From: an uncultured Clostridia bacterium
GTDB taxonomy: Bacteria; Bacillota; Clostridia; Oscillospirales; Ruminococcaceae
DNA: 55,946 bases
Direction: 5' to 3'
Assembly: GCA_947628655.1 (NCBI GenBank)
Contig: CANRAS010000011.1
Location: 1-55,946 of the forward strand
Shown: piece by piece, positions 1 to 55,946 of the stretch
How positions within the stretch are numbered: the first letter of the stretch is position 1
Layout: each line of letters opens with the position of its first letter
Program-made: the position numbers and the translations under genes
Notes under the pieces: model-generated
The model's database searches: none
The model's input: only the letters and a program-made list of their open reading frames with translations
Told to the model about the DNA's origin: nothing

Positions 1-100
1 CGCTTGCGGTCAACTCCCCCTCTGGACTCCCGCAGCCTTTGAAAAGGCTGGCGAAACTTTCACAGCCTACGGCGGGGTCATTTACGGCTGCTACGCCATT

Positions 101-142
101 TTCTTACCTCTTACCTCTAACACCTATTCTCTGCCATCTACC
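101..142. repeat. heptamer array (WCTNNNN), six units
   Basis: Six consecutive 7-bp units (TTCTTAC, CTCTTAC, CTCTAAC, ACCTATT, CTCTGCC, ATCTACC) keep CT in register every seven bases. The last unit contains the CTA that is the TAG stop of the minus-strand trxB gene, so the array abuts and overlaps the end of that gene. Confidence 0.7.
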
Positions 143-1178
143 TAAAATTCAAATAATCCTCCGCAGAGCGAACGCAGTACGCGCCGTCGGCGCAGGCGGT
201 TATGATTTGCCGAAACGGTTTTGTGCGGACGTCGCCCGCCGCGAAAAACCCCGCAAGCGACGTTTTCCCGCTCTCGTCGGCGATGATATAACCGCGTTCG
301 TCAAGCGAAACTATATCTTTCACCGCGTCCGTATTCGGAACAGAACCTATCGCGGCGAAAACCCCGTCCGTAATCAGCTTTTCGCCCTTGCCGTTTATCG
401 ACAGTTCAACCCCGCTTACAGTATTCTTTCCCAGAATTTTGACAAGCGACGCGTTCAGCACGAGTTCAATATTCGCAGTGGCTTTCACCTGCGCGGTAAG
501 CGACGGCGCGGCGCGAAATTCCCCGCGCCGGTGGATAAGATACACCCGCGCGGCAGTCCGCGAAAGATACAAAGCCTCCGACAGCGCGGTGTCGCCCCCG
601 CCTATGACCGCGACTACTTTGTTCTTGTAGAACGCCCCGTCGCAGGACGCGCAGTAACTGACGCCCTGAAGATTTTCGCCCTCTGCGCCGAGTTTGCGCG
701 GAGTACTCCCCAAGGCGTAAATCACGGTTTTGGACAGCATTTCACCGCCGTCCGTGAACCGCGTCAAAAAGCCGTTCGGCACGGTTTCTATCCGAGTTAT
801 CCCGCGCGTTAGAATTTCCGCGCCGAACAGCTCCGCGTGCTTCCGAAATTTCTCGTAGAGTTCAAAACCGTGCGGCGAGCCGCCGCCCGCATTACGTTTC
901 GCGCGTTGTTTCATTGCCGTTTCTTTTCGCTCGATAACAGAACGCGCATTTAGGTCAGGGCTTGCTGACGGCGACCCTATCGAATTAAGTTCCGCTGTTT
1001 GCTCCGTTCCCGTTTCGTTATTGCCGAATATTCCGAGGTAGTTATCAATGCGTTCCGCGGAAACCGCCGCACCTCCCGCGCCGCTGTCGCAAACAACATA
1101 CGAGAGCATTGCCCGCGCCGAGTAAACCGCCGCGCAAAGTCCCGCCGCTCCGCCGCCCGCTATCAGAATGTCGTACAT
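138..1178 (-). CDS. trxB: thioredoxin reductase with an internal insertion
   Basis: NADPH-dependent flavoenzyme that reduces thioredoxin in the cytoplasm. The N-terminal FAD-binding GGGAAG lies at residues 8-13, the redox-active CASC pair at C176/C179, the NADPH-binding GGGDTA at about 193-198, and the C-terminal FAD motif GDVR near 317. At 346 aa it is longer than the usual 305-320 aa. The excess is a stretch at about residues 52-100 between NYLG and GFELYEKFRKHAE, two pieces normally joined by a few residues. The ATG overlaps the TAA of trxA by one base (TAATG), so the pair is translationally coupled. Family assignment is secure; whether the insert is tolerated is unknown. Confidence 0.95.
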   Translation of the reverse strand: MYDILIAGGGAAGLCAAVYSARAMLSYVVCDSGAGGAAVSAERIDNYLGIFGNNETGTEQTAELNSIGSPSASPDLNARSVIERKETAMKQRAKRNAGGGSPHGFELYEKFRKHAELFGAEILTRGITRIETVPNGFLTRFTDGGEMLSKTVIYALGSTPRKLGAEGENLQGVSYCASCDGAFYKNKVVAVIGGGDTALSEALYLSRTAARVYLIHRRGEFRAAPSLTAQVKATANIELVLNASLVKILGKNTVSGVELSINGKGEKLITDGVFAAIGSVPNTDAVKDIVSLDERGYIIADESGKTSLAGFFAAGDVRTKPFRQIITACADGAYCVRSAEDYLNFR

Positions 1179-1489
1179 TACCCCACGCTTTCCCTGACGA
1201 GTTCGGCAAGCTGTGCTTTTGGTACCGCGCCGACAATGCGCCCCGTTTCCTTGCCGTTTTTAAACATTATGAATGTCGGCACGGCGCGCACCCCGTAGCT
1301 TGCGGCGAGTTCGGAATTTGACGCGACGTTTACTTTAACAGCCTTTACACTTCCCGAAAGTTCGTGTTCGAGTTCTTCAAGTACGGGCGACATCTGCCTG
1401 CACGGAACACAGGTTTCCGAATAAAAATCCGCAAGCACCGCGCTTTCTTTAGAAAGTACTCCGCTTAGTTCATTTACTTCAACCGCCAT
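1178..1489 (-). CDS. trxA: thioredoxin
   Basis: Small cytoplasmic disulfide reductase of 103 aa, the normal family length. The active site is CVPC (C27-C30) rather than the usual CGPC, followed by the cis-proline region VPTFIMFKNG. The ATG at 1489 was chosen because AAAGGAG precedes it at good spacing and the product then begins at the thioredoxin fold; the upstream extension in the same frame is hydrophobic and unrelated. It is the first gene of a trxA-trxB operon, so its product and that of the next gene form a complete thioredoxin system. Confidence 0.95.
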   Translation of the reverse strand: MAVEVNELSGVLSKESAVLADFYSETCVPCRQMSPVLEELEHELSGSVKAVKVNVASNSELAASYGVRAVPTFIMFKNGKETGRIVGAVPKAQLAELVRESVG

Positions 1490-1522
1490 AAAAATTCGCT
1501 CCTTTAAAATAGTGTTTTGCAT

Positions 1523-1552
1523 ATTATACGCCCGATAAATACAAATATTCAT
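1523..1552 (-). promoter_or_regulatory. possible promoter of trxA-trxB
   Basis: TATAAT on the minus strand (1528-1523) is preceded by a weak -35 (ATGAAT, about 18 bp away). It is the only good -10 upstream of trxA, but the -35 is poor. Confidence 0.4.
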
Positions 1553-1581
1553 TTGACAGAAATGCAATAATATGCTATAAT
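1553..1581 (+). promoter_or_regulatory. consensus sigma-A promoter for ABC exporter operon
   Basis: TTGACA (1553-1558), 17-bp spacer, TATAAT (1576-1581) with an extended TGC. A second extended -10, TGCTATAAT, lies at 1662-1670 without a clear -35. The two ABC genes start about 170 bp downstream. Confidence 0.8.
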
Positions 1582-1755
1582 ATAGAAAACGCAATATCTT
1601 TAACAGGATAAACCGTATAACCAAAAGGGGCATTATATTGGTATGGGGCAAAGCCTCTTTGTGCTATAATAGTTTTTAGAAATTAGTTTAAAAACCTCTG
1701 CGCGTTTAAATTCCAGCCTCTTCGCATCACGACAACAATAAAAGGGAGTGTATAA

Positions 1756-3507
1756 ATGTTACGACTTGCAAGATATTTAAAGTCTTTTAAACTAAATATA
1801 ACTATCGGTCCTCTTTGCAAGCTGATTGAGGCGGTGTTTGAACTTATTGTACCGCTCGTTATGGCGCGGATAATTGATGTGGGAATTGCGAACGGCGACC
1901 GCGCGTATATCCTGCGCCACGGGATCGTTTTAGTTGTGCTGGCGGTGCTGGGACTTGCAAGCGCGCTCGTGTGCCAATATATGGCAAGCGTTGCCTCGCA
2001 GGGAGTAGGCACGGCTTTGCGCCGCGACTTGTACGCGCATATCAACACGCTGTCCTATAGAGAACTTGACGGCATAGGCACTCCCGCGCTTGTAACGCGC
2101 ATTTCAAACGACGTAAATCAGGTGCAGACCGCTGTCGCTATGCTGATAAGGCTCGTTATCAGAGCGCCGTTTCTCGTCGTGGGAGCTACCGTTATGAGTT
2201 TCGCGGTGTCGCCGAAACTGTCCGTGATTTTTTTTGGAGCAATGGCGGTTATCGTCGGCGTTATGATACCCGTTATGAAAGCCACGGTGCGATTGTTCAA
2301 AAAACAGCAGTCCTCGCTTGACGGAATTTCCCGCATTACCCGCGAAAATCTCACGGGCGTGCGCGTTGTAAGGGCGTTTTCAAGGCAGGATTATGAGAAA
2401 AATCGTTTTGAAGAAGAAGCGGAAGAATACCGGAAATTCGCCGTGAAAGCGGGGCGCATAAACGCGCTGTTAAACCCGATGATATTTGTCGCGGTCAATG
2501 TTTCGTATTTGCTTATAGTACACTTCGGCGCGGATTTTACGGTAAGCGGAATTGACGGTATGACGCAGGGTAATGTTATAGCTTTGGTGAACTATATGAC
2601 GCAGATTTCTTTAGCGCTTGTCGTAGTTGCAAATCTTGTCACGATTTTCACGAAAGCGGCGGCGTCTGCCGCAAGAATAAACGAAATATTCGATACTAAA
2701 TGTTCGATTGCGGACAGCGATACCGAGCCGAAACAGGACGAAAACGCGCCCGCCGTTGAGTTTAGGAGCGTCTGCTTTTCCTATTCGGACGGGGAAAATT
2801 CTCTTGAAGATATAACGTTCACTTTGCAAAAAGGCGAAACGCTCGGAATAATCGGCGGTACGGGTTCGGGAAAAACAACGCTTGTAAATCTGCTTTGCCG
2901 TTTTTACGAGCGTAATAGCGGAGTTATCAAAATAAACGGCGCGGACGTGCGCGATTATCCGACGGCGGCGCTCCGCAGGCTTATCGGGATAGTCCCGCAG
3001 AACGCGCAGCTGCTGTCGGGTACTCTGCGCGAAAATATGACAATGGGGCGCACGGATATTTCCGATGAACAGATACAAAAAGCGCTTGCGGCGGCGCAGG
3101 CAAAGGAGTTTACAGATGAACTCGACGGCGGTCTGGACGCGAAAATTCTTCAAGGCGGGAAGAACCTTTCGGGCGGGCAGAAACAACGGCTTACTATTGC
3201 CCGCGCCCTCGCGCAGAACCCCGAAATCGTGATAATGGACGACAGTTCAAGCGCGCTCGACTATTCTACCGACGCGAAACTTCGCCATGCTTTGAGCGCG
3301 CTCAAGGGAATGACCGTCGTTATCGTTTCGCAAAGGGCAAATTCGATAATGCACGCGGACAGGATAATCGTGCTGGACGACGGGCGCGCGGTCGGTATCG
3401 GAACGCACGCCGAGCTGTTAAGGGACTGCGAGGTCTACCGTGAAATCTGCGCTACGCAGTATTCCGAAGAGGAATTGAAACAGCAGGAAAAGGGGGCGGA
3501 GTTTTGA
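1756..3507 (+). CDS. ABC exporter half-transporter, degenerate-site subunit
   Basis: Membrane domain of six predicted helices (about residues 15-300) followed by a nucleotide-binding domain. The NBD has Walker A GGTGSGKTT (about 366), signature LSGGQ (about 470) and Walker B ending MDDSSSALD (about 493). The catalytic glutamate after Walker B is replaced by Asp, and the switch histidine is Gln (VSQRANS). These substitutions are known from the non-hydrolysing site of heterodimeric exporters such as TM287/288, LmrCD and BmrCD. The start is supported by AAGGGAG. The stop overlaps the next ATG (ATGA), as expected for a coupled heterodimer. The substrate cannot be told from sequence; drug, lipid or peptide export are all possible. 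Confidence 0.9.
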   Translation: MLRLARYLKSFKLNITIGPLCKLIEAVFELIVPLVMARIIDVGIANGDRAYILRHGIVLVVLAVLGLASALVCQYMASVASQGVGTALRRDLYAHINTLSYRELDGIGTPALVTRISNDVNQVQTAVAMLIRLVIRAPFLVVGATVMSFAVSPKLSVIFFGAMAVIVGVMIPVMKATVRLFKKQQSSLDGISRITRENLTGVRVVRAFSRQDYEKNRFEEEAEEYRKFAVKAGRINALLNPMIFVAVNVSYLLIVHFGADFTVSGIDGMTQGNVIALVNYMTQISLALVVVANLVTIFTKAAASAARINEIFDTKCSIADSDTEPKQDENAPAVEFRSVCFSYSDGENSLEDITFTLQKGETLGIIGGTGSGKTTLVNLLCRFYERNSGVIKINGADVRDYPTAALRRLIGIVPQNAQLLSGTLRENMTMGRTDISDEQIQKALAAAQAKEFTDELDGGLDAKILQGGKNLSGGQKQRLTIARALAQNPEIVIMDDSSSALDYSTDAKLRHALSALKGMTVVIVSQRANSIMHADRIIVLDDGRAVGIGTHAELLRDCEVYREICATQYSEEELKQQEKGAEF

Positions 3508-5252
3508 TGAATAATTCGGATAAAAAATCGGACAGAAAAGGCGGGCTTTCGCGCATACTCCGCTATATCAAAGGACAGATACCCGCCGCGGTTTTCGCCG
3601 TTTTATGCGCCGCGGGAAGTGTGCTGTTATCGCTTTACACTACCGTGCTGATAGGCGAGGCGGTGGACTGCATAGGCGCGGATATGCCGCGAATGCCGGG
3701 TATTATTATTAAAATCGCGGTAATCATACCCGCCGCCGCACTGCTCCAATGGCTGATGTATTTTCTGACAAACCTAATTACCCACAAAACCGTAAAGGCA
3801 TTGCGCACGGATATTTTCAGACATTTGCAGGTCTTGCCTTTGAAGTTCATTGACGCGAACTCACACGGGGATATTATAAGCCGTGTCGTGAATGACGTTG
3901 ACGCGGTGTCGGAGGGACTTTTGCAGGGCTTTCAGCAGTTCTTCACGGGAGTTGTCACGATAATCGGAACGCTTGTTTTTATGTTCTCTCTAAATTGGCA
4001 GATAACGCTTGTCGTCGTCGGTATAACACCGCTGTCGTTCGCGGTCGCGGCGGTAATTTCCAAGCTTTGCTTTAACAGATTTAAAGAGCAGTCCGCGATA
4101 AAAGGCGAACTCACGGGCTTTATCGACGAACACATCGGCAATCAGCGGCTTGTTAAGGCGTTCGGCTTTGAGGAGAAAAGCGAGGAGCAGTTCGGCGAGA
4201 TAAACGAACGGCTGAACGTCTGCGGTGCGAAAGCGCAGTTCTGCTCCGCGCTTACTAATCCGAGTACGCGCTTTGTAAACGCGCTTGTGTACGCGGGAGT
4301 TGGGATTTTCGGCGCGCTGAACGCCGTGAAAACAGTTTCGGGCGGTTTTACCGTCGGCGATTTGTCGTGCTTTCTGCAATACGCGAACCAATACACAAAG
4401 CCGTTCAACGAGATTTCGGGAGTAGTCACCGAACTTCAAAACGCATTAGCGTCCGCCGCGCGGATATTCGCGCTTATTGACGAGCCTGCGGAGAGTTCCG
4501 ACAAGGACGGCAAGGTTCTCGAAAACTGCACGGGACGCGTTGAGATAGACGGCGTTGACTTTTCGTATACACCCGAAAAACCGCTGATTGAAAATCTTAA
4601 TCTGAATGTAAACAGCGGACAGCATATCGCGATAGTAGGACCTACGGGGTGCGGGAAAACTACGCTTATCAACCTGCTTATGCGGTTTTATGACGTAACG
4701 CGCGGTGAAATACGGGTCGAGGACATTCCGATAAAGGAACTCACACGCGGCAGTCTGCGCGGGAACTTCGGGATCGTTTTGCAGGACACATGGGTGTTTA
4801 AGGGAACGGTACGCGAAAACATCTGCTACAGCAAGCCGAACGCGACGGACGAAGAGATTGTCAATGCCGCGAAAACGGCGCACGCGCACAGTTTCATAAA
4901 GCGCCTTCCGCAGGGGTATGACACGGTTATCACGAACGACGCGGAATTGTCGCAGGGACAGAGGCAATTGCTGTCTATTGCAAGGATAATGCTCGCCCTG
5001 CCTCCTATGCTGATACTCGACGAGGCGACAAGTTCAATCGACACGCGCACGGAGATGAAGATACAAAACGCGTTCAACAATATGATGCAGGGGCGCACGA
5101 GCTTTGTCGTGGCGCACAGGCTTTCGACTATCCGCGAGGCGGACTGTATCCTGGTGATGAAGTCGGGGCAGGTGGTAGAGCAAGGAACGCACGCGGAATT
5201 AATGGCGGAAAACGGGTTCTATGCGGAACTTATCCGTTCGCGGAACAGTTAG
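3504..5252 (+). CDS. ABC exporter half-transporter, catalytic subunit
   Basis: Partner of the preceding gene, with the same layout of transmembrane domain plus ATPase domain (582 aa). Walker A is GPTGCGKTT (about 378) and Walker B is LILDEATSSID, with the catalytic Glu present (about 504). The switch His is intact (VAHRLST). The signature is LSQGQ rather than LSGGQ, the deviation expected because this signature faces the degenerate Walker site of the partner. I infer that the two proteins form one asymmetric exporter in the cytoplasmic membrane with a single hydrolytic site. The operon ends in a terminator about 28 bp downstream. Confidence 0.9.
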   Translation: MMNNSDKKSDRKGGLSRILRYIKGQIPAAVFAVLCAAGSVLLSLYTTVLIGEAVDCIGADMPRMPGIIIKIAVIIPAAALLQWLMYFLTNLITHKTVKALRTDIFRHLQVLPLKFIDANSHGDIISRVVNDVDAVSEGLLQGFQQFFTGVVTIIGTLVFMFSLNWQITLVVVGITPLSFAVAAVISKLCFNRFKEQSAIKGELTGFIDEHIGNQRLVKAFGFEEKSEEQFGEINERLNVCGAKAQFCSALTNPSTRFVNALVYAGVGIFGALNAVKTVSGGFTVGDLSCFLQYANQYTKPFNEISGVVTELQNALASAARIFALIDEPAESSDKDGKVLENCTGRVEIDGVDFSYTPEKPLIENLNLNVNSGQHIAIVGPTGCGKTTLINLLMRFYDVTRGEIRVEDIPIKELTRGSLRGNFGIVLQDTWVFKGTVRENICYSKPNATDEEIVNAAKTAHAHSFIKRLPQGYDTVITNDAELSQGQRQLLSIARIMLALPPMLILDEATSSIDTRTEMKIQNAFNNMMQGRTSFVVAHRLSTIREADCILVMKSGQVVEQGTHAELMAENGFYAELIRSRNS

Positions 5253-5279
5253 CGAAAGGCGTATTTCAGCATAAACGGC

Positions 5280-5306
5280 TTGCCCCCTTTGCGGGGGCAA
5301 TTTTCT
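5280..5306 (+). terminator. intrinsic terminator after ABC exporter
   Basis: Perfect 8-bp stem TTGCCCCC / GGGGGCAA with a 5-nt loop, followed by TTTTCTC. Confidence 0.8.
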
Positions 5307-5365
5307 CTTGAAAGAGATTTTGCCGTCCTGTAATTCGCGCCTGCCGACGCTTTTCAAGAAATCAC

Positions 5366-5394
5366 TTGATTTTTCCCCGATATTATGGTAAAAT
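5366..5394 (+). promoter_or_regulatory. promoter for gtrA-like gene
   Basis: TTGATT (5366-5371), 17-bp spacer, TAAAAT (5389-5394). It overlaps the first in-frame ATG (5385) of the following ORF, which makes that ATG unlikely as the start codon. Confidence 0.55.
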
Positions 5395-5531
5395 ATAAAC
5401 AGCATTTAAATTCAGCGTCAGCGCAAAAACCAAAAGACAATCTAAAAAGCGGGCGCAGTACGCACTTAACAAACAGCAGACAGAGCCTGCTGTTTGAGGG
5501 TAATCCGCTATTCTCTAACAACTGCAAGGGG

Positions 5532-6122
5532 TTGATAAACATAAAAATCAAAGGGATTGACATAGGGGAAACGTTACATTCGTTAAAAACCAAAGACGGT
5601 CGGCGGGATTTCTATAAAAACCACAAGCATATTGTGCTTTATTTTACATTCGGCATAGGGACTACTATAATTTCGCTTGGAAGTTATTATCTGTTCAGAA
5701 TACTGTTCCCGAACGCGGAAAGCGCGCCGCCGTGGCTCCAGTGGATATTCAAAATAACGGCGGCGCTCCACATAGAAAGCAGTACTGTACTGCCTGTTTT
5801 GCTTTCGTGGATTTTGGCGAATTTGTTTTCTTTTTTTACGAACAGAGTACTCGTGTTTGAAAGTCAGGCGCGGAATTTCTTCCGCGTAATGCTTGAACTC
5901 GGCAAGTTTTTCGCGTCCCGCATAGCGACGCTTATCGTGGACACGATTATTATGTTCCTGCTCGTTGACCTGCCAAACATTCACGGGGGATTGTACGAAT
6001 TCTGCGCGAAGATTTTCTCAAACATCATCGTGCTGATTTTGAATTATATTTTGAGTAAGATTTTCGTGTTCAGGAAGAAGAAAGCGAAAATTAAACCTGC
6101 CAACGCGGAGAAACAAGAATAG
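5532..6122 (+). CDS. GtrA-like four-helix membrane protein
   Basis: Four predicted membrane helices (YFTFGIGTTIISLGSYYLF, then a helix near NLFSFFTNRVLVFES, then two more) and a basic C-terminus match the GtrA family. Members are thought to help flip or transfer polyprenyl-linked sugars in cell-wall or teichoic-acid glycosylation. The open frame begins at ATG 5385, but that codon lies inside a promoter and the intervening peptide contains intergenic-repeat sequence (AGACAATCT at 5435-5443). I therefore place the start at TTG 5532, next to AAGGGG, with low certainty because the spacing is too tight. No ATG occurs before the first helix. It is a single-gene unit followed by a hairpin terminator. 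Confidence 0.75.
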   Translation: MINIKIKGIDIGETLHSLKTKDGRRDFYKNHKHIVLYFTFGIGTTIISLGSYYLFRILFPNAESAPPWLQWIFKITAALHIESSTVLPVLLSWILANLFSFFTNRVLVFESQARNFFRVMLELGKFFASRIATLIVDTIIMFLLVDLPNIHGGLYEFCAKIFSNIIVLILNYILSKIFVFRKKKAKIKPANAEKQE

Positions 6123-6128
6123 TAATAA

Positions 6129-6161
6129 GCGCCCCTCCCGCCGACGACGGGAGGGCGCTGT
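6129..6161 (+). terminator. hairpin terminator after gtrA-like gene
   Basis: GC stem (GCGCCCCTCCCG pairing with CGGGAGGGCGC) just after the stop codon. The T-run is short (TGTTC), so it may be only a hairpin. Confidence 0.45.
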
Positions 6162-6168
6162 TCACAAA

Positions 6169-6345
6169 GCCCGCGTTTTGCGCAAAGCGCAAAACAACGG
6201 CGCGACAGCGCCGTTAATTCGCCGTAGGCGAATTGCGGGCGGTCGGGCAAAGGCGCGGCACGGGCGGAGCAGGCGCGTTTATACGCTTGGCGGTAAACTA
6301 ATGCGGGATAAGGGAAAGGGACGCTTGAATTGAGCAACGCCGAAC
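6169..6345. repeat. cloverleaf repeat, copy 1
   Basis: Outer stem GCCCGC (6169-6174) / GCGGGC (6235-6240) encloses three hairpins: GTTTTGCGC-AAA-GCGCAAAAC, ACGGCGC-GACA-GCGCCGT and AATTCGCC-GTA-GGCGAATT. About 105 bp of conserved 3' tail follows, ending near GAATTGAGCAACGCC. The same element recurs at 46367, 53264, 55430 and 55765. Confidence 0.85.
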
Positions 6346-6500
6346 GCGCCTTTAAAGCGGGTAGGTGACTTTGGTCGGCGAGGGGCGGGTGTGGCTTTGG
6401 GTCGCCGCGCCCCCTTATCGCGGTGGGCGTTTTCTCGCGCACCCCTCATTCTCCGCGCCCATACGGGCGCGTCGAATTTAGGGGCGCACTCGAAAACGCG

Positions 6501-6586
6501 ACGGTTCGCCGCTTGAATTTTGCTAACGCAAAATTCACCCCGCCTGACGGCGGGGCGTTTGGCTGCGCCAAACGGCGGCGAACCGT
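6501..6586. repeat. second cloverleaf-type inverted structure
   Basis: Perfect 11-bp outer stem ACGGTTCGCCG / CGGCGAACCGT encloses three hairpins: GAATTTTGC-TAAC-GCAAAATTC, CCCCGCC-TGAC-GGCGGGG and CGTTTGGC-TGC-GCCAAACG. The architecture is the same as the 6169 repeat, with unrelated sequence. It can fold as a four-way junction in DNA or RNA. Confidence 0.7.
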
Positions 6587-6619
6587 AACGCACTGCGAAA
6601 TCGCATAGGTGGACACGGT

Positions 6620-6872
6620 GAGCGGACTGCCACCGGCAGTCCGCTCACAATAACGTTGCTTTAAATCAACCGTTCTGCTCGCTACGCTCGCTCCACTACG
6701 CGCAAGGGGAAAGCCCTCTATCGCAGGGCTTTCCCCTCTTTTCGCGTCGCAAGCGACGCGAAAATTCACCCCTTTGCGGAGCTCTTGAGCGTAGTTTCGC
6801 CGCTGCGCGGCGACACGGGGGCTCTGCCCCCGTGACCCCTGCAGCCTTTGAAAAGGCTGGCGAAACTTTCAT
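6620..6872. repeat. run of GC-rich hairpins in non-coding DNA
   Basis: Successive strong hairpins: GTGAGCGGACTGCC-ACC-GGCAGTCCGCTCAC, a GGGGAAAGCCCT stem, TTTTCGCGTCGC-AA-GCGACGCGAAAA, CACGGGGGC-TCT-GCCCCCGTG and CAGCCTTT-GA-AAAGGCTG. The last block, GCAGCCTTTGAAAAGGCTGG, is also at 33-52. I see no protein-coding gene between 6123 and 7072. Confidence 0.65.
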
Positions 6873-6991
6873 TCGCCTGCGGCGACTAGTTAAAGCGTGG
6901 CTCATCGCCGAAAGCACCCCGCTATTCTCCGCCAACTCCCCCCTCGTTCCTCTTTTTTCAGCAGGATTTGTGCAAATTTTTCCGTTTGCTA

Positions 6992-7020
6992 TTGACACTA
7001 CCCAAAAAAAGTGTTATAAT
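6992..7020 (+). promoter_or_regulatory. consensus promoter of Ter-type stress operon
   Basis: TTGACA (6992-6997), 17-bp spacer, TATAAT (7015-7020). Transcription should start near 7027, about 46 bp before the vWA gene. No operator is obvious. Confidence 0.85.
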
Positions 7021-7072
7021 ACAAGATGTATAGGAGTATCATAGCAACGAATTGTTCTAACGGAGGTTTGAA

Positions 7073-7714
7073 ATGTCCGATTATATCAGAAGATTGCCCG
7101 TGTACCTGCTGCTCGATTGCAGCGGTTCAATGTCGGGAGAGCCTATCGAGGCGGTGAAACAGGGAATAAAAACGCTCGTGACAGAGCTTAAAGGCGACCC
7201 GCAGGCACTTGAAACCGCGTTCTTGTCAATTATCACGTTCGACAGCAGCGCAAGACAGACAAGCCCGCTCACCGAACTTATGCTCTTTAAAGAACCGCAG
7301 ATACAGGCGGGCGGCGCAACGGCTTTGGGCGGCGCGCTTAAAGTACTCGCGGAGTGCATAAAAAACGAAGTCCGCACGTCTACCGCCACCCAAAAGGGCG
7401 ACTGGAAACCGCTCGTGTTCCTGATGACGGACGGCGCGCCTACCGATAACCTCGACGAGGGCATTGACGCTCTGCGCAATGTTTCAACAGGGAATATTAT
7501 CGCCTGCGGCGCGGGCGCGAACGCAAACGCTAATACCCTCAAAAAGATAACAAACAACGTCCTGATGATGAATAACCTCACAGCGGGCGATATGGCGCAG
7601 TTCTTTGCGTGGGTTTCGAGTTCTATAAAGGCAAGTTCCAAGAGCATTGACGCGAAACCCGGCGAGGCTGTTCAATTACCGCCCCCGCCGCAGGGCTTTG
7701 TTATCGTGCCTTAA
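7073..7714 (+). CDS. TerY-like von Willebrand factor A domain protein
   Basis: A 213-aa soluble vWA domain with an intact MIDAS motif (DCSGSMSG; D15, S17, S19), a second metal ligand loop near GGATALGG, and MTDGAPTDN. No signal peptide is seen, so it is cytoplasmic. It ends in a proline-rich tail (QLPPPPQGF). It has a GGAGG ribosome binding site and is first in an operon with a PP2C phosphatase and a kinase-like protein. That triad is known from Ter-type stress systems, where the vWA protein is called TerY and is thought to scaffold signalling. The biochemical role here is inferred from context. Confidence 0.85.
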   Translation: MSDYIRRLPVYLLLDCSGSMSGEPIEAVKQGIKTLVTELKGDPQALETAFLSIITFDSSARQTSPLTELMLFKEPQIQAGGATALGGALKVLAECIKNEVRTSTATQKGDWKPLVFLMTDGAPTDNLDEGIDALRNVSTGNIIACGAGANANANTLKKITNNVLMMNNLTAGDMAQFFAWVSSSIKASSKSIDAKPGEAVQLPPPPQGFVIVP

Positions 7715-7739
7715 ACTTTAGTTGCTAAAGGTGAATTGA

Positions 7740-9179
7740 ATGAACGACTATCCTATCAAGCCTAACGGCGAGGAAAGTGAAACACCGTCCGAAATTTCCG
7801 AGGCGCAGCTTACAATGACGCTTGACGACGCGGAACGGCTTGCAAAGCTAAATAGCGCGGATAATTCCGAGAAAAGCGGGAGTATGGCTCAAAACAGCGC
7901 GGAAATTTCCAAAGAAAATCCCGAAGAAAAAACGGCTGACAATTTCTCCGACAATGCCGGGGAAAAACCCGCCGAAACCGCGAAAGAACCGCCCGAACCG
8001 CTTTCGGATATGGAAGTTATCGAGCGCACCGCGTCGGTGTGGCAATACAAGGAAATCGCCGACAACGGCACGGAAATGCACACGGAGTTCCACGAAAAGC
8101 AGACCGCTGCGCCGTTCGCCGAGATTATCGGCGCGAGAGTGCGCGGGAAAAAGCACAAGCACGAGGGAACTAACTGCGACGATTATTTTGAAACGGCATT
8201 TACGGACGAATGCGCAATAGCGGTAGTGTGCGACGGCGCGGGTTCAAAACCGCTGTCGAGGATAGGTTCGCGCGTTTCGTGCGAGAGCGCGGCGAAGTAC
8301 CTTAAAGAAAACCTCGCGAGGATTTTCAAGGACAATCCTGACTTGAAAGCGGAACTTGGCGCGGAACTTAGTTCAAGCGAATTTATGTCGGCGTGCGGAG
8401 TGATTGCGCCGTGCGTTCAGCAGTCCGCAAAAGAGGCGTTCGCGGCTCAGCAGAGAGAACTTGACAAGCTGAAAGACGATGAAACGTACACGTCGGCGCT
8501 CGGAAGAAAAGCGCAGATAACCGATTTATACACGACGTTTTTGGCGGCGGTCGCAATTCCCGTGGCGACGGACAAAGGGCGCGAGTGCTTTATGGCGTGC
8601 GTGCAGATAGGCGACGGGTGCATTTGCGCGCTGGACAGCCGAGCGGACAGCGAACATTGCCTGAAAATACTCGGCGAGGCGGACAGCGGCGCTTTTTCGG
8701 GGGAAACAGATTTCCTTTCCGAAAAGAATACAAGCCCCGACGCTATCGGCGCAAAGACGCGGATTTCTCGCGGATCAAGCGATACGCTCCTGCTGATGAC
8801 CGACGGAGTTGGGGACGACTATTTCCCCGCCGCGCCAATGATGAAACGGCTGTATCTCGATTTGTGCTTAAACGGCATACTTCCGATGAACGGGGAACTT
8901 CCCGCAGAGGGCGAAGAACCCGCGCCGATAAGGTTCAAGTCGGTGTCGCTAAGTCAAACGAGTTACGCTCTGCAATACGCGAAACAGTTACTTTCCGATA
9001 AATCCGACGCGTCGATAAACGCGTTGTGGGATAAGCGGGAAATGCTGCGCTGTCATTCGCTTGAGGCGTTTCGTATGAACATCGGCGACACGCCCGCTCA
9101 AAGACTGCGCGTGTGGCTTGATAATTACAACGAACGCGGGTCGTTTGACGACAGGACGTTAGTCGTTGTCAGAATTTAG
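7740..9179 (+). CDS. PP2C-family serine/threonine phosphatase
   Basis: About 125 N-terminal residues are acidic, low-complexity and probably disordered. A PP2C domain follows: metal-binding VVCDGAGS (about residue 163), LLMTDGVGDD (about 352) and the final SFDDRTLVVV (about 470). These are the canonical Asp ligands of metal-dependent phosphatases. Uniquely recognisable is DDYF after GTNC (about 143-150), the PP2C motif 1/2 region. The start is set by AAAGGTG, 25 bp after the vWA gene. It probably reverses phosphorylation by the kinase encoded next, acting on the vWA or TerD-type partners; this is inferred from gene order. Confidence 0.88.
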   Translation: MNDYPIKPNGEESETPSEISEAQLTMTLDDAERLAKLNSADNSEKSGSMAQNSAEISKENPEEKTADNFSDNAGEKPAETAKEPPEPLSDMEVIERTASVWQYKEIADNGTEMHTEFHEKQTAAPFAEIIGARVRGKKHKHEGTNCDDYFETAFTDECAIAVVCDGAGSKPLSRIGSRVSCESAAKYLKENLARIFKDNPDLKAELGAELSSSEFMSACGVIAPCVQQSAKEAFAAQQRELDKLKDDETYTSALGRKAQITDLYTTFLAAVAIPVATDKGRECFMACVQIGDGCICALDSRADSEHCLKILGEADSGAFSGETDFLSEKNTSPDAIGAKTRISRGSSDTLLLMTDGVGDDYFPAAPMMKRLYLDLCLNGILPMNGELPAEGEEPAPIRFKSVSLSQTSYALQYAKQLLSDKSDASINALWDKREMLRCHSLEAFRMNIGDTPAQRLRVWLDNYNERGSFDDRTLVVVRI

Positions 9180-9230
9180 TTCTAAGCGAAAGGTTGATTT
9201 TCCTAATCCTAAAAATATAAGGTGAATGAA

Positions 9231-10715
9231 ATGCAAAGCGGAACCGTTCTTTCGGCTGTTCTGGAAAACGGCGATACAATCGAATATGTGTACAGTGCGA
9301 ATGCGCCGCGCGGCGGTATGAAACACACGTTTTTTACTCCCGACAAGCAGTTCGCGGTGCAGTTCTTCAACGACCCGCGAAACGCCGCCGACCCGCGTAT
9401 TCAAGACCGCATACGCACGATAGTCGGGATTTATAACCCGACAATACCCGAATCCGAGGGCGGCGCTGTCGGCAATACCGAAAAGACCGCGGGGTACTTT
9501 CGTCAGAGGTTCTGCTGGCCCGTCGCTATTGTACGTCAGCCGCAGTTCGGGATAGTCTGCCCGACTTATCCGAAAAACTTCTTTTTCGGCTCGGACGCGT
9601 CCGCTGTGCTGAACCTCACGGGCAAGGACAAAAAATCCAACTGGTTCACGGGGAAGAACCGAAAGTATTTAGCGCCCGCCGAGCGCGGGAACTTCCGTAC
9701 AATGCTCGGCACGGCGATAGGGCTTTCCCGCACCGTAAGGCGTATGCATCAAGCGGGGCTTGCGCATTCCGACCTCTCGTGCAACAACGTGCTTATCGAC
9801 CCGCGCACGGGAGCGTCTGTAGTGATTGATATAGACTCGCTTGTCGTGCCGAATAAGTACGCGCCCGAAGTCGTGGGTACGCGCGGATATATCGCGCCCG
9901 AAGTCTTGGCAACGCTCGGAATGGACGCGGGCGACCCCCGCAGGGCTTTGCCGTGCGTACAGACGGACTTGCACGCCCTGCCCGTGCTGATATACGAATA
10001 TCTGTTTTTCCGACACCCGCTTATCGGTCCTAAGATATACGACCCGCGCGACGCGGAACACGACGATTTCCTCGGTTTGGGGGAACTCGCGACGTTCATT
10101 GAGAACCCGAACGATACGTCAAACCGCCCGCCCGATTTGGGGGTTACGATACATTCCCTGTCAAAGGGATTGGAGGAGCTTTTTCTCCGCGCGTTCGTCG
10201 GCGGTCTGCACGACCCGTCCGAACGTCCGACCGCTATGGAGTGGGAACGGGAACTTTTGCGGGCGTGGGATATGCTCGTGCCGTGCGAAAATCCGCTTTG
10301 CGAAAAGAAGTGGTTCATTCTGCGCGATGACAGCACAGCAGTTTGTCCGTTTTGCGGAACGCGAATACGAAGTCCTATTACAAAGCTGATTTTCAAGAGC
10401 GAACTGCGCGGACGAAAGGGCGTTTACCGCGACAAGGGCGAGATTGCAATTCACGACCAAATGCCGCTTTACGACTGGCACGTTTATTCAAACGTCCACA
10501 ACGACGAGAAAGCGAACACGGATATAAGCGCGTATATCGCGTATCACAACGGTATGCGATTGCTCGTAAACAAGAACATCGACGGTATGTTATCTCCGTC
10601 GGGACGGCTCGTGCCTAAGGGCAGCGCCGTCGAACTCAAAAACGGCGCGGCGTTCAAAATGACAGGCGGTGAAAACGGCTTGTTATGCGAAGTCCTGGAA
10701 ACCCGCCCAAATTAA
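9231..10715 (+). CDS. serine/threonine protein kinase with zinc ribbon and C-terminal beta domain
   Basis: Kinase fold with catalytic loop HSDLSCNNVLI (about residue 178), metal-binding DID in place of DFG (about 195) and GTRGYIAPE in the activation segment. The glycine-rich loop and lysine are poorly conserved, so ATP binding in the N-lobe needs testing. After the kinase a CENPLC...CPFC pair (about 350-375) forms a probable zinc ribbon. The last ~100 residues look beta-rich and could be FHA-like (weak inference). ATG 9231 is preferred over GTG 9222 because AAGG then sits 8 bases upstream. It completes the vWA-phosphatase-kinase triad and has no membrane segment. Confidence 0.85.
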   Translation: MQSGTVLSAVLENGDTIEYVYSANAPRGGMKHTFFTPDKQFAVQFFNDPRNAADPRIQDRIRTIVGIYNPTIPESEGGAVGNTEKTAGYFRQRFCWPVAIVRQPQFGIVCPTYPKNFFFGSDASAVLNLTGKDKKSNWFTGKNRKYLAPAERGNFRTMLGTAIGLSRTVRRMHQAGLAHSDLSCNNVLIDPRTGASVVIDIDSLVVPNKYAPEVVGTRGYIAPEVLATLGMDAGDPRRALPCVQTDLHALPVLIYEYLFFRHPLIGPKIYDPRDAEHDDFLGLGELATFIENPNDTSNRPPDLGVTIHSLSKGLEELFLRAFVGGLHDPSERPTAMEWERELLRAWDMLVPCENPLCEKKWFILRDDSTAVCPFCGTRIRSPITKLIFKSELRGRKGVYRDKGEIAIHDQMPLYDWHVYSNVHNDEKANTDISAYIAYHNGMRLLVNKNIDGMLSPSGRLVPKGSAVELKNGAAFKMTGGENGLLCEVLETRPN

Positions 10716-10761
10716 GAAAAACAGCGCGTTGGCATAGAAGTTAAGCGCAGGCCGCCAAACA

Positions 10762-10804
10762 GCGGGCAGCGCCCGCTGTTTGAAAGCAATCCGCGCAGCG
10801 GATT
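10762..10804. repeat. two adjacent hairpins in kinase-ATPase gap
   Basis: AAACAGCGGGC-AGC-GCCCGCTGTTT is followed by GCAATCCGC-GCA-GCGGATTGC in the 165-bp gap inside the operon. They could attenuate or process the message before the Ca2+ ATPase gene. No T-run follows. Confidence 0.6.
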
Positions 10805-10811
10805 GCACAAC

Positions 10812-10839
10812 ATCTTACTTCTTACATCTAACATCTAAT
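10812..10839. repeat. heptamer array (WCTNNNN), four units
   Basis: ATCTTAC, TTCTTAC, ATCTAAC, ATCTAAT in exact 7-bp register, placed just after two hairpins and before the ATPase ribosome binding site. Confidence 0.7.
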
Positions 10840-10880
10840 AGCGCGCTATGAATATAATCAACTTACGAAAGGAAATCTGT

Positions 10881-13628
10881 ATGAAGAAAATCGGTCTAAC
10901 GGACAAAGAGGTTGCCGAAAGCAAGGCGAAATACGGCGATAACTCTATGACAGAGCAGGCTCACGAGGGCTTTTGGGATAAGCTCAAAGGAAATCTCGGC
11001 GACCCGATGATCAAAATTCTGATTGTCGCTCTGCTAATCAATATCGTGCTTTCGATACTCGGTTATACGGGCGTAATCAAGGAGGGCTATCCCGAATGGT
11101 ACGAACCGCTCGGAATATTCGTGGCTATCTGCCTTGCAACGCTTGTTTCTACGTTCTCGGAATACCGCAACGAAAACGCGTTCCAGAAACTGCAGGAAGA
11201 GGCGTCGAGAATACTCGTAAAGACTTACCGCAACGGCGTTATCGCGGAAGTCGCGATAAACGATATTGTCGTGGGCGACGCTATACTGCTCCAATCGGGC
11301 GATAAGATACCCGCCGACGGCATTATAATCGACGGCGATATAAAGGTGGATCAGTCCGTGCTGAACGGCGAGAGCCGCGAGGCGAAGAAGTTCGCGATAC
11401 CCGACGGCTGGACGGACACCGATGAAAACACGAACTTCGACAACGAACACAAGGTTTTCCGCGGCGCTGTCGTTTGTTCGGGAAACGCCGTTATGCAGGT
11501 GACTGTTGTCGGCGATAAATCCGTTTACGGAAAAATCGCAAGCGAACTTCAGACAGAGGACGACCGCGATACTCCGCTGAAAGTTAAACTCGGAAAACTC
11601 GCGAACGGTATCTCGAAATTCGGCTATATCGGCGGTATCGCAATTGCCGTCGCAATGCTTGCAAAGACGCTGTTGTTCGATACGGGATTTAATCCCGCGG
11701 CGTTCTTGTTCGCGGACGGGGTGTTCCGCTGGGGAGCGCTTGTCGAGGCGGTTATACAGTCCGTTATGCTTGCGGTTATCATTATTGTAATGGCAGTACC
11801 GGAGGGACTTCCGCTTATGATAGCGATAGTTTCCGCGCAGAATATGGGCAAAATGCTGAAAGACAACGTATTGGTGCGCAAGGTCGCGGGAATTGAAACG
11901 GCGGGTTCGCTGAATATTCTGTTCTCCGATAAGACGGGCACTATCACCAAGGGCAAGCTTGAGGCTATAAACTTCATTGACGGCGCTGTCGCGGAGTACA
12001 AGACGATTGACGACGTAGGCGGAAAGCTCGGCGATTTGCTGAACCTCTCCATTCACAAGAATACGCTGTCGATGATTTCGGGCGAGGGCGCCGACAGGCG
12101 AGTGCTCGGCGGAAACGCGACGGAACGCGCTATCTTAGGCTTTGCGATGAATACCGAATGTAAAGCGGAAGTGGCGGCGGTAGGGAACATTCCGTTCAAC
12201 TCGACAAACAAATATTCCGCTACGCAGGTTATGGGTCAGTATGACTTGACGCTTATAAAAGGCGCGCCCGAAAAAATACTTCAAAGATGTTCGCATTATT
12301 ACGACAAAGACGGCAAGAAACAGCCGTTTGATATGAAAACGCTGAACGCGAAAATCGACGAACTCGCAAACCGCGCGATACGCGTCTTGGCGCTTGCGAC
12401 AAGCGAGGACGCTTTGGGCGAGGACGCTCTGCCGAGCGGAAACAACTGGACGCTTGTCGGGTGTCTGGGAATACGCGACGAGGTTCGCCCCGAAAGCGTT
12501 ACGGCGATAAAGGAAGTAAAGGGCGCGGGCGTACAGGTCGTTATGATTACGGGCGACCGCCGCGAAACCGCTGTTGCTATAGCAAAAGAGGCGGGGCTTA
12601 TTGACGACGAGAACACAAACCTTATGCTCACTTCCGACGAACTCGCGAAGATGAGCGACGACGAGATAAAAGAAAAGCTGAAAGATATACGCGTTATCGC
12701 GAGAGCGCTCCCGACAGACAAGAGCCGTCTTGTAAGACTTGCGCAGGAACTCGATTTAGTCGCGGGTATGACGGGCGACGGCGTGAACGATTCTCCCGCG
12801 CTGAAGAAAGCGGACGTCGGGTTCGCTATGGGCGGCGGCACGGAAGTCGCGAAAGAGGCGTCCGATATTGTTATCCTTGACGATAACTTCAATTCGATTG
12901 ACCGCGCCATTCTTTACGGGCGCACGATATTTAATTCGATAAGAAAGTTTATCGTGTTCCAGCTTACGATTAACGTGGCGGCGGTGCTTATCTCGTTTAT
13001 CTGCCCGCTTATCGGCGTAGCAAGCCCGCTGAATGTAATTCAAATCTTGTGGGTAAACCTCGTTATGGATACGCTCGCGGCGCTCGCGTTCGGCGGAGAA
13101 CCTCCGCTTGCCCGCTTTATGAAAGACAAGCCGAAACGCCGAAACGAGCCTATCATTTCCCGCTATATGATGTCGGAAATCGCGGTAGGTTCGGGCTGGA
13201 CGTTTATCCTGTCAATCGCAATGCTACTTTTGGGAACTCTCCCGAAAGGCAGTATGACAAGCTATCTCGAACAATGGGGTTTCCTGCGCGACGACTTGAC
13301 TGCGGGATTTTCCGAACAGCACGCTATTCTCCACACGGCGTACTTTGCGTTCTTTATCCTGATAGCCGTATTCAACGCGTTCAACGCCCGCACCGAGCAG
13401 ATGAACCTGTTTGACAATCTAAATCGCAACAAGGGATTTCTTGCGGTGTTCGGAATAATTACGCTTGTACAGGTGCTTATGACGTATCTTGGGCGCGGAA
13501 TACTTTCGGGCTGGGGACTTATGCCTCTCGAATGGCTTGTAGTGCTTATCCCCGCGATTTCGATTATCCCTGTTGACCTTATAAGAAAAGCGATAGTCAA
13601 TGCGGGTTCTAAAGAAAAGAGCGAATAA
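10881..13628 (+). CDS. P-type Ca2+-transporting ATPase
   Basis: P2-type ATPase of 915 aa that would export or sequester Ca2+ using ATP. Visible are the A-domain NGES (LNGES), membrane motif PEGLPL (about 307), phosphorylated Asp in DKTGTITKG (about D350), hinge MTGDGVNDSPALK (about 630) and a C-terminal cation-ATPase membrane domain with NPLNVIQILWVNLVMD-like spacing (NVIQILWVNLVMDT). ATG 10881 follows AAAGGAAA; the upstream in-frame ATG 10848 lacks a site. It sits between the kinase and TerD genes. TerD-family domains bind Ca2+, so linking Ca2+ transport to this operon makes sense, although this is inference. Confidence 0.93.
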   Translation: MKKIGLTDKEVAESKAKYGDNSMTEQAHEGFWDKLKGNLGDPMIKILIVALLINIVLSILGYTGVIKEGYPEWYEPLGIFVAICLATLVSTFSEYRNENAFQKLQEEASRILVKTYRNGVIAEVAINDIVVGDAILLQSGDKIPADGIIIDGDIKVDQSVLNGESREAKKFAIPDGWTDTDENTNFDNEHKVFRGAVVCSGNAVMQVTVVGDKSVYGKIASELQTEDDRDTPLKVKLGKLANGISKFGYIGGIAIAVAMLAKTLLFDTGFNPAAFLFADGVFRWGALVEAVIQSVMLAVIIIVMAVPEGLPLMIAIVSAQNMGKMLKDNVLVRKVAGIETAGSLNILFSDKTGTITKGKLEAINFIDGAVAEYKTIDDVGGKLGDLLNLSIHKNTLSMISGEGADRRVLGGNATERAILGFAMNTECKAEVAAVGNIPFNSTNKYSATQVMGQYDLTLIKGAPEKILQRCSHYYDKDGKKQPFDMKTLNAKIDELANRAIRVLALATSEDALGEDALPSGNNWTLVGCLGIRDEVRPESVTAIKEVKGAGVQVVMITGDRRETAVAIAKEAGLIDDENTNLMLTSDELAKMSDDEIKEKLKDIRVIARALPTDKSRLVRLAQELDLVAGMTGDGVNDSPALKKADVGFAMGGGTEVAKEASDIVILDDNFNSIDRAILYGRTIFNSIRKFIVFQLTINVAAVLISFICPLIGVASPLNVIQILWVNLVMDTLAALAFGGEPPLARFMKDKPKRRNEPIISRYMMSEIAVGSGWTFILSIAMLLLGTLPKGSMTSYLEQWGFLRDDLTAGFSEQHAILHTAYFAFFILIAVFNAFNARTEQMNLFDNLNRNKGFLAVFGIITLVQVLMTYLGRGILSGWGLMPLEWLVVLIPAISIIPVDLIRKAIVNAGSKEKSE

Positions 13629-13691
13629 TAATCTGGTTCACAATGTCTGTCAGTTTGACAGTCAGATAATAAACAAACGGAGGAAAATTAA

Positions 13692-14276
13692 ATGGCAGTA
13701 AATCTTTCCAAAGGTCAGAGAGTTTCTCTCGACAAATCTGTAACTATGGCGCGTATCGGTTTGGGCTGGGACATCAACCGTTATGACGGCGGTCAGGACT
13801 TTGACCTTGACGCCTGCGTGTTCCTGCTCGGCGCGAACGGCAAGGTTTTAAAGGACGAGGACTTCGTGTTCTATAATAACCTCACCGCACGCGACGGCGC
13901 GGTCGTTCACACGGGCGACAACAGAACGGGCGCGGGCGACGGCGACGACGAGGCTATCATCATAGATTTCTCCAAAGTCCCCGCAGAGATAGAAAAAATC
14001 GCAGTCACCGTAACGATTTTTGACGCGGAGCAGAAACACCAGAACTTCGGGCAGGTTTCAAATTCCTATGTAAGAGTTATCAAAGTTGACAACGCCGACG
14101 ACGTAAACGGCGAGGAAGTTCTGCGCTTTGACCTCGTAGAGGAGTTCTCGATAGAAACCGCGCTTGTTGTATGCGAAATTTACCGCTACAACGGCGATTG
14201 GAAGTTCAACGCGGTAGCGGCGGGCTATCAGGGCGGTCTGGAGGCTCTTTGCAGGGCTTACGGCGTTAATGTTTAA
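13692..14276 (+). CDS. terD: TerD-family calcium-binding stress protein
   Basis: A single TerD domain spans the 194 aa. It starts with VNLSKGQRVSLDK and shows acidic Ca2+-binding stretches DFDLDACVFLL, DGAVVHTGDN and GAGDGDDEAI, followed by VTVTIFDAEQ and an NFGQV loop. TerD/TerZ/YceD-type proteins are cytoplasmic and implicated in tellurite, phage and envelope stress responses. A strong GGAGG site precedes it. Base use is like the neighbours. The gene symbol is by family; orthology to any particular TerD is not established. Confidence 0.93.
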   Translation: MAVNLSKGQRVSLDKSVTMARIGLGWDINRYDGGQDFDLDACVFLLGANGKVLKDEDFVFYNNLTARDGAVVHTGDNRTGAGDGDDEAIIIDFSKVPAEIEKIAVTVTIFDAEQKHQNFGQVSNSYVRVIKVDNADDVNGEEVLRFDLVEEFSIETALVVCEIYRYNGDWKFNAVAAGYQGGLEALCRAYGVNV

Positions 14277-14303
14277 CAGCACTTCGCCGAAGATTATTGG
14301 CGT

Positions 14304-15770
14304 ATGAATGTAAATGATTATATTTTGAACGCAGGCGCGGGGAGCGCGGTCACACTTCCCGCGGGGGAATTTCAAGGTCCGCTGATAATAGACAAACCTC
14401 TGCGCCTTGTCGGAAAGAACACGACCGTTTGGTCGCGGCAGTCGCCTGTCGTCCGTGTGACGGCAAGCGGAGTGCAGATTTCCGACATTCGCGCGGAGAT
14501 AACCGAGGGCAGTATCGAAGAACCCGCGATAATCGCCGATTTTCCGACAGCGGCGCACAATGTCGAGGTGCTGGGGCGCGTTTCGGGCTTTGGCGCGGAG
14601 GACGGATTTTTCGACATTCCGCGAACGATAGAACTAGGGCTTTTCCCGCCCGAATGTGAGAACACTTTCACGCTCGAAGTGAACGTTCCCGCGAGAACCG
14701 AGATACTCTGCGAAATGCGGGAGGTGAAGTTTTCGCCGAACGTTCTGACGGCGGGGCGCAACACGCTTGTCGTTACGGTAAGCGGAATTTCCGCGCAGAC
14801 GTTTTTGTATGCCGAATTGTTGTTCAAATCGGAATTTACGCGCCGCGTATACCTGACGGGACGACCCGATAAGAACTCCGCGCAGGCAGTTTCTAAGCGC
14901 ATTTACACCGCGCCTCAGAGGGATAATTCGCAAACGTCGCCGGTATCGCAAACACCGCAAGGCGGGGGCGTTTCACAAGGCGGGGTACTCTCCGAACAAG
15001 GCGCAGTAGCTATGGCGCAGGCAATTCACGAGATTATGCGCGGGAATACCGCGCAGAGTGAAACCGCGCCGACGGCGCAGAGCGTTCCCCAAACGGCGCA
15101 AAGCGTTACCCAAACGGCGCAAAGCGTTGCTCCAACAGCGCAGAGCGTTCCGCCGACAACGGCAAGTACTCCCATAACATCGGCAGGTACTCCCACGACG
15201 GCGCAGAGCGCTGCACCGCCGACGGCGGGCAGGCAAACTCCGAGCGGGCAGTCGCTCGATATGCGGCGCGGACAGCGCGTCGGGGTAACGCAATACCTTA
15301 CGGATAAATTCACCGTGCGGTTTTCGGCGAATACTCCGCGCGGAATGGAGATAGACCCGTATGTGTTTATGCTCGGCTACGGCGACAGGGCAATCGGCGA
15401 CGAGGGGCTGATTTTCTTCGGGAACGAGTGTTCCGAAAACGGCGAGGCACGGTATATCCCCGCAGACGGCTCTGTTGAAATCGACCTTGCCAAAGTATCC
15501 CCGACGGTGCAGAAAATAGTACTCGCGTATTCGATTTACGACGGCGGGGGTGCTAAAAACTTTCGCGGAGTGGGTACTCCGCAAATAACGCTTTTATCTC
15601 AAGACAGCCGCGTAACGTTCGCAATGGACGGGCTTTCCGATGAAACCACTATTGTCGCCGCGGAACTTTACCTATATAAGGGCGAGTGGAAAATATCGGC
15701 GGTCGGCGCGGGCTACAAGGACGGTCTTGCAAAGCTATGCAACCGTTACGGCATTGAGGTCGAGGGATAG
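14304..15770 (+). CDS. TerD-domain protein fused to a beta-rich N-terminal region
   Basis: Residues 1-200 are an uncharacterised beta-rich region. Its beginning (LPAGEFQGPLII, LRLVGKNTTVW, GVQISDIRAEI) resembles right-handed beta-helix repeats. Residues about 215-315 form a Gln/Ser/Thr/Pro linker with tandem copies of TAQSV-type units. From about 315 to the end is a TerD domain (LDMRRGQRVGV, IDPYVFMLGYGD, KIVLAYSIYDGG, VGAGYKDGL). Some acidic ligands of the neighbouring TerD are replaced, so Ca2+ binding may be weaker. No signal peptide is seen. It is 27 bp after terD in the same operon; no strong Shine-Dalgarno is visible, suggesting coupling. Confidence 0.85.
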   Translation: MNVNDYILNAGAGSAVTLPAGEFQGPLIIDKPLRLVGKNTTVWSRQSPVVRVTASGVQISDIRAEITEGSIEEPAIIADFPTAAHNVEVLGRVSGFGAEDGFFDIPRTIELGLFPPECENTFTLEVNVPARTEILCEMREVKFSPNVLTAGRNTLVVTVSGISAQTFLYAELLFKSEFTRRVYLTGRPDKNSAQAVSKRIYTAPQRDNSQTSPVSQTPQGGGVSQGGVLSEQGAVAMAQAIHEIMRGNTAQSETAPTAQSVPQTAQSVTQTAQSVAPTAQSVPPTTASTPITSAGTPTTAQSAAPPTAGRQTPSGQSLDMRRGQRVGVTQYLTDKFTVRFSANTPRGMEIDPYVFMLGYGDRAIGDEGLIFFGNECSENGEARYIPADGSVEIDLAKVSPTVQKIVLAYSIYDGGGAKNFRGVGTPQITLLSQDSRVTFAMDGLSDETTIVAAELYLYKGEWKISAVGAGYKDGLAKLCNRYGIEVEG

Positions 15771-15796
15771 CGAAATCAGTAAAAAAGGTGAAAACA

Positions 15797-17977
15797 ATGG
15801 CACAGCAGGAGTTTACGAGATATGTCGGGTATGATGACCCTGATGTGTTTCGCGGTTTTCTGATAGACCAGTTTGTGGCGGTTCAAAAAAACGGGGTGTT
15901 TATAAAAGAAAAACTCCCCGCGCCGTCAACTGACGATATAGCAAAGGCGGCGCAGTATACCGCGTCGAGTTTCGACAGCGCCGAGGATATTAAAACGGCG
16001 CTCGAAATCTGGCTGCACGACAGCAACATTCCCGCCGACGGCTCGGCGCTTGCGGAGATTATGGCAAAGGCGGTTTCGGAATGTGGAACGAATAAGAAAA
16101 ACACTTACTTTGTTCTGCTCTGCTGGCTGATGAAGTATCTGGGTAAACGTCCCTCCGCATTGCTGTTTGTCGGCTCTGCGGCGCTCCGCGAACTTTACTT
16201 TCTGTATATGATGTGCGCGGCAGGCGTTCGCGTAACGCTTGTAAGCTACGGCCTTGACAAGGACTTCGACAAACTGCCGTACAAGAACAAGATTTATCTG
16301 AAAGACGGCAAGGAGAAATCCCCCTTGCAAATAGACTTCGACAAGATAGACCTCTCTAAAGAGGCAAAACTCTCCGAAATGCGCGCGGCGGCAAGCGGCG
16401 TTTCGGGACTTGTAAAGCGCATAGATACTTCGGTTGTCGGTATTTTCGAGGACGTACTCAAAGACAGGAAAAAGCGCGTTATCGAAAGCGGAGGAGTGTA
16501 TTCCGAGGACGGCGACATTCCCGTTTACAGTGCGGCGCTTGTCGGGTGCGAGGACGACCCTGTTTACACGAATATGCTCGTGAAGTTCAAGGAGAGTTTC
16601 GCGGGGCTGAAAAAACAGTTGATATTCATTGAAAAACCGCTTGAAAATCCGAACGCGGAGGAAGTCCGTGCGCTGGGTTCTGTCACGCGCACAAGCACGG
16701 CGGATATGATAGACGCGCTGGCGCTTTTGATTGACCTCAAAGGCGACAAAACGCGGACGGCACTCGCGCAGAAAGCCCTGCGGGAAATGCTGAACGAACT
16801 CAACACGGGCAATCAGACTGTTGTTATGAACTACGGCAACAAGTTCGTGACGTGGCTTTATCGCTGTACGCAGGCGCGAAAATACGCCGTGCAGTACGAG
16901 GATATTCCCGTGATACTCTATTACGGCGATATTTCGCAGTCGGAGATGTACTTTCTGAACTTTATGACGCAGTGCGGGTTCGACACGATTTACATTACGC
17001 CGAACAAGGCGAATTTGAAGTTAGTGAAAGAGAAAAACATCGGCGGGCTTATGCAGATACTCGAACTCCCGCAGAGCAAGGACAGCGGAACTTACCCCGC
17101 AAAGGCTATCAAGACGAAAGTCGCGACGGTCGCTTACAACGCGGAGCGGGATTTGGACACAATGCTCTATAGCGGCGACACGGGAATTTACAGGAGCTTT
17201 CAGTTCCCGAACAGTCAAAGCGTTACTCTTAAAACGACTTACGAGGAAATCAGCATATTGTGGAAACAGGAGGCGAAGTTCAGAACGGGCTTTTCGACGT
17301 CGGGCAATCTTGTTTCCGTGCCGAATATTTTCGCAAAGATAAGCGGAGTCGAAAACGGCAACTTAAATAACTATTGGGATAACGTCCGCTCAAAACTCAC
17401 GGCGAACACTATCCTGAACATAAAGAAGAACGACCCGCAAAAAGAACCTAACGTTGATTTGGGCGCGTATCGCCAATTCTACCGCAACGGTGAATATGAC
17501 CTTGAAAAGCTGAAAGCAACGACGGTCAATAAATTCAGCTATCTGCCCGACAGACTTCAGGATATGCTGTTATATAAACTCCAGGAAACGGCGTCAAGCG
17601 GTTTTCTGAAACTACAGGGCGACGAACTTATGGGGAGTATTCTCTATCACGGAATGAACCTGTCAAAGCAGTTTGTTCAGATAATACAGAGGTTTGACTT
17701 CACAAGGGAAATTCCGAAACTTATCTACATTGACGCGGTTGAGGCGACGTTTACGCTTTGGGAGTGCATTAATCTTGTATTGTGCAATTTGATAGGATTT
17801 GATATTCTGATCTTCACGCCGACGGGTTACAAAAACCTTGAAACGTATGTATCATCGGACGCGTTTGAAGAACATATTATGGACAAATTTTTGTACGACG
17901 TGGAGGTTCCGAAGTTTAAGATACCCTCCGAGGACAAGAACGGCGGTTTTTTCGGAAAGCTGTTCGGAAGAAATTAA
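15797..17977 (+). CDS. YceG-like component of toxic-anion/Ter stress system
   Basis: Soluble protein of 726 aa with no signal peptide or clear membrane helix. It resembles the Bacillus YceG group (YceG_bac), encoded beside TerD and TelA genes in Firmicutes. The recognition rests on overall size, position directly before telA and segments such as RPSALLFVGSAALRE, FVTWLYRC and YYGDISQSEMYFL. Biochemical function is not known for the family. The start is ATG 15797 with AAGGTG upstream; an in-frame GTG nine bases earlier overlaps that site. Confidence 0.75.
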   Translation: MAQQEFTRYVGYDDPDVFRGFLIDQFVAVQKNGVFIKEKLPAPSTDDIAKAAQYTASSFDSAEDIKTALEIWLHDSNIPADGSALAEIMAKAVSECGTNKKNTYFVLLCWLMKYLGKRPSALLFVGSAALRELYFLYMMCAAGVRVTLVSYGLDKDFDKLPYKNKIYLKDGKEKSPLQIDFDKIDLSKEAKLSEMRAAASGVSGLVKRIDTSVVGIFEDVLKDRKKRVIESGGVYSEDGDIPVYSAALVGCEDDPVYTNMLVKFKESFAGLKKQLIFIEKPLENPNAEEVRALGSVTRTSTADMIDALALLIDLKGDKTRTALAQKALREMLNELNTGNQTVVMNYGNKFVTWLYRCTQARKYAVQYEDIPVILYYGDISQSEMYFLNFMTQCGFDTIYITPNKANLKLVKEKNIGGLMQILELPQSKDSGTYPAKAIKTKVATVAYNAERDLDTMLYSGDTGIYRSFQFPNSQSVTLKTTYEEISILWKQEAKFRTGFSTSGNLVSVPNIFAKISGVENGNLNNYWDNVRSKLTANTILNIKKNDPQKEPNVDLGAYRQFYRNGEYDLEKLKATTVNKFSYLPDRLQDMLLYKLQETASSGFLKLQGDELMGSILYHGMNLSKQFVQIIQRFDFTREIPKLIYIDAVEATFTLWECINLVLCNLIGFDILIFTPTGYKNLETYVSSDAFEEHIMDKFLYDVEVPKFKIPSEDKNGGFFGKLFGRN

Positions 17978-17998
17978 TAGTGAGAAAGGAAATGTAAA

Positions 17999-19198
17999 AT
18001 GGGATTACAGTTTACACCGGGAAAAGGGATTGCTGACGCGCAGGCTCAGCCCGAAGTGGAGGCTCAGGGTATGACCGTTGAAACGGCGGCGCCCGCGCCT
18101 GCAGTTGCGACTGCGCCCGCAGAGGCGGCGCTTGACGCGAAAATCGAAGAAGTCAAGAACTTCAACATCGTCGTAAAAAGCGAGGAGATTAAACAGCAGT
18201 TAGCGTCCAGCGCGGAGATTGACAGATTGGTTTCCACTATCAATGTCAACGACCCGAACACTATCGTAAAGTTCGGCGCGGAGGCGGCAGACCAGATTTC
18301 GGCGGCGTCCGACCAAGTGCTTAACTCTATGAGCATTCAGCAGATAAACGACACGGGTACAATGCTGAAAAATCTCGCGGCGATAATGGATCAGTTTGAC
18401 GCTAAGGAACTTGAGGACAAGCCGGGGCTGTTCGCAAAACTCAAGCGCAACATTGAGAAGATACTCAACAAGTACGACACAATGGGCAAGGAGATAGACA
18501 AGATCTATGTTCAGCTGAAAGGCTATGAAACGGAGATTGAAAAGGCTAATGAAAAACTCGACGATATGTACGAGGCGAACATCGGCTACTATCAACAGCT
18601 TTGCAAGTTCATTCTCGCGGGCGAACAGGGCGTAAAGGAACTTGACAGCTTTATTGCCGACTACGAGAAAAAGGTCGCTGAAAATCCCGACGACGGCACT
18701 ATCCGTATGGATCTTTCCAATCTTCAGCAAATGCGCGAAATGCTCGACCAGCGCGTAATGGATCTTAAAATCGCGGAGAACGTCGCATTGCAGACCGTTC
18801 CGATGCTGAAAACAATGGAATACTCAAACCTTAATCTTGTCCGCAAGATAAACTCGGCGTTTATCATCACAATGCCCGTGTTCAAGCAGTCGCTGGCGCA
18901 GGCTATTATGCTCAAACGCCAGAGAATACAAGCTGAGAGTATGAAAGCGCTTGACGAAAAGACGAATGAAATGCTCCTGAAGAATGCGCAGAACACGGTT
19001 GAGCAGTCGAAGATGATAGCGCAGATGTCCGCGTCCTCGTCGATAAAGGTGGAAACGCTCCAGCAGACGTGGCAGACAATTGTTTCGGGCATTGACGAGG
19101 TAGAGGCTATCCAGAACGAGGCAAAGACCAAACGTCAAGAGGACGCTAAGGCGCTTGAGGAAATTAAGGCAGATTACAAAAAGCGTATGAAAGCGTAA
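17999..19198 (+). CDS. telA: TelA-family toxic anion resistance protein
   Basis: A 399-aa protein almost wholly alpha-helical with coiled-coil character from about residue 130 onward. It has the TelA/KlaA/YceH landmarks: VKFGAEAADQISAASDQVL, DELDGFV-like region, KGYETEIEKANEKLDDMY, and NLVRKINSAFIITMPVFKQ. Proteins of this family are linked to tellurite and cell-wall antimicrobial resistance, with mechanism unresolved. Good AGAAAGGAAA site. It is the last gene of the operon, followed by a strong terminator, and with YceG forms the conserved 3' end of Firmicute Ter-type operons. Confidence 0.92.
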   Translation: MGLQFTPGKGIADAQAQPEVEAQGMTVETAAPAPAVATAPAEAALDAKIEEVKNFNIVVKSEEIKQQLASSAEIDRLVSTINVNDPNTIVKFGAEAADQISAASDQVLNSMSIQQINDTGTMLKNLAAIMDQFDAKELEDKPGLFAKLKRNIEKILNKYDTMGKEIDKIYVQLKGYETEIEKANEKLDDMYEANIGYYQQLCKFILAGEQGVKELDSFIADYEKKVAENPDDGTIRMDLSNLQQMREMLDQRVMDLKIAENVALQTVPMLKTMEYSNLNLVRKINSAFIITMPVFKQSLAQAIMLKRQRIQAESMKALDEKTNEMLLKNAQNTVEQSKMIAQMSASSSIKVETLQQTWQTIVSGIDEVEAIQNEAKTKRQEDAKALEEIKADYKKRMKA

Positions 19199-19237
19199 TT
19201 CTTTCAAGCTGTTAATGTCTTATAAAAGCAAATAATC

Positions 19238-19275
19238 GGCGAGTTATCCGTCCTGCGGATAACTCGCCTTTTTCT
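19238..19275 (+). terminator. intrinsic terminator of Ter-type operon
   Basis: Perfect 13-bp stem GGCGAGTTATCCG / CGGATAACTCGCC with a 5-nt loop and TTTTTCTTCTT. It also faces the convergent pepP gene. Confidence 0.92.
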
Positions 19276-19336
19276 TCTTGTTCCAAAAAGCGGTAGACAG
19301 AAAATCAACGTTTGAATTTAAGTTCTTACCTCTATC

Positions 19337-21097
19337 TCAAATCTCCCGCGTAATTTCCTCAAGCCACTTTCTCTCCTCGCCGTTCATCAAATCGGAAAGA
19401 GTTTCTCTTACCCACCGATGATACTCGTTTAACACAGACATCTGCCGTTCCGTCAAATAGCGTTTGTCAATCCCCGCCGCATCGAACGGCACGCACGTCA
19501 GCGGTGAGAACTTCAAAAATCCGTCAAACTCCGACTTCTCGCACAGCAAAAGGCTCTCGTGACGTATGCCGAACTTTCCTTCAAAGTACAGTCCCGGTTC
19601 GTCGGACGTTATCATTCCCTCACACAGCACAGCGTCGTTTGGACTGCGCCACGAAATCCTCTGCGGCGGTTCGTGTACGTTCAGCAGAAACCCAACGCCG
19701 TGACCCGTTCCGTGGTTGAAATCCAAGCCGTTTTGCCACAAAACCTGCCGCGCAATGCCGTCAAGCACAGACCCCCGCACTCCGTTCGGGAACACCGCCG
19801 AAAGCAAATCCAAGTGCGCCGCGAGTACCAGCGTGTACGCGCGTTTTTCTTCATCGGAAAGTTCACCCAAAACAAAAGTCCGCGTTATGTCGGTCGTGCC
19901 GTCAATGTAATGCCCGCCCGTGTCCGAGAGCAATAAACCGCGCGGTAAAATTTCCGCGTTCGTCTTATCGGTCGCGGAATAATGCACAATAGCGCCGTGC
20001 GCTCCGTAAGCCATAATCGGCGCGAAACTCTGTCCGAGATAACCCGCGCCCATTTTGCGGAATTCATCGAGTTTCCCGGCGGCGGAAATTTCCGTAATAC
20101 CGCCGTCTTTCACAGCATTGTAAAGCCACATCATAAACCGTGTGACGGCAAGCCCGTCTTTGATATGCGCGGATTTTTCCGAGGTGATTTCCACGGGATT
20201 TTTGCACGCTTTCATAAGCGTAACGGGGCTTTGCTTTGCTATTCGCTCAGCGTTTTTAAGGCTGTCCCAAAACCGCAAATTCACCGCGCGTTCATCGACC
20301 AAAACAGAGCCTTGCAATTTTCCGAGCGCGTTGTAAATTTCATCATACGGGAGAATCTCAACGCCGTCGTTATTCAGCGCCGACAATATTTCCCCGCCGA
20401 AAATCGAACGCTCCGCGAAAAGCTGAACACGGTCTGAATACACAATCATAAACGATAAAAACACGGGGTTGTATTCCACATCATTACCGCGAAGATTTAG
20501 TAACCAAGCTATCTCGTCCAGCGCGGAAATCGCCAGGCAGTCCGCGTTTTCGGAACGTATTTTCCCGCGGACGCGCTCTAGTTTTTCGGCGCGTGACATT
20601 CCGCAAACATCGCGTGACACCGCAAACACGGGCTGTTTCGAGAGCGGGGGGCGGTTTTTCCACACCGCGCCGCCAACGTCCTCGTCCGTGCTGAATGTGA
20701 TGTGCTTTTCGGAAAGAGCGTTTTGAAGTTTCCGCGCGAACGCCGCGTTTACCGCCCTGCCGTCAAACCCCAGCACGGAATTGTCGGGCATTTTTTCGCG
20801 GAGAAATTTCTCGACCGTCGGCACGTTAGGTTCGCCTTGTTTCATAAGGACAATTCCGCTGTCCGAAAGTTCGCAAGCCGCCTGTATGAAATACCTGCCG
20901 TCCGTCCAGAGCGCGGCGTCGTTCTCCGTCACGACAAGCGTTCCCGCCGACCCCGTAAACCCGCTTAAATACTCGCGCAGTCTGAAATGCTCCCCGACAT
21001 ACTCCGACCCGTGAAAGTCCTCGGTCAGCACAATATACGCGAAAATCCCGCGCCGTTTCATTTCGCGCCTAAGCGCGGTTATCGTTTCTTTCATCAC
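19337..21097 (-). CDS. pepP: Xaa-Pro aminopeptidase (M24B, long form)
   Basis: Cytoplasmic metallopeptidase releasing N-terminal residues before proline. Two creatinase-like N-terminal domains precede a pita-bread catalytic domain with metal ligands in DTGGHYIDGTTDITR, HGTGHGVG, and the Glu residues in TSDEPGLYFEGKFGIRHES. At 586 aa it is the long three-domain form. Translation begins at GTG 21097 or ATG 21094; GGAGAATTAA is upstream of both. The GTG directly follows the TAA of a mini-ORF, so coupling is likely. A copy of its first ~20 codons is present in the upstream tandem repeats. Confidence 0.93.
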   Translation of the reverse strand: MMKETITALRREMKRRGIFAYIVLTEDFHGSEYVGEHFRLREYLSGFTGSAGTLVVTENDAALWTDGRYFIQAACELSDSGIVLMKQGEPNVPTVEKFLREKMPDNSVLGFDGRAVNAAFARKLQNALSEKHITFSTDEDVGGAVWKNRPPLSKQPVFAVSRDVCGMSRAEKLERVRGKIRSENADCLAISALDEIAWLLNLRGNDVEYNPVFLSFMIVYSDRVQLFAERSIFGGEILSALNNDGVEILPYDEIYNALGKLQGSVLVDERAVNLRFWDSLKNAERIAKQSPVTLMKACKNPVEITSEKSAHIKDGLAVTRFMMWLYNAVKDGGITEISAAGKLDEFRKMGAGYLGQSFAPIMAYGAHGAIVHYSATDKTNAEILPRGLLLSDTGGHYIDGTTDITRTFVLGELSDEEKRAYTLVLAAHLDLLSAVFPNGVRGSVLDGIARQVLWQNGLDFNHGTGHGVGFLLNVHEPPQRISWRSPNDAVLCEGMITSDEPGLYFEGKFGIRHESLLLCEKSEFDGFLKFSPLTCVPFDAAGIDKRYLTERQMSVLNEYHRWVRETLSDLMNGEERKWLEEITREI

Positions 21098-21253
21098 TTA
21101 ATTCTCCTTGCAGGAAGTATTGAAAACCCGCCGAACAAAATCCCGTCCGCAGTTTTCCGAAAGCGCGGTTTGCTTTATCGAATTAACGCCGACAAACGCG
21201 AAAATCCCGCGCCGTTTCATTTCGCGCCATAGCGCGGTTATAGTTTCTTTCAT
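21098..21253 (-). CDS. 51-aa mini-ORF made from pepP start and pulA fragments
   Basis: Starts MKETITALWREMKRRGIFAF, nearly the same as the pepP N-terminus. It then contains NSIKQTALSEN, which resembles pullulanase VNSIKWNALSEN, and ends near CKEN. It has its own AAGGAG site. Its ATG overlaps the TGA of the preceding mini-ORF (ATGA), and its TAA touches the pepP GTG. It is probably a duplication by-product, but ribosomes would traverse it. Function unknown. Confidence 0.4.
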   Translation of the reverse strand: MKETITALWREMKRRGIFAFVGVNSIKQTALSENCGRDFVRRVFNTSCKEN

Positions 21254-21378
21254 AGCTTAATTCTCCTTGCAGGAAGTATTAAAAACCCGCCGAACAAAAT
21301 CCCGTCCGCTTTTTCCGAAAGCGCGGTCTGCTTTATCGAATTAAAGCCGACAAACGCGAAAATCCCGCGCCGTTTCAT
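21250..21378 (-). CDS. 42-aa mini-ORF, second chimeric copy
   Basis: Starts MKRRGIFAFVGF, continues NSIKQTALSE and ends GFLILPARRIKL. The last part copies the pulA C-terminus GFSILLARRIK. Its ATG overlaps the pulA TGA by one base (TGATG). It forms a coupled chain pulA, 42-aa, 51-aa, pepP. Likely a degenerate tandem copy; expression is possible and untested. Confidence 0.4.
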   Translation of the reverse strand: MKRRGIFAFVGFNSIKQTALSEKADGILFGGFLILPARRIKL

Positions 21379-23168
21379 CACTTAATTCTCCTTGCAAGCA
21401 GTATCGAAAACCCGTCGCATACAAGTCTGTCCGAGGTGTAGAGCGGTTTGCGCGACGCGCGTTCTGCGTCCGCGTAGATTTCAAACTTCCCCGAAAGCGG
21501 AGGGGAAATCACTTCGTCATTCGGCGACACGAGCAGGAAAAATTCCCCCGCCGTCATCATAAACCCGCCGCCGAGCGGGGTTATCGCGCGCTCCCCAAAC
21601 TTCGGCAGAAAACGCTTGCGAAATGCTATCAGACCTCGGTAGTATTCGGCGATTTCGCGGTTTTCCGAAAGCGCGTTCCACTTTATCGAATTAACGCTGT
21701 CGGGAAGATTGTAGGAGTTGCACTCGCCGTTTTTCGAGCGCAGAAAATCCTGTCCCGCTTGAAAGAAAACCATTCCGCGCGACAGGAACGTCAGCGCCGC
21801 CGCCATTTTCTCCGTCTGTTCAACGCGTTTCGGCGACGGGTCTTTGAGTGATATTTTCAGCTTGTCAAACAGCGTAAGATTGTCGTGACATTCGACATAA
21901 TTGACGGTCTGGCGCGGGTCGTCAGTCCAAAAATCCTGCGGGTACTCCCCCGAAAGCGCGGAACTTATCGGCTGAAAATGATAATCGTCCGCCGCGCCGT
22001 TTACATACCCGCAGTCCTCCGCGTTAAATACCGAACCTTTAACCGCGTCGCGGAAACTGTCGTTGAAAAACGCGAACCCGCGAAGTTCACAAGCGTTGCT
22101 CTGCACCGCGCGGAATTTTTCGGACAGCGGACTTTCCCCGCCCGTCCAGCCCTCGCCGTAAAGCAGAATGTCGGGATTTATCGCGCGGAGTTTGCGTTCG
22201 CAGGTTTTAAGCGTTTCAATATCAATCAGCCCCATAAGGTCAAAGCGAAAGCCGTCAAGGTGATATTCCCGCGCCCAAAAAACAAGACTGTCCGCGATGA
22301 ATTTCCGCGCCATTGCACGTTCACACGCGAACTCGTTCCCACAGCCCGAACCGTTTGAAAACGCGCCCGTGCGTTCATCGCGCCGAAAATAATAATCGGG
22401 AACGAGCGTTTGAAACGCGGAACTTCCCGCGTCAAAAACGTGGTTATAAACCACGTCCATAACAACGCCGATACCGTTTTTGTGCGCCGTCTGAATAAGA
22501 GAACGCAGTTCCCGTATTCCGTCCGTTTGGGAGTAAGACGCGCAAACGGCGTTGTAAAAACGCGGGTCGTAGCCCCAGTTATAACCGCCTTTAAAATTAT
22601 AGTCAAATATCGGCATAAGCTGAATATGCGTAGCGCCGAGTTTTTTCACATACGAAAGCCCCGCACTTTCACCGAACGCGTTTGTAACTTTCGTTTCGCA
22701 AAGCGCCGTGAATTTCCCGCGGTTTTTGAAGTCCGCGCTCTCGTCCGAGGAAATATCGCGCACGGAAAGTTCGCAGATAATCGCGTTCTCACGGTCGGGG
22801 AACGCGACAGCGCGGTCGCTTGCCCAATTTTTCGGCGCATGTCGGCGCATATCCGCACAAACCGAAAACCGCCCGTCCTCCGTTACGCGCTTTGCATACG
22901 GGTCGGCAGTTTCGGCAATTCCCCCGTTTTGCTCCACAGCGAACGTGTACAAAACGCCGTCAAGGTCGCCGCGCACTCTGCACTCGAAAACATTCCCGCG
23001 CCTATGCATTGCCGCGTGTTTTATGAAAGCGCCGTCCGCGCCGTAAAATCTCACTTGTGCGCTTTCGGCGAACGGCGCCCACACGCGAAACGCCGTACCC
23101 GCTTCCGTGCAGTTCGTTCCCAAAGCGCCGTCATACGCGCACATCGCGTCAATTTCAGCGTTATTCAT
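21378..23168 (-). CDS. pulA: type I pullulanase (GH13)
   Basis: Debranching enzyme that hydrolyses alpha-1,6 links in glycogen, pullulan or limit dextrins. An N-terminal CBM48-like domain (about 20-115) precedes the GH13 barrel. Landmarks are YNWGYDP (196-202), DVVYNH (238-243), FRFDLMG with nucleophile D310, YGEGW with acid E339, and ECHDN (about 425). No signal peptide, so it acts inside the cell. At 596 aa it is shorter than Bacillus AmyX. It is encoded with malQ on the same strand, consistent with storage glycogen or maltodextrin use. Its ribosome binding site AGAGGA lies inside a copied fragment of the ttcA 3' end. Confidence 0.94.
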   Translation of the reverse strand: MNNAEIDAMCAYDGALGTNCTEAGTAFRVWAPFAESAQVRFYGADGAFIKHAAMHRRGNVFECRVRGDLDGVLYTFAVEQNGGIAETADPYAKRVTEDGRFSVCADMRRHAPKNWASDRAVAFPDRENAIICELSVRDISSDESADFKNRGKFTALCETKVTNAFGESAGLSYVKKLGATHIQLMPIFDYNFKGGYNWGYDPRFYNAVCASYSQTDGIRELRSLIQTAHKNGIGVVMDVVYNHVFDAGSSAFQTLVPDYYFRRDERTGAFSNGSGCGNEFACERAMARKFIADSLVFWAREYHLDGFRFDLMGLIDIETLKTCERKLRAINPDILLYGEGWTGGESPLSEKFRAVQSNACELRGFAFFNDSFRDAVKGSVFNAEDCGYVNGAADDYHFQPISSALSGEYPQDFWTDDPRQTVNYVECHDNLTLFDKLKISLKDPSPKRVEQTEKMAAALTFLSRGMVFFQAGQDFLRSKNGECNSYNLPDSVNSIKWNALSENREIAEYYRGLIAFRKRFLPKFGERAITPLGGGFMMTAGEFFLLVSPNDEVISPPLSGKFEIYADAERASRKPLYTSDRLVCDGFSILLARRIK

Positions 23169-23169
23169 A

Positions 23170-23405
23170 ATAATCCTCTAAAAATTCGTGTATCGTCCCG
23201 CCCCTTGCAGAACTTCGCCCGCTAAGCGGTCGGCAACGCGCTTTCGACTAGTTCAACGCCCCGTCCGTTTGCAGGAAATTTGCCGTTACAAACGGCAGTT
23301 TGCTTTAACAAAGAGCATTGTGCGGATTGTTGCGGTTCGTTCCGCGCCCGCGCCGTTACTTGCAGAAACTCCCACGCCGAGCGGTCGGTAACGCGCTTTC
23401 CCTAG
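23170..23405. repeat. duplicated ttcA 3' end in ttcA-pulA gap
   Basis: The block at 23170-23205 (CCTCTAAAAATTCGTGTAT) is a diverged copy of the ttcA end at 23420-23441 (CCTCTAAAAACTCGTGTAC). A second block, GAGCGGTCGGTAACGCGCTTT (in part), occurs at about 23206-23255 and again at 23358-23405. No separate gene is visible here. Confidence 0.7.
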
Positions 23406-23407
23406 TG

Positions 23408-24208
23408 TTAATCCCCGTACTCCTCTAAAAACTCGTGTACTCTCCCGCTCCTGTCCTTGTACGAAATAATCCTGTCCAACCGCACGTTGCAGACGGAGCG
23501 GAAGATGTTCTGCTCTATTTGCGGGTTGTCCTCGCGAAGTTCGGCGATAAGGCGCTTTATAAGTTTTCGCTTAGAACCCTCCTCGCGCCGCGTTACTCTG
23601 CACGCGCAGTTCAGAAACTCCAGCCCGCATTTGTCGCGCCACGCGATTATGTCGCGTTCGCGGATAAAATACATCGGTCGGATAAGTTCCATTCCATCGT
23701 AGTTCTGCGCTTTCAGTTTTGGCGTCATCGTCTGCACCTGACCGCCGTAAATCATTCCCATAAGAATACTTTCGATAACGTCATCAAAGTGATGTCCGAG
23801 CGCTATTTTATTGCACCCTAACTCCCGCGCCCGTTTGTACAGATGTCCGCGCCGCATTTTCGCGCAGAGAAAGCACGGGTCTTTTTCGGCGGTTTGAGTA
23901 TGCTTGAAAATTTCCGTTGTATACGTTTCTATGGGTAAATCCAACTTTAAGGCGTTCTCGCGGATTTTGCGCATATTCTCGTCGGAGTAGCCGGGGTTCA
24001 TAACGAGATATTTTACGGTTATCGGAATTTTCCCGTGCTTTTCATATTCGGAAAACAGCGCGCCCATAAGCATCGAATCTTTCCCGCCCGAAATGCAGAC
24101 GCAGATTTTATCGCCCGCTTTCAGCAGTTTGTATTCCTCGATTGCCCGTGTGAATTTTCTATGAATAACACTCGCAAACTCCCCGTGCAGAACTTCTTTC
24201 GGCGTCAT
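23408..24208 (-). CDS. ttcA: TtcA-like PP-loop tRNA thiolation ATPase
   Basis: Member of the TtcA family, which installs 2-thiocytidine in tRNA with an iron-sulfur cluster. The PP-loop is SGGKDSM (about residue 40). CFLCAKMRRG carries the CxxC pair, GHHFDD follows, and NCACRV supplies a third Cys region. The ATG at 24208 overlaps the malQ stop by four bases (ATGA), and the 266-aa length suits the family; the longer open frame upstream only shadows malQ. Position between two glucan enzymes appears unrelated to function. Substrate base is inferred; some Clostridial relatives are uncharacterised. Confidence 0.88.
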   Translation of the reverse strand: MTPKEVLHGEFASVIHRKFTRAIEEYKLLKAGDKICVCISGGKDSMLMGALFSEYEKHGKIPITVKYLVMNPGYSDENMRKIRENALKLDLPIETYTTEIFKHTQTAEKDPCFLCAKMRRGHLYKRARELGCNKIALGHHFDDVIESILMGMIYGGQVQTMTPKLKAQNYDGMELIRPMYFIRERDIIAWRDKCGLEFLNCACRVTRREEGSKRKLIKRLIAELREDNPQIEQNIFRSVCNVRLDRIISYKDRSGRVHEFLEEYGD

Positions 24209-25701
24209 ACTTTCTCCCACTTTGAGGACTTGCGCAAATATCGTTCCGCAAGCGAACGCAGGCGTTTTGCCGTACTTGCTTTCAGCGCGGTTTTCTTCAT
24301 ACGCCACGTCCAGTTCCCGCCTAAGGTTGACGGAACGTTCATTCGCGCCGCCTTGCCAAGTCCGAGAACGTCCTGCATCGGGATTATCGTAAGGTCTGAC
24401 GGCGACGCATAGCACGCGCGGATTGCGCGGCGGTTTATCTTTTCAAACAGTTTCTTTCCGAGATACCTGTTCGCCATTGCCTTTGATTTAGCGTCCGCCT
24501 CCGCGTACCACTGCACGATAGTAGCGTTGTCGTGCGTTCCCGTATAGCAGACGGAATTTTGCGGATAACGGTGCGGAAGGTGGTCGTTGTCGCTGTATTC
24601 GGGATTAAACCCGAACTGCAATACCCGCATACCCGGAAAGCCCGAATCGGCGAGCAGTTTTTTCACGCTGTCGAACACCTCGCCCAAATCTTCGGCGATT
24701 ATATTGACGCTGCCGAGTTCTTTGGAAATCGCGTTAAACAGCGCCATTCCCGGACCTTTTTCCCATGTGCCGTTTATCGCGGTCTTTTCGCCGTATGGCA
24801 CCGCCCAATATGTGTCGAACGCGCGGAAGTGGTCTATTCTCAGCATATCGTACATTTCAGCCGATTTTTTCACGCGCTCTATCCACCATTTGTAGCCCGT
24901 CTGCGCCATTTTATCCCAGTTGTAAAGCGGGTTTCCCCAAAGCTGACCCGTCTTTGAGAAATAATCGGGCGGTACTCCCGCGACGCGTTTCGGATAAAGG
25001 CGGTCGTCGAGTTCAAAGAGTTCGGGGTGCGCCCACACGTCCGCGCTGTCGGGGGAAACGTAAATCGGAATATCCCCGATAAGCTGTATCCCCTTGCTCG
25101 AACAAGCGCCGTGAAAGCGCGTCCATTGGCGGAAGAACACATACTGACACCACTTCACATAGCGGATCTCGTCCTTGAGTTCGTCCTTATAACGCGCAAG
25201 CGCGCCCGCGCTCCGCAGGCGAATATCGTCGTCCCAGTCGAACCACGATTTCCCGCCGAACCGCTTTTTGATTGCCGTGAACAGCGCGTAGTCGTCGAGC
25301 CAGTCCACCTGTTCCCGACAAAACGACGTATACCCCACGTCGTCCGTGAACCTCGAAAACGCCTTGCGCAGCAGCACGTCGCGCGTTTTGCTTATCTTGT
25401 CATAGTCGGTAAATTCGGGGTCTGCGCCGTAGTCGACGTTTTCACATTCGGCTTTTGTGAGCAGTTCCTGCCTGCAAAGTTCGTCCAAGTCGATAAGCAG
25501 GGGATTACCCGCAAACGAGGAGAACGGCTGATACGGCGAATCGCCGTAGCCCGTAGGACCTACGGGCAGTACCTGCCACCAGCTTTGCCCCGCTTTTTGT
25601 AACCAGTCGGCGAACTCCTCCGCGACATCGCCCAGCGTTCCTATCCCATACGGCGACGGCAGGGACGTTATGTGCAGAAGTATTCCGCAGCTTCTTTTCA
25701 T
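24205..25701 (-). CDS. malQ: 4-alpha-glucanotransferase (amylomaltase, GH77)
   Basis: Cytoplasmic disproportionating enzyme that moves alpha-1,4-glucan segments between maltodextrins. Begins SCGILLHITSLPSPYGIGTLG with the family signature WWQVLPVGPTGYGDSPYQ. Catalytic blocks are MLRIDHFRAFD, IIAEDLGEV and YTGTHDNATI. Length (498 aa) is typical. ATG 25701 is preferred because GGAG lies 9 bases upstream; a TTG and another ATG earlier in frame overlap that site. It is followed by ttcA and then pulA, and works with pullulanase in glucan breakdown. Confidence 0.95.
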   Translation of the reverse strand: MKRSCGILLHITSLPSPYGIGTLGDVAEEFADWLQKAGQSWWQVLPVGPTGYGDSPYQPFSSFAGNPLLIDLDELCRQELLTKAECENVDYGADPEFTDYDKISKTRDVLLRKAFSRFTDDVGYTSFCREQVDWLDDYALFTAIKKRFGGKSWFDWDDDIRLRSAGALARYKDELKDEIRYVKWCQYVFFRQWTRFHGACSSKGIQLIGDIPIYVSPDSADVWAHPELFELDDRLYPKRVAGVPPDYFSKTGQLWGNPLYNWDKMAQTGYKWWIERVKKSAEMYDMLRIDHFRAFDTYWAVPYGEKTAINGTWEKGPGMALFNAISKELGSVNIIAEDLGEVFDSVKKLLADSGFPGMRVLQFGFNPEYSDNDHLPHRYPQNSVCYTGTHDNATIVQWYAEADAKSKAMANRYLGKKLFEKINRRAIRACYASPSDLTIIPMQDVLGLGKAARMNVPSTLGGNWTWRMKKTALKASTAKRLRSLAERYLRKSSKWEKV

Positions 25702-25726
25702 TGTTATCATCTCCAATTACTCGAAC

Positions 25727-25807
25727 TTCTAGTTTCTTATCTCAGGGCAATCCGCAGCGCGGATTGCCCGACTTCTTACATCTTACCTCTTACTTCTAAC
25801 TTCTAAA
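25727..25807. repeat. heptamer array - hairpin - heptamer array
   Basis: Units TTCTAGT, TTCTTAT are followed by hairpin GGGCAATCCGC-AGC-GCGGATTGCCC, then TTCTTAC, ATCTTAC, CTCTTAC, TTCTAAC, TTCTAAA (25773-25807). The next base begins CTA, the TAG stop of comM. The array therefore ends exactly at the gene boundary. Confidence 0.75.
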
Positions 25808-27334
25808 CTACTTTGCCCAATACTTCCTGTCCAGACTCCTAAACCCAATCGCCTGCGCTATATGGGTCTTTTCGATTATCTGCGAACCGTCGAGGTCGGC
25901 GCACGTCCGCGCAACTTTCAGTATTCTGTCATACGCTCTCGCGGACAGTCCTAGTTTTTCAAACGCACGTTTAAGCATATCTTCCGCTGGTTCGGACATT
26001 GCGCATACTTCGGCGATGATGTCGCTTGTAATACGGCTGTTCGAGCGTATTCCCGTGCCTTTAAAGCGCTCCGCCTGAATATCCCGCGCCCGCTGAACGC
26101 GCTCTGCAATAGCGGAGGACGGCTCTTGAGGCTTTCTCTGCGAAAGGTCGTCAAAATCAACGGGGCTTACCTCTATCTGAATGTCAATTCTGTCGAGTAC
26201 GGGCTGTGAGATTTTGTGAAGATACGCCCGCACCTGATTTAAAGAGCAGGTGCATTTTTTCTTGGGATTGCCGAAGTTTCCGCAGGGACACGGGTTCATT
26301 GCCGCGACGAGCATAACGTCGCACGGATATGTAACCGAACCCGCCGCGCGGGAAATCGTTATATCGCCGTTTTCGAGCGGCTGGCGCAGTGTTTCAAGCA
26401 CTTTTCTGTCAAATTCGGGCAGTTCGTCCAAAAACAGCACGCCGTTATGCGCAAGCGAGATTTCTCCGGGCTTTGGTATGCTCCCGCCGCCGACTAGTCC
26501 TACTCCGCTTGCCGTGTGGCTTACCGCGCGGAACGGTCGGCGCGTAACAAGCGGGTGACGCGGGTCGATTATCCCCGCGACAGAGTGAACCTGCGTTGTT
26601 TCTATGCTCTCCTCGAACGAGATTTTCGGCAGAATGGACGGTATGCGTTTCGCAAGCATAGATTTCCCCGAACCGGGAGGACCCAGCATCAGTAAATTAT
26701 GCGACCCCGCCGCCGCTGTTTCAATCGCCTTTTTCGCGGCGTATTGCCCCATAACGTGCGCGAAGTCCTCGTCGCCTATGTATTCGTCAACGGACGGCAT
26801 ATAGCGCGGTTCGGGCGCAATCATTTTCCGCATACGCAAATGGTCGATAATCTTAGTAATATGCTCCGCGCCGTAGACCGTAACGCCCTCGGCAACGGAC
26901 GCCTCCTTTGCATTCGCGGCGGGCAGGAAAACGCGCTTTATCCCGTTCTTTGACGCTTCCAATACCATACTTAAAACGCCGTTTACGGGCGCTAGCGTTC
27001 CGTCAAGCGAAAGTTCTCCGATAAACGCCGCGTCGTCTGTTCCCGTTTGGATAACTCCTATAAGTTCAAGCAACGCCATTGTAATCGGCAAATCGAACAT
27101 CGCGCCCGTCTTGCGGACGCTTGCGGGAGCGAGGTTCACCGTCACTTTACCTCCCGGCAATGCGAGGTTAAGCTGACCCAATACCGCGCGAATACGCGCC
27201 TTGCTTTCCTGCACCGCAACGTCGGGCATTCCCACAATGTCAAAGCTGGGCTGTCCCGCCGACGCGGACGCCTCCGCGACAACGGGGAACGCATTAAGTC
27301 CGAAAAGCCCCGCGCTGTTTATTTTGCTGAACAA
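25808..27334 (-). CDS. comM: ComM/YifB-family AAA+ ATPase
   Basis: Mg-chelatase-like AAA+ protein; in other bacteria ComM is a helicase that promotes branch migration during recombination of incoming DNA. N-terminal ChlI-like region (LFGLNAFPVVAEASAS, VQESKARIRA), Walker A GPPGSGKSML, Walker B LFLDELPEF, then MNPCPCG with a Cys cluster and sensor RxxL region. TTG 27334 is chosen because GGAGG sits 7 bases upstream and the product (508 aa) then begins at the family's usual N-terminus. It is first in the run comM, malQ, ttcA, pulA, pepP. Confidence 0.92.
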   Translation of the reverse strand: MFSKINSAGLFGLNAFPVVAEASASAGQPSFDIVGMPDVAVQESKARIRAVLGQLNLALPGGKVTVNLAPASVRKTGAMFDLPITMALLELIGVIQTGTDDAAFIGELSLDGTLAPVNGVLSMVLEASKNGIKRVFLPAANAKEASVAEGVTVYGAEHITKIIDHLRMRKMIAPEPRYMPSVDEYIGDEDFAHVMGQYAAKKAIETAAAGSHNLLMLGPPGSGKSMLAKRIPSILPKISFEESIETTQVHSVAGIIDPRHPLVTRRPFRAVSHTASGVGLVGGGSIPKPGEISLAHNGVLFLDELPEFDRKVLETLRQPLENGDITISRAAGSVTYPCDVMLVAAMNPCPCGNFGNPKKKCTCSLNQVRAYLHKISQPVLDRIDIQIEVSPVDFDDLSQRKPQEPSSAIAERVQRARDIQAERFKGTGIRSNSRITSDIIAEVCAMSEPAEDMLKRAFEKLGLSARAYDRILKVARTCADLDGSQIIEKTHIAQAIGFRSLDRKYWAK

Positions 27335-27420
27335 AAAAACACCTCCGAAAATGCCGAACCGTTTTAACATTCCCAAATTTTTCAAACCAAAACTTTCGGC
27401 AGAAATTTACACTTACTTAT

Positions 27421-27449
27421 ATTCTATCACAAATTGGGAAAAAATGCAA
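27421..27449 (-). promoter_or_regulatory. promoter for comM
   Basis: On the minus strand TTGCAT (27449-27444), 17-bp spacer, TAGAAT (27426-27421). Good spacing, moderate boxes. Confidence 0.6.
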
Positions 27450-27573
27450 TAAAGAACGCAAATATATTTTAACAATACAAAAATTATCCCCGCAAACCGC
27501 CAAAATCGTACTTTTCTACAAACCTTTGCCGATATATTCCGCGAAATTTTCACATTTGCACATAAAAATTCGG

Positions 27574-27602
27574 TTGAAATAATTTTGAGAATATGGTATA
27601 AT
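27574..27602 (+). promoter_or_regulatory. promoter for rlmB-era operon
   Basis: TTGAAA (27574-27579), 17-bp spacer, TATAAT (27597-27602). Transcription would start near 27609, so an in-frame start codon at 27608 cannot be the real one. Confidence 0.8.
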
Positions 27603-27673
27603 GTATAATGTATGAGTATAACACCAACAAGACTTTCCCGAAAAGGAAAAGCGTTTCAAGGAAAGAAGTCGTT

Positions 27674-28420
27674 ATGAAAAACAACGAAATGCCCGAAAAA
27701 CTCACGGTATACGGCAAAAACGCCGTTTTGGAGGCTTTGGGCGCTGAAAGGGAAATAGATACGCTGTTTGTGCAAAAAGGCGTTTCACTCGGCGGGATAA
27801 TAGAAACCGCGAAACGCCGCGGCATTGTCGTTAAGGACGTGACCGCCGAAAAACTCGCGGTTATGTGCGGTACGGCAAAGCACGGCGGCGTTGCCGCGGA
27901 ACTTTGCGCGGCAAGCTATGCGGACGTTGACGAGATTTTAGCCGTATCTGAACAAAAGGGTTCGCCGCCGTTTATTGTAATAGCCGACGAGATAGCCGAC
28001 CCGCACAATCTGGGCGCGATAATCAGAAGTGCCGAGGCGGCGGGCGCGGACGGCGTTATCATTCCGAAACGGCGTTCCGCCTCGCTTAATTCCACGGTCT
28101 TTAAGACAAGCGCGGGCGCGGCGGCGTGGATAAAGGTAGCAAGAGTGGCGAACCTTGTCGATACGATAAAGGCGCTTAAAAAGCGCGGAATATGGGTATA
28201 CGGAATGGAGGCGGACGGCGCTCCTTACGACAAGACGGATTTCACGGGCGGTACTGCTTTGGTCGTGGGGTCGGAGGGGTTCGGGCTCGGAAGGCTCGTC
28301 CGCGAAACGTGCGACGCGGTTGTAAGCTTGCCGATGAACGGCAGGGTAAATTCGCTGAACGCGTCCGTTTCGGCGGGAATACTGATGTATGAAATAGTGC
28401 GTCAGCGCGCACAAAAATAA
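27674..28420 (+). CDS. rlmB: SpoU/TrmH-family RNA 2'-O-methyltransferase, RlmB-like
   Basis: SPOUT methyltransferase of 248 aa. An N-terminal RNA-binding region (VYGKNAVLEAL) precedes the trefoil-knot domain: motif 1 ADEIADPHNLGAIIRSAEA, motif 2 LVVGSEGFGLGRLV and motif 3 LPMNGRVNSLNASVSAGIL. These match enzymes methylating a ribose in 23S rRNA or tRNA; RlmB is the closest by architecture. The start ATG 27674 follows GGAAAGAAG and lies after the inferred transcription start. First gene of a translation-related operon. Confidence 0.92.
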   Translation: MKNNEMPEKLTVYGKNAVLEALGAEREIDTLFVQKGVSLGGIIETAKRRGIVVKDVTAEKLAVMCGTAKHGGVAAELCAASYADVDEILAVSEQKGSPPFIVIADEIADPHNLGAIIRSAEAAGADGVIIPKRRSASLNSTVFKTSAGAAAWIKVARVANLVDTIKALKKRGIWVYGMEADGAPYDKTDFTGGTALVVGSEGFGLGRLVRETCDAVVSLPMNGRVNSLNASVSAGILMYEIVRQRAQK

Positions 28421-28460
28421 CATAAACAACGGCAACGGGAAAATTTAAGGAGAGAGAAAA

Positions 28461-31400
28461 ATGGCTGACGAAAAATACAGCATTGACGACATTCTCAAAG
28501 AGATAAGCACATCACGCGCGGGCAAACAGGGGAAAAGCGCCTACAACGAAAGCGTGACGGAAATTCTCGACGACGGAGATGAAATAGATAAACTCTTGCG
28601 TTCGGGCAAGCAACAGCCGCGCAAGCGCGATTACAGCGTGACTGAGGTTATAAACTCCGTTCCGACGGCAAAACAGCGCGAACCCGCGAAAAGCGCGCGC
28701 CAGCTTTCCGAGGACGAATATAACGCGCGTCTGGCGCGGGACATTGCAAAGGCAAAGGAGAAAAAGCCCGCGAGAAGTCCGCTTTTTGACGAAAGCACGG
28801 AACTCCCCGCAAGACAGCGCACCGACCGCGAAGTTGAACAGCGCATAGCGAAAGACGTTGCAAACGCAATGGACTTGAAACGCTACGAGGAACTCACGTC
28901 GTTCGGCGAGGAGGACAACTCGGACGACGATGTGAAAACCTACACTCCCGAACGCGGACAGAAGTTTGACGAGTTTGACGAAAGCGAAAGCGAATTTGAC
29001 GATTTCGAGGAAGATACCGCCGAGGACATCGCCCCCGACAATGACGGCGACGAAATAATCCTCCACGACGCGAATACGTTCGTGCCGTCGGAAACGATGG
29101 AAATGCGCCGTCAGAAACGTCTGGCGGAGTTTAAGAAGTCTATGCTGAAATACGACAGCAAGACCGAAAACCTCAATGATATTATGGATTCCCTAAATCC
29201 TATGGAATCCCGCGAAAAAGCCGCCGCAAAGCTGAAAAGCGAGGAGGAGGACACCGACACGCTCGCAGTAAGCGGAAACGAACTTAAATCCATAGGCAAA
29301 GGCGAACGCATTAAGGAATACACTCCCGCGGTGTCGCGCAGGCGCGAACAGGCGGAGGAAGAACCCGCCGCCGCAAAGCAAGCGCCGTTCACCGGGGAAC
29401 TGCACGTCGGCGAGAGCATTATCGACGCGCTTAATAAGAAGATAAGCGAACAGGAACCCGACGTAATCGAAAACGCCGTTGTGTCGCTCGGCGCACCCGA
29501 AAGCGAGGAGGAAGAACCCGCAGAGGACGAGCCGAACGAGGAACTTGAGAAAATTCGCCTTGCAAATGAACTCGCGAAGAAGAAAAAACGCCGTCTGTCC
29601 GAGTTTATCATAGAAAAACCCGTAGACCTCGAAAACACGGATAATCTCCCGAAACCCGAACAGTCCGAACTTCCCGAAGAACCCGAAGAAGAGGAAGAAA
29701 CGCCTATCGACTTAAACGACGAGGAAGTTATCCGCGAACGGTTGGCGCGCGCGGGCAAGGGACTTTGGGGCAGGCTTATAATTCTCGCGGTGCTGTTCGG
29801 TCTTGCCGCGTTTATCGGCGCGTTTAACCTGTTCGGCTGGAGAATAGGGCGCTTAGGAAATATGTTCAGCTATCGCTCGTCGCCTGAAAATTATCTGTAC
29901 GCACATCTCGCGATAGGAGTGCTTTCGTTTACGGCTTGCTCGTCCGTGATTTCAAACGGGCTGTCAAGGCTGTTTAAACTCCGCCCCGACGGCGATACGC
30001 TGTGCGCTTTGGCACATCTCGGCGCGATTATCGCTATAGTTCCGTATCTTTTCTCGAACATCTACATTCAGCGCGGATTTTCGCATATTTACCTTATGGT
30101 ATCATTAGGCGCTATGATTTTCAACACCGTATCGAAACTGTTAACGGTAAAGACCGCGCAGAAGAACTTTGATTTTGTCTTTGGAAGTGCAAACAAATAC
30201 TTTGTCGAACATTGCACGGGCAACAGTTCGGAGAAACTCGCGAAAGGCGCGGTGGAGGGTATGCCCTCGATAGCGTCCATGCGCAAGACCGAAATGGTAT
30301 GCGATTTCATCGTGTCAACCTATTGTGAGGACGCGGCGGACAGAACGTCCCGCAGACTTGTGCCTATAGCGATTATCGCGGCGATTGTCGGCGGCGTATT
30401 GGCGTTCTTTACCTGCCGTACAGACCTCAGCGAGTGCAGAGCGTCTTGGGCGTCAACGGTAAGTTCCGCTGTCTTAGCTGTTTCGGCGGCGTTTTCAAGT
30501 TCAATGACGGTAACGCTCCCCGTTTACCTTGCCTCCCGCAGAGCGAAATCCCGCGGCGCGGCGGTCTTGGGTTACGAGGCCGCCGAAGAGATGAGCGAAA
30601 CGAACGCCGTTCTCACGACCGCGAAAATGCTGTTCCCCGCGAATACCGTCAAAATCGTGAATATCTGCGGATATGACACTCCGAAAACGCGCGGCGAGGG
30701 CAAGATAAATATAGACGAGGCGATAATCTACGCGGCAAGCCTTGCAATGGCGACAGACAGCGTTATGTCCGACGCGCTGTTCCACATATTAAATTACAAG
30801 AAAGAACTTCTAAAGCCCGTTTCGGGGTGCGTTTATGAAAACAACTTAGGAGTAATGGGCTGGATAGACCGCCGAAGAGTACTGCTCGGCACGAGAGAGC
30901 ATATGAAAGCGCACGAAATAACCGTGCCGAACACGAAAAAAGAGGCGGCGGCAAATAAGAACAACGACGAGGTAATCTATCTTGCCGTGGGCGGCGAGGT
31001 GTGCCTGCTGTTCTTTGTAAGACCGCTTGCCGACCCCGAAATCCGCCGCGCGGTAAGAGAACTCGCGTTCCGCGATATTACGCTTATCGTAAAGACCGTG
31101 GACGGTATGATAACCGCGCCCGTGCTTGCAAAGGTATTCGGGATATATCAGGAAAACGTGAAGATACTCCCGTTTGACGCGCACGACACGTTCGACGAGA
31201 ACACGAAGTTCGTGTCCGAGGGCAGCGCGGCTGTCACCTGTGCGGGGACGTTCCCGTCGCTGTCAAATTCTATAGTCGTATCGAGAGCGATACGCGACAG
31301 AGCGACTATCGGCAGTATTATGCAGGCAGTCGGCGTGGGGCTGGGAATACTCACGGCGCTGATATTTATGCTCGCGGCAGGCGAGGATCAGCTCCGGAAA

Positions 31401-31490
31401 TTCAATCTGTTCAACGTGTTCTATCTGCTGTTGTTCAACACGGTATGGGGCGCATTGACATTGGGCGTTCAGTTCTTTAGGAGAATATGA
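28461..31490 (+). CDS. large membrane protein resembling a catalytically dead P1B-type ATPase
   Basis: The first ~430 residues are charged, low complexity and probably disordered, starting YSIDDILKEI. From about 433 on there are eight predicted membrane helices in the 4 + 2 + 2 order of P1B metal ATPases. After helix 6, LPVYLASRRAKSRGAAVLGY aligns in order with the CPx-to-phosphorylation-site stretch, but DKTGT is replaced by LFPANTV (about 724-730). The segment IDEAIIYAASLAMATDS and GWIDRRRVLLGTREHM (about 800) resemble the nucleotide-binding domain. TGES and GDGxND are missing. I infer an inactive pseudo-ATPase or sensor. It overlaps the tadA start by a few bases. Confidence 0.75.
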   Translation: MADEKYSIDDILKEISTSRAGKQGKSAYNESVTEILDDGDEIDKLLRSGKQQPRKRDYSVTEVINSVPTAKQREPAKSARQLSEDEYNARLARDIAKAKEKKPARSPLFDESTELPARQRTDREVEQRIAKDVANAMDLKRYEELTSFGEEDNSDDDVKTYTPERGQKFDEFDESESEFDDFEEDTAEDIAPDNDGDEIILHDANTFVPSETMEMRRQKRLAEFKKSMLKYDSKTENLNDIMDSLNPMESREKAAAKLKSEEEDTDTLAVSGNELKSIGKGERIKEYTPAVSRRREQAEEEPAAAKQAPFTGELHVGESIIDALNKKISEQEPDVIENAVVSLGAPESEEEEPAEDEPNEELEKIRLANELAKKKKRRLSEFIIEKPVDLENTDNLPKPEQSELPEEPEEEEETPIDLNDEEVIRERLARAGKGLWGRLIILAVLFGLAAFIGAFNLFGWRIGRLGNMFSYRSSPENYLYAHLAIGVLSFTACSSVISNGLSRLFKLRPDGDTLCALAHLGAIIAIVPYLFSNIYIQRGFSHIYLMVSLGAMIFNTVSKLLTVKTAQKNFDFVFGSANKYFVEHCTGNSSEKLAKGAVEGMPSIASMRKTEMVCDFIVSTYCEDAADRTSRRLVPIAIIAAIVGGVLAFFTCRTDLSECRASWASTVSSAVLAVSAAFSSSMTVTLPVYLASRRAKSRGAAVLGYEAAEEMSETNAVLTTAKMLFPANTVKIVNICGYDTPKTRGEGKINIDEAIIYAASLAMATDSVMSDALFHILNYKKELLKPVSGCVYENNLGVMGWIDRRRVLLGTREHMKAHEITVPNTKKEAAANKNNDEVIYLAVGGEVCLLFFVRPLADPEIRRAVRELAFRDITLIVKTVDGMITAPVLAKVFGIYQENVKILPFDAHDTFDENTKFVSEGSAAVTCAGTFPSLSNSIVVSRAIRDRATIGSIMQAVGVGLGILTALIFMLAAGEDQLRKFNLFNVFYLLLFNTVWGALTLGVQFFRRI

Positions 31491-31954
31491 TGACGGCTGA
31501 CGAGGAGTATATGGAAAAGGCGCTCTCCCTTGCCGAAAAAGCCGCGCTTAGCGGGGAAGTTCCCGTCGGCGCGCTTGTAATCGACAAAAACGGCGAAATA
31601 ATCGGCGAGGGTTATAACCGCCGCGAAGAACTGCGCTCGCCGCTCGCGCACGCGGAAATCCTCGCAATAGAGCAGGCGGCGCGCAGTTTAAACAGCAGGC
31701 GGCTTTCGGAATGTACTCTCTATGTTACGTTAGAACCGTGTCCGATGTGCGCGGGCGCTGTGATAAACGCGGGAATAAAGCGCGTGGTTTACGGAGCGTT
31801 CGACGAAAAGAACGGCGCGTGCGCGTCCGTCGTTACGCTGTTTGACGAAAAGTTCACGCATAAACCGCTTGTGCGTTCGAGAGTACTCGAAAACCGATGC
31901 GGAATTATTTTAAGCGAGTTCTTCAAGAACCTTAGAAACAAAAACGACATCTGA
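31490..31954 (+). CDS. tadA: tRNA-specific adenosine deaminase
   Basis: Deaminates wobble adenosine 34 to inosine in tRNA-Arg(ACG). Zinc-site motifs are AHAEILAIE (His ligand and catalytic Glu) and PCPMCAGA (two Cys ligands). 154 aa is normal. Two ATGs occur in tandem (31487 and 31490). The second is preferred because AGGAG is then 6 bases upstream. The start overlaps the stop of the preceding gene, indicating coupling. Confidence 0.93.
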   Translation: MTADEEYMEKALSLAEKAALSGEVPVGALVIDKNGEIIGEGYNRREELRSPLAHAEILAIEQAARSLNSRRLSECTLYVTLEPCPMCAGAVINAGIKRVVYGAFDEKNGACASVVTLFDEKFTHKPLVRSRVLENRCGIILSEFFKNLRNKNDI

Positions 31955-31972
31955 AAAGGGCTTTTGTATCTG

Positions 31973-33412
31973 ATGGGAAAAAACAAATATCAGGCTCTTG
32001 CGGGCAATATGCTGATATTGACAATAGGTCAGTTCAGTTCAAAACTGCTTGTGTATGTAATGCTGAATTTCTACACAAGCAAGCTCGGTCAGGCGGGCTT
32101 TGGTACGATGAACATTATCGTTTCCACGGCGGGTCTGCTGATTTCTGTAGTAACGCTGTCCATTGCGGACGGCGTACTTCGGTTTGCCTTAGAAAAGAAC
32201 AACGACGGCAAAATGGTCTACTCGATAGGCGTAAACGTCTGTATAGTCGGGTGTTTGATTTTTGCCGTTTTTATTCCCGTCCTCGGAATGGTGCCGATGC
32301 TTGAGGGCTACGAGTGGCTGATGTACATATACGTCTGTATGGGCGCTGTAAAGGAAGTAAGCGGAATTTACGTCCGATGCCGTTATCAGAACGGAGTTAA
32401 ACTTTACGCTGTAGACGGCATATTGACGACCGTTTCGACGGTGCTGTTTAATCTTCTGTTCCTCGGCGTATTTAATATGGGCGTTGTCGGCTACGTCTTA
32501 GCCGTAATCATCGGCGATATTTCCTCGCTTATTTTCCTAAACGCCGTCACAAAGCTGTATAAGCAATACCACCCGTTCCGCAACGACAAACTGCTCCGCC
32601 GTGCGATGTTAAGATACAGTATCCCGCTTATGCCGACGATGATAATGTGGGCTATTATCAACAACTCCGATATGTATATGGTCGAGGGCTTTATCAGCGC
32701 GGAGGCGAACGGTATATATACGTTCGCGTATAAGTTCCCGAATTTGGTTACGATAGTAGTCGGCATTTTCGCGCAGGCTTGGCGTATGACCGCGATAACC
32801 GAACGCAATTCCCGCACGACCTCGATATTCTATTCCAATACGCTGAGTATGCAGCAGACGATGATGTTTCTGACGTGCGGGGGAATAATGCTGATACTTC
32901 GACCGATTATAATACCGTTTTTCGGCGACGAATCGTTCTCTTCGGCGTATTTCTACGTTCCGACACTGCTTTTCGCGACGATTTTCCAAGCGATGGACAA
33001 TTTCCTGTCGAGCATTTACGAGGCGGCGCGGAAAACTTCCCACGCGATGATTTCTTCTTTAATAGGCGCGGTTGCGAACATTCTGCTGAACCTTATACTT
33101 ATCCGCATACCCGCCCTGGGCATAGAGGGCGCGGCAATAGCTACCCTTGCAAGCTATGTCATAGTGTTCATTTATCGGATAATCGACACGAAGAAATATC
33201 TGTATATGACGATTTACTGGCCGAAGATAATTGTAAATCTGCTGTTGCTTTTATCAATGGCGTTTTCGATTATGTTCACAAATTACGGCACCGTGCAGAA
33301 CGTTATGAACGCCGTGTTCTTCATAGCGATAGCCGCGCTGAATTTCAAAAGCTGTGTGCAGGCTGTGGAGGCTGTGTTAAATAAGCACCGCGGCAAACCC
33401 AAAGAGGAATAA
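31973..33412 (+). CDS. MOP-superfamily polysaccharide flippase (Wzx/SpoVB-like)
   Basis: About 12-14 membrane helices across 479 aa. The N-terminal helix GNMLILTIGQFSSKLLVYVM, the LNFYTSKLGQAGFGTMNI motif and paired C-terminal helices are typical of lipid-linked oligosaccharide flippases (PF01943/PF13440 type). It probably moves a lipid-linked cell-surface sugar across the membrane; the cargo is unknown. ATG 31973 is used; AAAAGGG is 12 bases upstream, slightly far, and TTG 31964 is the alternative. It is embedded in a translation-gene operon and ends 4 bp before rimM. Confidence 0.85.
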   Translation: MGKNKYQALAGNMLILTIGQFSSKLLVYVMLNFYTSKLGQAGFGTMNIIVSTAGLLISVVTLSIADGVLRFALEKNNDGKMVYSIGVNVCIVGCLIFAVFIPVLGMVPMLEGYEWLMYIYVCMGAVKEVSGIYVRCRYQNGVKLYAVDGILTTVSTVLFNLLFLGVFNMGVVGYVLAVIIGDISSLIFLNAVTKLYKQYHPFRNDKLLRRAMLRYSIPLMPTMIMWAIINNSDMYMVEGFISAEANGIYTFAYKFPNLVTIVVGIFAQAWRMTAITERNSRTTSIFYSNTLSMQQTMMFLTCGGIMLILRPIIIPFFGDESFSSAYFYVPTLLFATIFQAMDNFLSSIYEAARKTSHAMISSLIGAVANILLNLILIRIPALGIEGAAIATLASYVIVFIYRIIDTKKYLYMTIYWPKIIVNLLLLLSMAFSIMFTNYGTVQNVMNAVFFIAIAALNFKSCVQAVEAVLNKHRGKPKEE

Positions 33413-33416
33413 GATT

Positions 33417-33926
33417 ATGAAAAGGTATTTAGAAATAGCGAAGATAACCGCAACCCACGGAATACGCGGAGAGGTGCGCTGTCAGTATTACTGCGACGCG
33501 CCCGAAGTGCTGTGCGAATTTGACACGCTGTATCTGGATAACGGCAAACGCGCCGTGGAAATAGAACGCGCCTACCCGCACAAGAATATCGTGGTTATGA
33601 AAATAGCGGGCGCGGATACCGTCGAGCAGGCGCAGAAATACATCGGCAAAATGCTCTACTTGGACAGAGAGGACGCAGAACTTCCCGAAGATACTTATTT
33701 CATTCAAGACATAATCGGTCTTGAAGTGCGCGATATAAACAGCGGAGAGGTATACGGCAAAGTCACGCAGGTTTACCAGAACGGCGCGGCGGACGTTTAC
33801 GCGATGAAAAACGCGGACGGTCGGGAACTTATGTTCCCGTGCGTCGGCGAGGTCGTAAAGAAGATAGATGTAAAGGGCGGTGTGATACTGATTTCCCCGT
33901 CGGACGGCTTGTTTGAGGTGGAATAA
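33417..33926 (+). CDS. rimM: 16S rRNA processing protein
   Basis: Ribosome maturation factor assisting 30S assembly near S19. An N-terminal RimM domain (IAKITATHGIRGEVRC) is followed by a PRC-barrel domain (YFIQDIIGLEVRD, GAADVYAMKN, LMFPCVGEVVKKID). 169 aa is typical. The rimM-trmD order is widely conserved in bacteria. AAAGAGGA lies upstream of the ATG. Confidence 0.95.
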   Translation: MKRYLEIAKITATHGIRGEVRCQYYCDAPEVLCEFDTLYLDNGKRAVEIERAYPHKNIVVMKIAGADTVEQAQKYIGKMLYLDREDAELPEDTYFIQDIIGLEVRDINSGEVYGKVTQVYQNGAADVYAMKNADGRELMFPCVGEVVKKIDVKGGVILISPSDGLFEVE

Positions 33927-33927
33927 T

Positions 33928-34707
33928 TTGAGGATAGATATAGCAACGCTGTTCCCCGATATGTGCAATGCGGTTTTGGGAACGAGCGTACTCGGCAGAG
34001 GAATAAAGAACGGGTTTATCGAGATACACACGCACGATATACGCGAATACACAAAAGACCGCCACCGCAATGTTGACGACAAGCCTTACGGCGGAGGCAC
34101 GGGGCTTGTTATGCAGGCACAGCCGATTTACGATTGTATAACCGCGATAAAGGCGTTCCACGAAACGCCCCCGCGCGTTATCTATATGTCCCCGCAGGGG
34201 GAAACCTTAACGCAGGACAAGGTAAGGGAACTCTCCCGTGAAAGCGGGCTGATACTTCTCTGCGGGCATTACGAGGGCGTAGACCAGCGGGTTTTGGACG
34301 AACTTGAAGTTGAAGAAATTTCCGTCGGCGATTACGTCTTGACGGGCGGGGAACTCCCCGCGCTTATCGTATGCGACGCCGTTGCGCGAATGACGAAAGG
34401 CGTTCTCCCGAACGAGGACGCGTATTCGATAGAAAGCCACTTCGCAGGACTTTTGGAGTTCCCGCAGTATTCGCGCCCCGAAGTCTGGCGCGGACGAGCC
34501 GTTCCCGAAGTGCTGTTGTGCGGCGACCACAAGAAAGTCGCCGAGTGGCAGGAGGAGCAGGCGCTGTTGGTTACTTGCCAAAAACGCCCCGATATGTATG
34601 AACGCTATCTTGCCGAACACGCGGAGGAGTTCGCCGAAAAAGCCGTCCGCGAGGCAAAGCGCGCCGAACGCAGGCGCAGGCGGGAGGAAAAACGAAAGAG
34701 GATATAA
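33928..34707 (+). CDS. trmD: tRNA (guanine-N1)-methyltransferase
   Basis: Methylates G37 of tRNAs to prevent frameshifting. Deep-knot SPOUT motifs: DDKPYGGGTGLVMQ, CGHYEGVDQRV and ISVGDYVLTGGELPA. The TTG at 33928 is preferred because the protein then begins LRIDIATLFPDM, the family start, with GAGGTGG correctly spaced inside the end of rimM. 259 aa. The C-terminus is rich in Lys/Arg/Glu. Confidence 0.95.
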   Translation: MRIDIATLFPDMCNAVLGTSVLGRGIKNGFIEIHTHDIREYTKDRHRNVDDKPYGGGTGLVMQAQPIYDCITAIKAFHETPPRVIYMSPQGETLTQDKVRELSRESGLILLCGHYEGVDQRVLDELEVEEISVGDYVLTGGELPALIVCDAVARMTKGVLPNEDAYSIESHFAGLLEFPQYSRPEVWRGRAVPEVLLCGDHKKVAEWQEEQALLVTCQKRPDMYERYLAEHAEEFAEKAVREAKRAERRRRREEKRKRI

Positions 34708-34708
34708 T

Positions 34709-35614
34709 ATGACGAAGAATTTATTTGTCGCAATAACGGGCAGACCGAACGCGGGGAAGTCGTCGCTTACAAATCTGCTTGTCGGCGAGAAAATCTCGAT
34801 AGTAAGCGAAAAACCGCAGACTACCCGAAACCGCATAAACGGCGTACTCACAAGCGGAGATACGCAGTATGTATTCATCGACACGCCCGGTATGCTGAAA
34901 GCGCGGACAAGGCTCGGCGAACATATGGTGAAGTCGATACGCGCGAGCGTTCAGGACGTGGACTGCGCCGTGCTTATGGCGGACGTTACAAAGAAGATGT
35001 CGCCCGTTGAACGTCAGCTTATCCGTTCGTTCGAGGAGAACGGCACGGAAGTGATTTTGCTGTTGAATAAAATAGACCTGTTGAAAAGCAAGGACGAAAT
35101 TTTGCCGATAATCGCGCAGTATAACGAGCTTTACGACTTCGCGGAGATAATCCCGATAAGCGTAAAGCGGAAGATAAATACTGACAGGATACTCCCCGCG
35201 CTTTCGCGGTTTGCCGTCGAGGGCGAGCATTTCTTCCCCGACGACATCGCGACCGACCGTTCGGAACGCTTTTTATGCTCGGAGATAATCCGCGAGAAGA
35301 TACTATGGACAATGGAGCAGGAAATTCCGCACGGCACGGCGGTTTGCATAGAGCAGTTCAAGAGCCGCGAGGGAAAAAACGGCGCGGAAATCATCGACAT
35401 CGGCGCGGTTATCGTATGCGAAAAACATTCGCACAAGGGTATGATAATCGGCAAGGGCGGCGAACGTCTGAAACAAATCGGTTCAATGGCGCGGAAGGAT
35501 ATTGAGGAAATCACGGACTGCAAGGTGAACTTGCAGATATTTGTGAAAGTAAAAGAGGATTGGCGAAACCGCGAGAACGTTATCAGCGAGTTTAACGCCG
35601 CGGACGAGTTTTAA
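34709..35614 (+). CDS. era: GTPase Era
   Basis: Essential GTPase acting in 30S assembly through 16S rRNA 3'-end binding. G1 GRPNAGKSS, G2 region QTTRNRINGV, G3 DTPGM, G4 NKIDLL, then a KH domain with GMIIGKGGERLKQIG. 301 aa, standard. ATG 34709 lies one base after the trmD stop with AGAGG upstream. Last gene of the operon; a strong hairpin follows. Confidence 0.95.
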   Translation: MTKNLFVAITGRPNAGKSSLTNLLVGEKISIVSEKPQTTRNRINGVLTSGDTQYVFIDTPGMLKARTRLGEHMVKSIRASVQDVDCAVLMADVTKKMSPVERQLIRSFEENGTEVILLLNKIDLLKSKDEILPIIAQYNELYDFAEIIPISVKRKINTDRILPALSRFAVEGEHFFPDDIATDRSERFLCSEIIREKILWTMEQEIPHGTAVCIEQFKSREGKNGAEIIDIGAVIVCEKHSHKGMIIGKGGERLKQIGSMARKDIEEITDCKVNLQIFVKVKEDWRNRENVISEFNAADEF

Positions 35615-35915
35615 CGCAAACATTCTCCCGCACTGTCCCCGCCGTAGGCGGGGACAGTGCGAAAAACAAACCGCTCTCGCCCGCGATTAGATTGTCTGCG
35701 GGTTGTTGCGTTGACGCACTCGGCATTTGCCCGCACCGCAGGCGCGTAACCCCGCGTATTTTCCCGTTGCAGGCGCGTAAAGAAACCCGAGCATTTTCCC
35801 CGCAGGCGCGTAAAAAAACGCGCATTTTCCCCGCCGTAGGCGGGGAAAATGCAGGAAAAATAAACCGCCATTCCCCGCAAATCGCAGGAAATGGCATTAG
35901 TAACAAAATCCGCTT
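35615..35915. repeat. non-coding hairpin and GCAGGCGCGTAA repeats
   Basis: Between the era and XRE-gene stops. Holds the era hairpin, AGATTGTCT (35689-35697), three spaced copies of GCAGGCGCGTAA and a second stem GCATTTTCCCCGCC / GGCGGGGAAAATGC (about 35820-35852). No coding potential seen. Confidence 0.6.
35630..35660 (+). terminator. hairpin, probable terminator after era
   Basis: Perfect 14-bp stem GCACTGTCCCCGCC / GGCGGGGACAGTGC with loop GTA, 15 bp after the stop codon. An A-rich run rather than a T-run follows, so termination is likely but not certain. Confidence 0.55.
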
Positions 35916-36587
35916 TTACTTCTTCATCGTCGTGCGCAGTTCTTTTTCAACGTTCGTCACGACGGAGAAAATCGCCGCGCTTTGCTGACGGTATTCGCGC
36001 TCAATGCGCAGGTTCGTTATCTTCTCGTCCGCAGAGCCGTCTTTGGCGGCGGTGCGCGCCATAACATCATCAATCGCCATATTCGCAAGGCACACGTCAG
36101 CCGCTTGTTCGGCAGGAATGGCGAAACAGTTCTCGTCATTGTCCGCGCCCGCGCTGAACACCATTCTGTAAGCGCGGTAAACGGCGGTCATCAGATAGGA
36201 CGAAACGCTCTTCGCGAGTTTGCTGTTCTTCGCCTTGATAAGCAGAGAGAACACCACTTCGAGCGAGTTCGTGATAAGTTTTTTGCGCAGTAAAGTTCCC
36301 ACGCCCGCGGGGTCGCCGCTGTAGCCCTCCGATACCGAACTTTCGGGCAGAGCGTTTTCGGAAACGACCGTGCCGTTTCGTGAGTTTGTCCGACCCAATA
36401 TGTAATCGACGGAAACGCCGTAAAAATCAGCCGCCGCCACAAGAAAATCCAGCCCGCATTCGCGCTTGCCGTTTTCGTAATGCGAAAGCAATGCCTGCGC
36501 CACGCCGAGTTTTTCGGCAGCCTCTTTCTGGCGCAAACCGCGTTCCTTTCGCAGCATTTTCATTACCCGTGAAAAATCCTTGTTCAT
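35916..36587 (-). CDS. XRE-family helix-turn-helix regulator
   Basis: An N-terminal HTH of the Cro/CI type (residues about 5-65: MLRKERGLRQKEAAEKLGV, ALLSHYENGKRECGLDFL, FYGVSVDYILGRT) is followed by about 145 residues of helical sequence of unknown role. 223 aa from ATG 36587. An ATG four codons earlier (36599) is too close to AGGAG, while the chosen one is rather far (13 bases), so the start is uncertain. No obvious partner gene; targets are unknown. Confidence 0.85.
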   Translation of the reverse strand: MNKDFSRVMKMLRKERGLRQKEAAEKLGVAQALLSHYENGKRECGLDFLVAAADFYGVSVDYILGRTNSRNGTVVSENALPESSVSEGYSGDPAGVGTLLRKKLITNSLEVVFSLLIKAKNSKLAKSVSSYLMTAVYRAYRMVFSAGADNDENCFAIPAEQAADVCLANMAIDDVMARTAAKDGSADEKITNLRIEREYRQQSAAIFSVVTNVEKELRTTMKK

Positions 36588-36621
36588 AATGCCAACCATT
36601 CTCCTAATATTCGCTGATAGC

Positions 36622-36892
36622 AGACAGAGGCTAGAAGTGCTTGTTCCGCTTGCGCGGAACTACGCAGAAGCTGGAGGCTAGATTTCAAAGTGCGCCCTTA
36701 CGGGCGCAGAAAGATTGTCTGCGGACTAATACGCCCCTGTTCCGTTCTGCGGCGTGTGGTATTTACCGAGTGTGTCAACGTAATAATTTAAAGACAATCT
36801 AATCGCGGGCGAGAGCCCGCACACTGGAGTCTAGCCTCTGGTTTCTGCATATTTCCGCGACAGCGGAAATATGCGCCTCTAGCCTCTCATTG
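36622..36892. repeat. composite inverted repeat element
   Basis: Arranged symmetrically: GAGGCTAGA, hairpin TGCGCCC-TTAC-GGGCGCA, AGATTGTCT (36712-36720), 71-bp core, AGACAATCT (36792-36800), hairpin GCGGGC-GAGA-GCCCGC, then TCTAGCCTC. A further hairpin, CATATTTCCGC-GACA-GCGGAAATATG, lies at about 36848-36872. It fills the gap before the histidine phosphatase gene. Confidence 0.7.
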
Positions 36893-37005
36893 CAGTAAGT
36901 ATATTATAATATAATTTTGCCGAATTGTAAAGATGCATATTAGACAAATTTCGACCGCGTTAATTGATATAATTTATAAAGCAACTAAATGTTGGAGGAA
37001 ATATT

Positions 37006-37614
37006 ATGAAGAACTACTACCTGTACCTTATCCGTCACGGAATAACACAAGGAAACCTTGACGGGAAATATATCGGGCAGACCGATCTGTCGCTTTGTCC
37101 CGAAGGACGACGGCGCATTGAGGAACTCGCCGCCGACGATATTTACCCCGAAGTCGGGAAAGTGTATTCCTCGCCGCTTGCGCGGTGTCTTGAAACCGCC
37201 GAAATAATCTACCCCGAACATTCGCTTATGGTGGTGGACGAAATTTGCGAGATGAACTTCGGCGAGTTTGAGAACAAAACGCAAAAGCAGCTGCAAGACC
37301 TTAAAGAATACACCGAATGGCTCAAAGGCGGCGCGGACGTAAGCCCCCCGAACGGCGAAAAGTACGGAGAATTTATGCTCCGCTGTGTCGAGGGTCTGGA
37401 CGCGATATTCACCGATATGATGCGGCGGGACATTACCCGCGCGGCGTGCATAACCCACGCGGGCGTAATAACGAACCTGCTGTGCGGGTGCGGTTTGCCG
37501 AAAGGCAGACCCGCCGATTTCCTGTGCGCACCCGGCGAGGGGTACGAGATAATTTTGTCCACTTTCCTTTGGCAGAAAGGCACGACGTTTGAGATTTCGG
37601 GAAAAATATGCTGA
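37006..37614 (+). CDS. histidine phosphatase-family protein (phosphoglycerate mutase-like)
   Basis: Branch-1 histidine phosphatase of 202 aa. Catalytic LIRHGITQGN has the phosphorylated His; ADD..VYSSPLARCLETA carries the second Arg; a distal His lies in ACITHAGVITN. Substrate cannot be assigned; CobC-, GpmB- or pseudouridine-phosphatase-like roles are all compatible. GGAGG site upstream. The TGA stop is overlapped by one base by a heptamer array. Confidence 0.85.
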   Translation: MKNYYLYLIRHGITQGNLDGKYIGQTDLSLCPEGRRRIEELAADDIYPEVGKVYSSPLARCLETAEIIYPEHSLMVVDEICEMNFGEFENKTQKQLQDLKEYTEWLKGGADVSPPNGEKYGEFMLRCVEGLDAIFTDMMRRDITRAACITHAGVITNLLCGCGLPKGRPADFLCAPGEGYEIILSTFLWQKGTTFEISGKIC

Positions 37615-37648
37615 TAGTTTTTAGAGAATAGTAGTTAGTTATTAGTTG
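37614..37648. repeat. heptamer array, reverse orientation, five units
   Basis: ATAGTTT, TTAGAGA, ATAGTAG, TTAGTTA, TTAGTTG on the plus strand (reverse complement of WCTNNNN units). The first base is the last base of the preceding stop codon. Confidence 0.75.
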
Positions 37649-37733
37649 TGCGCCCTTTAGTTATCGCGGACACTTCTAGAGGTAAGATGTAAGAAATCAA
37701 GTTACCACCGCAGGGGTAATAGAAAAAAGAAAT

Positions 37734-37852
37734 CTTGTACCCCTGCGGGGGTACAAGATAAAAAAGCCGTTACCGCAGGGGGCAGTAGATTAATTATAAT
37801 CCCGTCCCCCGCAGGGGGACGGGATAAAAGAAAATATTTTTCAACCGCTTAT
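37734..37852. repeat. GC hairpins before TraB-like gene
   Basis: CTTGTACCCC-TGCG-GGGGTACAAG (37734-37757), then CCCGTCCCCC-GCA-GGGGGACGGG and TCCCCATAGGGGA. These could terminate or insulate the upstream transcript. No gene lies in 37615-37899. Confidence 0.55.
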
Positions 37853-37899
37853 CCCCATAGGGGATTTAGTGATTGAACTTAAATCCATAGGAGGATATT

Positions 37900-38877
37900 A
37901 TGAAAAAAAGAATTTTAGCGTTTATCACTCTGATTGCAATGGTAATGTTCGCGGGGTGCAAGAGTTCCAAGCAGGAAGTCCAAACGCCGTCCGTACCGCA
38001 GGTTGACCTCACGTCAACGGCAGAGGAGGACAGCTTTACGGTAACACCGCCGTTTTTCAAAGTCGAAAACGCGGACAACGGCGCTGTGGTTTATATGCTC
38101 GGCTCTATGCACGTCGGAAAGCCGGGGGCTGTTTATACTCAAGAACTTCAATCCGCGCTTGACGAATGTGACACACTCGCTGTGGAGGTCGATATACAGG
38201 CGCTTGAAAGCGATTTGCGAAAATCCGCGGAGGCAATCGGCGTGCTGATGTGTCCCGCGGGAACTACCGTGCGGGATTATATGGGCGCGGATTATGACAA
38301 AATCATCAAGAAATTCCAAGAAAAAGGACTGTACAACATAGCGTATGAAAGCTATATCCCCGCGCTGTGGAGTTCGCTGTGGTCGTCCGCGGCAGCAGAA
38401 GAATGCGGTTACAAAAGCGAGTTGGGAACGGATATGCTTTTGCTTACTTACGCAAAACAGCACGACAAGAAAATTGACGAGATAGAAACGGCTAAAGAGC
38501 AATATCAGGTAGAGGCGAACTGCTCGAATGAACTTCAAATGGCGATGTTAAATGAAACGCTTGATTTAACGCAAGACGAAATGCAAGAGCAGTTCGACGA
38601 ACTCTACAATGCGTGGAAAGACGGCGATACGAACGCGCTTTATGAACTTGTCAATTCTGAAAGCGACGAGGGTCTGGCCGAGGAACTTCAGGACGATTAC
38701 GAAGAATACTACAACGATATGTACGCCAACCGCCAAAAGAAAATGGCGAATTATGTGATAAACAAACTGAAAACGGGCGGCAAAACGTTTATGGTGGTGG
38801 GCGCACTTCATTATGTTGCCGAGCCGAGTATTATTGATGTTTTGGAAGATAACGGATATACGGTTACGAGATTATAG
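37900..38877 (+). CDS. TraB/GumN-family lipoprotein
   Basis: Signal peptide with hydrophobic core ending in lipobox FAGC (Cys about 20), so a membrane-anchored exported lipoprotein of 325 aa. The mature part has the TraB/GumN hallmarks: GSMHVGKPG with a conserved His near the start, glutamates in LAVEVDI, and C-terminal VVGALHYVAEPSIIDVL. The fold is related to Tiki-type metalloproteases, but activity in bacterial members is largely unproven. Good GGAGG site. Single-gene unit, convergent with the next gene. Confidence 0.88.
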   Translation: MKKRILAFITLIAMVMFAGCKSSKQEVQTPSVPQVDLTSTAEEDSFTVTPPFFKVENADNGAVVYMLGSMHVGKPGAVYTQELQSALDECDTLAVEVDIQALESDLRKSAEAIGVLMCPAGTTVRDYMGADYDKIIKKFQEKGLYNIAYESYIPALWSSLWSSAAAEECGYKSELGTDMLLLTYAKQHDKKIDEIETAKEQYQVEANCSNELQMAMLNETLDLTQDEMQEQFDELYNAWKDGDTNALYELVNSESDEGLAEELQDDYEEYYNDMYANRQKKMANYVINKLKTGGKTFMVVGALHYVAEPSIIDVLEDNGYTVTRL

Positions 38878-38992
38878 GCGTTTTATCGTCGTAAACCCCA
38901 CCGCGTTCTCCCCGCGCAGGCGGGGGAACGCGGTAGAAAACTTAAAGTGATTTCCCCGCCGTCGGCGGGGAACGTTTGTATATAAAACTTAA

Positions 38993-39313
38993 TCACTCGG
39001 CGTTTGTCTGCCCGTCACGCTTGGCTGCGGCGTCATTTATCATCTTGTTAACTTCTTCGGCGGTGTACACTTTCAAATCACCGCTTTCGACTTTCTTTGG
39101 GTCTGGACGAACAACTTCATACGGCAGAAAGCCGACATCGTCAATTTTTACAAAAGTATTTGTTGTTGCCAACTGCGGAATATAGCTTTCGGGATTTTCC
39201 ACCATGTTGTTAACCGTCACGCCGAGTGAATATATCATGATAGTATCGACTATTACCGCAACAGCCAATAAAGCAATTACAATTGTAAAAATTATTTGTT
39301 TTGTCTTGGACAT
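38993..39313 (-). CDS. small single-helix membrane protein, unknown
   Basis: 106 aa: short basic N-terminus (SKTKQ), one membrane helix (about residues 7-32), then an extracytoplasmic region ending in a charged helix (EEVNKMINDAAAKRDG). ATG 39313 has GGAG upstream. I recognise no domain. It has its own consensus promoter, which supports real expression. Confidence 0.7.
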   Translation of the reverse strand: MSKTKQIIFTIVIALLAVAVIVDTIMIYSLGVTVNNMVENPESYIPQLATTNTFVKIDDVGFLPYEVVRPDPKKVESGDLKVYTAEEVNKMINDAAAKRDGQTNAE

Positions 39314-39360
39314 ATTAAACTCCATTCTCAAATGCAAAAGCCAATCTTCTGCTTTACCAA

Positions 39361-39389
39361 ATTATAACACAACTTGTATATTTTGTCAA
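39361..39389 (-). promoter_or_regulatory. consensus promoter for the small membrane protein
   Basis: Minus strand TTGACA (39389-39384), 17-bp spacer, TATAAT (39366-39361). Confidence 0.85.
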
Positions 39390-39567
39390 GTGTTTTGACA
39401 AATATTATCGAGATTTTACATTGCTCACTACCGCACACGCGCCGACGGCGGGGGGAAACGCAAAATAAAAGCAACCCCTGCACCGCGGTGCAGGGGCGTA
39501 TTAATTAAAAGACAATCTTTATGTCCGCCGTAGGCGGACACCTAAACTAGATACTAGACGCGCACTT

Positions 39568-41337
39568 TTATTTCAGCACCACCTTCACAATATGCTCGTT
39601 CACGCGTTCAATAACGTAAAAAGTCTGTTGGCTTTCCCGGTTGTCTGCGGCGGTCGCTGTGCCGTTCGCGCCGCATTTCGCAAAACCGCCCGCGGCGCAT
39701 GTGCCGTCGTCACGAAGCGGGAGTACCCCTACCATACCGACACAGCTCCATTCGGGACGGTCTTTGCGTTCGATGTACGGCTGCGCGGGGTCGTATTCGG
39801 GGACTTCTACCGTGTGCTTTTCCGTGTGTGTGCCGACTTGGACGAGCGTGGGTTTTCCGTTTTCAATGCGTTCTTCAAAATCTGGGACTTCGACTTCTTC
39901 ATAAATCGGTGCGCCAAATTCGTCGCGAACCCAACGCCCCAGCCAGTCCTCGTCGCCGTTTCCTATAACGCTCGGATTGCCCGATGTTATCCCGACAATG
40001 TAATCATCGGGTTCGGCTTTGCGGAGTTTTCCGTCCTTTATCGTCACGAAATAACCGCGCCTGTCCTCGTTTTCGGGGTTGCCGTCGAACCACGGTTTGA
40101 TGTATTCGGCATAGTCCGCGCCGTTTGAGTTGTATGCTCCAGCGCCGTAAACCGCTCCCGAAAAGGCAACGCGGAAGATGTTCTTTAATGTCGCGCTTGT
40201 TCGGCAATAATTGCTGTAAGCCTTTGCGTCGCCTTTCGCGTCAAAGTCGGCGGGAATTGTGCTGTGAGCGTTGTCGCCCGTACCAAATCCGATAACAAAC
40301 GGCGATATGGACGTGGCGGGTTTGTTGAACATTCCGAACACCGTTTGGTTTGCCGAATCCGCTAAAGTACCAACGCCTATAGCCGTTGAGTTTACTCCCT
40401 GCGCCAGCGTCGCAAGACCTCTCGCATAAGACCTTGCGCCCACCGCCGCGCAGTTTGCTCCGCTTGCATGGGAAACTTCGCCCGTCGCTGCGGAACTCTG
40501 CCCGTCGCAAGTCGCGTAATTGCCCGCGACGATACCCGCCGATTGTCCGACTTGAACGCGTCCGCTCGTGTTGCCCGTACCGCCGTTAGCGGCGCCGAGC
40601 GCACCCGATGTTATTTCCGACGCCGAGTGAACGTGAACTTTCTCCGCCGCGCCGACATTTTCCGCTGAAATAACCACGCCGCCTGTGCGGAAATCGTTTT
40701 CGGCACTTCCCTTTATTCCCGTTACGGTATTCACTTGCGCGCCTGTTTCGATACCGTCCAGCTTGCTCTTGTCCGCGCCCGACATCAGTCCGTCAAGTCC
40801 GCTTTCGGCGTTTTGGTAAGTTGTATCGGTGAATTTCGCGTCCTGCGGAACGTCAGTGTCTACGGTATGCCCGCCGACCGTATCGGCGTTACCGCCGTTC
40901 GCGGGGAGCGTTGTCGGGATTTCCGATTTGTCGGCTTTTTCGGAACGCACAACGTCCAGAGCCTCGTCAGTATACGACTTCGCCTCGGACACGCCCTGCG
41001 TTACCTTGGAATTTACAAACGCCTCTGTAACCCCGCCTGTTGAACCGCCGCCACCGCCGCTTTCGCCCGATGACGGCAGTTTAAAATTTACGCTTTCGTA
41101 ATCCTGCCCCGTGACTTCGACCTTTCCCGTACCCAGCAGGTAAACCGTGCCGTTTGTGGAACTTATCAGCTTTGCCGCGCCCGCGGGTATCATCGCGACA
41201 TTATCCGCGTCTGCCGAAACATTCGGGAAACGCGAGGCGTAAACAGTTTCGATACCGATATTATGCACTACCGCGTTAAACCCGCCGATACCGCTGACTT
41301 TCTGCTCCGCGCCGCTTAGTGTAATGGTTTTGATCAT
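39568..41337 (-). CDS. phage-type fibre protein with Peptidase_G2 autoproteolytic domain
   Basis: N-terminal beta region, a Gly-Ser linker (about 90-102), a coiled region, then YadA-head-like repeats (SSAATGEVSHASG, CAAVGARSYARG, STAIGVGTLAD). At about 405-470 lies an IMC/Peptidase_G2 segment: NSNGADYAEYIKPWFDGNP, RRGYFVT, DDYIVGITSGNPSVIGN. That domain trims intramolecular chaperones from trimeric phage tail spikes. No signal peptide or anchor. It has a strong GGAGG site, and no other phage gene is nearby. It may be a domesticated or stranded tail-fibre gene; 589 aa. Confidence 0.8.
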   Translation of the reverse strand: MIKTITLSGAEQKVSGIGGFNAVVHNIGIETVYASRFPNVSADADNVAMIPAGAAKLISSTNGTVYLLGTGKVEVTGQDYESVNFKLPSSGESGGGGGSTGGVTEAFVNSKVTQGVSEAKSYTDEALDVVRSEKADKSEIPTTLPANGGNADTVGGHTVDTDVPQDAKFTDTTYQNAESGLDGLMSGADKSKLDGIETGAQVNTVTGIKGSAENDFRTGGVVISAENVGAAEKVHVHSASEITSGALGAANGGTGNTSGRVQVGQSAGIVAGNYATCDGQSSAATGEVSHASGANCAAVGARSYARGLATLAQGVNSTAIGVGTLADSANQTVFGMFNKPATSISPFVIGFGTGDNAHSTIPADFDAKGDAKAYSNYCRTSATLKNIFRVAFSGAVYGAGAYNSNGADYAEYIKPWFDGNPENEDRRGYFVTIKDGKLRKAEPDDYIVGITSGNPSVIGNGDEDWLGRWVRDEFGAPIYEEVEVPDFEERIENGKPTLVQVGTHTEKHTVEVPEYDPAQPYIERKDRPEWSCVGMVGVLPLRDDGTCAAGGFAKCGANGTATAADNRESQQTFYVIERVNEHIVKVVLK

Positions 41338-41432
41338 TAAGTTACCTCCTCTTTTAGAGCTGTTACCCTAATAGAAGAATAAGGGATTTTGGGGTGCAGT
41401 TTACTGCAAAGATGTAAGTGGGGGCGAGAGAA

Positions 41433-41500
41433 GTAAGAAGTAAGAGGTAAGAGGTAAGAGAGCGCGGGCGCGTAGTAGCTAGAGAATAGTTATTAGCGGG
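41433..41500. repeat. two heptamer arrays, reverse orientation
   Basis: GTAAGAA then three GTAAGAG (41433-41460), then TAGTAGC, TAGAGAA, TAGTTAT, TAGCGGG (41473-41500). Both are reverse complements of WCTNNNN arrays of the two main sub-types, side by side. Confidence 0.75.
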
Positions 41501-41555
41501 TAATTCGCTTTGCGGATTACCCTGTTAGTTTTGGTGCGGGCTTTCGCCCGTGTTT

Positions 41556-41644
41556 AGATTGTCTTTAAGTCAAGAGTTTACACACTAGGGAAAAGCAACG
41601 CCCCTGCACCGCGGTGCAGGGGCGTATTGACTTAAAGACAATCT
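41556..41644. repeat. MITE-like element with perfect 18-bp inverted repeats
   Basis: AGATTGTCTTTAAGTCAA (41556-41573) and its exact reverse complement TTGACTTAAAGACAATCT (41627-41644) flank a 53-bp core with hairpin GCCCCTGCACC / GGTGCAGGGGC. GC hairpins stand outside both ends (GCGGGC-TTTC-GCCCG and GCGCAC-GAA-GTGCGC). It lies between nrdR and the fibre gene; no transposase is present. Confidence 0.8.
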
Positions 41645-41688
41645 TTCCGCGCACGAAGTGCGCACTTTGAAATCTAACCTCTGGCAGT

Positions 41689-42138
41689 TTACCTTTCGCT
41701 CCTCAATTCGGAAATGATTTTCATAAAACTCTCCACATCGTCGAAATCGCGGTAGACGGACGCAAAGCGGATATACGCCACATCGTCTATCTTCTTGAGT
41801 TTCATCAAAGCGAGGTCGCCTATCTTGTCGGAAGTGACTTCCCGCTGTAACGAGTTTTTGAAGTCGCTTTCAATTTCATCAACAAGATTTTCGATAGTGT
41901 CAAGCGAAATCGGGCGCTTTGCGGTCGCACGGCAGAGCCTGTCCACGAGTTTCTCGCGGTCGAACGGCTCTATCGAGTGGTCTTTCTTAATGACCATCAG
42001 CGGAATTTCCTCGATGATTTCATAGGTGGTAAAGCGCATACCGCACTTGATACACTCGCGGCGGCGGCGAACCTTGTTTTCGGTAGGTCTGGAATCTATT
42101 ACCTTGCTTTCCTCACAACCACATTCGGGACATTTCAT
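41689..42138 (-). CDS. nrdR: transcriptional repressor NrdR
   Basis: Represses ribonucleotide reductase genes in response to nucleotide state. Zinc ribbon C3-C6 with C31-C34 (CPEC, CIKC), then an ATP-cone domain (PLMVIKKDHSIEPFDREKL). 149 aa is standard. It has a consensus promoter upstream with a possible operator. No nrd gene is in the window. Confidence 0.96.
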   Translation of the reverse strand: MKCPECGCEESKVIDSRPTENKVRRRRECIKCGMRFTTYEIIEEIPLMVIKKDHSIEPFDREKLVDRLCRATAKRPISLDTIENLVDEIESDFKNSLQREVTSDKIGDLALMKLKKIDDVAYIRFASVYRDFDDVESFMKIISELRSER

Positions 42139-42158
42139 AGCAATTTCTCCTTTTGATA

Positions 42159-42214
42159 AAGTGTTGCAATATGTTATACACTTACATTATAACACAATAT
42201 TTTGTATATTTCAA
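42159..42214 (-). promoter_or_regulatory. nrdR promoter with inverted repeat
   Basis: Minus strand TTGAAA (42214-42209), 17-bp spacer, TATAAT (42191-42186). TGTTATA-N9-TATAACA overlaps and follows the -10, a possible operator, perhaps for autoregulation. Confidence 0.7.
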
Positions 42215-42352
42215 GAATTTTGCGAAAATTTTTTTAATTTTTTTGGGAAACGCCTGTGTAATGCTTTAAATTGCAAAATCAACAGTTCCGCGCAGGCGGG
42301 GAAACGAATAAATAAATCCCCCGCCGCGGCGGGGGATAATTTAAGGGTGGAA

Positions 42353-44281
42353 TTACTTCCTCTTTTTAGCCGATACAATTACGACCGCTCCTGCGAGAAT
42401 TACGGGAACAAGTCCAACCGCAACGCCCGTCGGCGGGTTTGTTGTGCCTGCGGGAGTGGTTTCTGTTGTTGTCGGAGTTTCCGTGTTTTCAGCAGTTTCT
42501 TCAAGTTCTTCTGCGGTAACAACGTATGTGCTGAAATGGTCGGTTTCAAATACCAGATAGCCGTCCTCGACCTTTGCTTTCATATTCACATACTTGCCGT
42601 CCTGCAAGTGGTAAACCTTGAGAGTGTCGGCAATGTCGCGCATAGCAACAGGAACGGGTATTCTTACCGTTACCGTGTCGGTAGGCTCGTACTCAGCGCC
42701 GTTGTAGGTGAAGAAACAGTTATAAGCAACGCGGGTATCGGTAGAATTTTTATCGTCAAAGCGAACGGAGAAATGCGCCTCTTTGGGGATAACGTTCGGT
42801 TTTGCGACTACTTCAATATCCGCCGCTTTATCCTCGCTGTCGTCTTTAAATGTGCTTTCCGTGTCGGTGGTTGTGGTTGAACCGCTTGAACTGCTAGAAC
42901 TGCCGGAACTGCTGGAGGATTTGCCGTTGAATGTATAGCCGTTTTCTTTCGCAAATGTTTCAGCATAAGAGCCTGCAACGCCGTTGATGTTCTTCAGCAG
43001 GGAATTCTCAAACGCCTGCTTATCAATAACAGTTACACTTTCGGGAATAGTTATATCGGTGAGCGCGGTATATTGGAATGCCCACTGTCCAATCTCGGTG
43101 AGAGTTTCGGGGAGAGTTGCCTTATTCAGCTTTGTGCAAAGCGCAAAAGCGTCTTTCGGCAATTTTGTGATAGTGTTGGGGATAGTTACGGAAGTTATCT
43201 GATTACAGCCTTGGAACGCGCCTTGCTGAATTTCCGTTACCCCGTCCGCGAATTTTATTTCGGTTTTTCCCGCGGGGCAAGCAACAAGTTTCTTGCCGTC
43301 CTTGGTGTACAAAACTCCGTCAACCGACTTGAAGTTTTTGCTGTCGGGGCTAACGTTTATTTCTGTCATAGAAGATGTTTTGTCAAAGCCTACATCACGT
43401 TTACTAGTGAGCGCAAAAGGATATTCGCCTACTGTTTCAACGCTTGCGGGGATAGTTACGGATTTAAGGTCAAGACAATCTTGGAACGCTCCACGCCCGA
43501 TTTCTTTCAGTCCTTCGGGAAGTTCAATATCCGTCAGCGCATATTGTTGTGCAAACGCATAGTCGCCCAAAATTTTCAGCTTTGAACCCTTGGCAAATTT
43601 TACGGAAGTCAAAGAATATGTATCTGTGAAATCCCTGCCGATAGTTCCGGTTTCCTCGTCAACCTCTCCACCGCCAACAAGTTTTTGATCACTATTGTTG
43701 AATGCGCCGTAAGCGATAGTTTCAACGCTTGCGGGGATAGTAATTGATTTCAAAGAACGGCAGTCCTGAAAAGCCCACTGGTCTATAAGTTTAAGCTGTG
43801 AGTTCGCGCCGAAATTAACTTCTTCAAGCAAAAGATCACCGAGAAACGCACTTTGATTTATTGTTGTAACAGTATCGGGAACAGTTATGGAAGAAAATCC
43901 GCCCAACCTTGTTTCGTCTATTTCCGTAACAGTATACTTGCCGATTTTATCGGGAATTGTTATTTTGCACCCCTCATGAGCATATTCAGTTGCTATGCAC
44001 CCTGTTGAAATGCCGATTGTGTTGTCGCTCAACAATTTACATACATACCATGCGTTGTTGCTATTATCCACCGCATCCATGAAATCGGTAAAAAGGTTGT
44101 CGCCGTCTAATGCACCCGTGTTAGGGTCAAATGGTGCATAAAATGTATCCCCAACCTTTAAATCTTCAATAGAAGTCGCGGGTGTCTCGTCCACGTTTGC
44201 CGCAAACGCCGCTTGCGGTACACTTGCCGTGCCGACCGTCAGCACTCCCGCCAGCAATACCGCCAAAAGTTTTTTCTTCAT
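42353..44281 (-). CDS. BspA-like leucine-rich-repeat surface protein with sortase-type signal
   Basis: Signal peptide (KKLLAVLLAGVLTVGTA, cleavage near AFA), then LRR_5 repeats of the Treponema BspA type from about residue 85 to 440 (units such as LKSITIPASVETIAYGAF). A Ser-rich hinge (about 455) and a beta domain (IEVVAKPNVIPKEAHFSVRF ... DHFSTYVVTAEE) follow. The C-terminus is NPPTG, a hydrophobic helix and KKRK, an NPxTG-type cell-wall sorting signal. ATG 44281 has GGAGG. Likely displayed on the cell wall and adhesive. It is preceded by a 240-nt leader with an attenuator-like hairpin. 642 aa. Confidence 0.92.
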   Translation of the reverse strand: MKKKLLAVLLAGVLTVGTASVPQAAFAANVDETPATSIEDLKVGDTFYAPFDPNTGALDGDNLFTDFMDAVDNSNNAWYVCKLLSDNTIGISTGCIATEYAHEGCKITIPDKIGKYTVTEIDETRLGGFSSITVPDTVTTINQSAFLGDLLLEEVNFGANSQLKLIDQWAFQDCRSLKSITIPASVETIAYGAFNNSDQKLVGGGEVDEETGTIGRDFTDTYSLTSVKFAKGSKLKILGDYAFAQQYALTDIELPEGLKEIGRGAFQDCLDLKSVTIPASVETVGEYPFALTSKRDVGFDKTSSMTEINVSPDSKNFKSVDGVLYTKDGKKLVACPAGKTEIKFADGVTEIQQGAFQGCNQITSVTIPNTITKLPKDAFALCTKLNKATLPETLTEIGQWAFQYTALTDITIPESVTVIDKQAFENSLLKNINGVAGSYAETFAKENGYTFNGKSSSSSGSSSSSSGSTTTTDTESTFKDDSEDKAADIEVVAKPNVIPKEAHFSVRFDDKNSTDTRVAYNCFFTYNGAEYEPTDTVTVRIPVPVAMRDIADTLKVYHLQDGKYVNMKAKVEDGYLVFETDHFSTYVVTAEELEETAENTETPTTTETTPAGTTNPPTGVAVGLVPVILAGAVVIVSAKKRK

Positions 44282-44339
44282 GTTTTGATACCTCCATATC
44301 TTTTGCGGAATGTCGTAATATAGTACCGCGCACATTTTC

Positions 44340-44371
44340 CCGCAAAATAAAAAAAGTGCGCAGATGAAACC
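44340..44371 (-). terminator. attenuator-like hairpin in LRR-protein leader
   Basis: Minus strand GTGCG / CGCAC stem with a 12-nt loop, followed by TTTTTTT. It lies between promoter and start codon, so it could end transcripts early. Confidence 0.5.
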
Positions 44372-44424
44372 ACGCACCGAAAAATGCATAGCTCCCAATT
44401 GCTGCGACACAACTCCCGTTATTA

Positions 44425-44490
44425 CCTTTAGTGAAAGTATACACGAAAACAGAGCATGCACTTTTACCATATAGGCAAAGGTGTATACTT
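44425..44490 (-). promoter_or_regulatory. long inverted repeat in the same leader
   Basis: TGAAAGTATACAC and its exact reverse complement GTGTATACTTTCA are separated by about 37 nt near the 5' end of the transcript. This would form a strong stem with a large structured loop, a candidate ligand or protein sensor upstream of the attenuator. Confidence 0.5.
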
Positions 44491-44527
44491 TCATCATAGT
44501 AATATTCGGTTGTTATGTCGCAACTTA

Positions 44528-44556
44528 ATTATACCACACCGCGCAGGGATTGTCAA
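44528..44556 (-). promoter_or_regulatory. consensus promoter of LRR surface protein
   Basis: Minus strand TTGACA (44556-44551), 17-bp spacer, TATAAT (44533-44528), giving a leader of about 240 nt. Confidence 0.85.
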
Positions 44557-44594
44557 GTAGTTTTTACAAAACGCGCCAAAATGCAAAATCCCCC

Positions 44595-44623
44595 TTGAAA
44601 AAACCGCCGTAATGTGCTATAAT
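44595..44623 (+). promoter_or_regulatory. promoter for the 193-aa unknown protein
   Basis: TTGAAA (44595-44600), 17-bp spacer, TATAAT (44618-44623) with extended TGC. The leader to the start codon (about 135 nt) is made of repeat-element sequence. Confidence 0.75.
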
Positions 44624-44626
44624 ATA

Positions 44627-44751
44627 GTTGTTTAGAGAATAGAGATTAGTTTTGACCGCAAGCGTAAACGTTTTAATTCAAAGACAATCTTTATTGTCCG
44701 CGGAGCGGACACCAAAACTAATTACTAGCTACTATTCTCTAGCAACTAAAG
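44627..44751. repeat. composite heptamer / AGACAATCT element
   Basis: TTTAGAGAATAGAGATTAG on the left mirrors the right-hand array ACTAATT, ACTAGCT, ACTATTC, TCTAGCA, ACTAAAG (44717-44751). Inside are AGACAATCT (44682-44690) and hairpin GTCCGC-GGA-GCGGAC. The last unit merges into the GGAGG ribosome binding site of the next gene. Confidence 0.75.
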
Positions 44752-44764
44752 GAGGCGCAACACT

Positions 44765-45346
44765 ATGAACATAAAAATCAACCCCGCTGCGTCCAATACC
44801 CCTGCGGAAAGCGCGTTCGCGCCCTCGGACGACGAGTTCAGGCAGGCTTTGGAAAGCGCGTCTGAGGTTTCCGCTTATGAAAAACTTTCCTCGAATGAAA
44901 ACGCATTTGTTGCGATTTCTCCGAAATATGAAGAAAAGCTGAAACAAGACCCCGACCTCGCCGAGGAAACCGCAAAGCGTATAGAGAACCTCGCCCGCGC
45001 CTACGGCGGCGACCCAAAGGACAGTATTATCGTAATCGACCGACGGGGCGAGATGAAGTATTACTCGACGAAGAAAACCGACCGTGAAAAACGTCTTGAG
45101 GAAATAGAGGCGGAAAGCCTTAAAGAGGCGATAAAAGCGCGTTTGCGCAGGAAAGCGCGTCTGGACGCTTATTTCAAGCTGGTAGAGCGCGGAGCGATAA
45201 AGCGCAAGCTGATAGAGCAGGAAAACGCGAAACGCGCCCGCAACAAGCGTTACCGTACAAATATGGCGAAACTGAACAGCACCGCGCAAAGCCTGACGGG
45301 AGCAACCACGACTGCGGCGGATATTTTGAGTATGCTGGATTTTTAA
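44765..45346 (+). CDS. unknown soluble helical protein, 193 aa
   Basis: No recognisable domain. The N-terminal 40 residues are low complexity (PAASNTPAESAF). A middle part contains KYEEKLKQDPDLAEETAKR and a short beta hairpin IIVIDRRGEMKYY. The C-terminal half is a long Lys/Arg/Glu-rich helix with coiled-coil potential. No signal peptide. It has a good GGAGG site and its own promoter, so it is likely expressed. Related small proteins of unknown function are common in Clostridia (general impression only). Confidence 0.75.
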   Translation: MNIKINPAASNTPAESAFAPSDDEFRQALESASEVSAYEKLSSNENAFVAISPKYEEKLKQDPDLAEETAKRIENLARAYGGDPKDSIIVIDRRGEMKYYSTKKTDREKRLEEIEAESLKEAIKARLRRKARLDAYFKLVERGAIKRKLIEQENAKRARNKRYRTNMAKLNSTAQSLTGATTTAADILSMLDF

Positions 45347-45369
45347 TTAAAATAAACCCTAGTTCACTC

Positions 45370-45680
45370 TCTGCTGACGGCGGGAGCGGGAAGTGAATAA
45401 AAGAAAAATCCCCCGCGCAGGCGAGGAACACAAAGCCCACCATTCACTCCCCGCCGACGGCGGGGGAGCGAATAAAAGAAAAATCCCCCGCGCAGGCGAG
45501 GAACACAAAGCCCACCATTCACTCCCCGCCGACGGCGGGGGAGCGAATAAAAGAAAAATCCCCCGCGCAGGCGAGGAACACAAAGCCCACAATTCACTCC
45601 CCGCCGACGGCGGGGAGCGAATAAAAGAAAAATCCCCCACGCGCAGGCGAGGAACATATAAAAACCCAATTCATTCCCCG
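45370..45680. repeat. 75-bp tandem repeat, about four copies
   Basis: The unit contains CACAAAGCCCACCATTCACT, hairpin CCCCGCC-GAC-GGCGGGG and GCGCAGGCGAGGAA. CAAAG recurs at 45431, 45506 and 45581, exactly 75 bp apart. The last copy is diverged. Because 75 is a multiple of three, open frames arise on both strands and I do not take them as genes. Confidence 0.9.
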
Positions 45681-45740
45681 CCGTAGGCGGGGAATGAAAA
45701 AATGCCCCCCGCCCACGGCGGGGAACGCTGAACCCCAAGA

Positions 45741-45775
45741 ACTAACTACTAATTACTAATTACTAGCAACTAAAA
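45741..45775. repeat. heptamer array, five perfect units
   Basis: ACTAACT, ACTAATT, ACTAATT, ACTAGCA, ACTAAAA. It runs directly into GAGGTG, the ribosome binding site of the next gene. Confidence 0.8.
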
Positions 45776-45787
45776 GAGGTGAACTAT

Positions 45788-46174
45788 ATGCTTGACCTTG
45801 TATTTTTGGTATTGTTAATTTACGTTTGCTTTAAAGCCGAGCGGGGCGAGTACAAGGAAACCGCCTGCAATGTCGCGCTTGTTATCGGAATACTCGCGGG
45901 AGTAGTCGGCGCGGCGGTCGGAATAGCGCGCGGTCAGGGAACGTTTGTGTTTTTGAATATTATAGTAATGCTGATGGCGTTCGGACTGCGCTTTGCGGCG
46001 CGGCATTTGGTGAAACTTTACATAGACAGGCAAGTCGCGGAAACCGAACGATTAGAGCGCGAACAATACCTCCGTTCCCGCGGTGACGAGCATATAGTCT
46101 ACGGTGACGATACGGATTTTGACGATGAAGAACTAAGGTTTGGCAAAGGCGGGTATACTGACCCGAAACTGTAA
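45788..46174 (+). CDS. small membrane protein with acidic tail, unknown
   Basis: 128 aa with two or three membrane helices (residues about 2-16, 26-46 and 52-68) and a cytoplasmic helix rich in Glu/Arg, ending in an acidic tail (GDDTDFDDEELRF). ATG 45788 is preferred over GTG 45779, which lies inside the AGAGG site. No family recognised. It is downstream of a 75-bp tandem repeat tract and a heptamer array. Confidence 0.7.
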   Translation: MLDLVFLVLLIYVCFKAERGEYKETACNVALVIGILAGVVGAAVGIARGQGTFVFLNIIVMLMAFGLRFAARHLVKLYIDRQVAETERLEREQYLRSRGDEHIVYGDDTDFDDEELRFGKGGYTDPKL

Positions 46175-46197
46175 AAAATCTATACCGCAGGCAAAAT

Positions 46198-46330
46198 AAC
46201 ATAAACGTACTCCCCGCCGTCAACAGTTTATAGTGATAAGTTTAAAGTGAATAGCACAAACGCGCTCCCCGCCGTAGGCGGGGAGCGACTATAACAATAA
46301 AAAGTTCCCCCGCAAACGGCGGGGGATTTT
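46198..46330. repeat. heptamer-like array and GC hairpins
   Basis: AGTTTAT, AGTGATA, AGTTTAA, AGTGAAT (about 46225-46252) keep AGT every seven bases. They are followed by hairpins GCTCCCCGCC-GTA-GGCGGGGAGC and CCCCCGC-AAAC-GGCGGGGG. Confidence 0.6.
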
Positions 46331-46366
46331 GTGCATTAGAGCATTTCGCGCCGTCGGCGGGGGTTA

Positions 46367-46540
46367 GCCCGCGTTTTGCGCGTAGCGCAAAACAACGGCG
46401 CGACAGCGCCGTTAATTCGCCGTCAGGCGAATTGCGGGCGGTCGGGCAAAGGCGCGGTACGGGCGGTAAGGGCGCGTTAATACGCTTGACGGCAAGCTAA
46501 CGCGGGATAAGGGCAAGGGGCGCTTGAATTGAGCCACGCC
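46367..46540. repeat. cloverleaf repeat, copy 2
   Basis: Same stems as copy 1, with loop changes only (GTA for AAA in hairpin 1, GTCA for GTA in hairpin 3). Outer stem at 46367-46372 / 46434-46439; tail conserved to GAATTGAGCCACGCC. Confidence 0.85.
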
Positions 46541-46575
46541 GAACCTCACCGCGTTGGCGGGGCGTATTGACCCGC

Positions 46576-46640
46576 AGACAATCTTTCCGCGCCCGCAGGG
46601 CGTTCCAAAACTAGCTACTAACAACTATTCTCTAGCTACC
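46576..46640. repeat. AGACAATCT motif plus heptamer array at leuA 3' end
   Basis: AGACAATCT (46576-46584), hairpin GCGCCCGCAGGGCGT-like, then ACTAGCT, ACTAACA, ACTATTC, TCTAGCT (46610-46637), ten bases before the leuA stop. Confidence 0.7.
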
Positions 46641-46650
46641 AGCCGTTCCC

Positions 46651-48312
46651 TCAAATCAAATTCGAATTATTAATCGCCGACACCAATGCTTTCACCGACG
46701 CTACGACAATATCCGTATCAATCCCCACTCCCCACGATATTTTGCCGTCGGGAGCGGTAATGCCGACGTAGCCTACCGCCTTTGATTTCGAGGTCTGCTC
46801 TATCGCGTGTTCGGCGTAGGTCGCTATTGTGTAGTCAAGCCCCAAGCCGTCTTTCAAGGCGTTGGACACGGAGTCCAAGCGCCCGTTGCCCTCGCCCACA
46901 AGACGGCGCACTTCGCCGTTTATCTTCGCGGTAACTTCCGACGCTATGTGTTCGCCTTGCTTGTAGTGCGCCTCCAGCACTTCAAGTTTCGTTTTCTTGT
47001 TTACATAAGTATTCTCAAAAATTTCATACACTTCGGCAGGCTTTAGTTCCTTGTGAGCGCGGTCGGATACGCCCTTTACCGTGTAGCCGAAGTGTTCGCG
47101 CATTTTCGGCGGCATAACAATACCGAAATTCTGCTCCATAAGATAGCCTATACCGCCCTTGCCCGATTGTGAATTTATGCGGATAACATCGCCCTCGTAC
47201 TCCCTGCCGACATCGTGCGGGTCAATCGGAATATACGGCACATTCCAATGGTCGGGGTCGTTTTCCTCGCGGTAGTGCATACCCTTTGCAATAGCGTCCT
47301 GATGACTTCCCGAAAACGCCGCGTACACGAGCTGTCCGCTGTACGGAGAACGCGCGTTTACTTTCATTCTTGTCAAACGCTCGTAAACATCGACAAGTTT
47401 CGGCAGGTCGGTAAAGTCGAGGTTCGGTTCTACTCCGTGAGTATACATATTAAGCGCCAACGTGATTATGTCAACGTTGCCTGTTCTTTCGCCGTTTCCG
47501 AACAGCGTACCCTCAACTCTGTCCGCGCCCGCAAGCAGCCCAAGTTCCGTATCGGCTACGGCACAGCCCCTGTCATTGTGCGGGTGAAGTGAAACGATAA
47601 TGTTTTCACGGTCGTGCAGTTCCTTGCACATATATTCGATTTGCGACGCGTAAACGTGCGACATACTCTCCGCGACCGTCACGGGCAGATTGATTATGAC
47701 CTTGTTGTCGGCGTCAGGTTTCCAGATGTCGATAACGGCGTTGCAGATTTCGGCGGCAAATTCGGGTTCTGTTCCCGTAAAACTTTCGGGGGAGTACTCA
47801 AAGCGGAAATTGCCGTTTGTTTTCGCTTTAAATTCGTTCATCAGCTTTGCGCCGCTTGTTGCTATCCCGATAATTTCGTCCTTGCTTTTTTTAAACACCT
47901 GTTCCCGCTGAGCGACAGACGTTGAATTGTACAGGTGAACGATAGCGTTCTTGCACCCGTCGAGCGCCTCAAACGTCTTTTTGATGATATGTTCACGGCT
48001 TTGTGTAAGCACTTGAACAGTCACGTCGTCGGGTATCAAATCCCGCTCAATCAGCGCACGGCAGAACTCGTATTCCGTATCCGACGCCGCGGGAAACCCT
48101 ATTTCAATCTCCTTAAATCCAACCGCGACAAGATACTTCCAGAATTCGAGCTTTTCTTCCAAATTCATCGGAATAATCAGCGCCTGATTACCGTCGCGCA
48201 AGTCAACCGAACACCAAACAGGCGGTTTTTCGATATACTCGCGCTTTGTCCATTCCAGACACGGATACGGCGGCATAAAATAGCGCCTTTGGTATTTAGA
48301 TGCGTACTTCAT
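46651..48312 (-). CDS. leuA: 2-isopropylmalate synthase (long LeuA2-type)
   Basis: First committed enzyme of leucine synthesis, condensing 2-oxoisovalerate with acetyl-CoA. The TIM barrel begins VWCSVDLRDGNQALI (metal-binding RDGNQ), with SLHPHNDRGCAVAD for the metal His pair and LFGNGERTGNVDI (GxGERxG). A C-terminal regulatory domain (about 430-553) mediates leucine feedback in this class. 553 aa, as in the actinobacterial-type enzyme. AAGGAG precedes the ATG and is contiguous with a heptamer array. A T-box leader lies about 300 bp upstream. Confidence 0.95.
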   Translation of the reverse strand: MKYASKYQRRYFMPPYPCLEWTKREYIEKPPVWCSVDLRDGNQALIIPMNLEEKLEFWKYLVAVGFKEIEIGFPAASDTEYEFCRALIERDLIPDDVTVQVLTQSREHIIKKTFEALDGCKNAIVHLYNSTSVAQREQVFKKSKDEIIGIATSGAKLMNEFKAKTNGNFRFEYSPESFTGTEPEFAAEICNAVIDIWKPDADNKVIINLPVTVAESMSHVYASQIEYMCKELHDRENIIVSLHPHNDRGCAVADTELGLLAGADRVEGTLFGNGERTGNVDIITLALNMYTHGVEPNLDFTDLPKLVDVYERLTRMKVNARSPYSGQLVYAAFSGSHQDAIAKGMHYREENDPDHWNVPYIPIDPHDVGREYEGDVIRINSQSGKGGIGYLMEQNFGIVMPPKMREHFGYTVKGVSDRAHKELKPAEVYEIFENTYVNKKTKLEVLEAHYKQGEHIASEVTAKINGEVRRLVGEGNGRLDSVSNALKDGLGLDYTIATYAEHAIEQTSKSKAVGYVGITAPDGKISWGVGIDTDIVVASVKALVSAINNSNLI

Positions 48313-48326
48313 AATGTTAAATCTCC

Positions 48327-48361
48327 TTTTAGTTTTTAGTTTATAGTTATTAGCGAATAGT
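48327..48361. repeat. heptamer array before leuA, reverse orientation
   Basis: TTTTAGT, TTTTAGT, TTATAGT, TATTAGC, GAATAGT on the plus strand. On the leuA strand the last unit flows into AAGGAG. Confidence 0.75.
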
Positions 48362-48566
48362 TATAAAACCATACGCGAATTTTGCGGGTCGTGCAGTAAC
48401 ACAAATATTTGTCGCCCGTTTCCCCGCCGACGGCGGGGAAATGGGGGAACATCGCCGTTTAGTTTTAGCCGTTAGCGAATAGTTATAAAACCATACGCGA
48501 ATTTTGCGGTCGTGCAGTAACACAAATATTTGTCGCCCATTTCCCCGCCGTAGGCGGGGAATGGGG
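48347..48566. repeat. two direct repeats of ~105 bp between T-box and leuA
   Basis: GCGAATAGTTATAAAACCAT through hairpin TTTCCCCGCC / GGCGGGGAAA occurs at about 48352-48447 and again at about 48474-48566. They would be inside the leuA message. Confidence 0.75.
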
Positions 48567-48615
48567 AAATATATCCCTATCTGCTTTAAATACGCAAACC
48601 CCTTGAACACAAGCA

Positions 48616-48912
48616 ACAAAAAAATTCCCGCCCGCATTTGGGGACGAGAACAAGCCCGTGTTACCACTCCAATTCGCGAACGCCTTACGGCAATTCGCCT
48701 CACAGCGCCAAACAGCGCGTTCCCTTTAACGGGAGAACCCGTAACGGACTAATCGCGCCGTCGCCGTTTAAACACCGCGAACGCTTTCGCCCGTTCTGCT
48801 CGGGGGCGAGTTATCTCCCTGCCCGCTGCCGTCTTGCACCGTCCGACGGCTCTCTGAAAAAGCAAAGCAAGGTCTTGTTCCCCTTCAACGCATTTAAGAT
48901 ATTCTTTTACTG
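48616..48912 (-). promoter_or_regulatory. T-box riboswitch upstream of leuA
   Basis: On the minus strand: a stem I region with CAGAGAGCC and ACTCGCCCCCGAGC, the T-box sequence GAGTGGTAACACGG (about 48657-48670), then a competing terminator stem (TTCTCGTCCC / GGGCGGGAA) followed by TTTTTTT (48616-48651). T-boxes sense uncharged tRNA and let transcription continue. The specifier is probably in AGATAACTCG; I cannot fix which triplet is read without folding. Confidence 0.9.
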
Positions 48913-48917
48913 CTATT

Positions 48918-48946
48918 ATTATACTACTTTTTTCCGCGTTTGTCAA
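48918..48946 (-). promoter_or_regulatory. consensus promoter of leuA T-box transcript
   Basis: Minus strand TTGACA (48946-48941), 17-bp spacer, TATAAT (48923-48918). Confidence 0.88.
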
Positions 48947-49025
48947 GTAGAATTTTTCACGGAAAAACGCGGGGAGTAATGCGCAGTTATTCTGTTCAAA
49001 ATCGCCTATATTGTTGTTAAAGCGC

Positions 49026-49054
49026 TTAACAAAGTCAATATAACGTGCTATAAT
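49026..49054 (+). promoter_or_regulatory. promoter with no downstream ORF
   Basis: TTAACA (49026-49031), 17-bp spacer, TATAAT (49049-49054) with extended TGC. It points into a stretch without protein-coding capacity. Confidence 0.7.
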
Positions 49055-49060
49055 GGTGCT

Positions 49061-49225
49061 GTCAGCAACAATATTCTGATATGTATTCCATAACCTATGG
49101 GACGATAGACGGAAAGAACGTTATTTCTTTTGTGAGTTTTATAAGGAAAGCACATTTTAGCGATGCTGTGCAAAGCACGGCGAGCATAGGTAACACTAGC
49201 CGAGAAGAGCAACCCCGCATTGGTT
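49061..49225 (+). ncRNA. candidate structured RNA of unknown family
   Basis: Follows a near-consensus promoter and has no ORF. Local stems include CCATAACCTATGG, GGAAAGAACGTTATTTCTTT-type pairing and GTGCAAAGCAC. CCTATG near 49096 can pair with CATAGG near 49186 to close a long structure. Composition is unlike the flanking repeats. A 6S-type or other housekeeping RNA is possible; I cannot assign it. The 3' end is arbitrary. Confidence 0.4.
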
Positions 49226-49298
49226 TGCGCTTACGGAGGCTAGAAACAAGAGGCTAGAAGCCGGAAAATGCAAGGCGAAAACCTCTCGCCTTACAGCA

Positions 49299-49333
49299 AT
49301 CTAACTTCTTACCTCTAACTTCTTACTTCTAAC
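49299..49333. repeat. heptamer array, five perfect units
   Basis: ATCTAAC, TTCTTAC, CTCTAAC, TTCTTAC, TTCTAAC between the candidate RNA and the tRNA terminator. Confidence 0.8.
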
Positions 49334-49344
49334 AGCCGATTGCG

Positions 49345-49387
49345 CCATACAAAATTCCCCCTGCAAAGCAGGGGGAATTTTGTATGG
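49345..49387 (-). terminator. 20-bp hairpin terminating the tRNA operon
   Basis: Perfect 20-bp stem with loop AAA and an AATTTTG tail on the minus strand. The stem includes the encoded CCA of tRNA-Gln. Confidence 0.8.
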
Positions 49388-49460
49388 TTGGGATGGTTGG
49401 ACTCGAACCAACGGAATGACAGAGTCAAAGTCTGTTGCCTTACCACTTGGCTACATCCCA
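49385..49460 (-). tRNA. tRNA-Gln (anticodon TTG)
   Basis: Acceptor TGGGATG / CATCCCA, T-arm GTTGG-TTCGAGT-CCAAC, anticodon loop CTTTGAC closed by ACAGA/TCTGT, encoded CCA. Confidence 0.95.
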
Positions 49461-49550
49461 ATATATCAGCCGAAGTAATGTTCACGGGGACATTCGGCGT
49501 TCATTTAAATATAATCGGGCAAAGGCACAAAGCCAATGCCCGAAAATTTA

Positions 49551-49628
49551 TGGGGTGGGGAGTGGGAATCGAACCCACGGTCTCCGGGACCACAATCCGG
49601 CGCTTTAACCAACTAAGCTATACCCACC
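49551..49628 (-). tRNA. tRNA-His (anticodon GTG)
   Basis: Extra 5' G opposite C73 as expected for His, T-arm GTGGG-TTCGATT-CCCAC, anticodon loop TTGTGGT, encoded CCA. The anticodon stem has one A-C mismatch and the acceptor one T-C mismatch. Confidence 0.93.
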
Positions 49629-49638
49629 GTAACCCAAA

Positions 49639-49715
<77 letters not shown>

Positions 49716-49825
49716 ATACTAGTATCAAACGAAGTTTGATACGGACATTAAAGCCGTAAGGTGAACCCGCAGTCCCCGAATAGGGGAGCGGCGCACAATT
49801 AAAGAAACCCGCCGTTATAGCGGAA

Positions 49826-49899
<74 letters not shown>

Positions 49900-49914
49900 A
49901 TTAAATACTTATAT

Positions 49915-49943
49915 ATTATACCACATTGCCCTTGCTTTGTCAA
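49915..49943 (-). promoter_or_regulatory. consensus promoter of tRNA operon
   Basis: Minus strand TTGACA (49943-49938), 17-bp spacer, TATAAT (49920-49915), about 16 bp before tRNA-Gly. Confidence 0.9.
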
Positions 49944-49949
49944 GGGGTT

Positions 49950-50150
49950 TTTCCTATTTTTTTGAATTTCGAGAGTAAAAAGCCCCGAAAGCGTGTTGTG
50001 CGCTGTCGAGGACGGCTTGTTACTCGCTTGTCGCTGTTTCTTCGGGAGTGCTTTTTAGATTAACTTCAAACTCGTCTTGCATTATTTTTATGGCGCAAAT
50101 GCACCGACTTTGCGCCCAATATCACGCGTTTAACTGTAAATTGCCAAACG
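49950..50150. other. non-coding spacer, nothing recognised
   Basis: Between the tRNA promoter and the next promoter. No gene, repeat module or RNA motif that I recognise. Confidence 0.4.
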
Positions 50151-50151
50151 C

Positions 50152-50180
50152 TTGACATTGCGCTGTTCAAGTGGTATAAT
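50152..50180 (+). promoter_or_regulatory. consensus promoter for 190-aa unknown protein
   Basis: TTGACA (50152-50157), 17-bp spacer, TATAAT (50175-50180). Confidence 0.88.
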
Positions 50181-50216
50181 TAAAACAAGAATTACACAAA
50201 CCGCAGGAGGCGTGCT

Positions 50217-50789
50217 ATGCGAGAAATAGAGATAAAGCAAGGTCACGACGCGAGTTCATACTTCTGGATAATGCCCGCGAAAGTGAGGTTCGGCGATATG
50301 ATAACAGACGATGATGTCGAGTGTCAATACGACAGCGAAATCTCCATTGAAGAGGGATATATAGAGTGCTTTCTGGAATATTTTTTCCTCAAGTATTTTG
50401 ACAGAACGCTCACCTGCAACAAGAACAGGCACGACGGTTGTATGTATCTTAGTGAAAGGTTTGGCAAAGCCGAATTTGAATGGAATTTAGAACACAATTT
50501 TTTCACCTATGAACAGATAACCCGTATGCTTTCCGAAATTGAATGGGCTGCTCACACGCTCGAAACGGATATAGAGAACCCGTTTCTTGAACCGATTAAA
50601 GAGGGCTTTTCGATTTTCTATATGACCGAACGCAATTCGGAGGACTACAAGGCAGGAGTAACGGACACCGCGTCGCTAAAGCGCAATATTGCTGTTGTAA
50701 CGGATTTTTACCGAAGATTTGTGCGTCATATGCGGGATATGATGTCGAACAATCCCGACTTTGATATTATTTCCGTAATGGGACCGTGA
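50217..50789 (+). CDS. unknown soluble protein, 190 aa
   Basis: Acidic, no signal peptide or membrane helix. Aromatic-rich N-terminal half (SSYFWIMPAK, ECFLEYFFLKYFDRTL), a Cys pair (CNKNRHDGC), then helical sequence (YEQITRMLSEIEWAAHTLE, FYRRFVRHMRDMM). It looks like an intact globular protein of the type found as immunity or accessory proteins, but I recognise no family. Strong AGGAGG site and own promoter. Confidence 0.78.
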   Translation: MREIEIKQGHDASSYFWIMPAKVRFGDMITDDDVECQYDSEISIEEGYIECFLEYFFLKYFDRTLTCNKNRHDGCMYLSERFGKAEFEWNLEHNFFTYEQITRMLSEIEWAAHTLETDIENPFLEPIKEGFSIFYMTERNSEDYKAGVTDTASLKRNIAVVTDFYRRFVRHMRDMMSNNPDFDIISVMGP

Positions 50790-50799
50790 GGACAGTTTA

Positions 50800-50930
50800 C
50801 AGTGCATAGTTAGTATGAATAGGGCTGTGGGCTTTCGCACGCCGAAAGATTGTCTTTAAGTTAATGCGTTGATGTTTTGGGTAATACAGTAACCCCCGCC
50901 GTTCGGCGGGGGTCGCTTAACTAGTTCACT
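50800..50930. repeat. heptamer-like sequence, AGATTGTCT motif and hairpin
   Basis: AGTTTAC, AGTGCAT, AGTTAGT at about 50803-50823, AGATTGTCT (50847-50855) followed by TTAAGTTAA, then hairpin ACCCCCGCC-GTTC-GGCGGGGGT near 50890-50912. Confidence 0.6.
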
Positions 50931-50959
50931 ATTACCTATGCTCCGGTTGCTGTCAGCGT

Positions 50960-52933
50960 TTATTTATGCTTTCGCTTTGCCGTTACCAATACCGCGCAGG
51001 TTGCTACTGCGGAAATCGGTATCAGCGCCCACGCCGCGCCAGTGTTCGGGTTCGCGCTGTTCTCGTGGTGGGTTTCGGTCGAGGTTTCAACTTCCTCGGC
51101 GGTCGGTTCGGGAGCGGTTCTCGTTGTCGGCAAGGGTTCTTCGGAATTCTCGCTTTCGGTTGAAGTTTCACTCTCCCCGCTCTCCACGCTTTCCGCGGGT
51201 TTGCTTTCTTCGCCGTCGGAAGTGCTGTCATCGCTCGTTTCCTCGTCGTATTTCACTTCGGGAATGTCTATCACTTCATCTTCGGGTATTTTTTCAGTCG
51301 AAATAATATACGGGCTGAAACTGTTCGCGTCAAAGTAAACGCGGTCGCCCTCAACCGTGCAGTCCACTTGACAGCACCTGCTGTTTACAACGTGATAAAC
51401 ATACAACGTGCGATAACTTGTGAAACCTTTCGGAAGTGCGATACTAACGCGGACTATGCCGTCGGGCTGAATTTTCTGACCTCCGCATATAAACGACAAA
51501 TCACAAGTATATCGGGTATCCGAGCAATAACTGCCCAACGGCTTTGCTCTAAATTCGGTATTTACGGGGAACACATGCGGGTCGGCTACTATTTGTATAT
51601 TGGTTTCCTCGTCCTTAACCTCGAACGTGGTCTTGTTTTCGGGATGTTCCTCTGCGGGCTGTTCGCCGTCCTGCGGGTCGATAGTTTCCGTGTCGCTGTC
51701 GGCAGGTTCACTTTCGGCAGGTTCGCTGTCCTGCGGTTCGCTCTCTGCGGGTTCGCTCGTTTCGGGTTCGCTTTCTTCGGGTTCTTCCGCAGGCTTGTCA
51801 AATACGCTGTCATCGCCGTCAAGCGCGAAGAAGTTCACGTTATAGCAAACCTCTTTGTCCAAGCCCTCTATCTTCACGTTGAATACATCGCCGTGACTGT
51901 AACCGCCGACGTCGTCGGGACGGAAGATTATGCACCCGTAGAGCGGCACGGACGTGTCGTTGTTAACGGCGAAATAACCGTCGCTATGCTCGTTTGAGAA
52001 CTCCCAGACGCGCATATCGGATTTTCTTGTAAGCGTTACTTTTATGTTATCAGCGGGGACTTTTTCGCACATTGAAATGCTCCATGCGGTATCGTTTCTG
52101 AAATACTCCACGGGCATATTCGGCGCGGGCCAGCATATACCCGAATTTGACGCGCCTTTCAGCTGTTTGTCGGTAGTCCACATAGCCGTGTATTCGCCCG
52201 CCTGACCGAACGCCGCAAGGTACATCGGCGGGTTCAGACACCAGCGGCGGTGACCGAGTTCGCCGATATTTCTGTCATCGGTATCGAACATATACCCAAG
52301 CACAACAGAATGCGCGGAGTTTGTAAAACCGCTTGCCTCGTTGCAGTTTTTCGCTCCAAGCTGAGCGTTGCGCAGAGTGTCAATATTCATCTTCGGCATA
52401 TCGTTATAAATAGTGTGAGTAAGATAGCCTTTATATCTAAGCACGACAGCGCACGCCTGCGAATATGTGGTAGCATACGAGCAGAGCGTTACGTCCTGCG
52501 TACCAACGCCCGCGATAAAGCGCACGACATTCAGCGCGTTGCGCCCCTCGATAAGGTCGGTATCGCTAAGTCTGCCTATGTTATTGAACGGCATATAAGC
52601 GTCGGGCGTACGCAGATATTCGGGCTGTCTTGTCATATCGAACGGGTGTCCGTTTATGTATTTGCGGATTAAATCCCGCGAATGTTCCGAGATATTAAGC
52701 CCGACAGACGGCGCGTAAAAATCGACTGAACGTTCGGTTTCGAGTTCCGTCTGAGGTTCTGAAGTTTCCGCTGATGTATCCGTTGAGATAACATCGGAAG
52801 TTTCGGTTACTTCGGATATTTCAGATGTTTCGGAAACCGAAGTTTCCCCGTAATCTGCAAAAGCGGTAACAGCCGAGCAAATCAACACGGCGCTTCCCAG
52901 AAAAGCAGACAGTAATCCCTTTAGTTTTTTCAT
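50960..52933 (-). CDS. CAP-domain cell-wall-anchored protein
   Basis: Signal peptide (LLSAFLGSAVLICSAVTAFA) and a Ser/Thr/Glu-rich stretch, then a CAP/SCP domain at about residues 95-260 (ALNVVRFIAGVG, CSYATTYSQACAV, IGELGHRRWCLNPP). An acidic repeat region follows (PAESEPQDSEPAESEP, about 395-430). A beta domain (IQIVADPHVF ... YIISTEK), a low-complexity spacer and NPNTG with hydrophobic helix and RKHK tail complete it. NPxTG-type sorting is expected. The beta domain parallels that of the LRR protein at 42353. ATG 52933 follows AAGGGGG. 657 aa. CAP function in bacteria is largely unknown. Confidence 0.9.
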   Translation of the reverse strand: MKKLKGLLSAFLGSAVLICSAVTAFADYGETSVSETSEISEVTETSDVISTDTSAETSEPQTELETERSVDFYAPSVGLNISEHSRDLIRKYINGHPFDMTRQPEYLRTPDAYMPFNNIGRLSDTDLIEGRNALNVVRFIAGVGTQDVTLCSYATTYSQACAVVLRYKGYLTHTIYNDMPKMNIDTLRNAQLGAKNCNEASGFTNSAHSVVLGYMFDTDDRNIGELGHRRWCLNPPMYLAAFGQAGEYTAMWTTDKQLKGASNSGICWPAPNMPVEYFRNDTAWSISMCEKVPADNIKVTLTRKSDMRVWEFSNEHSDGYFAVNNDTSVPLYGCIIFRPDDVGGYSHGDVFNVKIEGLDKEVCYNVNFFALDGDDSVFDKPAEEPEESEPETSEPAESEPQDSEPAESEPADSDTETIDPQDGEQPAEEHPENKTTFEVKDEETNIQIVADPHVFPVNTEFRAKPLGSYCSDTRYTCDLSFICGGQKIQPDGIVRVSIALPKGFTSYRTLYVYHVVNSRCCQVDCTVEGDRVYFDANSFSPYIISTEKIPEDEVIDIPEVKYDEETSDDSTSDGEESKPAESVESGESETSTESENSEEPLPTTRTAPEPTAEEVETSTETHHENSANPNTGAAWALIPISAVATCAVLVTAKRKHK

Positions 52934-53022
52934 AAATATTCCCCCTTTTTTCAGCATACAATGTTTCTTTACGGCTTTTTGTTTTTTACGCCGAAGCATT
53001 GTGCCTATAATTCCCCAACTTC

Positions 53023-53051
53023 ATTATACATTGTGACAATTTCTTTGTCAA
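53023..53051 (-). promoter_or_regulatory. consensus promoter of CAP-domain protein
   Basis: Minus strand TTGACA (53051-53046), 17-bp spacer, TATAAT (53028-53023). Confidence 0.88.
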
Positions 53052-53226
53052 TACGCGGGATTGACAAATTTTTCACGATTTTTTACTGCATTTTGCCGAG
53101 AGAATTGGGGCGCGGAACTGCTTTGGGGGGCAGATATTGTGGAAAGGGAGGTTGTTCCGTCTACGGCGGAGAAAGCGCCTATAAATTAAAATTGCCGTTC
53201 CCCGCCGTAGGCGGGCAACGGCTTAC

Positions 53227-53262
53227 TGTTCACTCAGCACTCTTAACTGTAAACTGTCACAA
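53227..53262. repeat. heptamer array, ACT sub-type
   Basis: GTTCACT, CAGCACT, CTTAACT, GTAAACT in 7-bp register, immediately before a cloverleaf repeat. Confidence 0.7.
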
Positions 53263-53263
53263 A

Positions 53264-53433
53264 GCCCGCGTTTTGCGCGGAGCGCAAAACAACGGCGCGA
53301 CAGCGCCGTTAATTCGCCGTCAGGCGAATTGCGGGCGTACGGGCAACGGCGCGGTACGGGCGGTAAGGGCGCGTTTAACGCGGGGCGTTAAGCTAACGCG
53401 GGATAAGGGAAAGGGACGCGCGAATTGAGCCAC
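53264..53433. repeat. cloverleaf repeat, copy 3
   Basis: Outer stem 53264-53269 / 53331-53336 with the same three hairpins; the loop of hairpin 1 is GGA. The tail is slightly diverged (GCGCGAATTGAGCCAC). Confidence 0.85.
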
Positions 53434-53540
53434 CCAAACCGCACGGTAAAGCGAACAACGCATTGACTTAAAGAGAATCTAATCCGAGCGCACAGCGCAC
53501 ACAAAAACTAACAGAGTAATCCGCCAACGGCGGATTACTC

Positions 53541-53577
53541 GCTAACTACTAGCAACTATTCTCTAAAAAACTAAAAA
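53541..53577. repeat. heptamer array before cobU-like gene
   Basis: GCTAACT, ACTAGCA, ACTATTC, TCTAAAA and an 8-bp unit AACTAAAA. It ends seven bases before the promoter of the next gene. Confidence 0.7.
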
Positions 53578-53583
53578 AAGCCC

Positions 53584-53612
53584 TTTACAAACGCGAAGAA
53601 ACGTGATATAAT
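53584..53612 (+). promoter_or_regulatory. promoter of cobU-like gene and pilT
   Basis: TTTACA (53584-53589), 17-bp spacer, TATAAT (53607-53612). Confidence 0.8.
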
Positions 53613-53649
53613 AAAAGTACCATATACTTACAGCAGAAAGGAAATAAAT

Positions 53650-54195
53650 ATGTCAGATTAAATTTTTGTCACGGGCGGTGTGGCAAGCGGAAAGGCGCGC
53701 TTTGCTATCGGCAATTTCGCGTCGCTTGACTATGTGCTTTATTTGAGAGCAGGCGAGGATCTCGACCCTGATATAACTCAGCGCGTAGATTACAGCACGA
53801 AGAAAAACGGCGTTGAGCGGAATGTAGTCCACAAGCAGACGCTTACTCCCGCCGACGAGGTAAAAGACCACAAGTTCGTAATTTTCGACAGCCTGTCGGC
53901 GTATGCACGCCTTGTTATGGAGGATATGTGCAAGAGCGAGGACGATATTACCCCCGAACTTAAAAAGCAAATCGAAAAACGCGTAATCGACGGCATAACG
54001 GCACTTCAGGACAAGGTGACGGAAAACCACGGCAACCTTATCATAATCTCGCTTGAAACAGGCTTTTCCGTAAGACCTACAGACCGCGCTCTCGCGGCGT
54101 ATCGTGATATTATGGGACGCGTAAATCAGCGTATAACCAGCACCTGCGCAGAAGTGTATTTCTCCGCAAGCGGTATTCAGTTCAGGATTAAATAA
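53650..54195 (+). pseudogene. cobU: CobU-like cobinamide kinase gene with TAA at codon 4
   Basis: AAAGGAAA and ATG 53650 are followed by TCA GAT TAA, then an intact frame reading IFVTGGVASGKARFA, the P-loop of CobU-type cobinamide kinase/guanylyltransferase. The rest also fits: a central IFDSLSAYARLV Walker-B-like strand and C-terminal LIIISLETGFSVRPTDRALA, DIMGRVNQRI, AEVYFSASGI. Only the fourth codon is disrupted; TTA or CTA there would restore a 181-aa protein. In-frame GTG 53680 would delete most of the P-loop. It may be a nonsense mutation, a sequencing error or an unusual start. The lack of decay downstream suggests recent loss or continued translation. Confidence 0.7.
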
Positions 54196-54227
54196 GCGAC
54201 AGCTTATTGTTGAGTAAGGAGTAGTTT

Positions 54228-55283
54228 ATGACATTTGAAGAGTTTATTATGGAGGCACGCGAGAGAAACGCGTCCGATATTCACCTGACAGTCGGCGCAC
54301 CGACCGTTATCAGAGTAAACGGCGAACTTCAGAAGTATCAGGAATTATCAAGCCAAGTCGTACATAGGACTATCGTGTCCATTCTGTCGGCAGAGCAGGA
54401 AAAACTGCTTACAGAGGGCAACGACATCGACTTCTCGTTTGAACTTAAAAACGGCGCAAGACAGCGTGTGAACGTCTTTCATCAAGAGGGAAAACTCGCT
54501 TGTTCTATTCGTCTGCTAAATTCTGAGATACCCTCGCTTGATAAGCTGGGTATGCCGTCCGTTTTGCTTGAACTTGCTAAAAAGCGCAAGGGTCTGGTAC
54601 TCGTCACAGGACCTACGGGCGCGGGCAAATCCACTACGCTTGCCGCGATGATACAGCACATCAACGAAACGCGCGCGTGCCACATCATCACAATAGAAGA
54701 CCCTATCGAGTATCGCTACACACAGGCGAAAGCGACCATTCACCAGCGCGAAGTCGGACGTGATGTAAAGTCGTTCGATTACGCATTGAGGAGCGCTTTG
54801 CGTGAGGACCCCGATGTTATACTTATCGGAGAAATGCGCGATTACGAAACGATTATGCTCGCGCTTACGGCGGCGGAAACAGGACACCTGGTGTTCGGTA
54901 CTCTGCACACGAGTTCCGCGGCACAGACTGTTGACCGTATTGTTGACGTTTGCCCGGCGGAAGCCAAAGAACAGGTTCGTTCACAGCTTTCAAATATGAT
55001 ACAGGGCGTTGTGTCGCAGTCGCTCGTTCCGACGCAGGACGGCAAGGGCAGATGCGCGGCGGTTGAAGTAATGCTCGGCACGGACGCTATCAAGAACCTT
55101 ATTCGTTCAAACAAAGTGGCGCAAATGGAAACGACAATCCAAAGCGCAACGCAGCTCGGTATGTGTACGCTTATAGAAAGCCTTGCAAAACTCTATATGT
55201 CAGGCAAGATAAGCTACCAGACCGCGCTCGAATACTCCAACAACCCGACGGAAATGGAGAAGAAACTCACGGGAAGTATTTAA
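54228..55283 (+). CDS. pilT: PilT-like type IV pilus retraction ATPase
   Basis: Hexameric secretion-type ATPase (351 aa) powering pilus retraction or twitching/DNA uptake. N-terminal PAS-like region (ARERNASDIHLTVGAPTVIR), Walker A GPTGAGKST, Asp box ITIEDPIEY, Walker B DVILIGEMRD, His box GHLVFGTLHTSSA, and the C-terminal AAVEVMLGT region near the usual AIRNLIR motif (KNLIRSNK). No other pilus gene is in the window. A GAGTAAGGAG site precedes the ATG, 32 bp after the cobU-like gene, so they are probably cotranscribed. Confidence 0.94.
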   Translation: MTFEEFIMEARERNASDIHLTVGAPTVIRVNGELQKYQELSSQVVHRTIVSILSAEQEKLLTEGNDIDFSFELKNGARQRVNVFHQEGKLACSIRLLNSEIPSLDKLGMPSVLLELAKKRKGLVLVTGPTGAGKSTTLAAMIQHINETRACHIITIEDPIEYRYTQAKATIHQREVGRDVKSFDYALRSALREDPDVILIGEMRDYETIMLALTAAETGHLVFGTLHTSSAAQTVDRIVDVCPAEAKEQVRSQLSNMIQGVVSQSLVPTQDGKGRCAAVEVMLGTDAIKNLIRSNKVAQMETTIQSATQLGMCTLIESLAKLYMSGKISYQTALEYSNNPTEMEKKLTGSI

Positions 55284-55312
55284 CTTTTTATAGTATTGAG
55301 TGAATAGTAAGA

Positions 55313-55341
55313 GCGTTCTCCCGCCTACGGCGGGAGAACGC
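55313..55341 (+). terminator. hairpin after pilT
   Basis: Perfect 13-bp stem GCGTTCTCCCGCC / GGCGGGAGAACGC, loop TAC. A second hairpin, CACCCCCGCC-GAC-GGCGGGGGTG, follows at about 55354-55378 with TTGTAAATT after it. Confidence 0.6.
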
Positions 55342-55429
55342 GAAGAACACAAAGCACCCCCGCCGACGGCGGGGGTGCTTGTAAATTAAAGTGGGCGTTT
55401 CCCCGCCCGCGGTGCGGAAAGGGTGTCTA

Positions 55430-55632
55430 GCCCGCGTTTTGCGCAAAGCGCAAAACAACGGCGCGACAGCGCCGTTAATTCGCCGTCAGGCGAATTGCGG
55501 GCGGTCGGTCAAAGGCGCGGTACGGGCGGTGCAGGCGCGTTTATACGCGGGACGGTAAACTAATGCGGGATAAGGACGCGGGGCGCTTGAATTGAGCCAC
55601 GCCATACGTGCGGTAAAGTGAGCAACGCTTTG
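55430..55632. repeat. cloverleaf repeat, copy 4
   Basis: Outer stem 55430-55435 / 55497-55502, hairpin loops AAA, GACA and GTCA. The tail continues through GTGCGGTAAAGTGAGCAACG to an AGACAATCT motif (55639-55647) and hairpin GCGGGC-GTAA-GCCCGC. Confidence 0.88.
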
Positions 55633-55683
55633 ACCCCAAGACAATCTAATAAGCGGGCGTAAGCCCGCAACTCTATCCGTACT

Positions 55684-55764
55684 TTGCACTATGCACTCTT
55701 AACTGTAAACTGTTACAGGGCGCACCAATACTAGCTACTAGCCTCTAATCTCTAGTTACTAGTA
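55684..55764. repeat. two heptamer arrays, both sub-types
   Basis: TTGCACT, ATGCACT, CTTAACT, GTAAACT at about 55685-55712, then ACTAGCT, ACTAGCC, TCTAATC, TCTAGTT, ACTAGTA (55730-55764). Confidence 0.75.
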
Positions 55765-55946
55765 GCGCCAAACAACGGCGCGACAGCGCCGTTAATTCGC
55801 CGTCAGGCGAATTGCGGGCGGTCGGCAACAGGCGCGGTACGGGTGGTGCAGGCGCGTTTATACGCGGGGCGGTAAACTAATGCGGGATAAGGACGCGGGG
55901 CGCTTGAATTGAGCCACGCCATACGTGCGGTAAAGTGAGCAACGCT
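55765..55946. repeat. cloverleaf repeat, copy 5, cut by window end
   Basis: Lacks the 5' outer strand and most of hairpin 1, but the remainder is nearly identical to copy 4 through the last base. Copies 4 and 5 are tandem, about 330 bp apart. Confidence 0.85.

Follow-up and report, generated by a model that had tools for sequence, protein, structure and literature searches.

Intergenic arrays of degenerate heptads in an uncultured Clostridia lineage as probable modules of short dispersed repeats

Known heptad repeats and short dispersed elements

MITEs and pneumococcal BOX elements are dispersed repeats that are non-autonomous and have either inverted ends or a modular build; what sets the arrays analyzed here apart from them is element ends built of degenerate heptads. 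Several bacterial phyla were already seen to have heptad repeats, for which no cause is known. Direct repeats of the heptamer TAACTGA, present in Beggiatoaceae, cyanobacteria, and Bacteroidetes (169 sets of 2 to 6 copies), were proposed as sites for an RNA-binding regulator (MacGregor 2015, PMC4679880; this comparison and those below hold for excerpts of the papers cited). Those repeats and our arrays are alike in being numerous intergenic 7-bp direct repeats with a patchy distribution among lineages, often just 5′ of a start codon, and, as far as the excerpts go, both are without a known reader (PMC4679880). The TAACTGA system, however, uses one exact word whose variants are rarely repeated, whereas here several words share one register and the units vary; unlike the TAACTGA repeats as excerpted, the arrays here are linked with hairpins or make up the inverted ends of elements. 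REP or tagged palindromic repeats (Di Nocera 2013, PMC3733652) are similarly short palindromes, mostly downstream of genes and in opposite-orientation pairs, but here there is no constant GTAG/CGTC tag, the most array-rich genomes have no Y1 transposase, and a heptad array lies behind the hairpin.

The parS of Omega (ParB of pSM19035) consists of WATCACW heptads, with 7 to 10 heptads at six plasmid sites, and is bound by one dimer per heptad, full activity requiring at least 4 heptads (PMC9499535). It shares with our arrays contiguous, unspaced, non-palindromic 7-bp sites but has a different word, and Omega_Repress was matched in 0/41 genomes of the genus studied here, a test in which the controls were silent too. 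The GGGNATC heptads of Xanthomonas and Nostoc (Rehm 2015, PMC4692102) are likewise abundant and over-represented in noncoding DNA, with four units preferred, but they are G-rich and quadruplex-forming; the units here contain no run of three G, on which ground G-quadruplexes were rejected. No description of the present system was found among the open-licence full texts listed for heptads combined with miniature or hairpin elements.

Seven-base register and three words

The seven-base arrays are real, and their register is strongly kept, between genes of an uncultured Clostridia lineage. In the window (the whole 55,946-nt stretch of DNA analyzed), a mechanical scan found 13 runs of at least 4 contiguous, unspaced WCTNNNN units and 23 runs of at least 3. 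In 60 dinucleotide shuffles, runs of the first kind averaged 0.05 (maximum 1) and runs of the second kind 0.9 (maximum 4). A de novo search that assumed no motif and counted segments with one trinucleotide common to four consecutive units at a given lag gave 15 lag-7 segments for the window; the corresponding number for a 400-kb sample of its genome (G000) was 67. The other lags that are not multiples of a codon gave 0 to 8 segments in that sample (1, 5, 4, 0, 8, and 3 at lags 4, 5, 8, 10, 11, and 13; 1, 3, 1, and 6 at lags 16, 17, 19, and 20), and the codon multiples 6, 9, 12, 15, 18, and 21 gave 14, 25, 18, 5, 7, and 27. The lag-7 signal that the first-pass annotation had offered as a check was thus borne out. 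Its observation of WCT tracts was confirmed and extended: all 11 tracts that it listed have period-7 units with the CT phase fixed, but two of them, 101-142 and 48327-48361 (reverse), lack four strictly consecutive WCT units, having a CCT and a GCT unit inside, respectively. Tracts beyond that list include 36823-36850, 46221-46248 (reverse), 53225-53259, 53542-53569, and 55681-55715 (Table 1). The only Rfam families that matched the window at the curated score were one T-box and four tRNAs, none of them at an array.

Table 1. Heptad arrays, leaders, and hairpins of the window
Feature	Position	Strand
A-type array, 3 WCT units; degenerate units to 142 (CCT, then two TCT)	102..122	+
A-type array, 4 units, 5′ of gene for P-type cation ATPase (start at 10848 or 10881)	10812..10839	+
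A-type array, 5 units, antisense, reaching stop codon of gene 25808-27334(-)	25773..25807	+
GACAATCT leader, hairpin GCGGGC(GAGA)GCCCGC, then 4-unit WCT run from 36823	36793..36850	+
B-type array, 5 units, antisense to stop of gene 37006-37614(+)	37612..37646	-
GACAATCT leader and hairpin CGGGC(GAAA)GCCCG, start of composite element	41520..41563	-
B-type array, 3 units, behind second hairpin (TAATCCGC..GCGAATTA)	41470..41490	-
A-type array, 5 WCT units, directly behind B array on same strand (B-to-A mosaic)	41425..41459	-
GACAATCT leader and hairpin TGTCCGC(GGA)GCGGACA	44683..44711	+
B-type array, 5 units, adjoining ribosome-binding site of gene 44765-45346	44717..44751	+
B-type array, 5 units, adjoining ribosome-binding site of gene 45788-46174	45741..45775	+
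C-type array, 4 units	46221..46248	-
GACAATCT leader and hairpin CGCCC(GCA)GGGCG	46577..46602	+
B-type array, 4 units, 13 nt off stop of leuA (46651-48312, -)	46610..46637	+
B-like array upstream of leuA, ending at leuA ribosome-binding site; one GCT unit	48327..48361	-
A-type array, 5 units, next to tRNA cluster	49299..49333	+
C-type array, 5 units, behind hairpin CCCGCC(GTA)GGCGGG	53225..53259	+
B-type array, 4 units, behind hairpin TAATCCGCC(AAC)GGCGGATTA	53542..53569	+
GACAATCT leader and hairpin GCGGGC(GTAA)GCCCGC	55640..55668	+
C-type array, 5 units	55681..55715	+
B-type array, 5 units, behind C array (C-to-B mosaic)	55730..55764	+

Three words occupy one register: A (HTCTWAC), B (ACTANNN), and C (ACTNTNN), real families to which the sub-types proposed earlier (YTCTWAC, ACTANNN, and NNNNACT) correspond. 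G000 holds 262 A, 124 B, and 43 C matches and none to the reversed control words; exact A arrays in its sample comprise 12 with 3 units and 17 with at least 4. Across the genus, A was found in 17/37 genomes, B in 5/41, and C in 2/41. The words are lineage-specific, those of related species being HTCTWAC, HTCTWGC, ACTANNN, ACTNTNN, and ACTGTAC, with the register constant.

A fixed register with variable content, as first described from the window, was found again in the middle units of G000 A arrays (those flanked on both sides by exact A units; n = 76): CT was kept in 76/76, the letters T-C-T-x-A-C were kept in 71, 76, 76, -, 73, and 67 of the 76, and positions 1 and 5 varied. Such strict per-unit constraint would suit the proposed reader of one unit per repeat. 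The claim that the arrays are not simple satellites also held, in that G000 units are as alike between arrays as within them (within-array likeness versus shuffled, 0.396 versus 0.371 at position 1 and 0.622 versus 0.624 at position 5), and near-identical tandem copies of the STRR kind were not found in G000. In the related genomes G005, G007, and G010, positions 5 and 6 were more alike inside arrays than shuffled. The order of units is fixed in B and C copies recurring all over the G000 sample, so much of the likeness among B and C arrays is descent from a copied element.

Inverted ends, hairpins, and turnover among relatives

In G005, A arrays are the inverted ends of elements of 166 to 266 bp. 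Among the 100 exact ends listed, neighbors less than 500 bp apart faced outward in 17 cases, inward in 2, and in tandem in 7, and 6 of the 17 outward-facing pairs were spaced at 157 bp. Fourteen elements (15 loci) align with the ends CCTTYTAGA/TCTARAAGG; six are exactly 173 bp long, four of these with one common interior. Short, dispersed, noncoding copies with terminal inverted repeats, as in MITEs, were thus found for the A type of G005 only. The A arrays of G000 are mostly single (2 neighbor pairs less than 600 bp apart among 31), and the inverted ends are therefore seen in a relative rather than in the window's own genome. A short target-site duplication (3 to 4 bp) was present in 1 of 12 distinct elements, L331, whose flanks join across the duplicated bases into a sequence present elsewhere.

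B and C arrays are often preceded by the leader GACAATCT and a hairpin, which follows 41 of 66 leader sites in 22 different stems. The hairpins have many different, compensating stems: in 35 hairpin rows, picked for having a perfect stem, 44 cells showed a change at both partners of a pair; shuffles gave 14.3, and sliding the rows gave no more than 10. By two other measures in these rows, pairs changed on both sides (204 of 500) and further pair types (476 of 500), covariation was not above shuffles. In the alignment of the 35 hairpins, neither GTAG nor CGTC appeared as a constant tag next to the palindrome, CGTC being present only where the stem starts GTCC.

Two composite inserts face empty or nearly empty sites (at most 33 bp) in relatives, in DNA of 91 to 92% mean identity: (i) G010 lacks any counterpart of a 381-bp G005 stretch that carries a heptad pair, and at the same site 421 bp face 9 bp in G002 and 437 bp face 33 bp in G007; and (ii) a 396-bp stretch of G007 with a heptad pair is absent from both G005 and G010. 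Both inserts carry other repeat sequence around the heptad pair, and the 381-bp insert has an exact 30-bp direct repeat on both sides, unlike a short target duplication. Of 22 G005 arrays, 21 fall outside the blocks that align with G010 and 22 outside those that align with G007, although at several loci the facing gap is about equally long (447 versus 444 bp, for example) and may thus contain a counterpart that failed to align. The arrays that three genomes have at one and the same locus differ in word. The first-pass annotation had looked to gain and loss of single units and had set against it derivation from one recently copied sequence with random drift; copying accounts for much of the B and C likeness, and the comparison of relatives points to whole modules, not single units, as what turns over.

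Origin and possible reader of the arrays

We favor, with a probability of roughly 0.6, the reading that each heptad array is one module in a short, dispersed repeat that is non-autonomous and apparently mobile, and that such repeats multiply and recombine between genes. This adds to the first interpretation, partly supported as it was, something it had not foreseen, namely that the arrays belong to dispersed, hairpin-bearing elements. The evidence consists of the defined ends and the recurring element lengths of G005, elements present in one relative and absent from another, covariation in the hairpins, words particular to a lineage, and the strict CT register. A arrays would be MITE-like inverted ends, and B and C arrays parts of REP-like leader-hairpin-array units. 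The array itself may serve as a multi-site recognition end, with several contiguous sites bound cooperatively, one molecule per heptad, by a recombinase or a partner protein acting in trans. Words could drift at tolerated positions and be replaced in blocks by recombination between copies, the 7-bp step and CT core persisting throughout. Insertions would persist mainly in the short gaps of a compact genome, which would explain why arrays abut stop codons and ribosome-binding sites.

That last placement invites another explanation, that the arrays are operators or untranslated-region sites for a contiguous-heptad-binding protein or an RNA-binding regulator, spread by copying and kept for regulation. 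Several B arrays do end at a ribosome-binding site (44717, 45741, and 48327), per-unit constraint is strict, Omega in the excerpted account requires at least 4 contiguous heptads (PMC9499535), and ACTACTTGAC, which is the −35 box of sigma-70-like promoters, ends 4/44 B runs of three or more units, versus 37/4000 random noncoding places. At four or more units, however, the promoter test gives B 2/25, A 1/29, C 0/16, and unclassed 0/3; the arrays have no preference for starts (3′ neighbor start versus stop: A, 14 versus 13; B, 8 versus 14; C, 3 versus 11) and are seldom conserved in position between species. Omega_Repress (PF07764) matched 0/41 genus genomes but also 0/14 controls, and this result therefore says little. 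A regulatory origin seems quite unlikely to us. The frequent proximity to stop codons (27/38 stop-facing arrays within 30 nt) and the TAA or TAG carried antisense by most A and B units, which the 7-nt step brings into all three frames, would also fit an all-frame stop cassette that lets an element land at gene ends. Such a cassette is hardly credible: among the genes with usable relatives (5 of 7 array-facing genes in two G000 stretches, plus leuA), the native C terminus is kept within two residues in 5/6, with the array beginning after the stop, and the word ACTGTAC has no such stops. For this it was rejected; in the sixth gene, C1:4127-4909, the tail is altered and continues into array sequence.

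Heptanucleotide satellites of the ordinary kind, generated by slippage and eroded by mutation, would account for near-perfect TCTWACN arrays in other phyla and for the likeness within arrays at positions 5 and 6 in the three relatives. Yet G000 units are equally alike within and between arrays, the fixed positions are scarcely worn, the order of B and C unit types recurs in copies all over the sample, and G005 shows defined array ends as well as defined element lengths; we regard this origin as very unlikely. Mobilization of REP elements by a RAYT (Y1) transposase has on its side the palindromes, intergenic placing, downstream position, and opposite-orientation pairs (PMC3733652, as excerpted), but Y1_Tnp (PF01797) occurs in 8/41 genus genomes and in none of the six array-rich ones, and the constant tag is missing. 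With that, RAYT was dropped as the driver, and its role here is highly improbable.

For the favored reading of dispersed, apparently mobile modules, no autonomous copy or transposase was found, Y1 being the transposase family surveyed. Y1_Tnp was absent from G000, G002, G005, G007, G010, and G034, assemblies that are incomplete (G000, 95.6%); its 8 genomes include the array-bearing G035 and G006, and 5/14 control genomes matched. Integron attC core sites have the form RYYYAAC, which is like single A units and unlike arrays. For an Omega protein as reader, PF07764 was silent in genus and controls alike. Viral contigs yielded 59 stretches in a scan, and a genome collection at least 117 with four exact units, possibly excluding the window's own genome; this pattern preselects near-perfect arrays and hence says little about degenerate ones.

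A bolder version of the favored reading, which we hold to be unlikely but state tentatively, is a new kind of mobile intergenic repeat that ends in a degenerate code of contiguous heptads, with CT near-invariant every 7 bp and a factor reading one unit per molecule. If so, the reader, or its guide, would have to be re-targetable, since the other letters differ between related species in one constant register, and the similar arrays of other phyla would represent either this system itself or a convergent use of it. A reader, should one exist, would be a protein or RNA recognizing a strictly spaced 7-bp code with tolerated positions. Here the heptads are tied to defined elements that have ends and hairpins, sites found both filled and empty, and words that differ by species. 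What reads or makes heptads thereby becomes a testable question within a single genus, for which there are dozens of genomes at graded distances.

Among the long outward A pairs of G005, those of 1.4, 4.2, and 4.4 kb showed no autonomous partner when open frames were read by eye; a fourth, of 5.0 kb, was left out of that reading. A second, heptad-free repeat end, CAGACTGTAWANAAAGCCCC, formed no clear transposon-length pair by eye in G007, where it lies at 98 places with at most 2 mismatches and is paired at about 85 to 160 bp.

Period-7 arrays and the units that compose them

The intergenic tracts of 7-bp WCTNNNN units reported in the first-pass annotation are present in the window, and the lag-7 periodicity that it had proposed as a check was borne out, with period-7 runs far above shuffles and lag 7 above other lags. 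Runs of at least four units numbered 13 (mean 0.05, maximum 1 in 60 dinucleotide shuffles), and runs of at least three numbered 23 (mean 0.9, maximum 4). A motif-free scan for one trinucleotide common to four consecutive units at a given lag returned 15 lag-7 segments for the window and 67 for 400 kb sampled from the same genome (G000; assembly of 2.09 Mb, 34 contigs, 95.6% complete). In that sample, lags 4, 5, 8, 10, 11, and 13 gave 1, 5, 4, 0, 8, and 3 segments, and the codon-multiple lags 6, 9, 12, and 21 gave 14, 25, 18, and 27.

Three unit words keep one register and form same-strand mosaics: A (HTCTWAC, with its end reading TCTARAAGG in relatives), B (ACTANNN; usual unit order CTAACTACTAACAACTATTCTCTAGCTAC), and C (ACTNTNN; usual unit order ACTATGCACTATTAACTATAAACTG). 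Three consecutive A units gave 262 overlapping matches across G000, and the reversed pattern none. An additional word, TGTACAC (ACTGTAC), was found in the relative G005 and once among the G000 arrays listed.

To avoid circularity, constraint was measured only on units bracketed by two exact ones. Among 76 such middle A units of G000, the core C and T were each present in 76, the first T in 71, A in 73, and the final C in 67; position 1 varied (C/T/A, 38/21/16; one G), as did position 5 (T/A, 55/20; one G), in agreement with the earlier description of a kept phase with other bases variable. Middles of 5, 6, 8, and 9 bases occurred 2, 5, 1, and 0 times versus the 76 at 7. The core also held in 75 middle A units of the congeneric relatives G005, G007, and G010 combined (C in 74, T in 72; position 6 variable, A/G, 53/21), in B (57 of 58 units with C, all 58 with T), and in C (all 17 units with C, 16 with T). 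Judged by likeness within arrays against 500 shuffles, units in G000 vary independently of their array (29 exact arrays; 99, 246, and 204 shuffles reached the observed likeness at positions 1, 5, and 6), and arrays in the relatives are homogeneous in part: across 9, 10, and 12 arrays, positions 5 and 6 were more alike than shuffled, with 5 and 7 shuffles reaching the observed value in G005, 0 and 0 in G007, and 14 and 0 in G010.

Features of the window, the G000 sample, and single fetched loci
Feature	Sequence	Position	Strand	Remark
B-then-A mosaic	window	41490 down to 41425	-	
Four tandem copies of a 75-bp unit	window	45388-45692		just before B array
T-box leader RF00230	window	48637-48897	-	99.4 bits; upstream of leuA
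Four tRNA genes (Gly, Arg, His, Gln)	window	49385-49899	-	A array adjoins
C-then-B mosaic	window	55681-55764		
C-then-A mosaic	contig C3, G000 sample	11.9 kb		
Head-to-head TCTWAC/TCTTGC arrays	L113, Nitrospirae contig	2844-2955		3-4 bases between
Head-to-head TCTWAC/TCTTGC arrays	L100, Nitrospinota contig	1891-1960		3-4 bases between

Turnover among relatives and element ends

The arrays belong to dispersed, lineage-specific elements that are present or absent between relatives (mean identity of 91-92% over aligned blocks for G005, G007, and G010; about 92% over 5.5 kb for a fourth congener, G002). A 381-bp G005 stretch that contains an inverted heptad pair lacks a counterpart in G010; in the alignments, 421 bp of G005 stand against 9 bp of G002, and 437 bp against 33 bp of G007. 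Likewise, a 396-bp G007 stretch with an inverted heptad pair is absent from G005 and G010. An exact 30-bp direct repeat flanks the former insert, and 8 bp are common to the borders of the latter. On visual inspection, each insert sits within a larger repeat that has its own inverted ends, and heptad-free copies of what seems to be this larger repeat exist. A 160-kb part of G005 contains 22 arrays, of which a single one falls within a block that aligns to G010 and none within a block that aligns to G007 (blocks covering 96 and 79 kb, respectively); 17 and 16 fall in inter-block gaps of at most 1.5 kb, and the remainder in longer gaps or outside the aligned part. At some loci the facing gaps match in length, so a counterpart that did not align may exist there. 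At one such locus, about 52.4 kb in G005, all three genomes carry an array in which the word differs (TCTAAC, TCTAGC, and mainly TCTTGC). In the joined stretches of G005, G007, and G010, near 67 and 89 kb, a palindromic repeat of roughly 100 bp, present or absent among relatives, sits at promoter positions, once directly upstream of an apparent tmRNA.

Element ends are defined in G005, where TCTWACNTCTARAAGG occurs 220 times with up to one mismatch and once reversed. Among the 100 of these matches listed, neighboring ends less than 500 bp apart were outward in 17 cases, inward in 2, and tandem in 7, and six of the outward pairs were exactly 157 bp apart. Fourteen aligned elements, drawn from 15 loci, measure 166-266 bp; six of them are exactly 173 bp long, four with one common interior and two with a different one. 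In two further elements (L335 and L337), a palindrome, CATTATCCGCC..GGCGGATAA, is inserted inside the heptad array, between units. Twelve distinct elements were compared with 0.7 Mb of fetched sequence: for one, the flanks, joined with 3-4 bp duplicated, match a sequence at another place, and for the other 11 no exact empty site was found; several have flanks from different repeats. The whole genome of G007 holds a second regular repeat family without heptads (e.g., L280 and L287), with 98 CAGACTGTAWANAAAGCCCC ends at up to 2 mismatches, paired roughly 85-160 bp apart; its insertions differ among G005, G007, and G010.

A covarying hairpin and placement between genes

Within about 456 kb, the leader GACAATCT occurs at 66 sites, where about 14 would be expected, and at 41 of the 66, including a few seemingly unrelated ones, a hairpin follows within 40 nt; in this hairpin-rich genome, 92 of 400 random noncoding 40-mers also contain one. 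The hairpins have 22 different stems, with GAGA, GGA, GCA, GTA, and GAA the commonest loops; GNA and GNRA loops form very stable DNA hairpins. In an alignment of 35 of the 66 sites (34 distinct) chosen for a perfect stem and a loop starting with G, 5 of 7 stem pairs changed on both sides. Cells changed on both sides numbered 44 versus 14.3 in shuffles and 0-10 with the partner slid, and the covariation score was 0.515 versus 0.161; neither the count of pairs with both-side change (204 of 500 shuffles) nor that of further pair types (476 of 500) exceeded shuffles. The 88.6% of paired positions is not independent because sites were chosen for a perfect stem, unlike stem diversity, which is independent of site selection.

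With a simple gene caller made for this analysis, 68 of 73 runs of at least four units were intergenic, while 79-85% of the DNA is coding. Where the 3' side of an array faces a gene stop, it lies at most 30 nt away in 27 of 38 cases; for five arrays that face a start, the distance is 8-13 nt. Of six genes set against one to six relatives apiece, five retain their native C-terminus, give or take two residues, and one has a changed tail. We read this placement as insertion into a compact genome whose intergenic gaps are short. Outward-facing promoter halves may be part of some elements: 4 of 44 B runs of at least three units finish with ACTACTTGAC, a -35 box that has a properly spaced -10 box (background, 37 of 4,000 random noncoding sites, for which the stretch tested was wider), and for runs of at least four units the counts were 2/25 for B, 1/29 for A, and 0/16 for C. 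Heptad arrays lie on either side of leuA, the 75-bp tandem unit seems to contain hairpins, and in G000 and G005 arrays also directly follow an apparent tRNA-Leu.

Possible mechanism and distribution

An array could offer several landing sites side by side to a recombinase or a partner protein. By analogy, PMC9499535 describes the Omega protein of plasmid pSM19035 as binding one dimer per contiguous WATCACW heptad, with four needed, which shows that such a geometry works. For these assemblies, RAYT, the Y1 transposase of REP elements, is an unlikely candidate for the current driver. Heptamer arrays (MacGregor 2015, PMC4679880; Rehm 2015, PMC4692102) and REPs (PMC3733652) are already described; for heptads forming the ends of mobile repeats, no description was found among the open-licence papers listed.

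Three exact A units were found in 17 of 61 genomes, all within the 37 of the genus; the 24 genomes that represent the order's other families had none. B was found in 5 of 41 genus genomes (124, 25, 7, 7, and 1 matches) and C in 2 of 41 (43 and 1). Among the matches listed for four exact A units in the named collection, some were in uncultured Clostridia, including CANQFZ010000008.1, whose array region agrees with G005 contig 8; the rest, often near-perfect copies, were in records titled as Bacteroidota genera, cyanobacteria, and others. The head-to-head arrays of L113 and L100 could fold into long hairpins. IMG/VR viral contigs hold 59 stretches with four exact A units (loci L190-L248).
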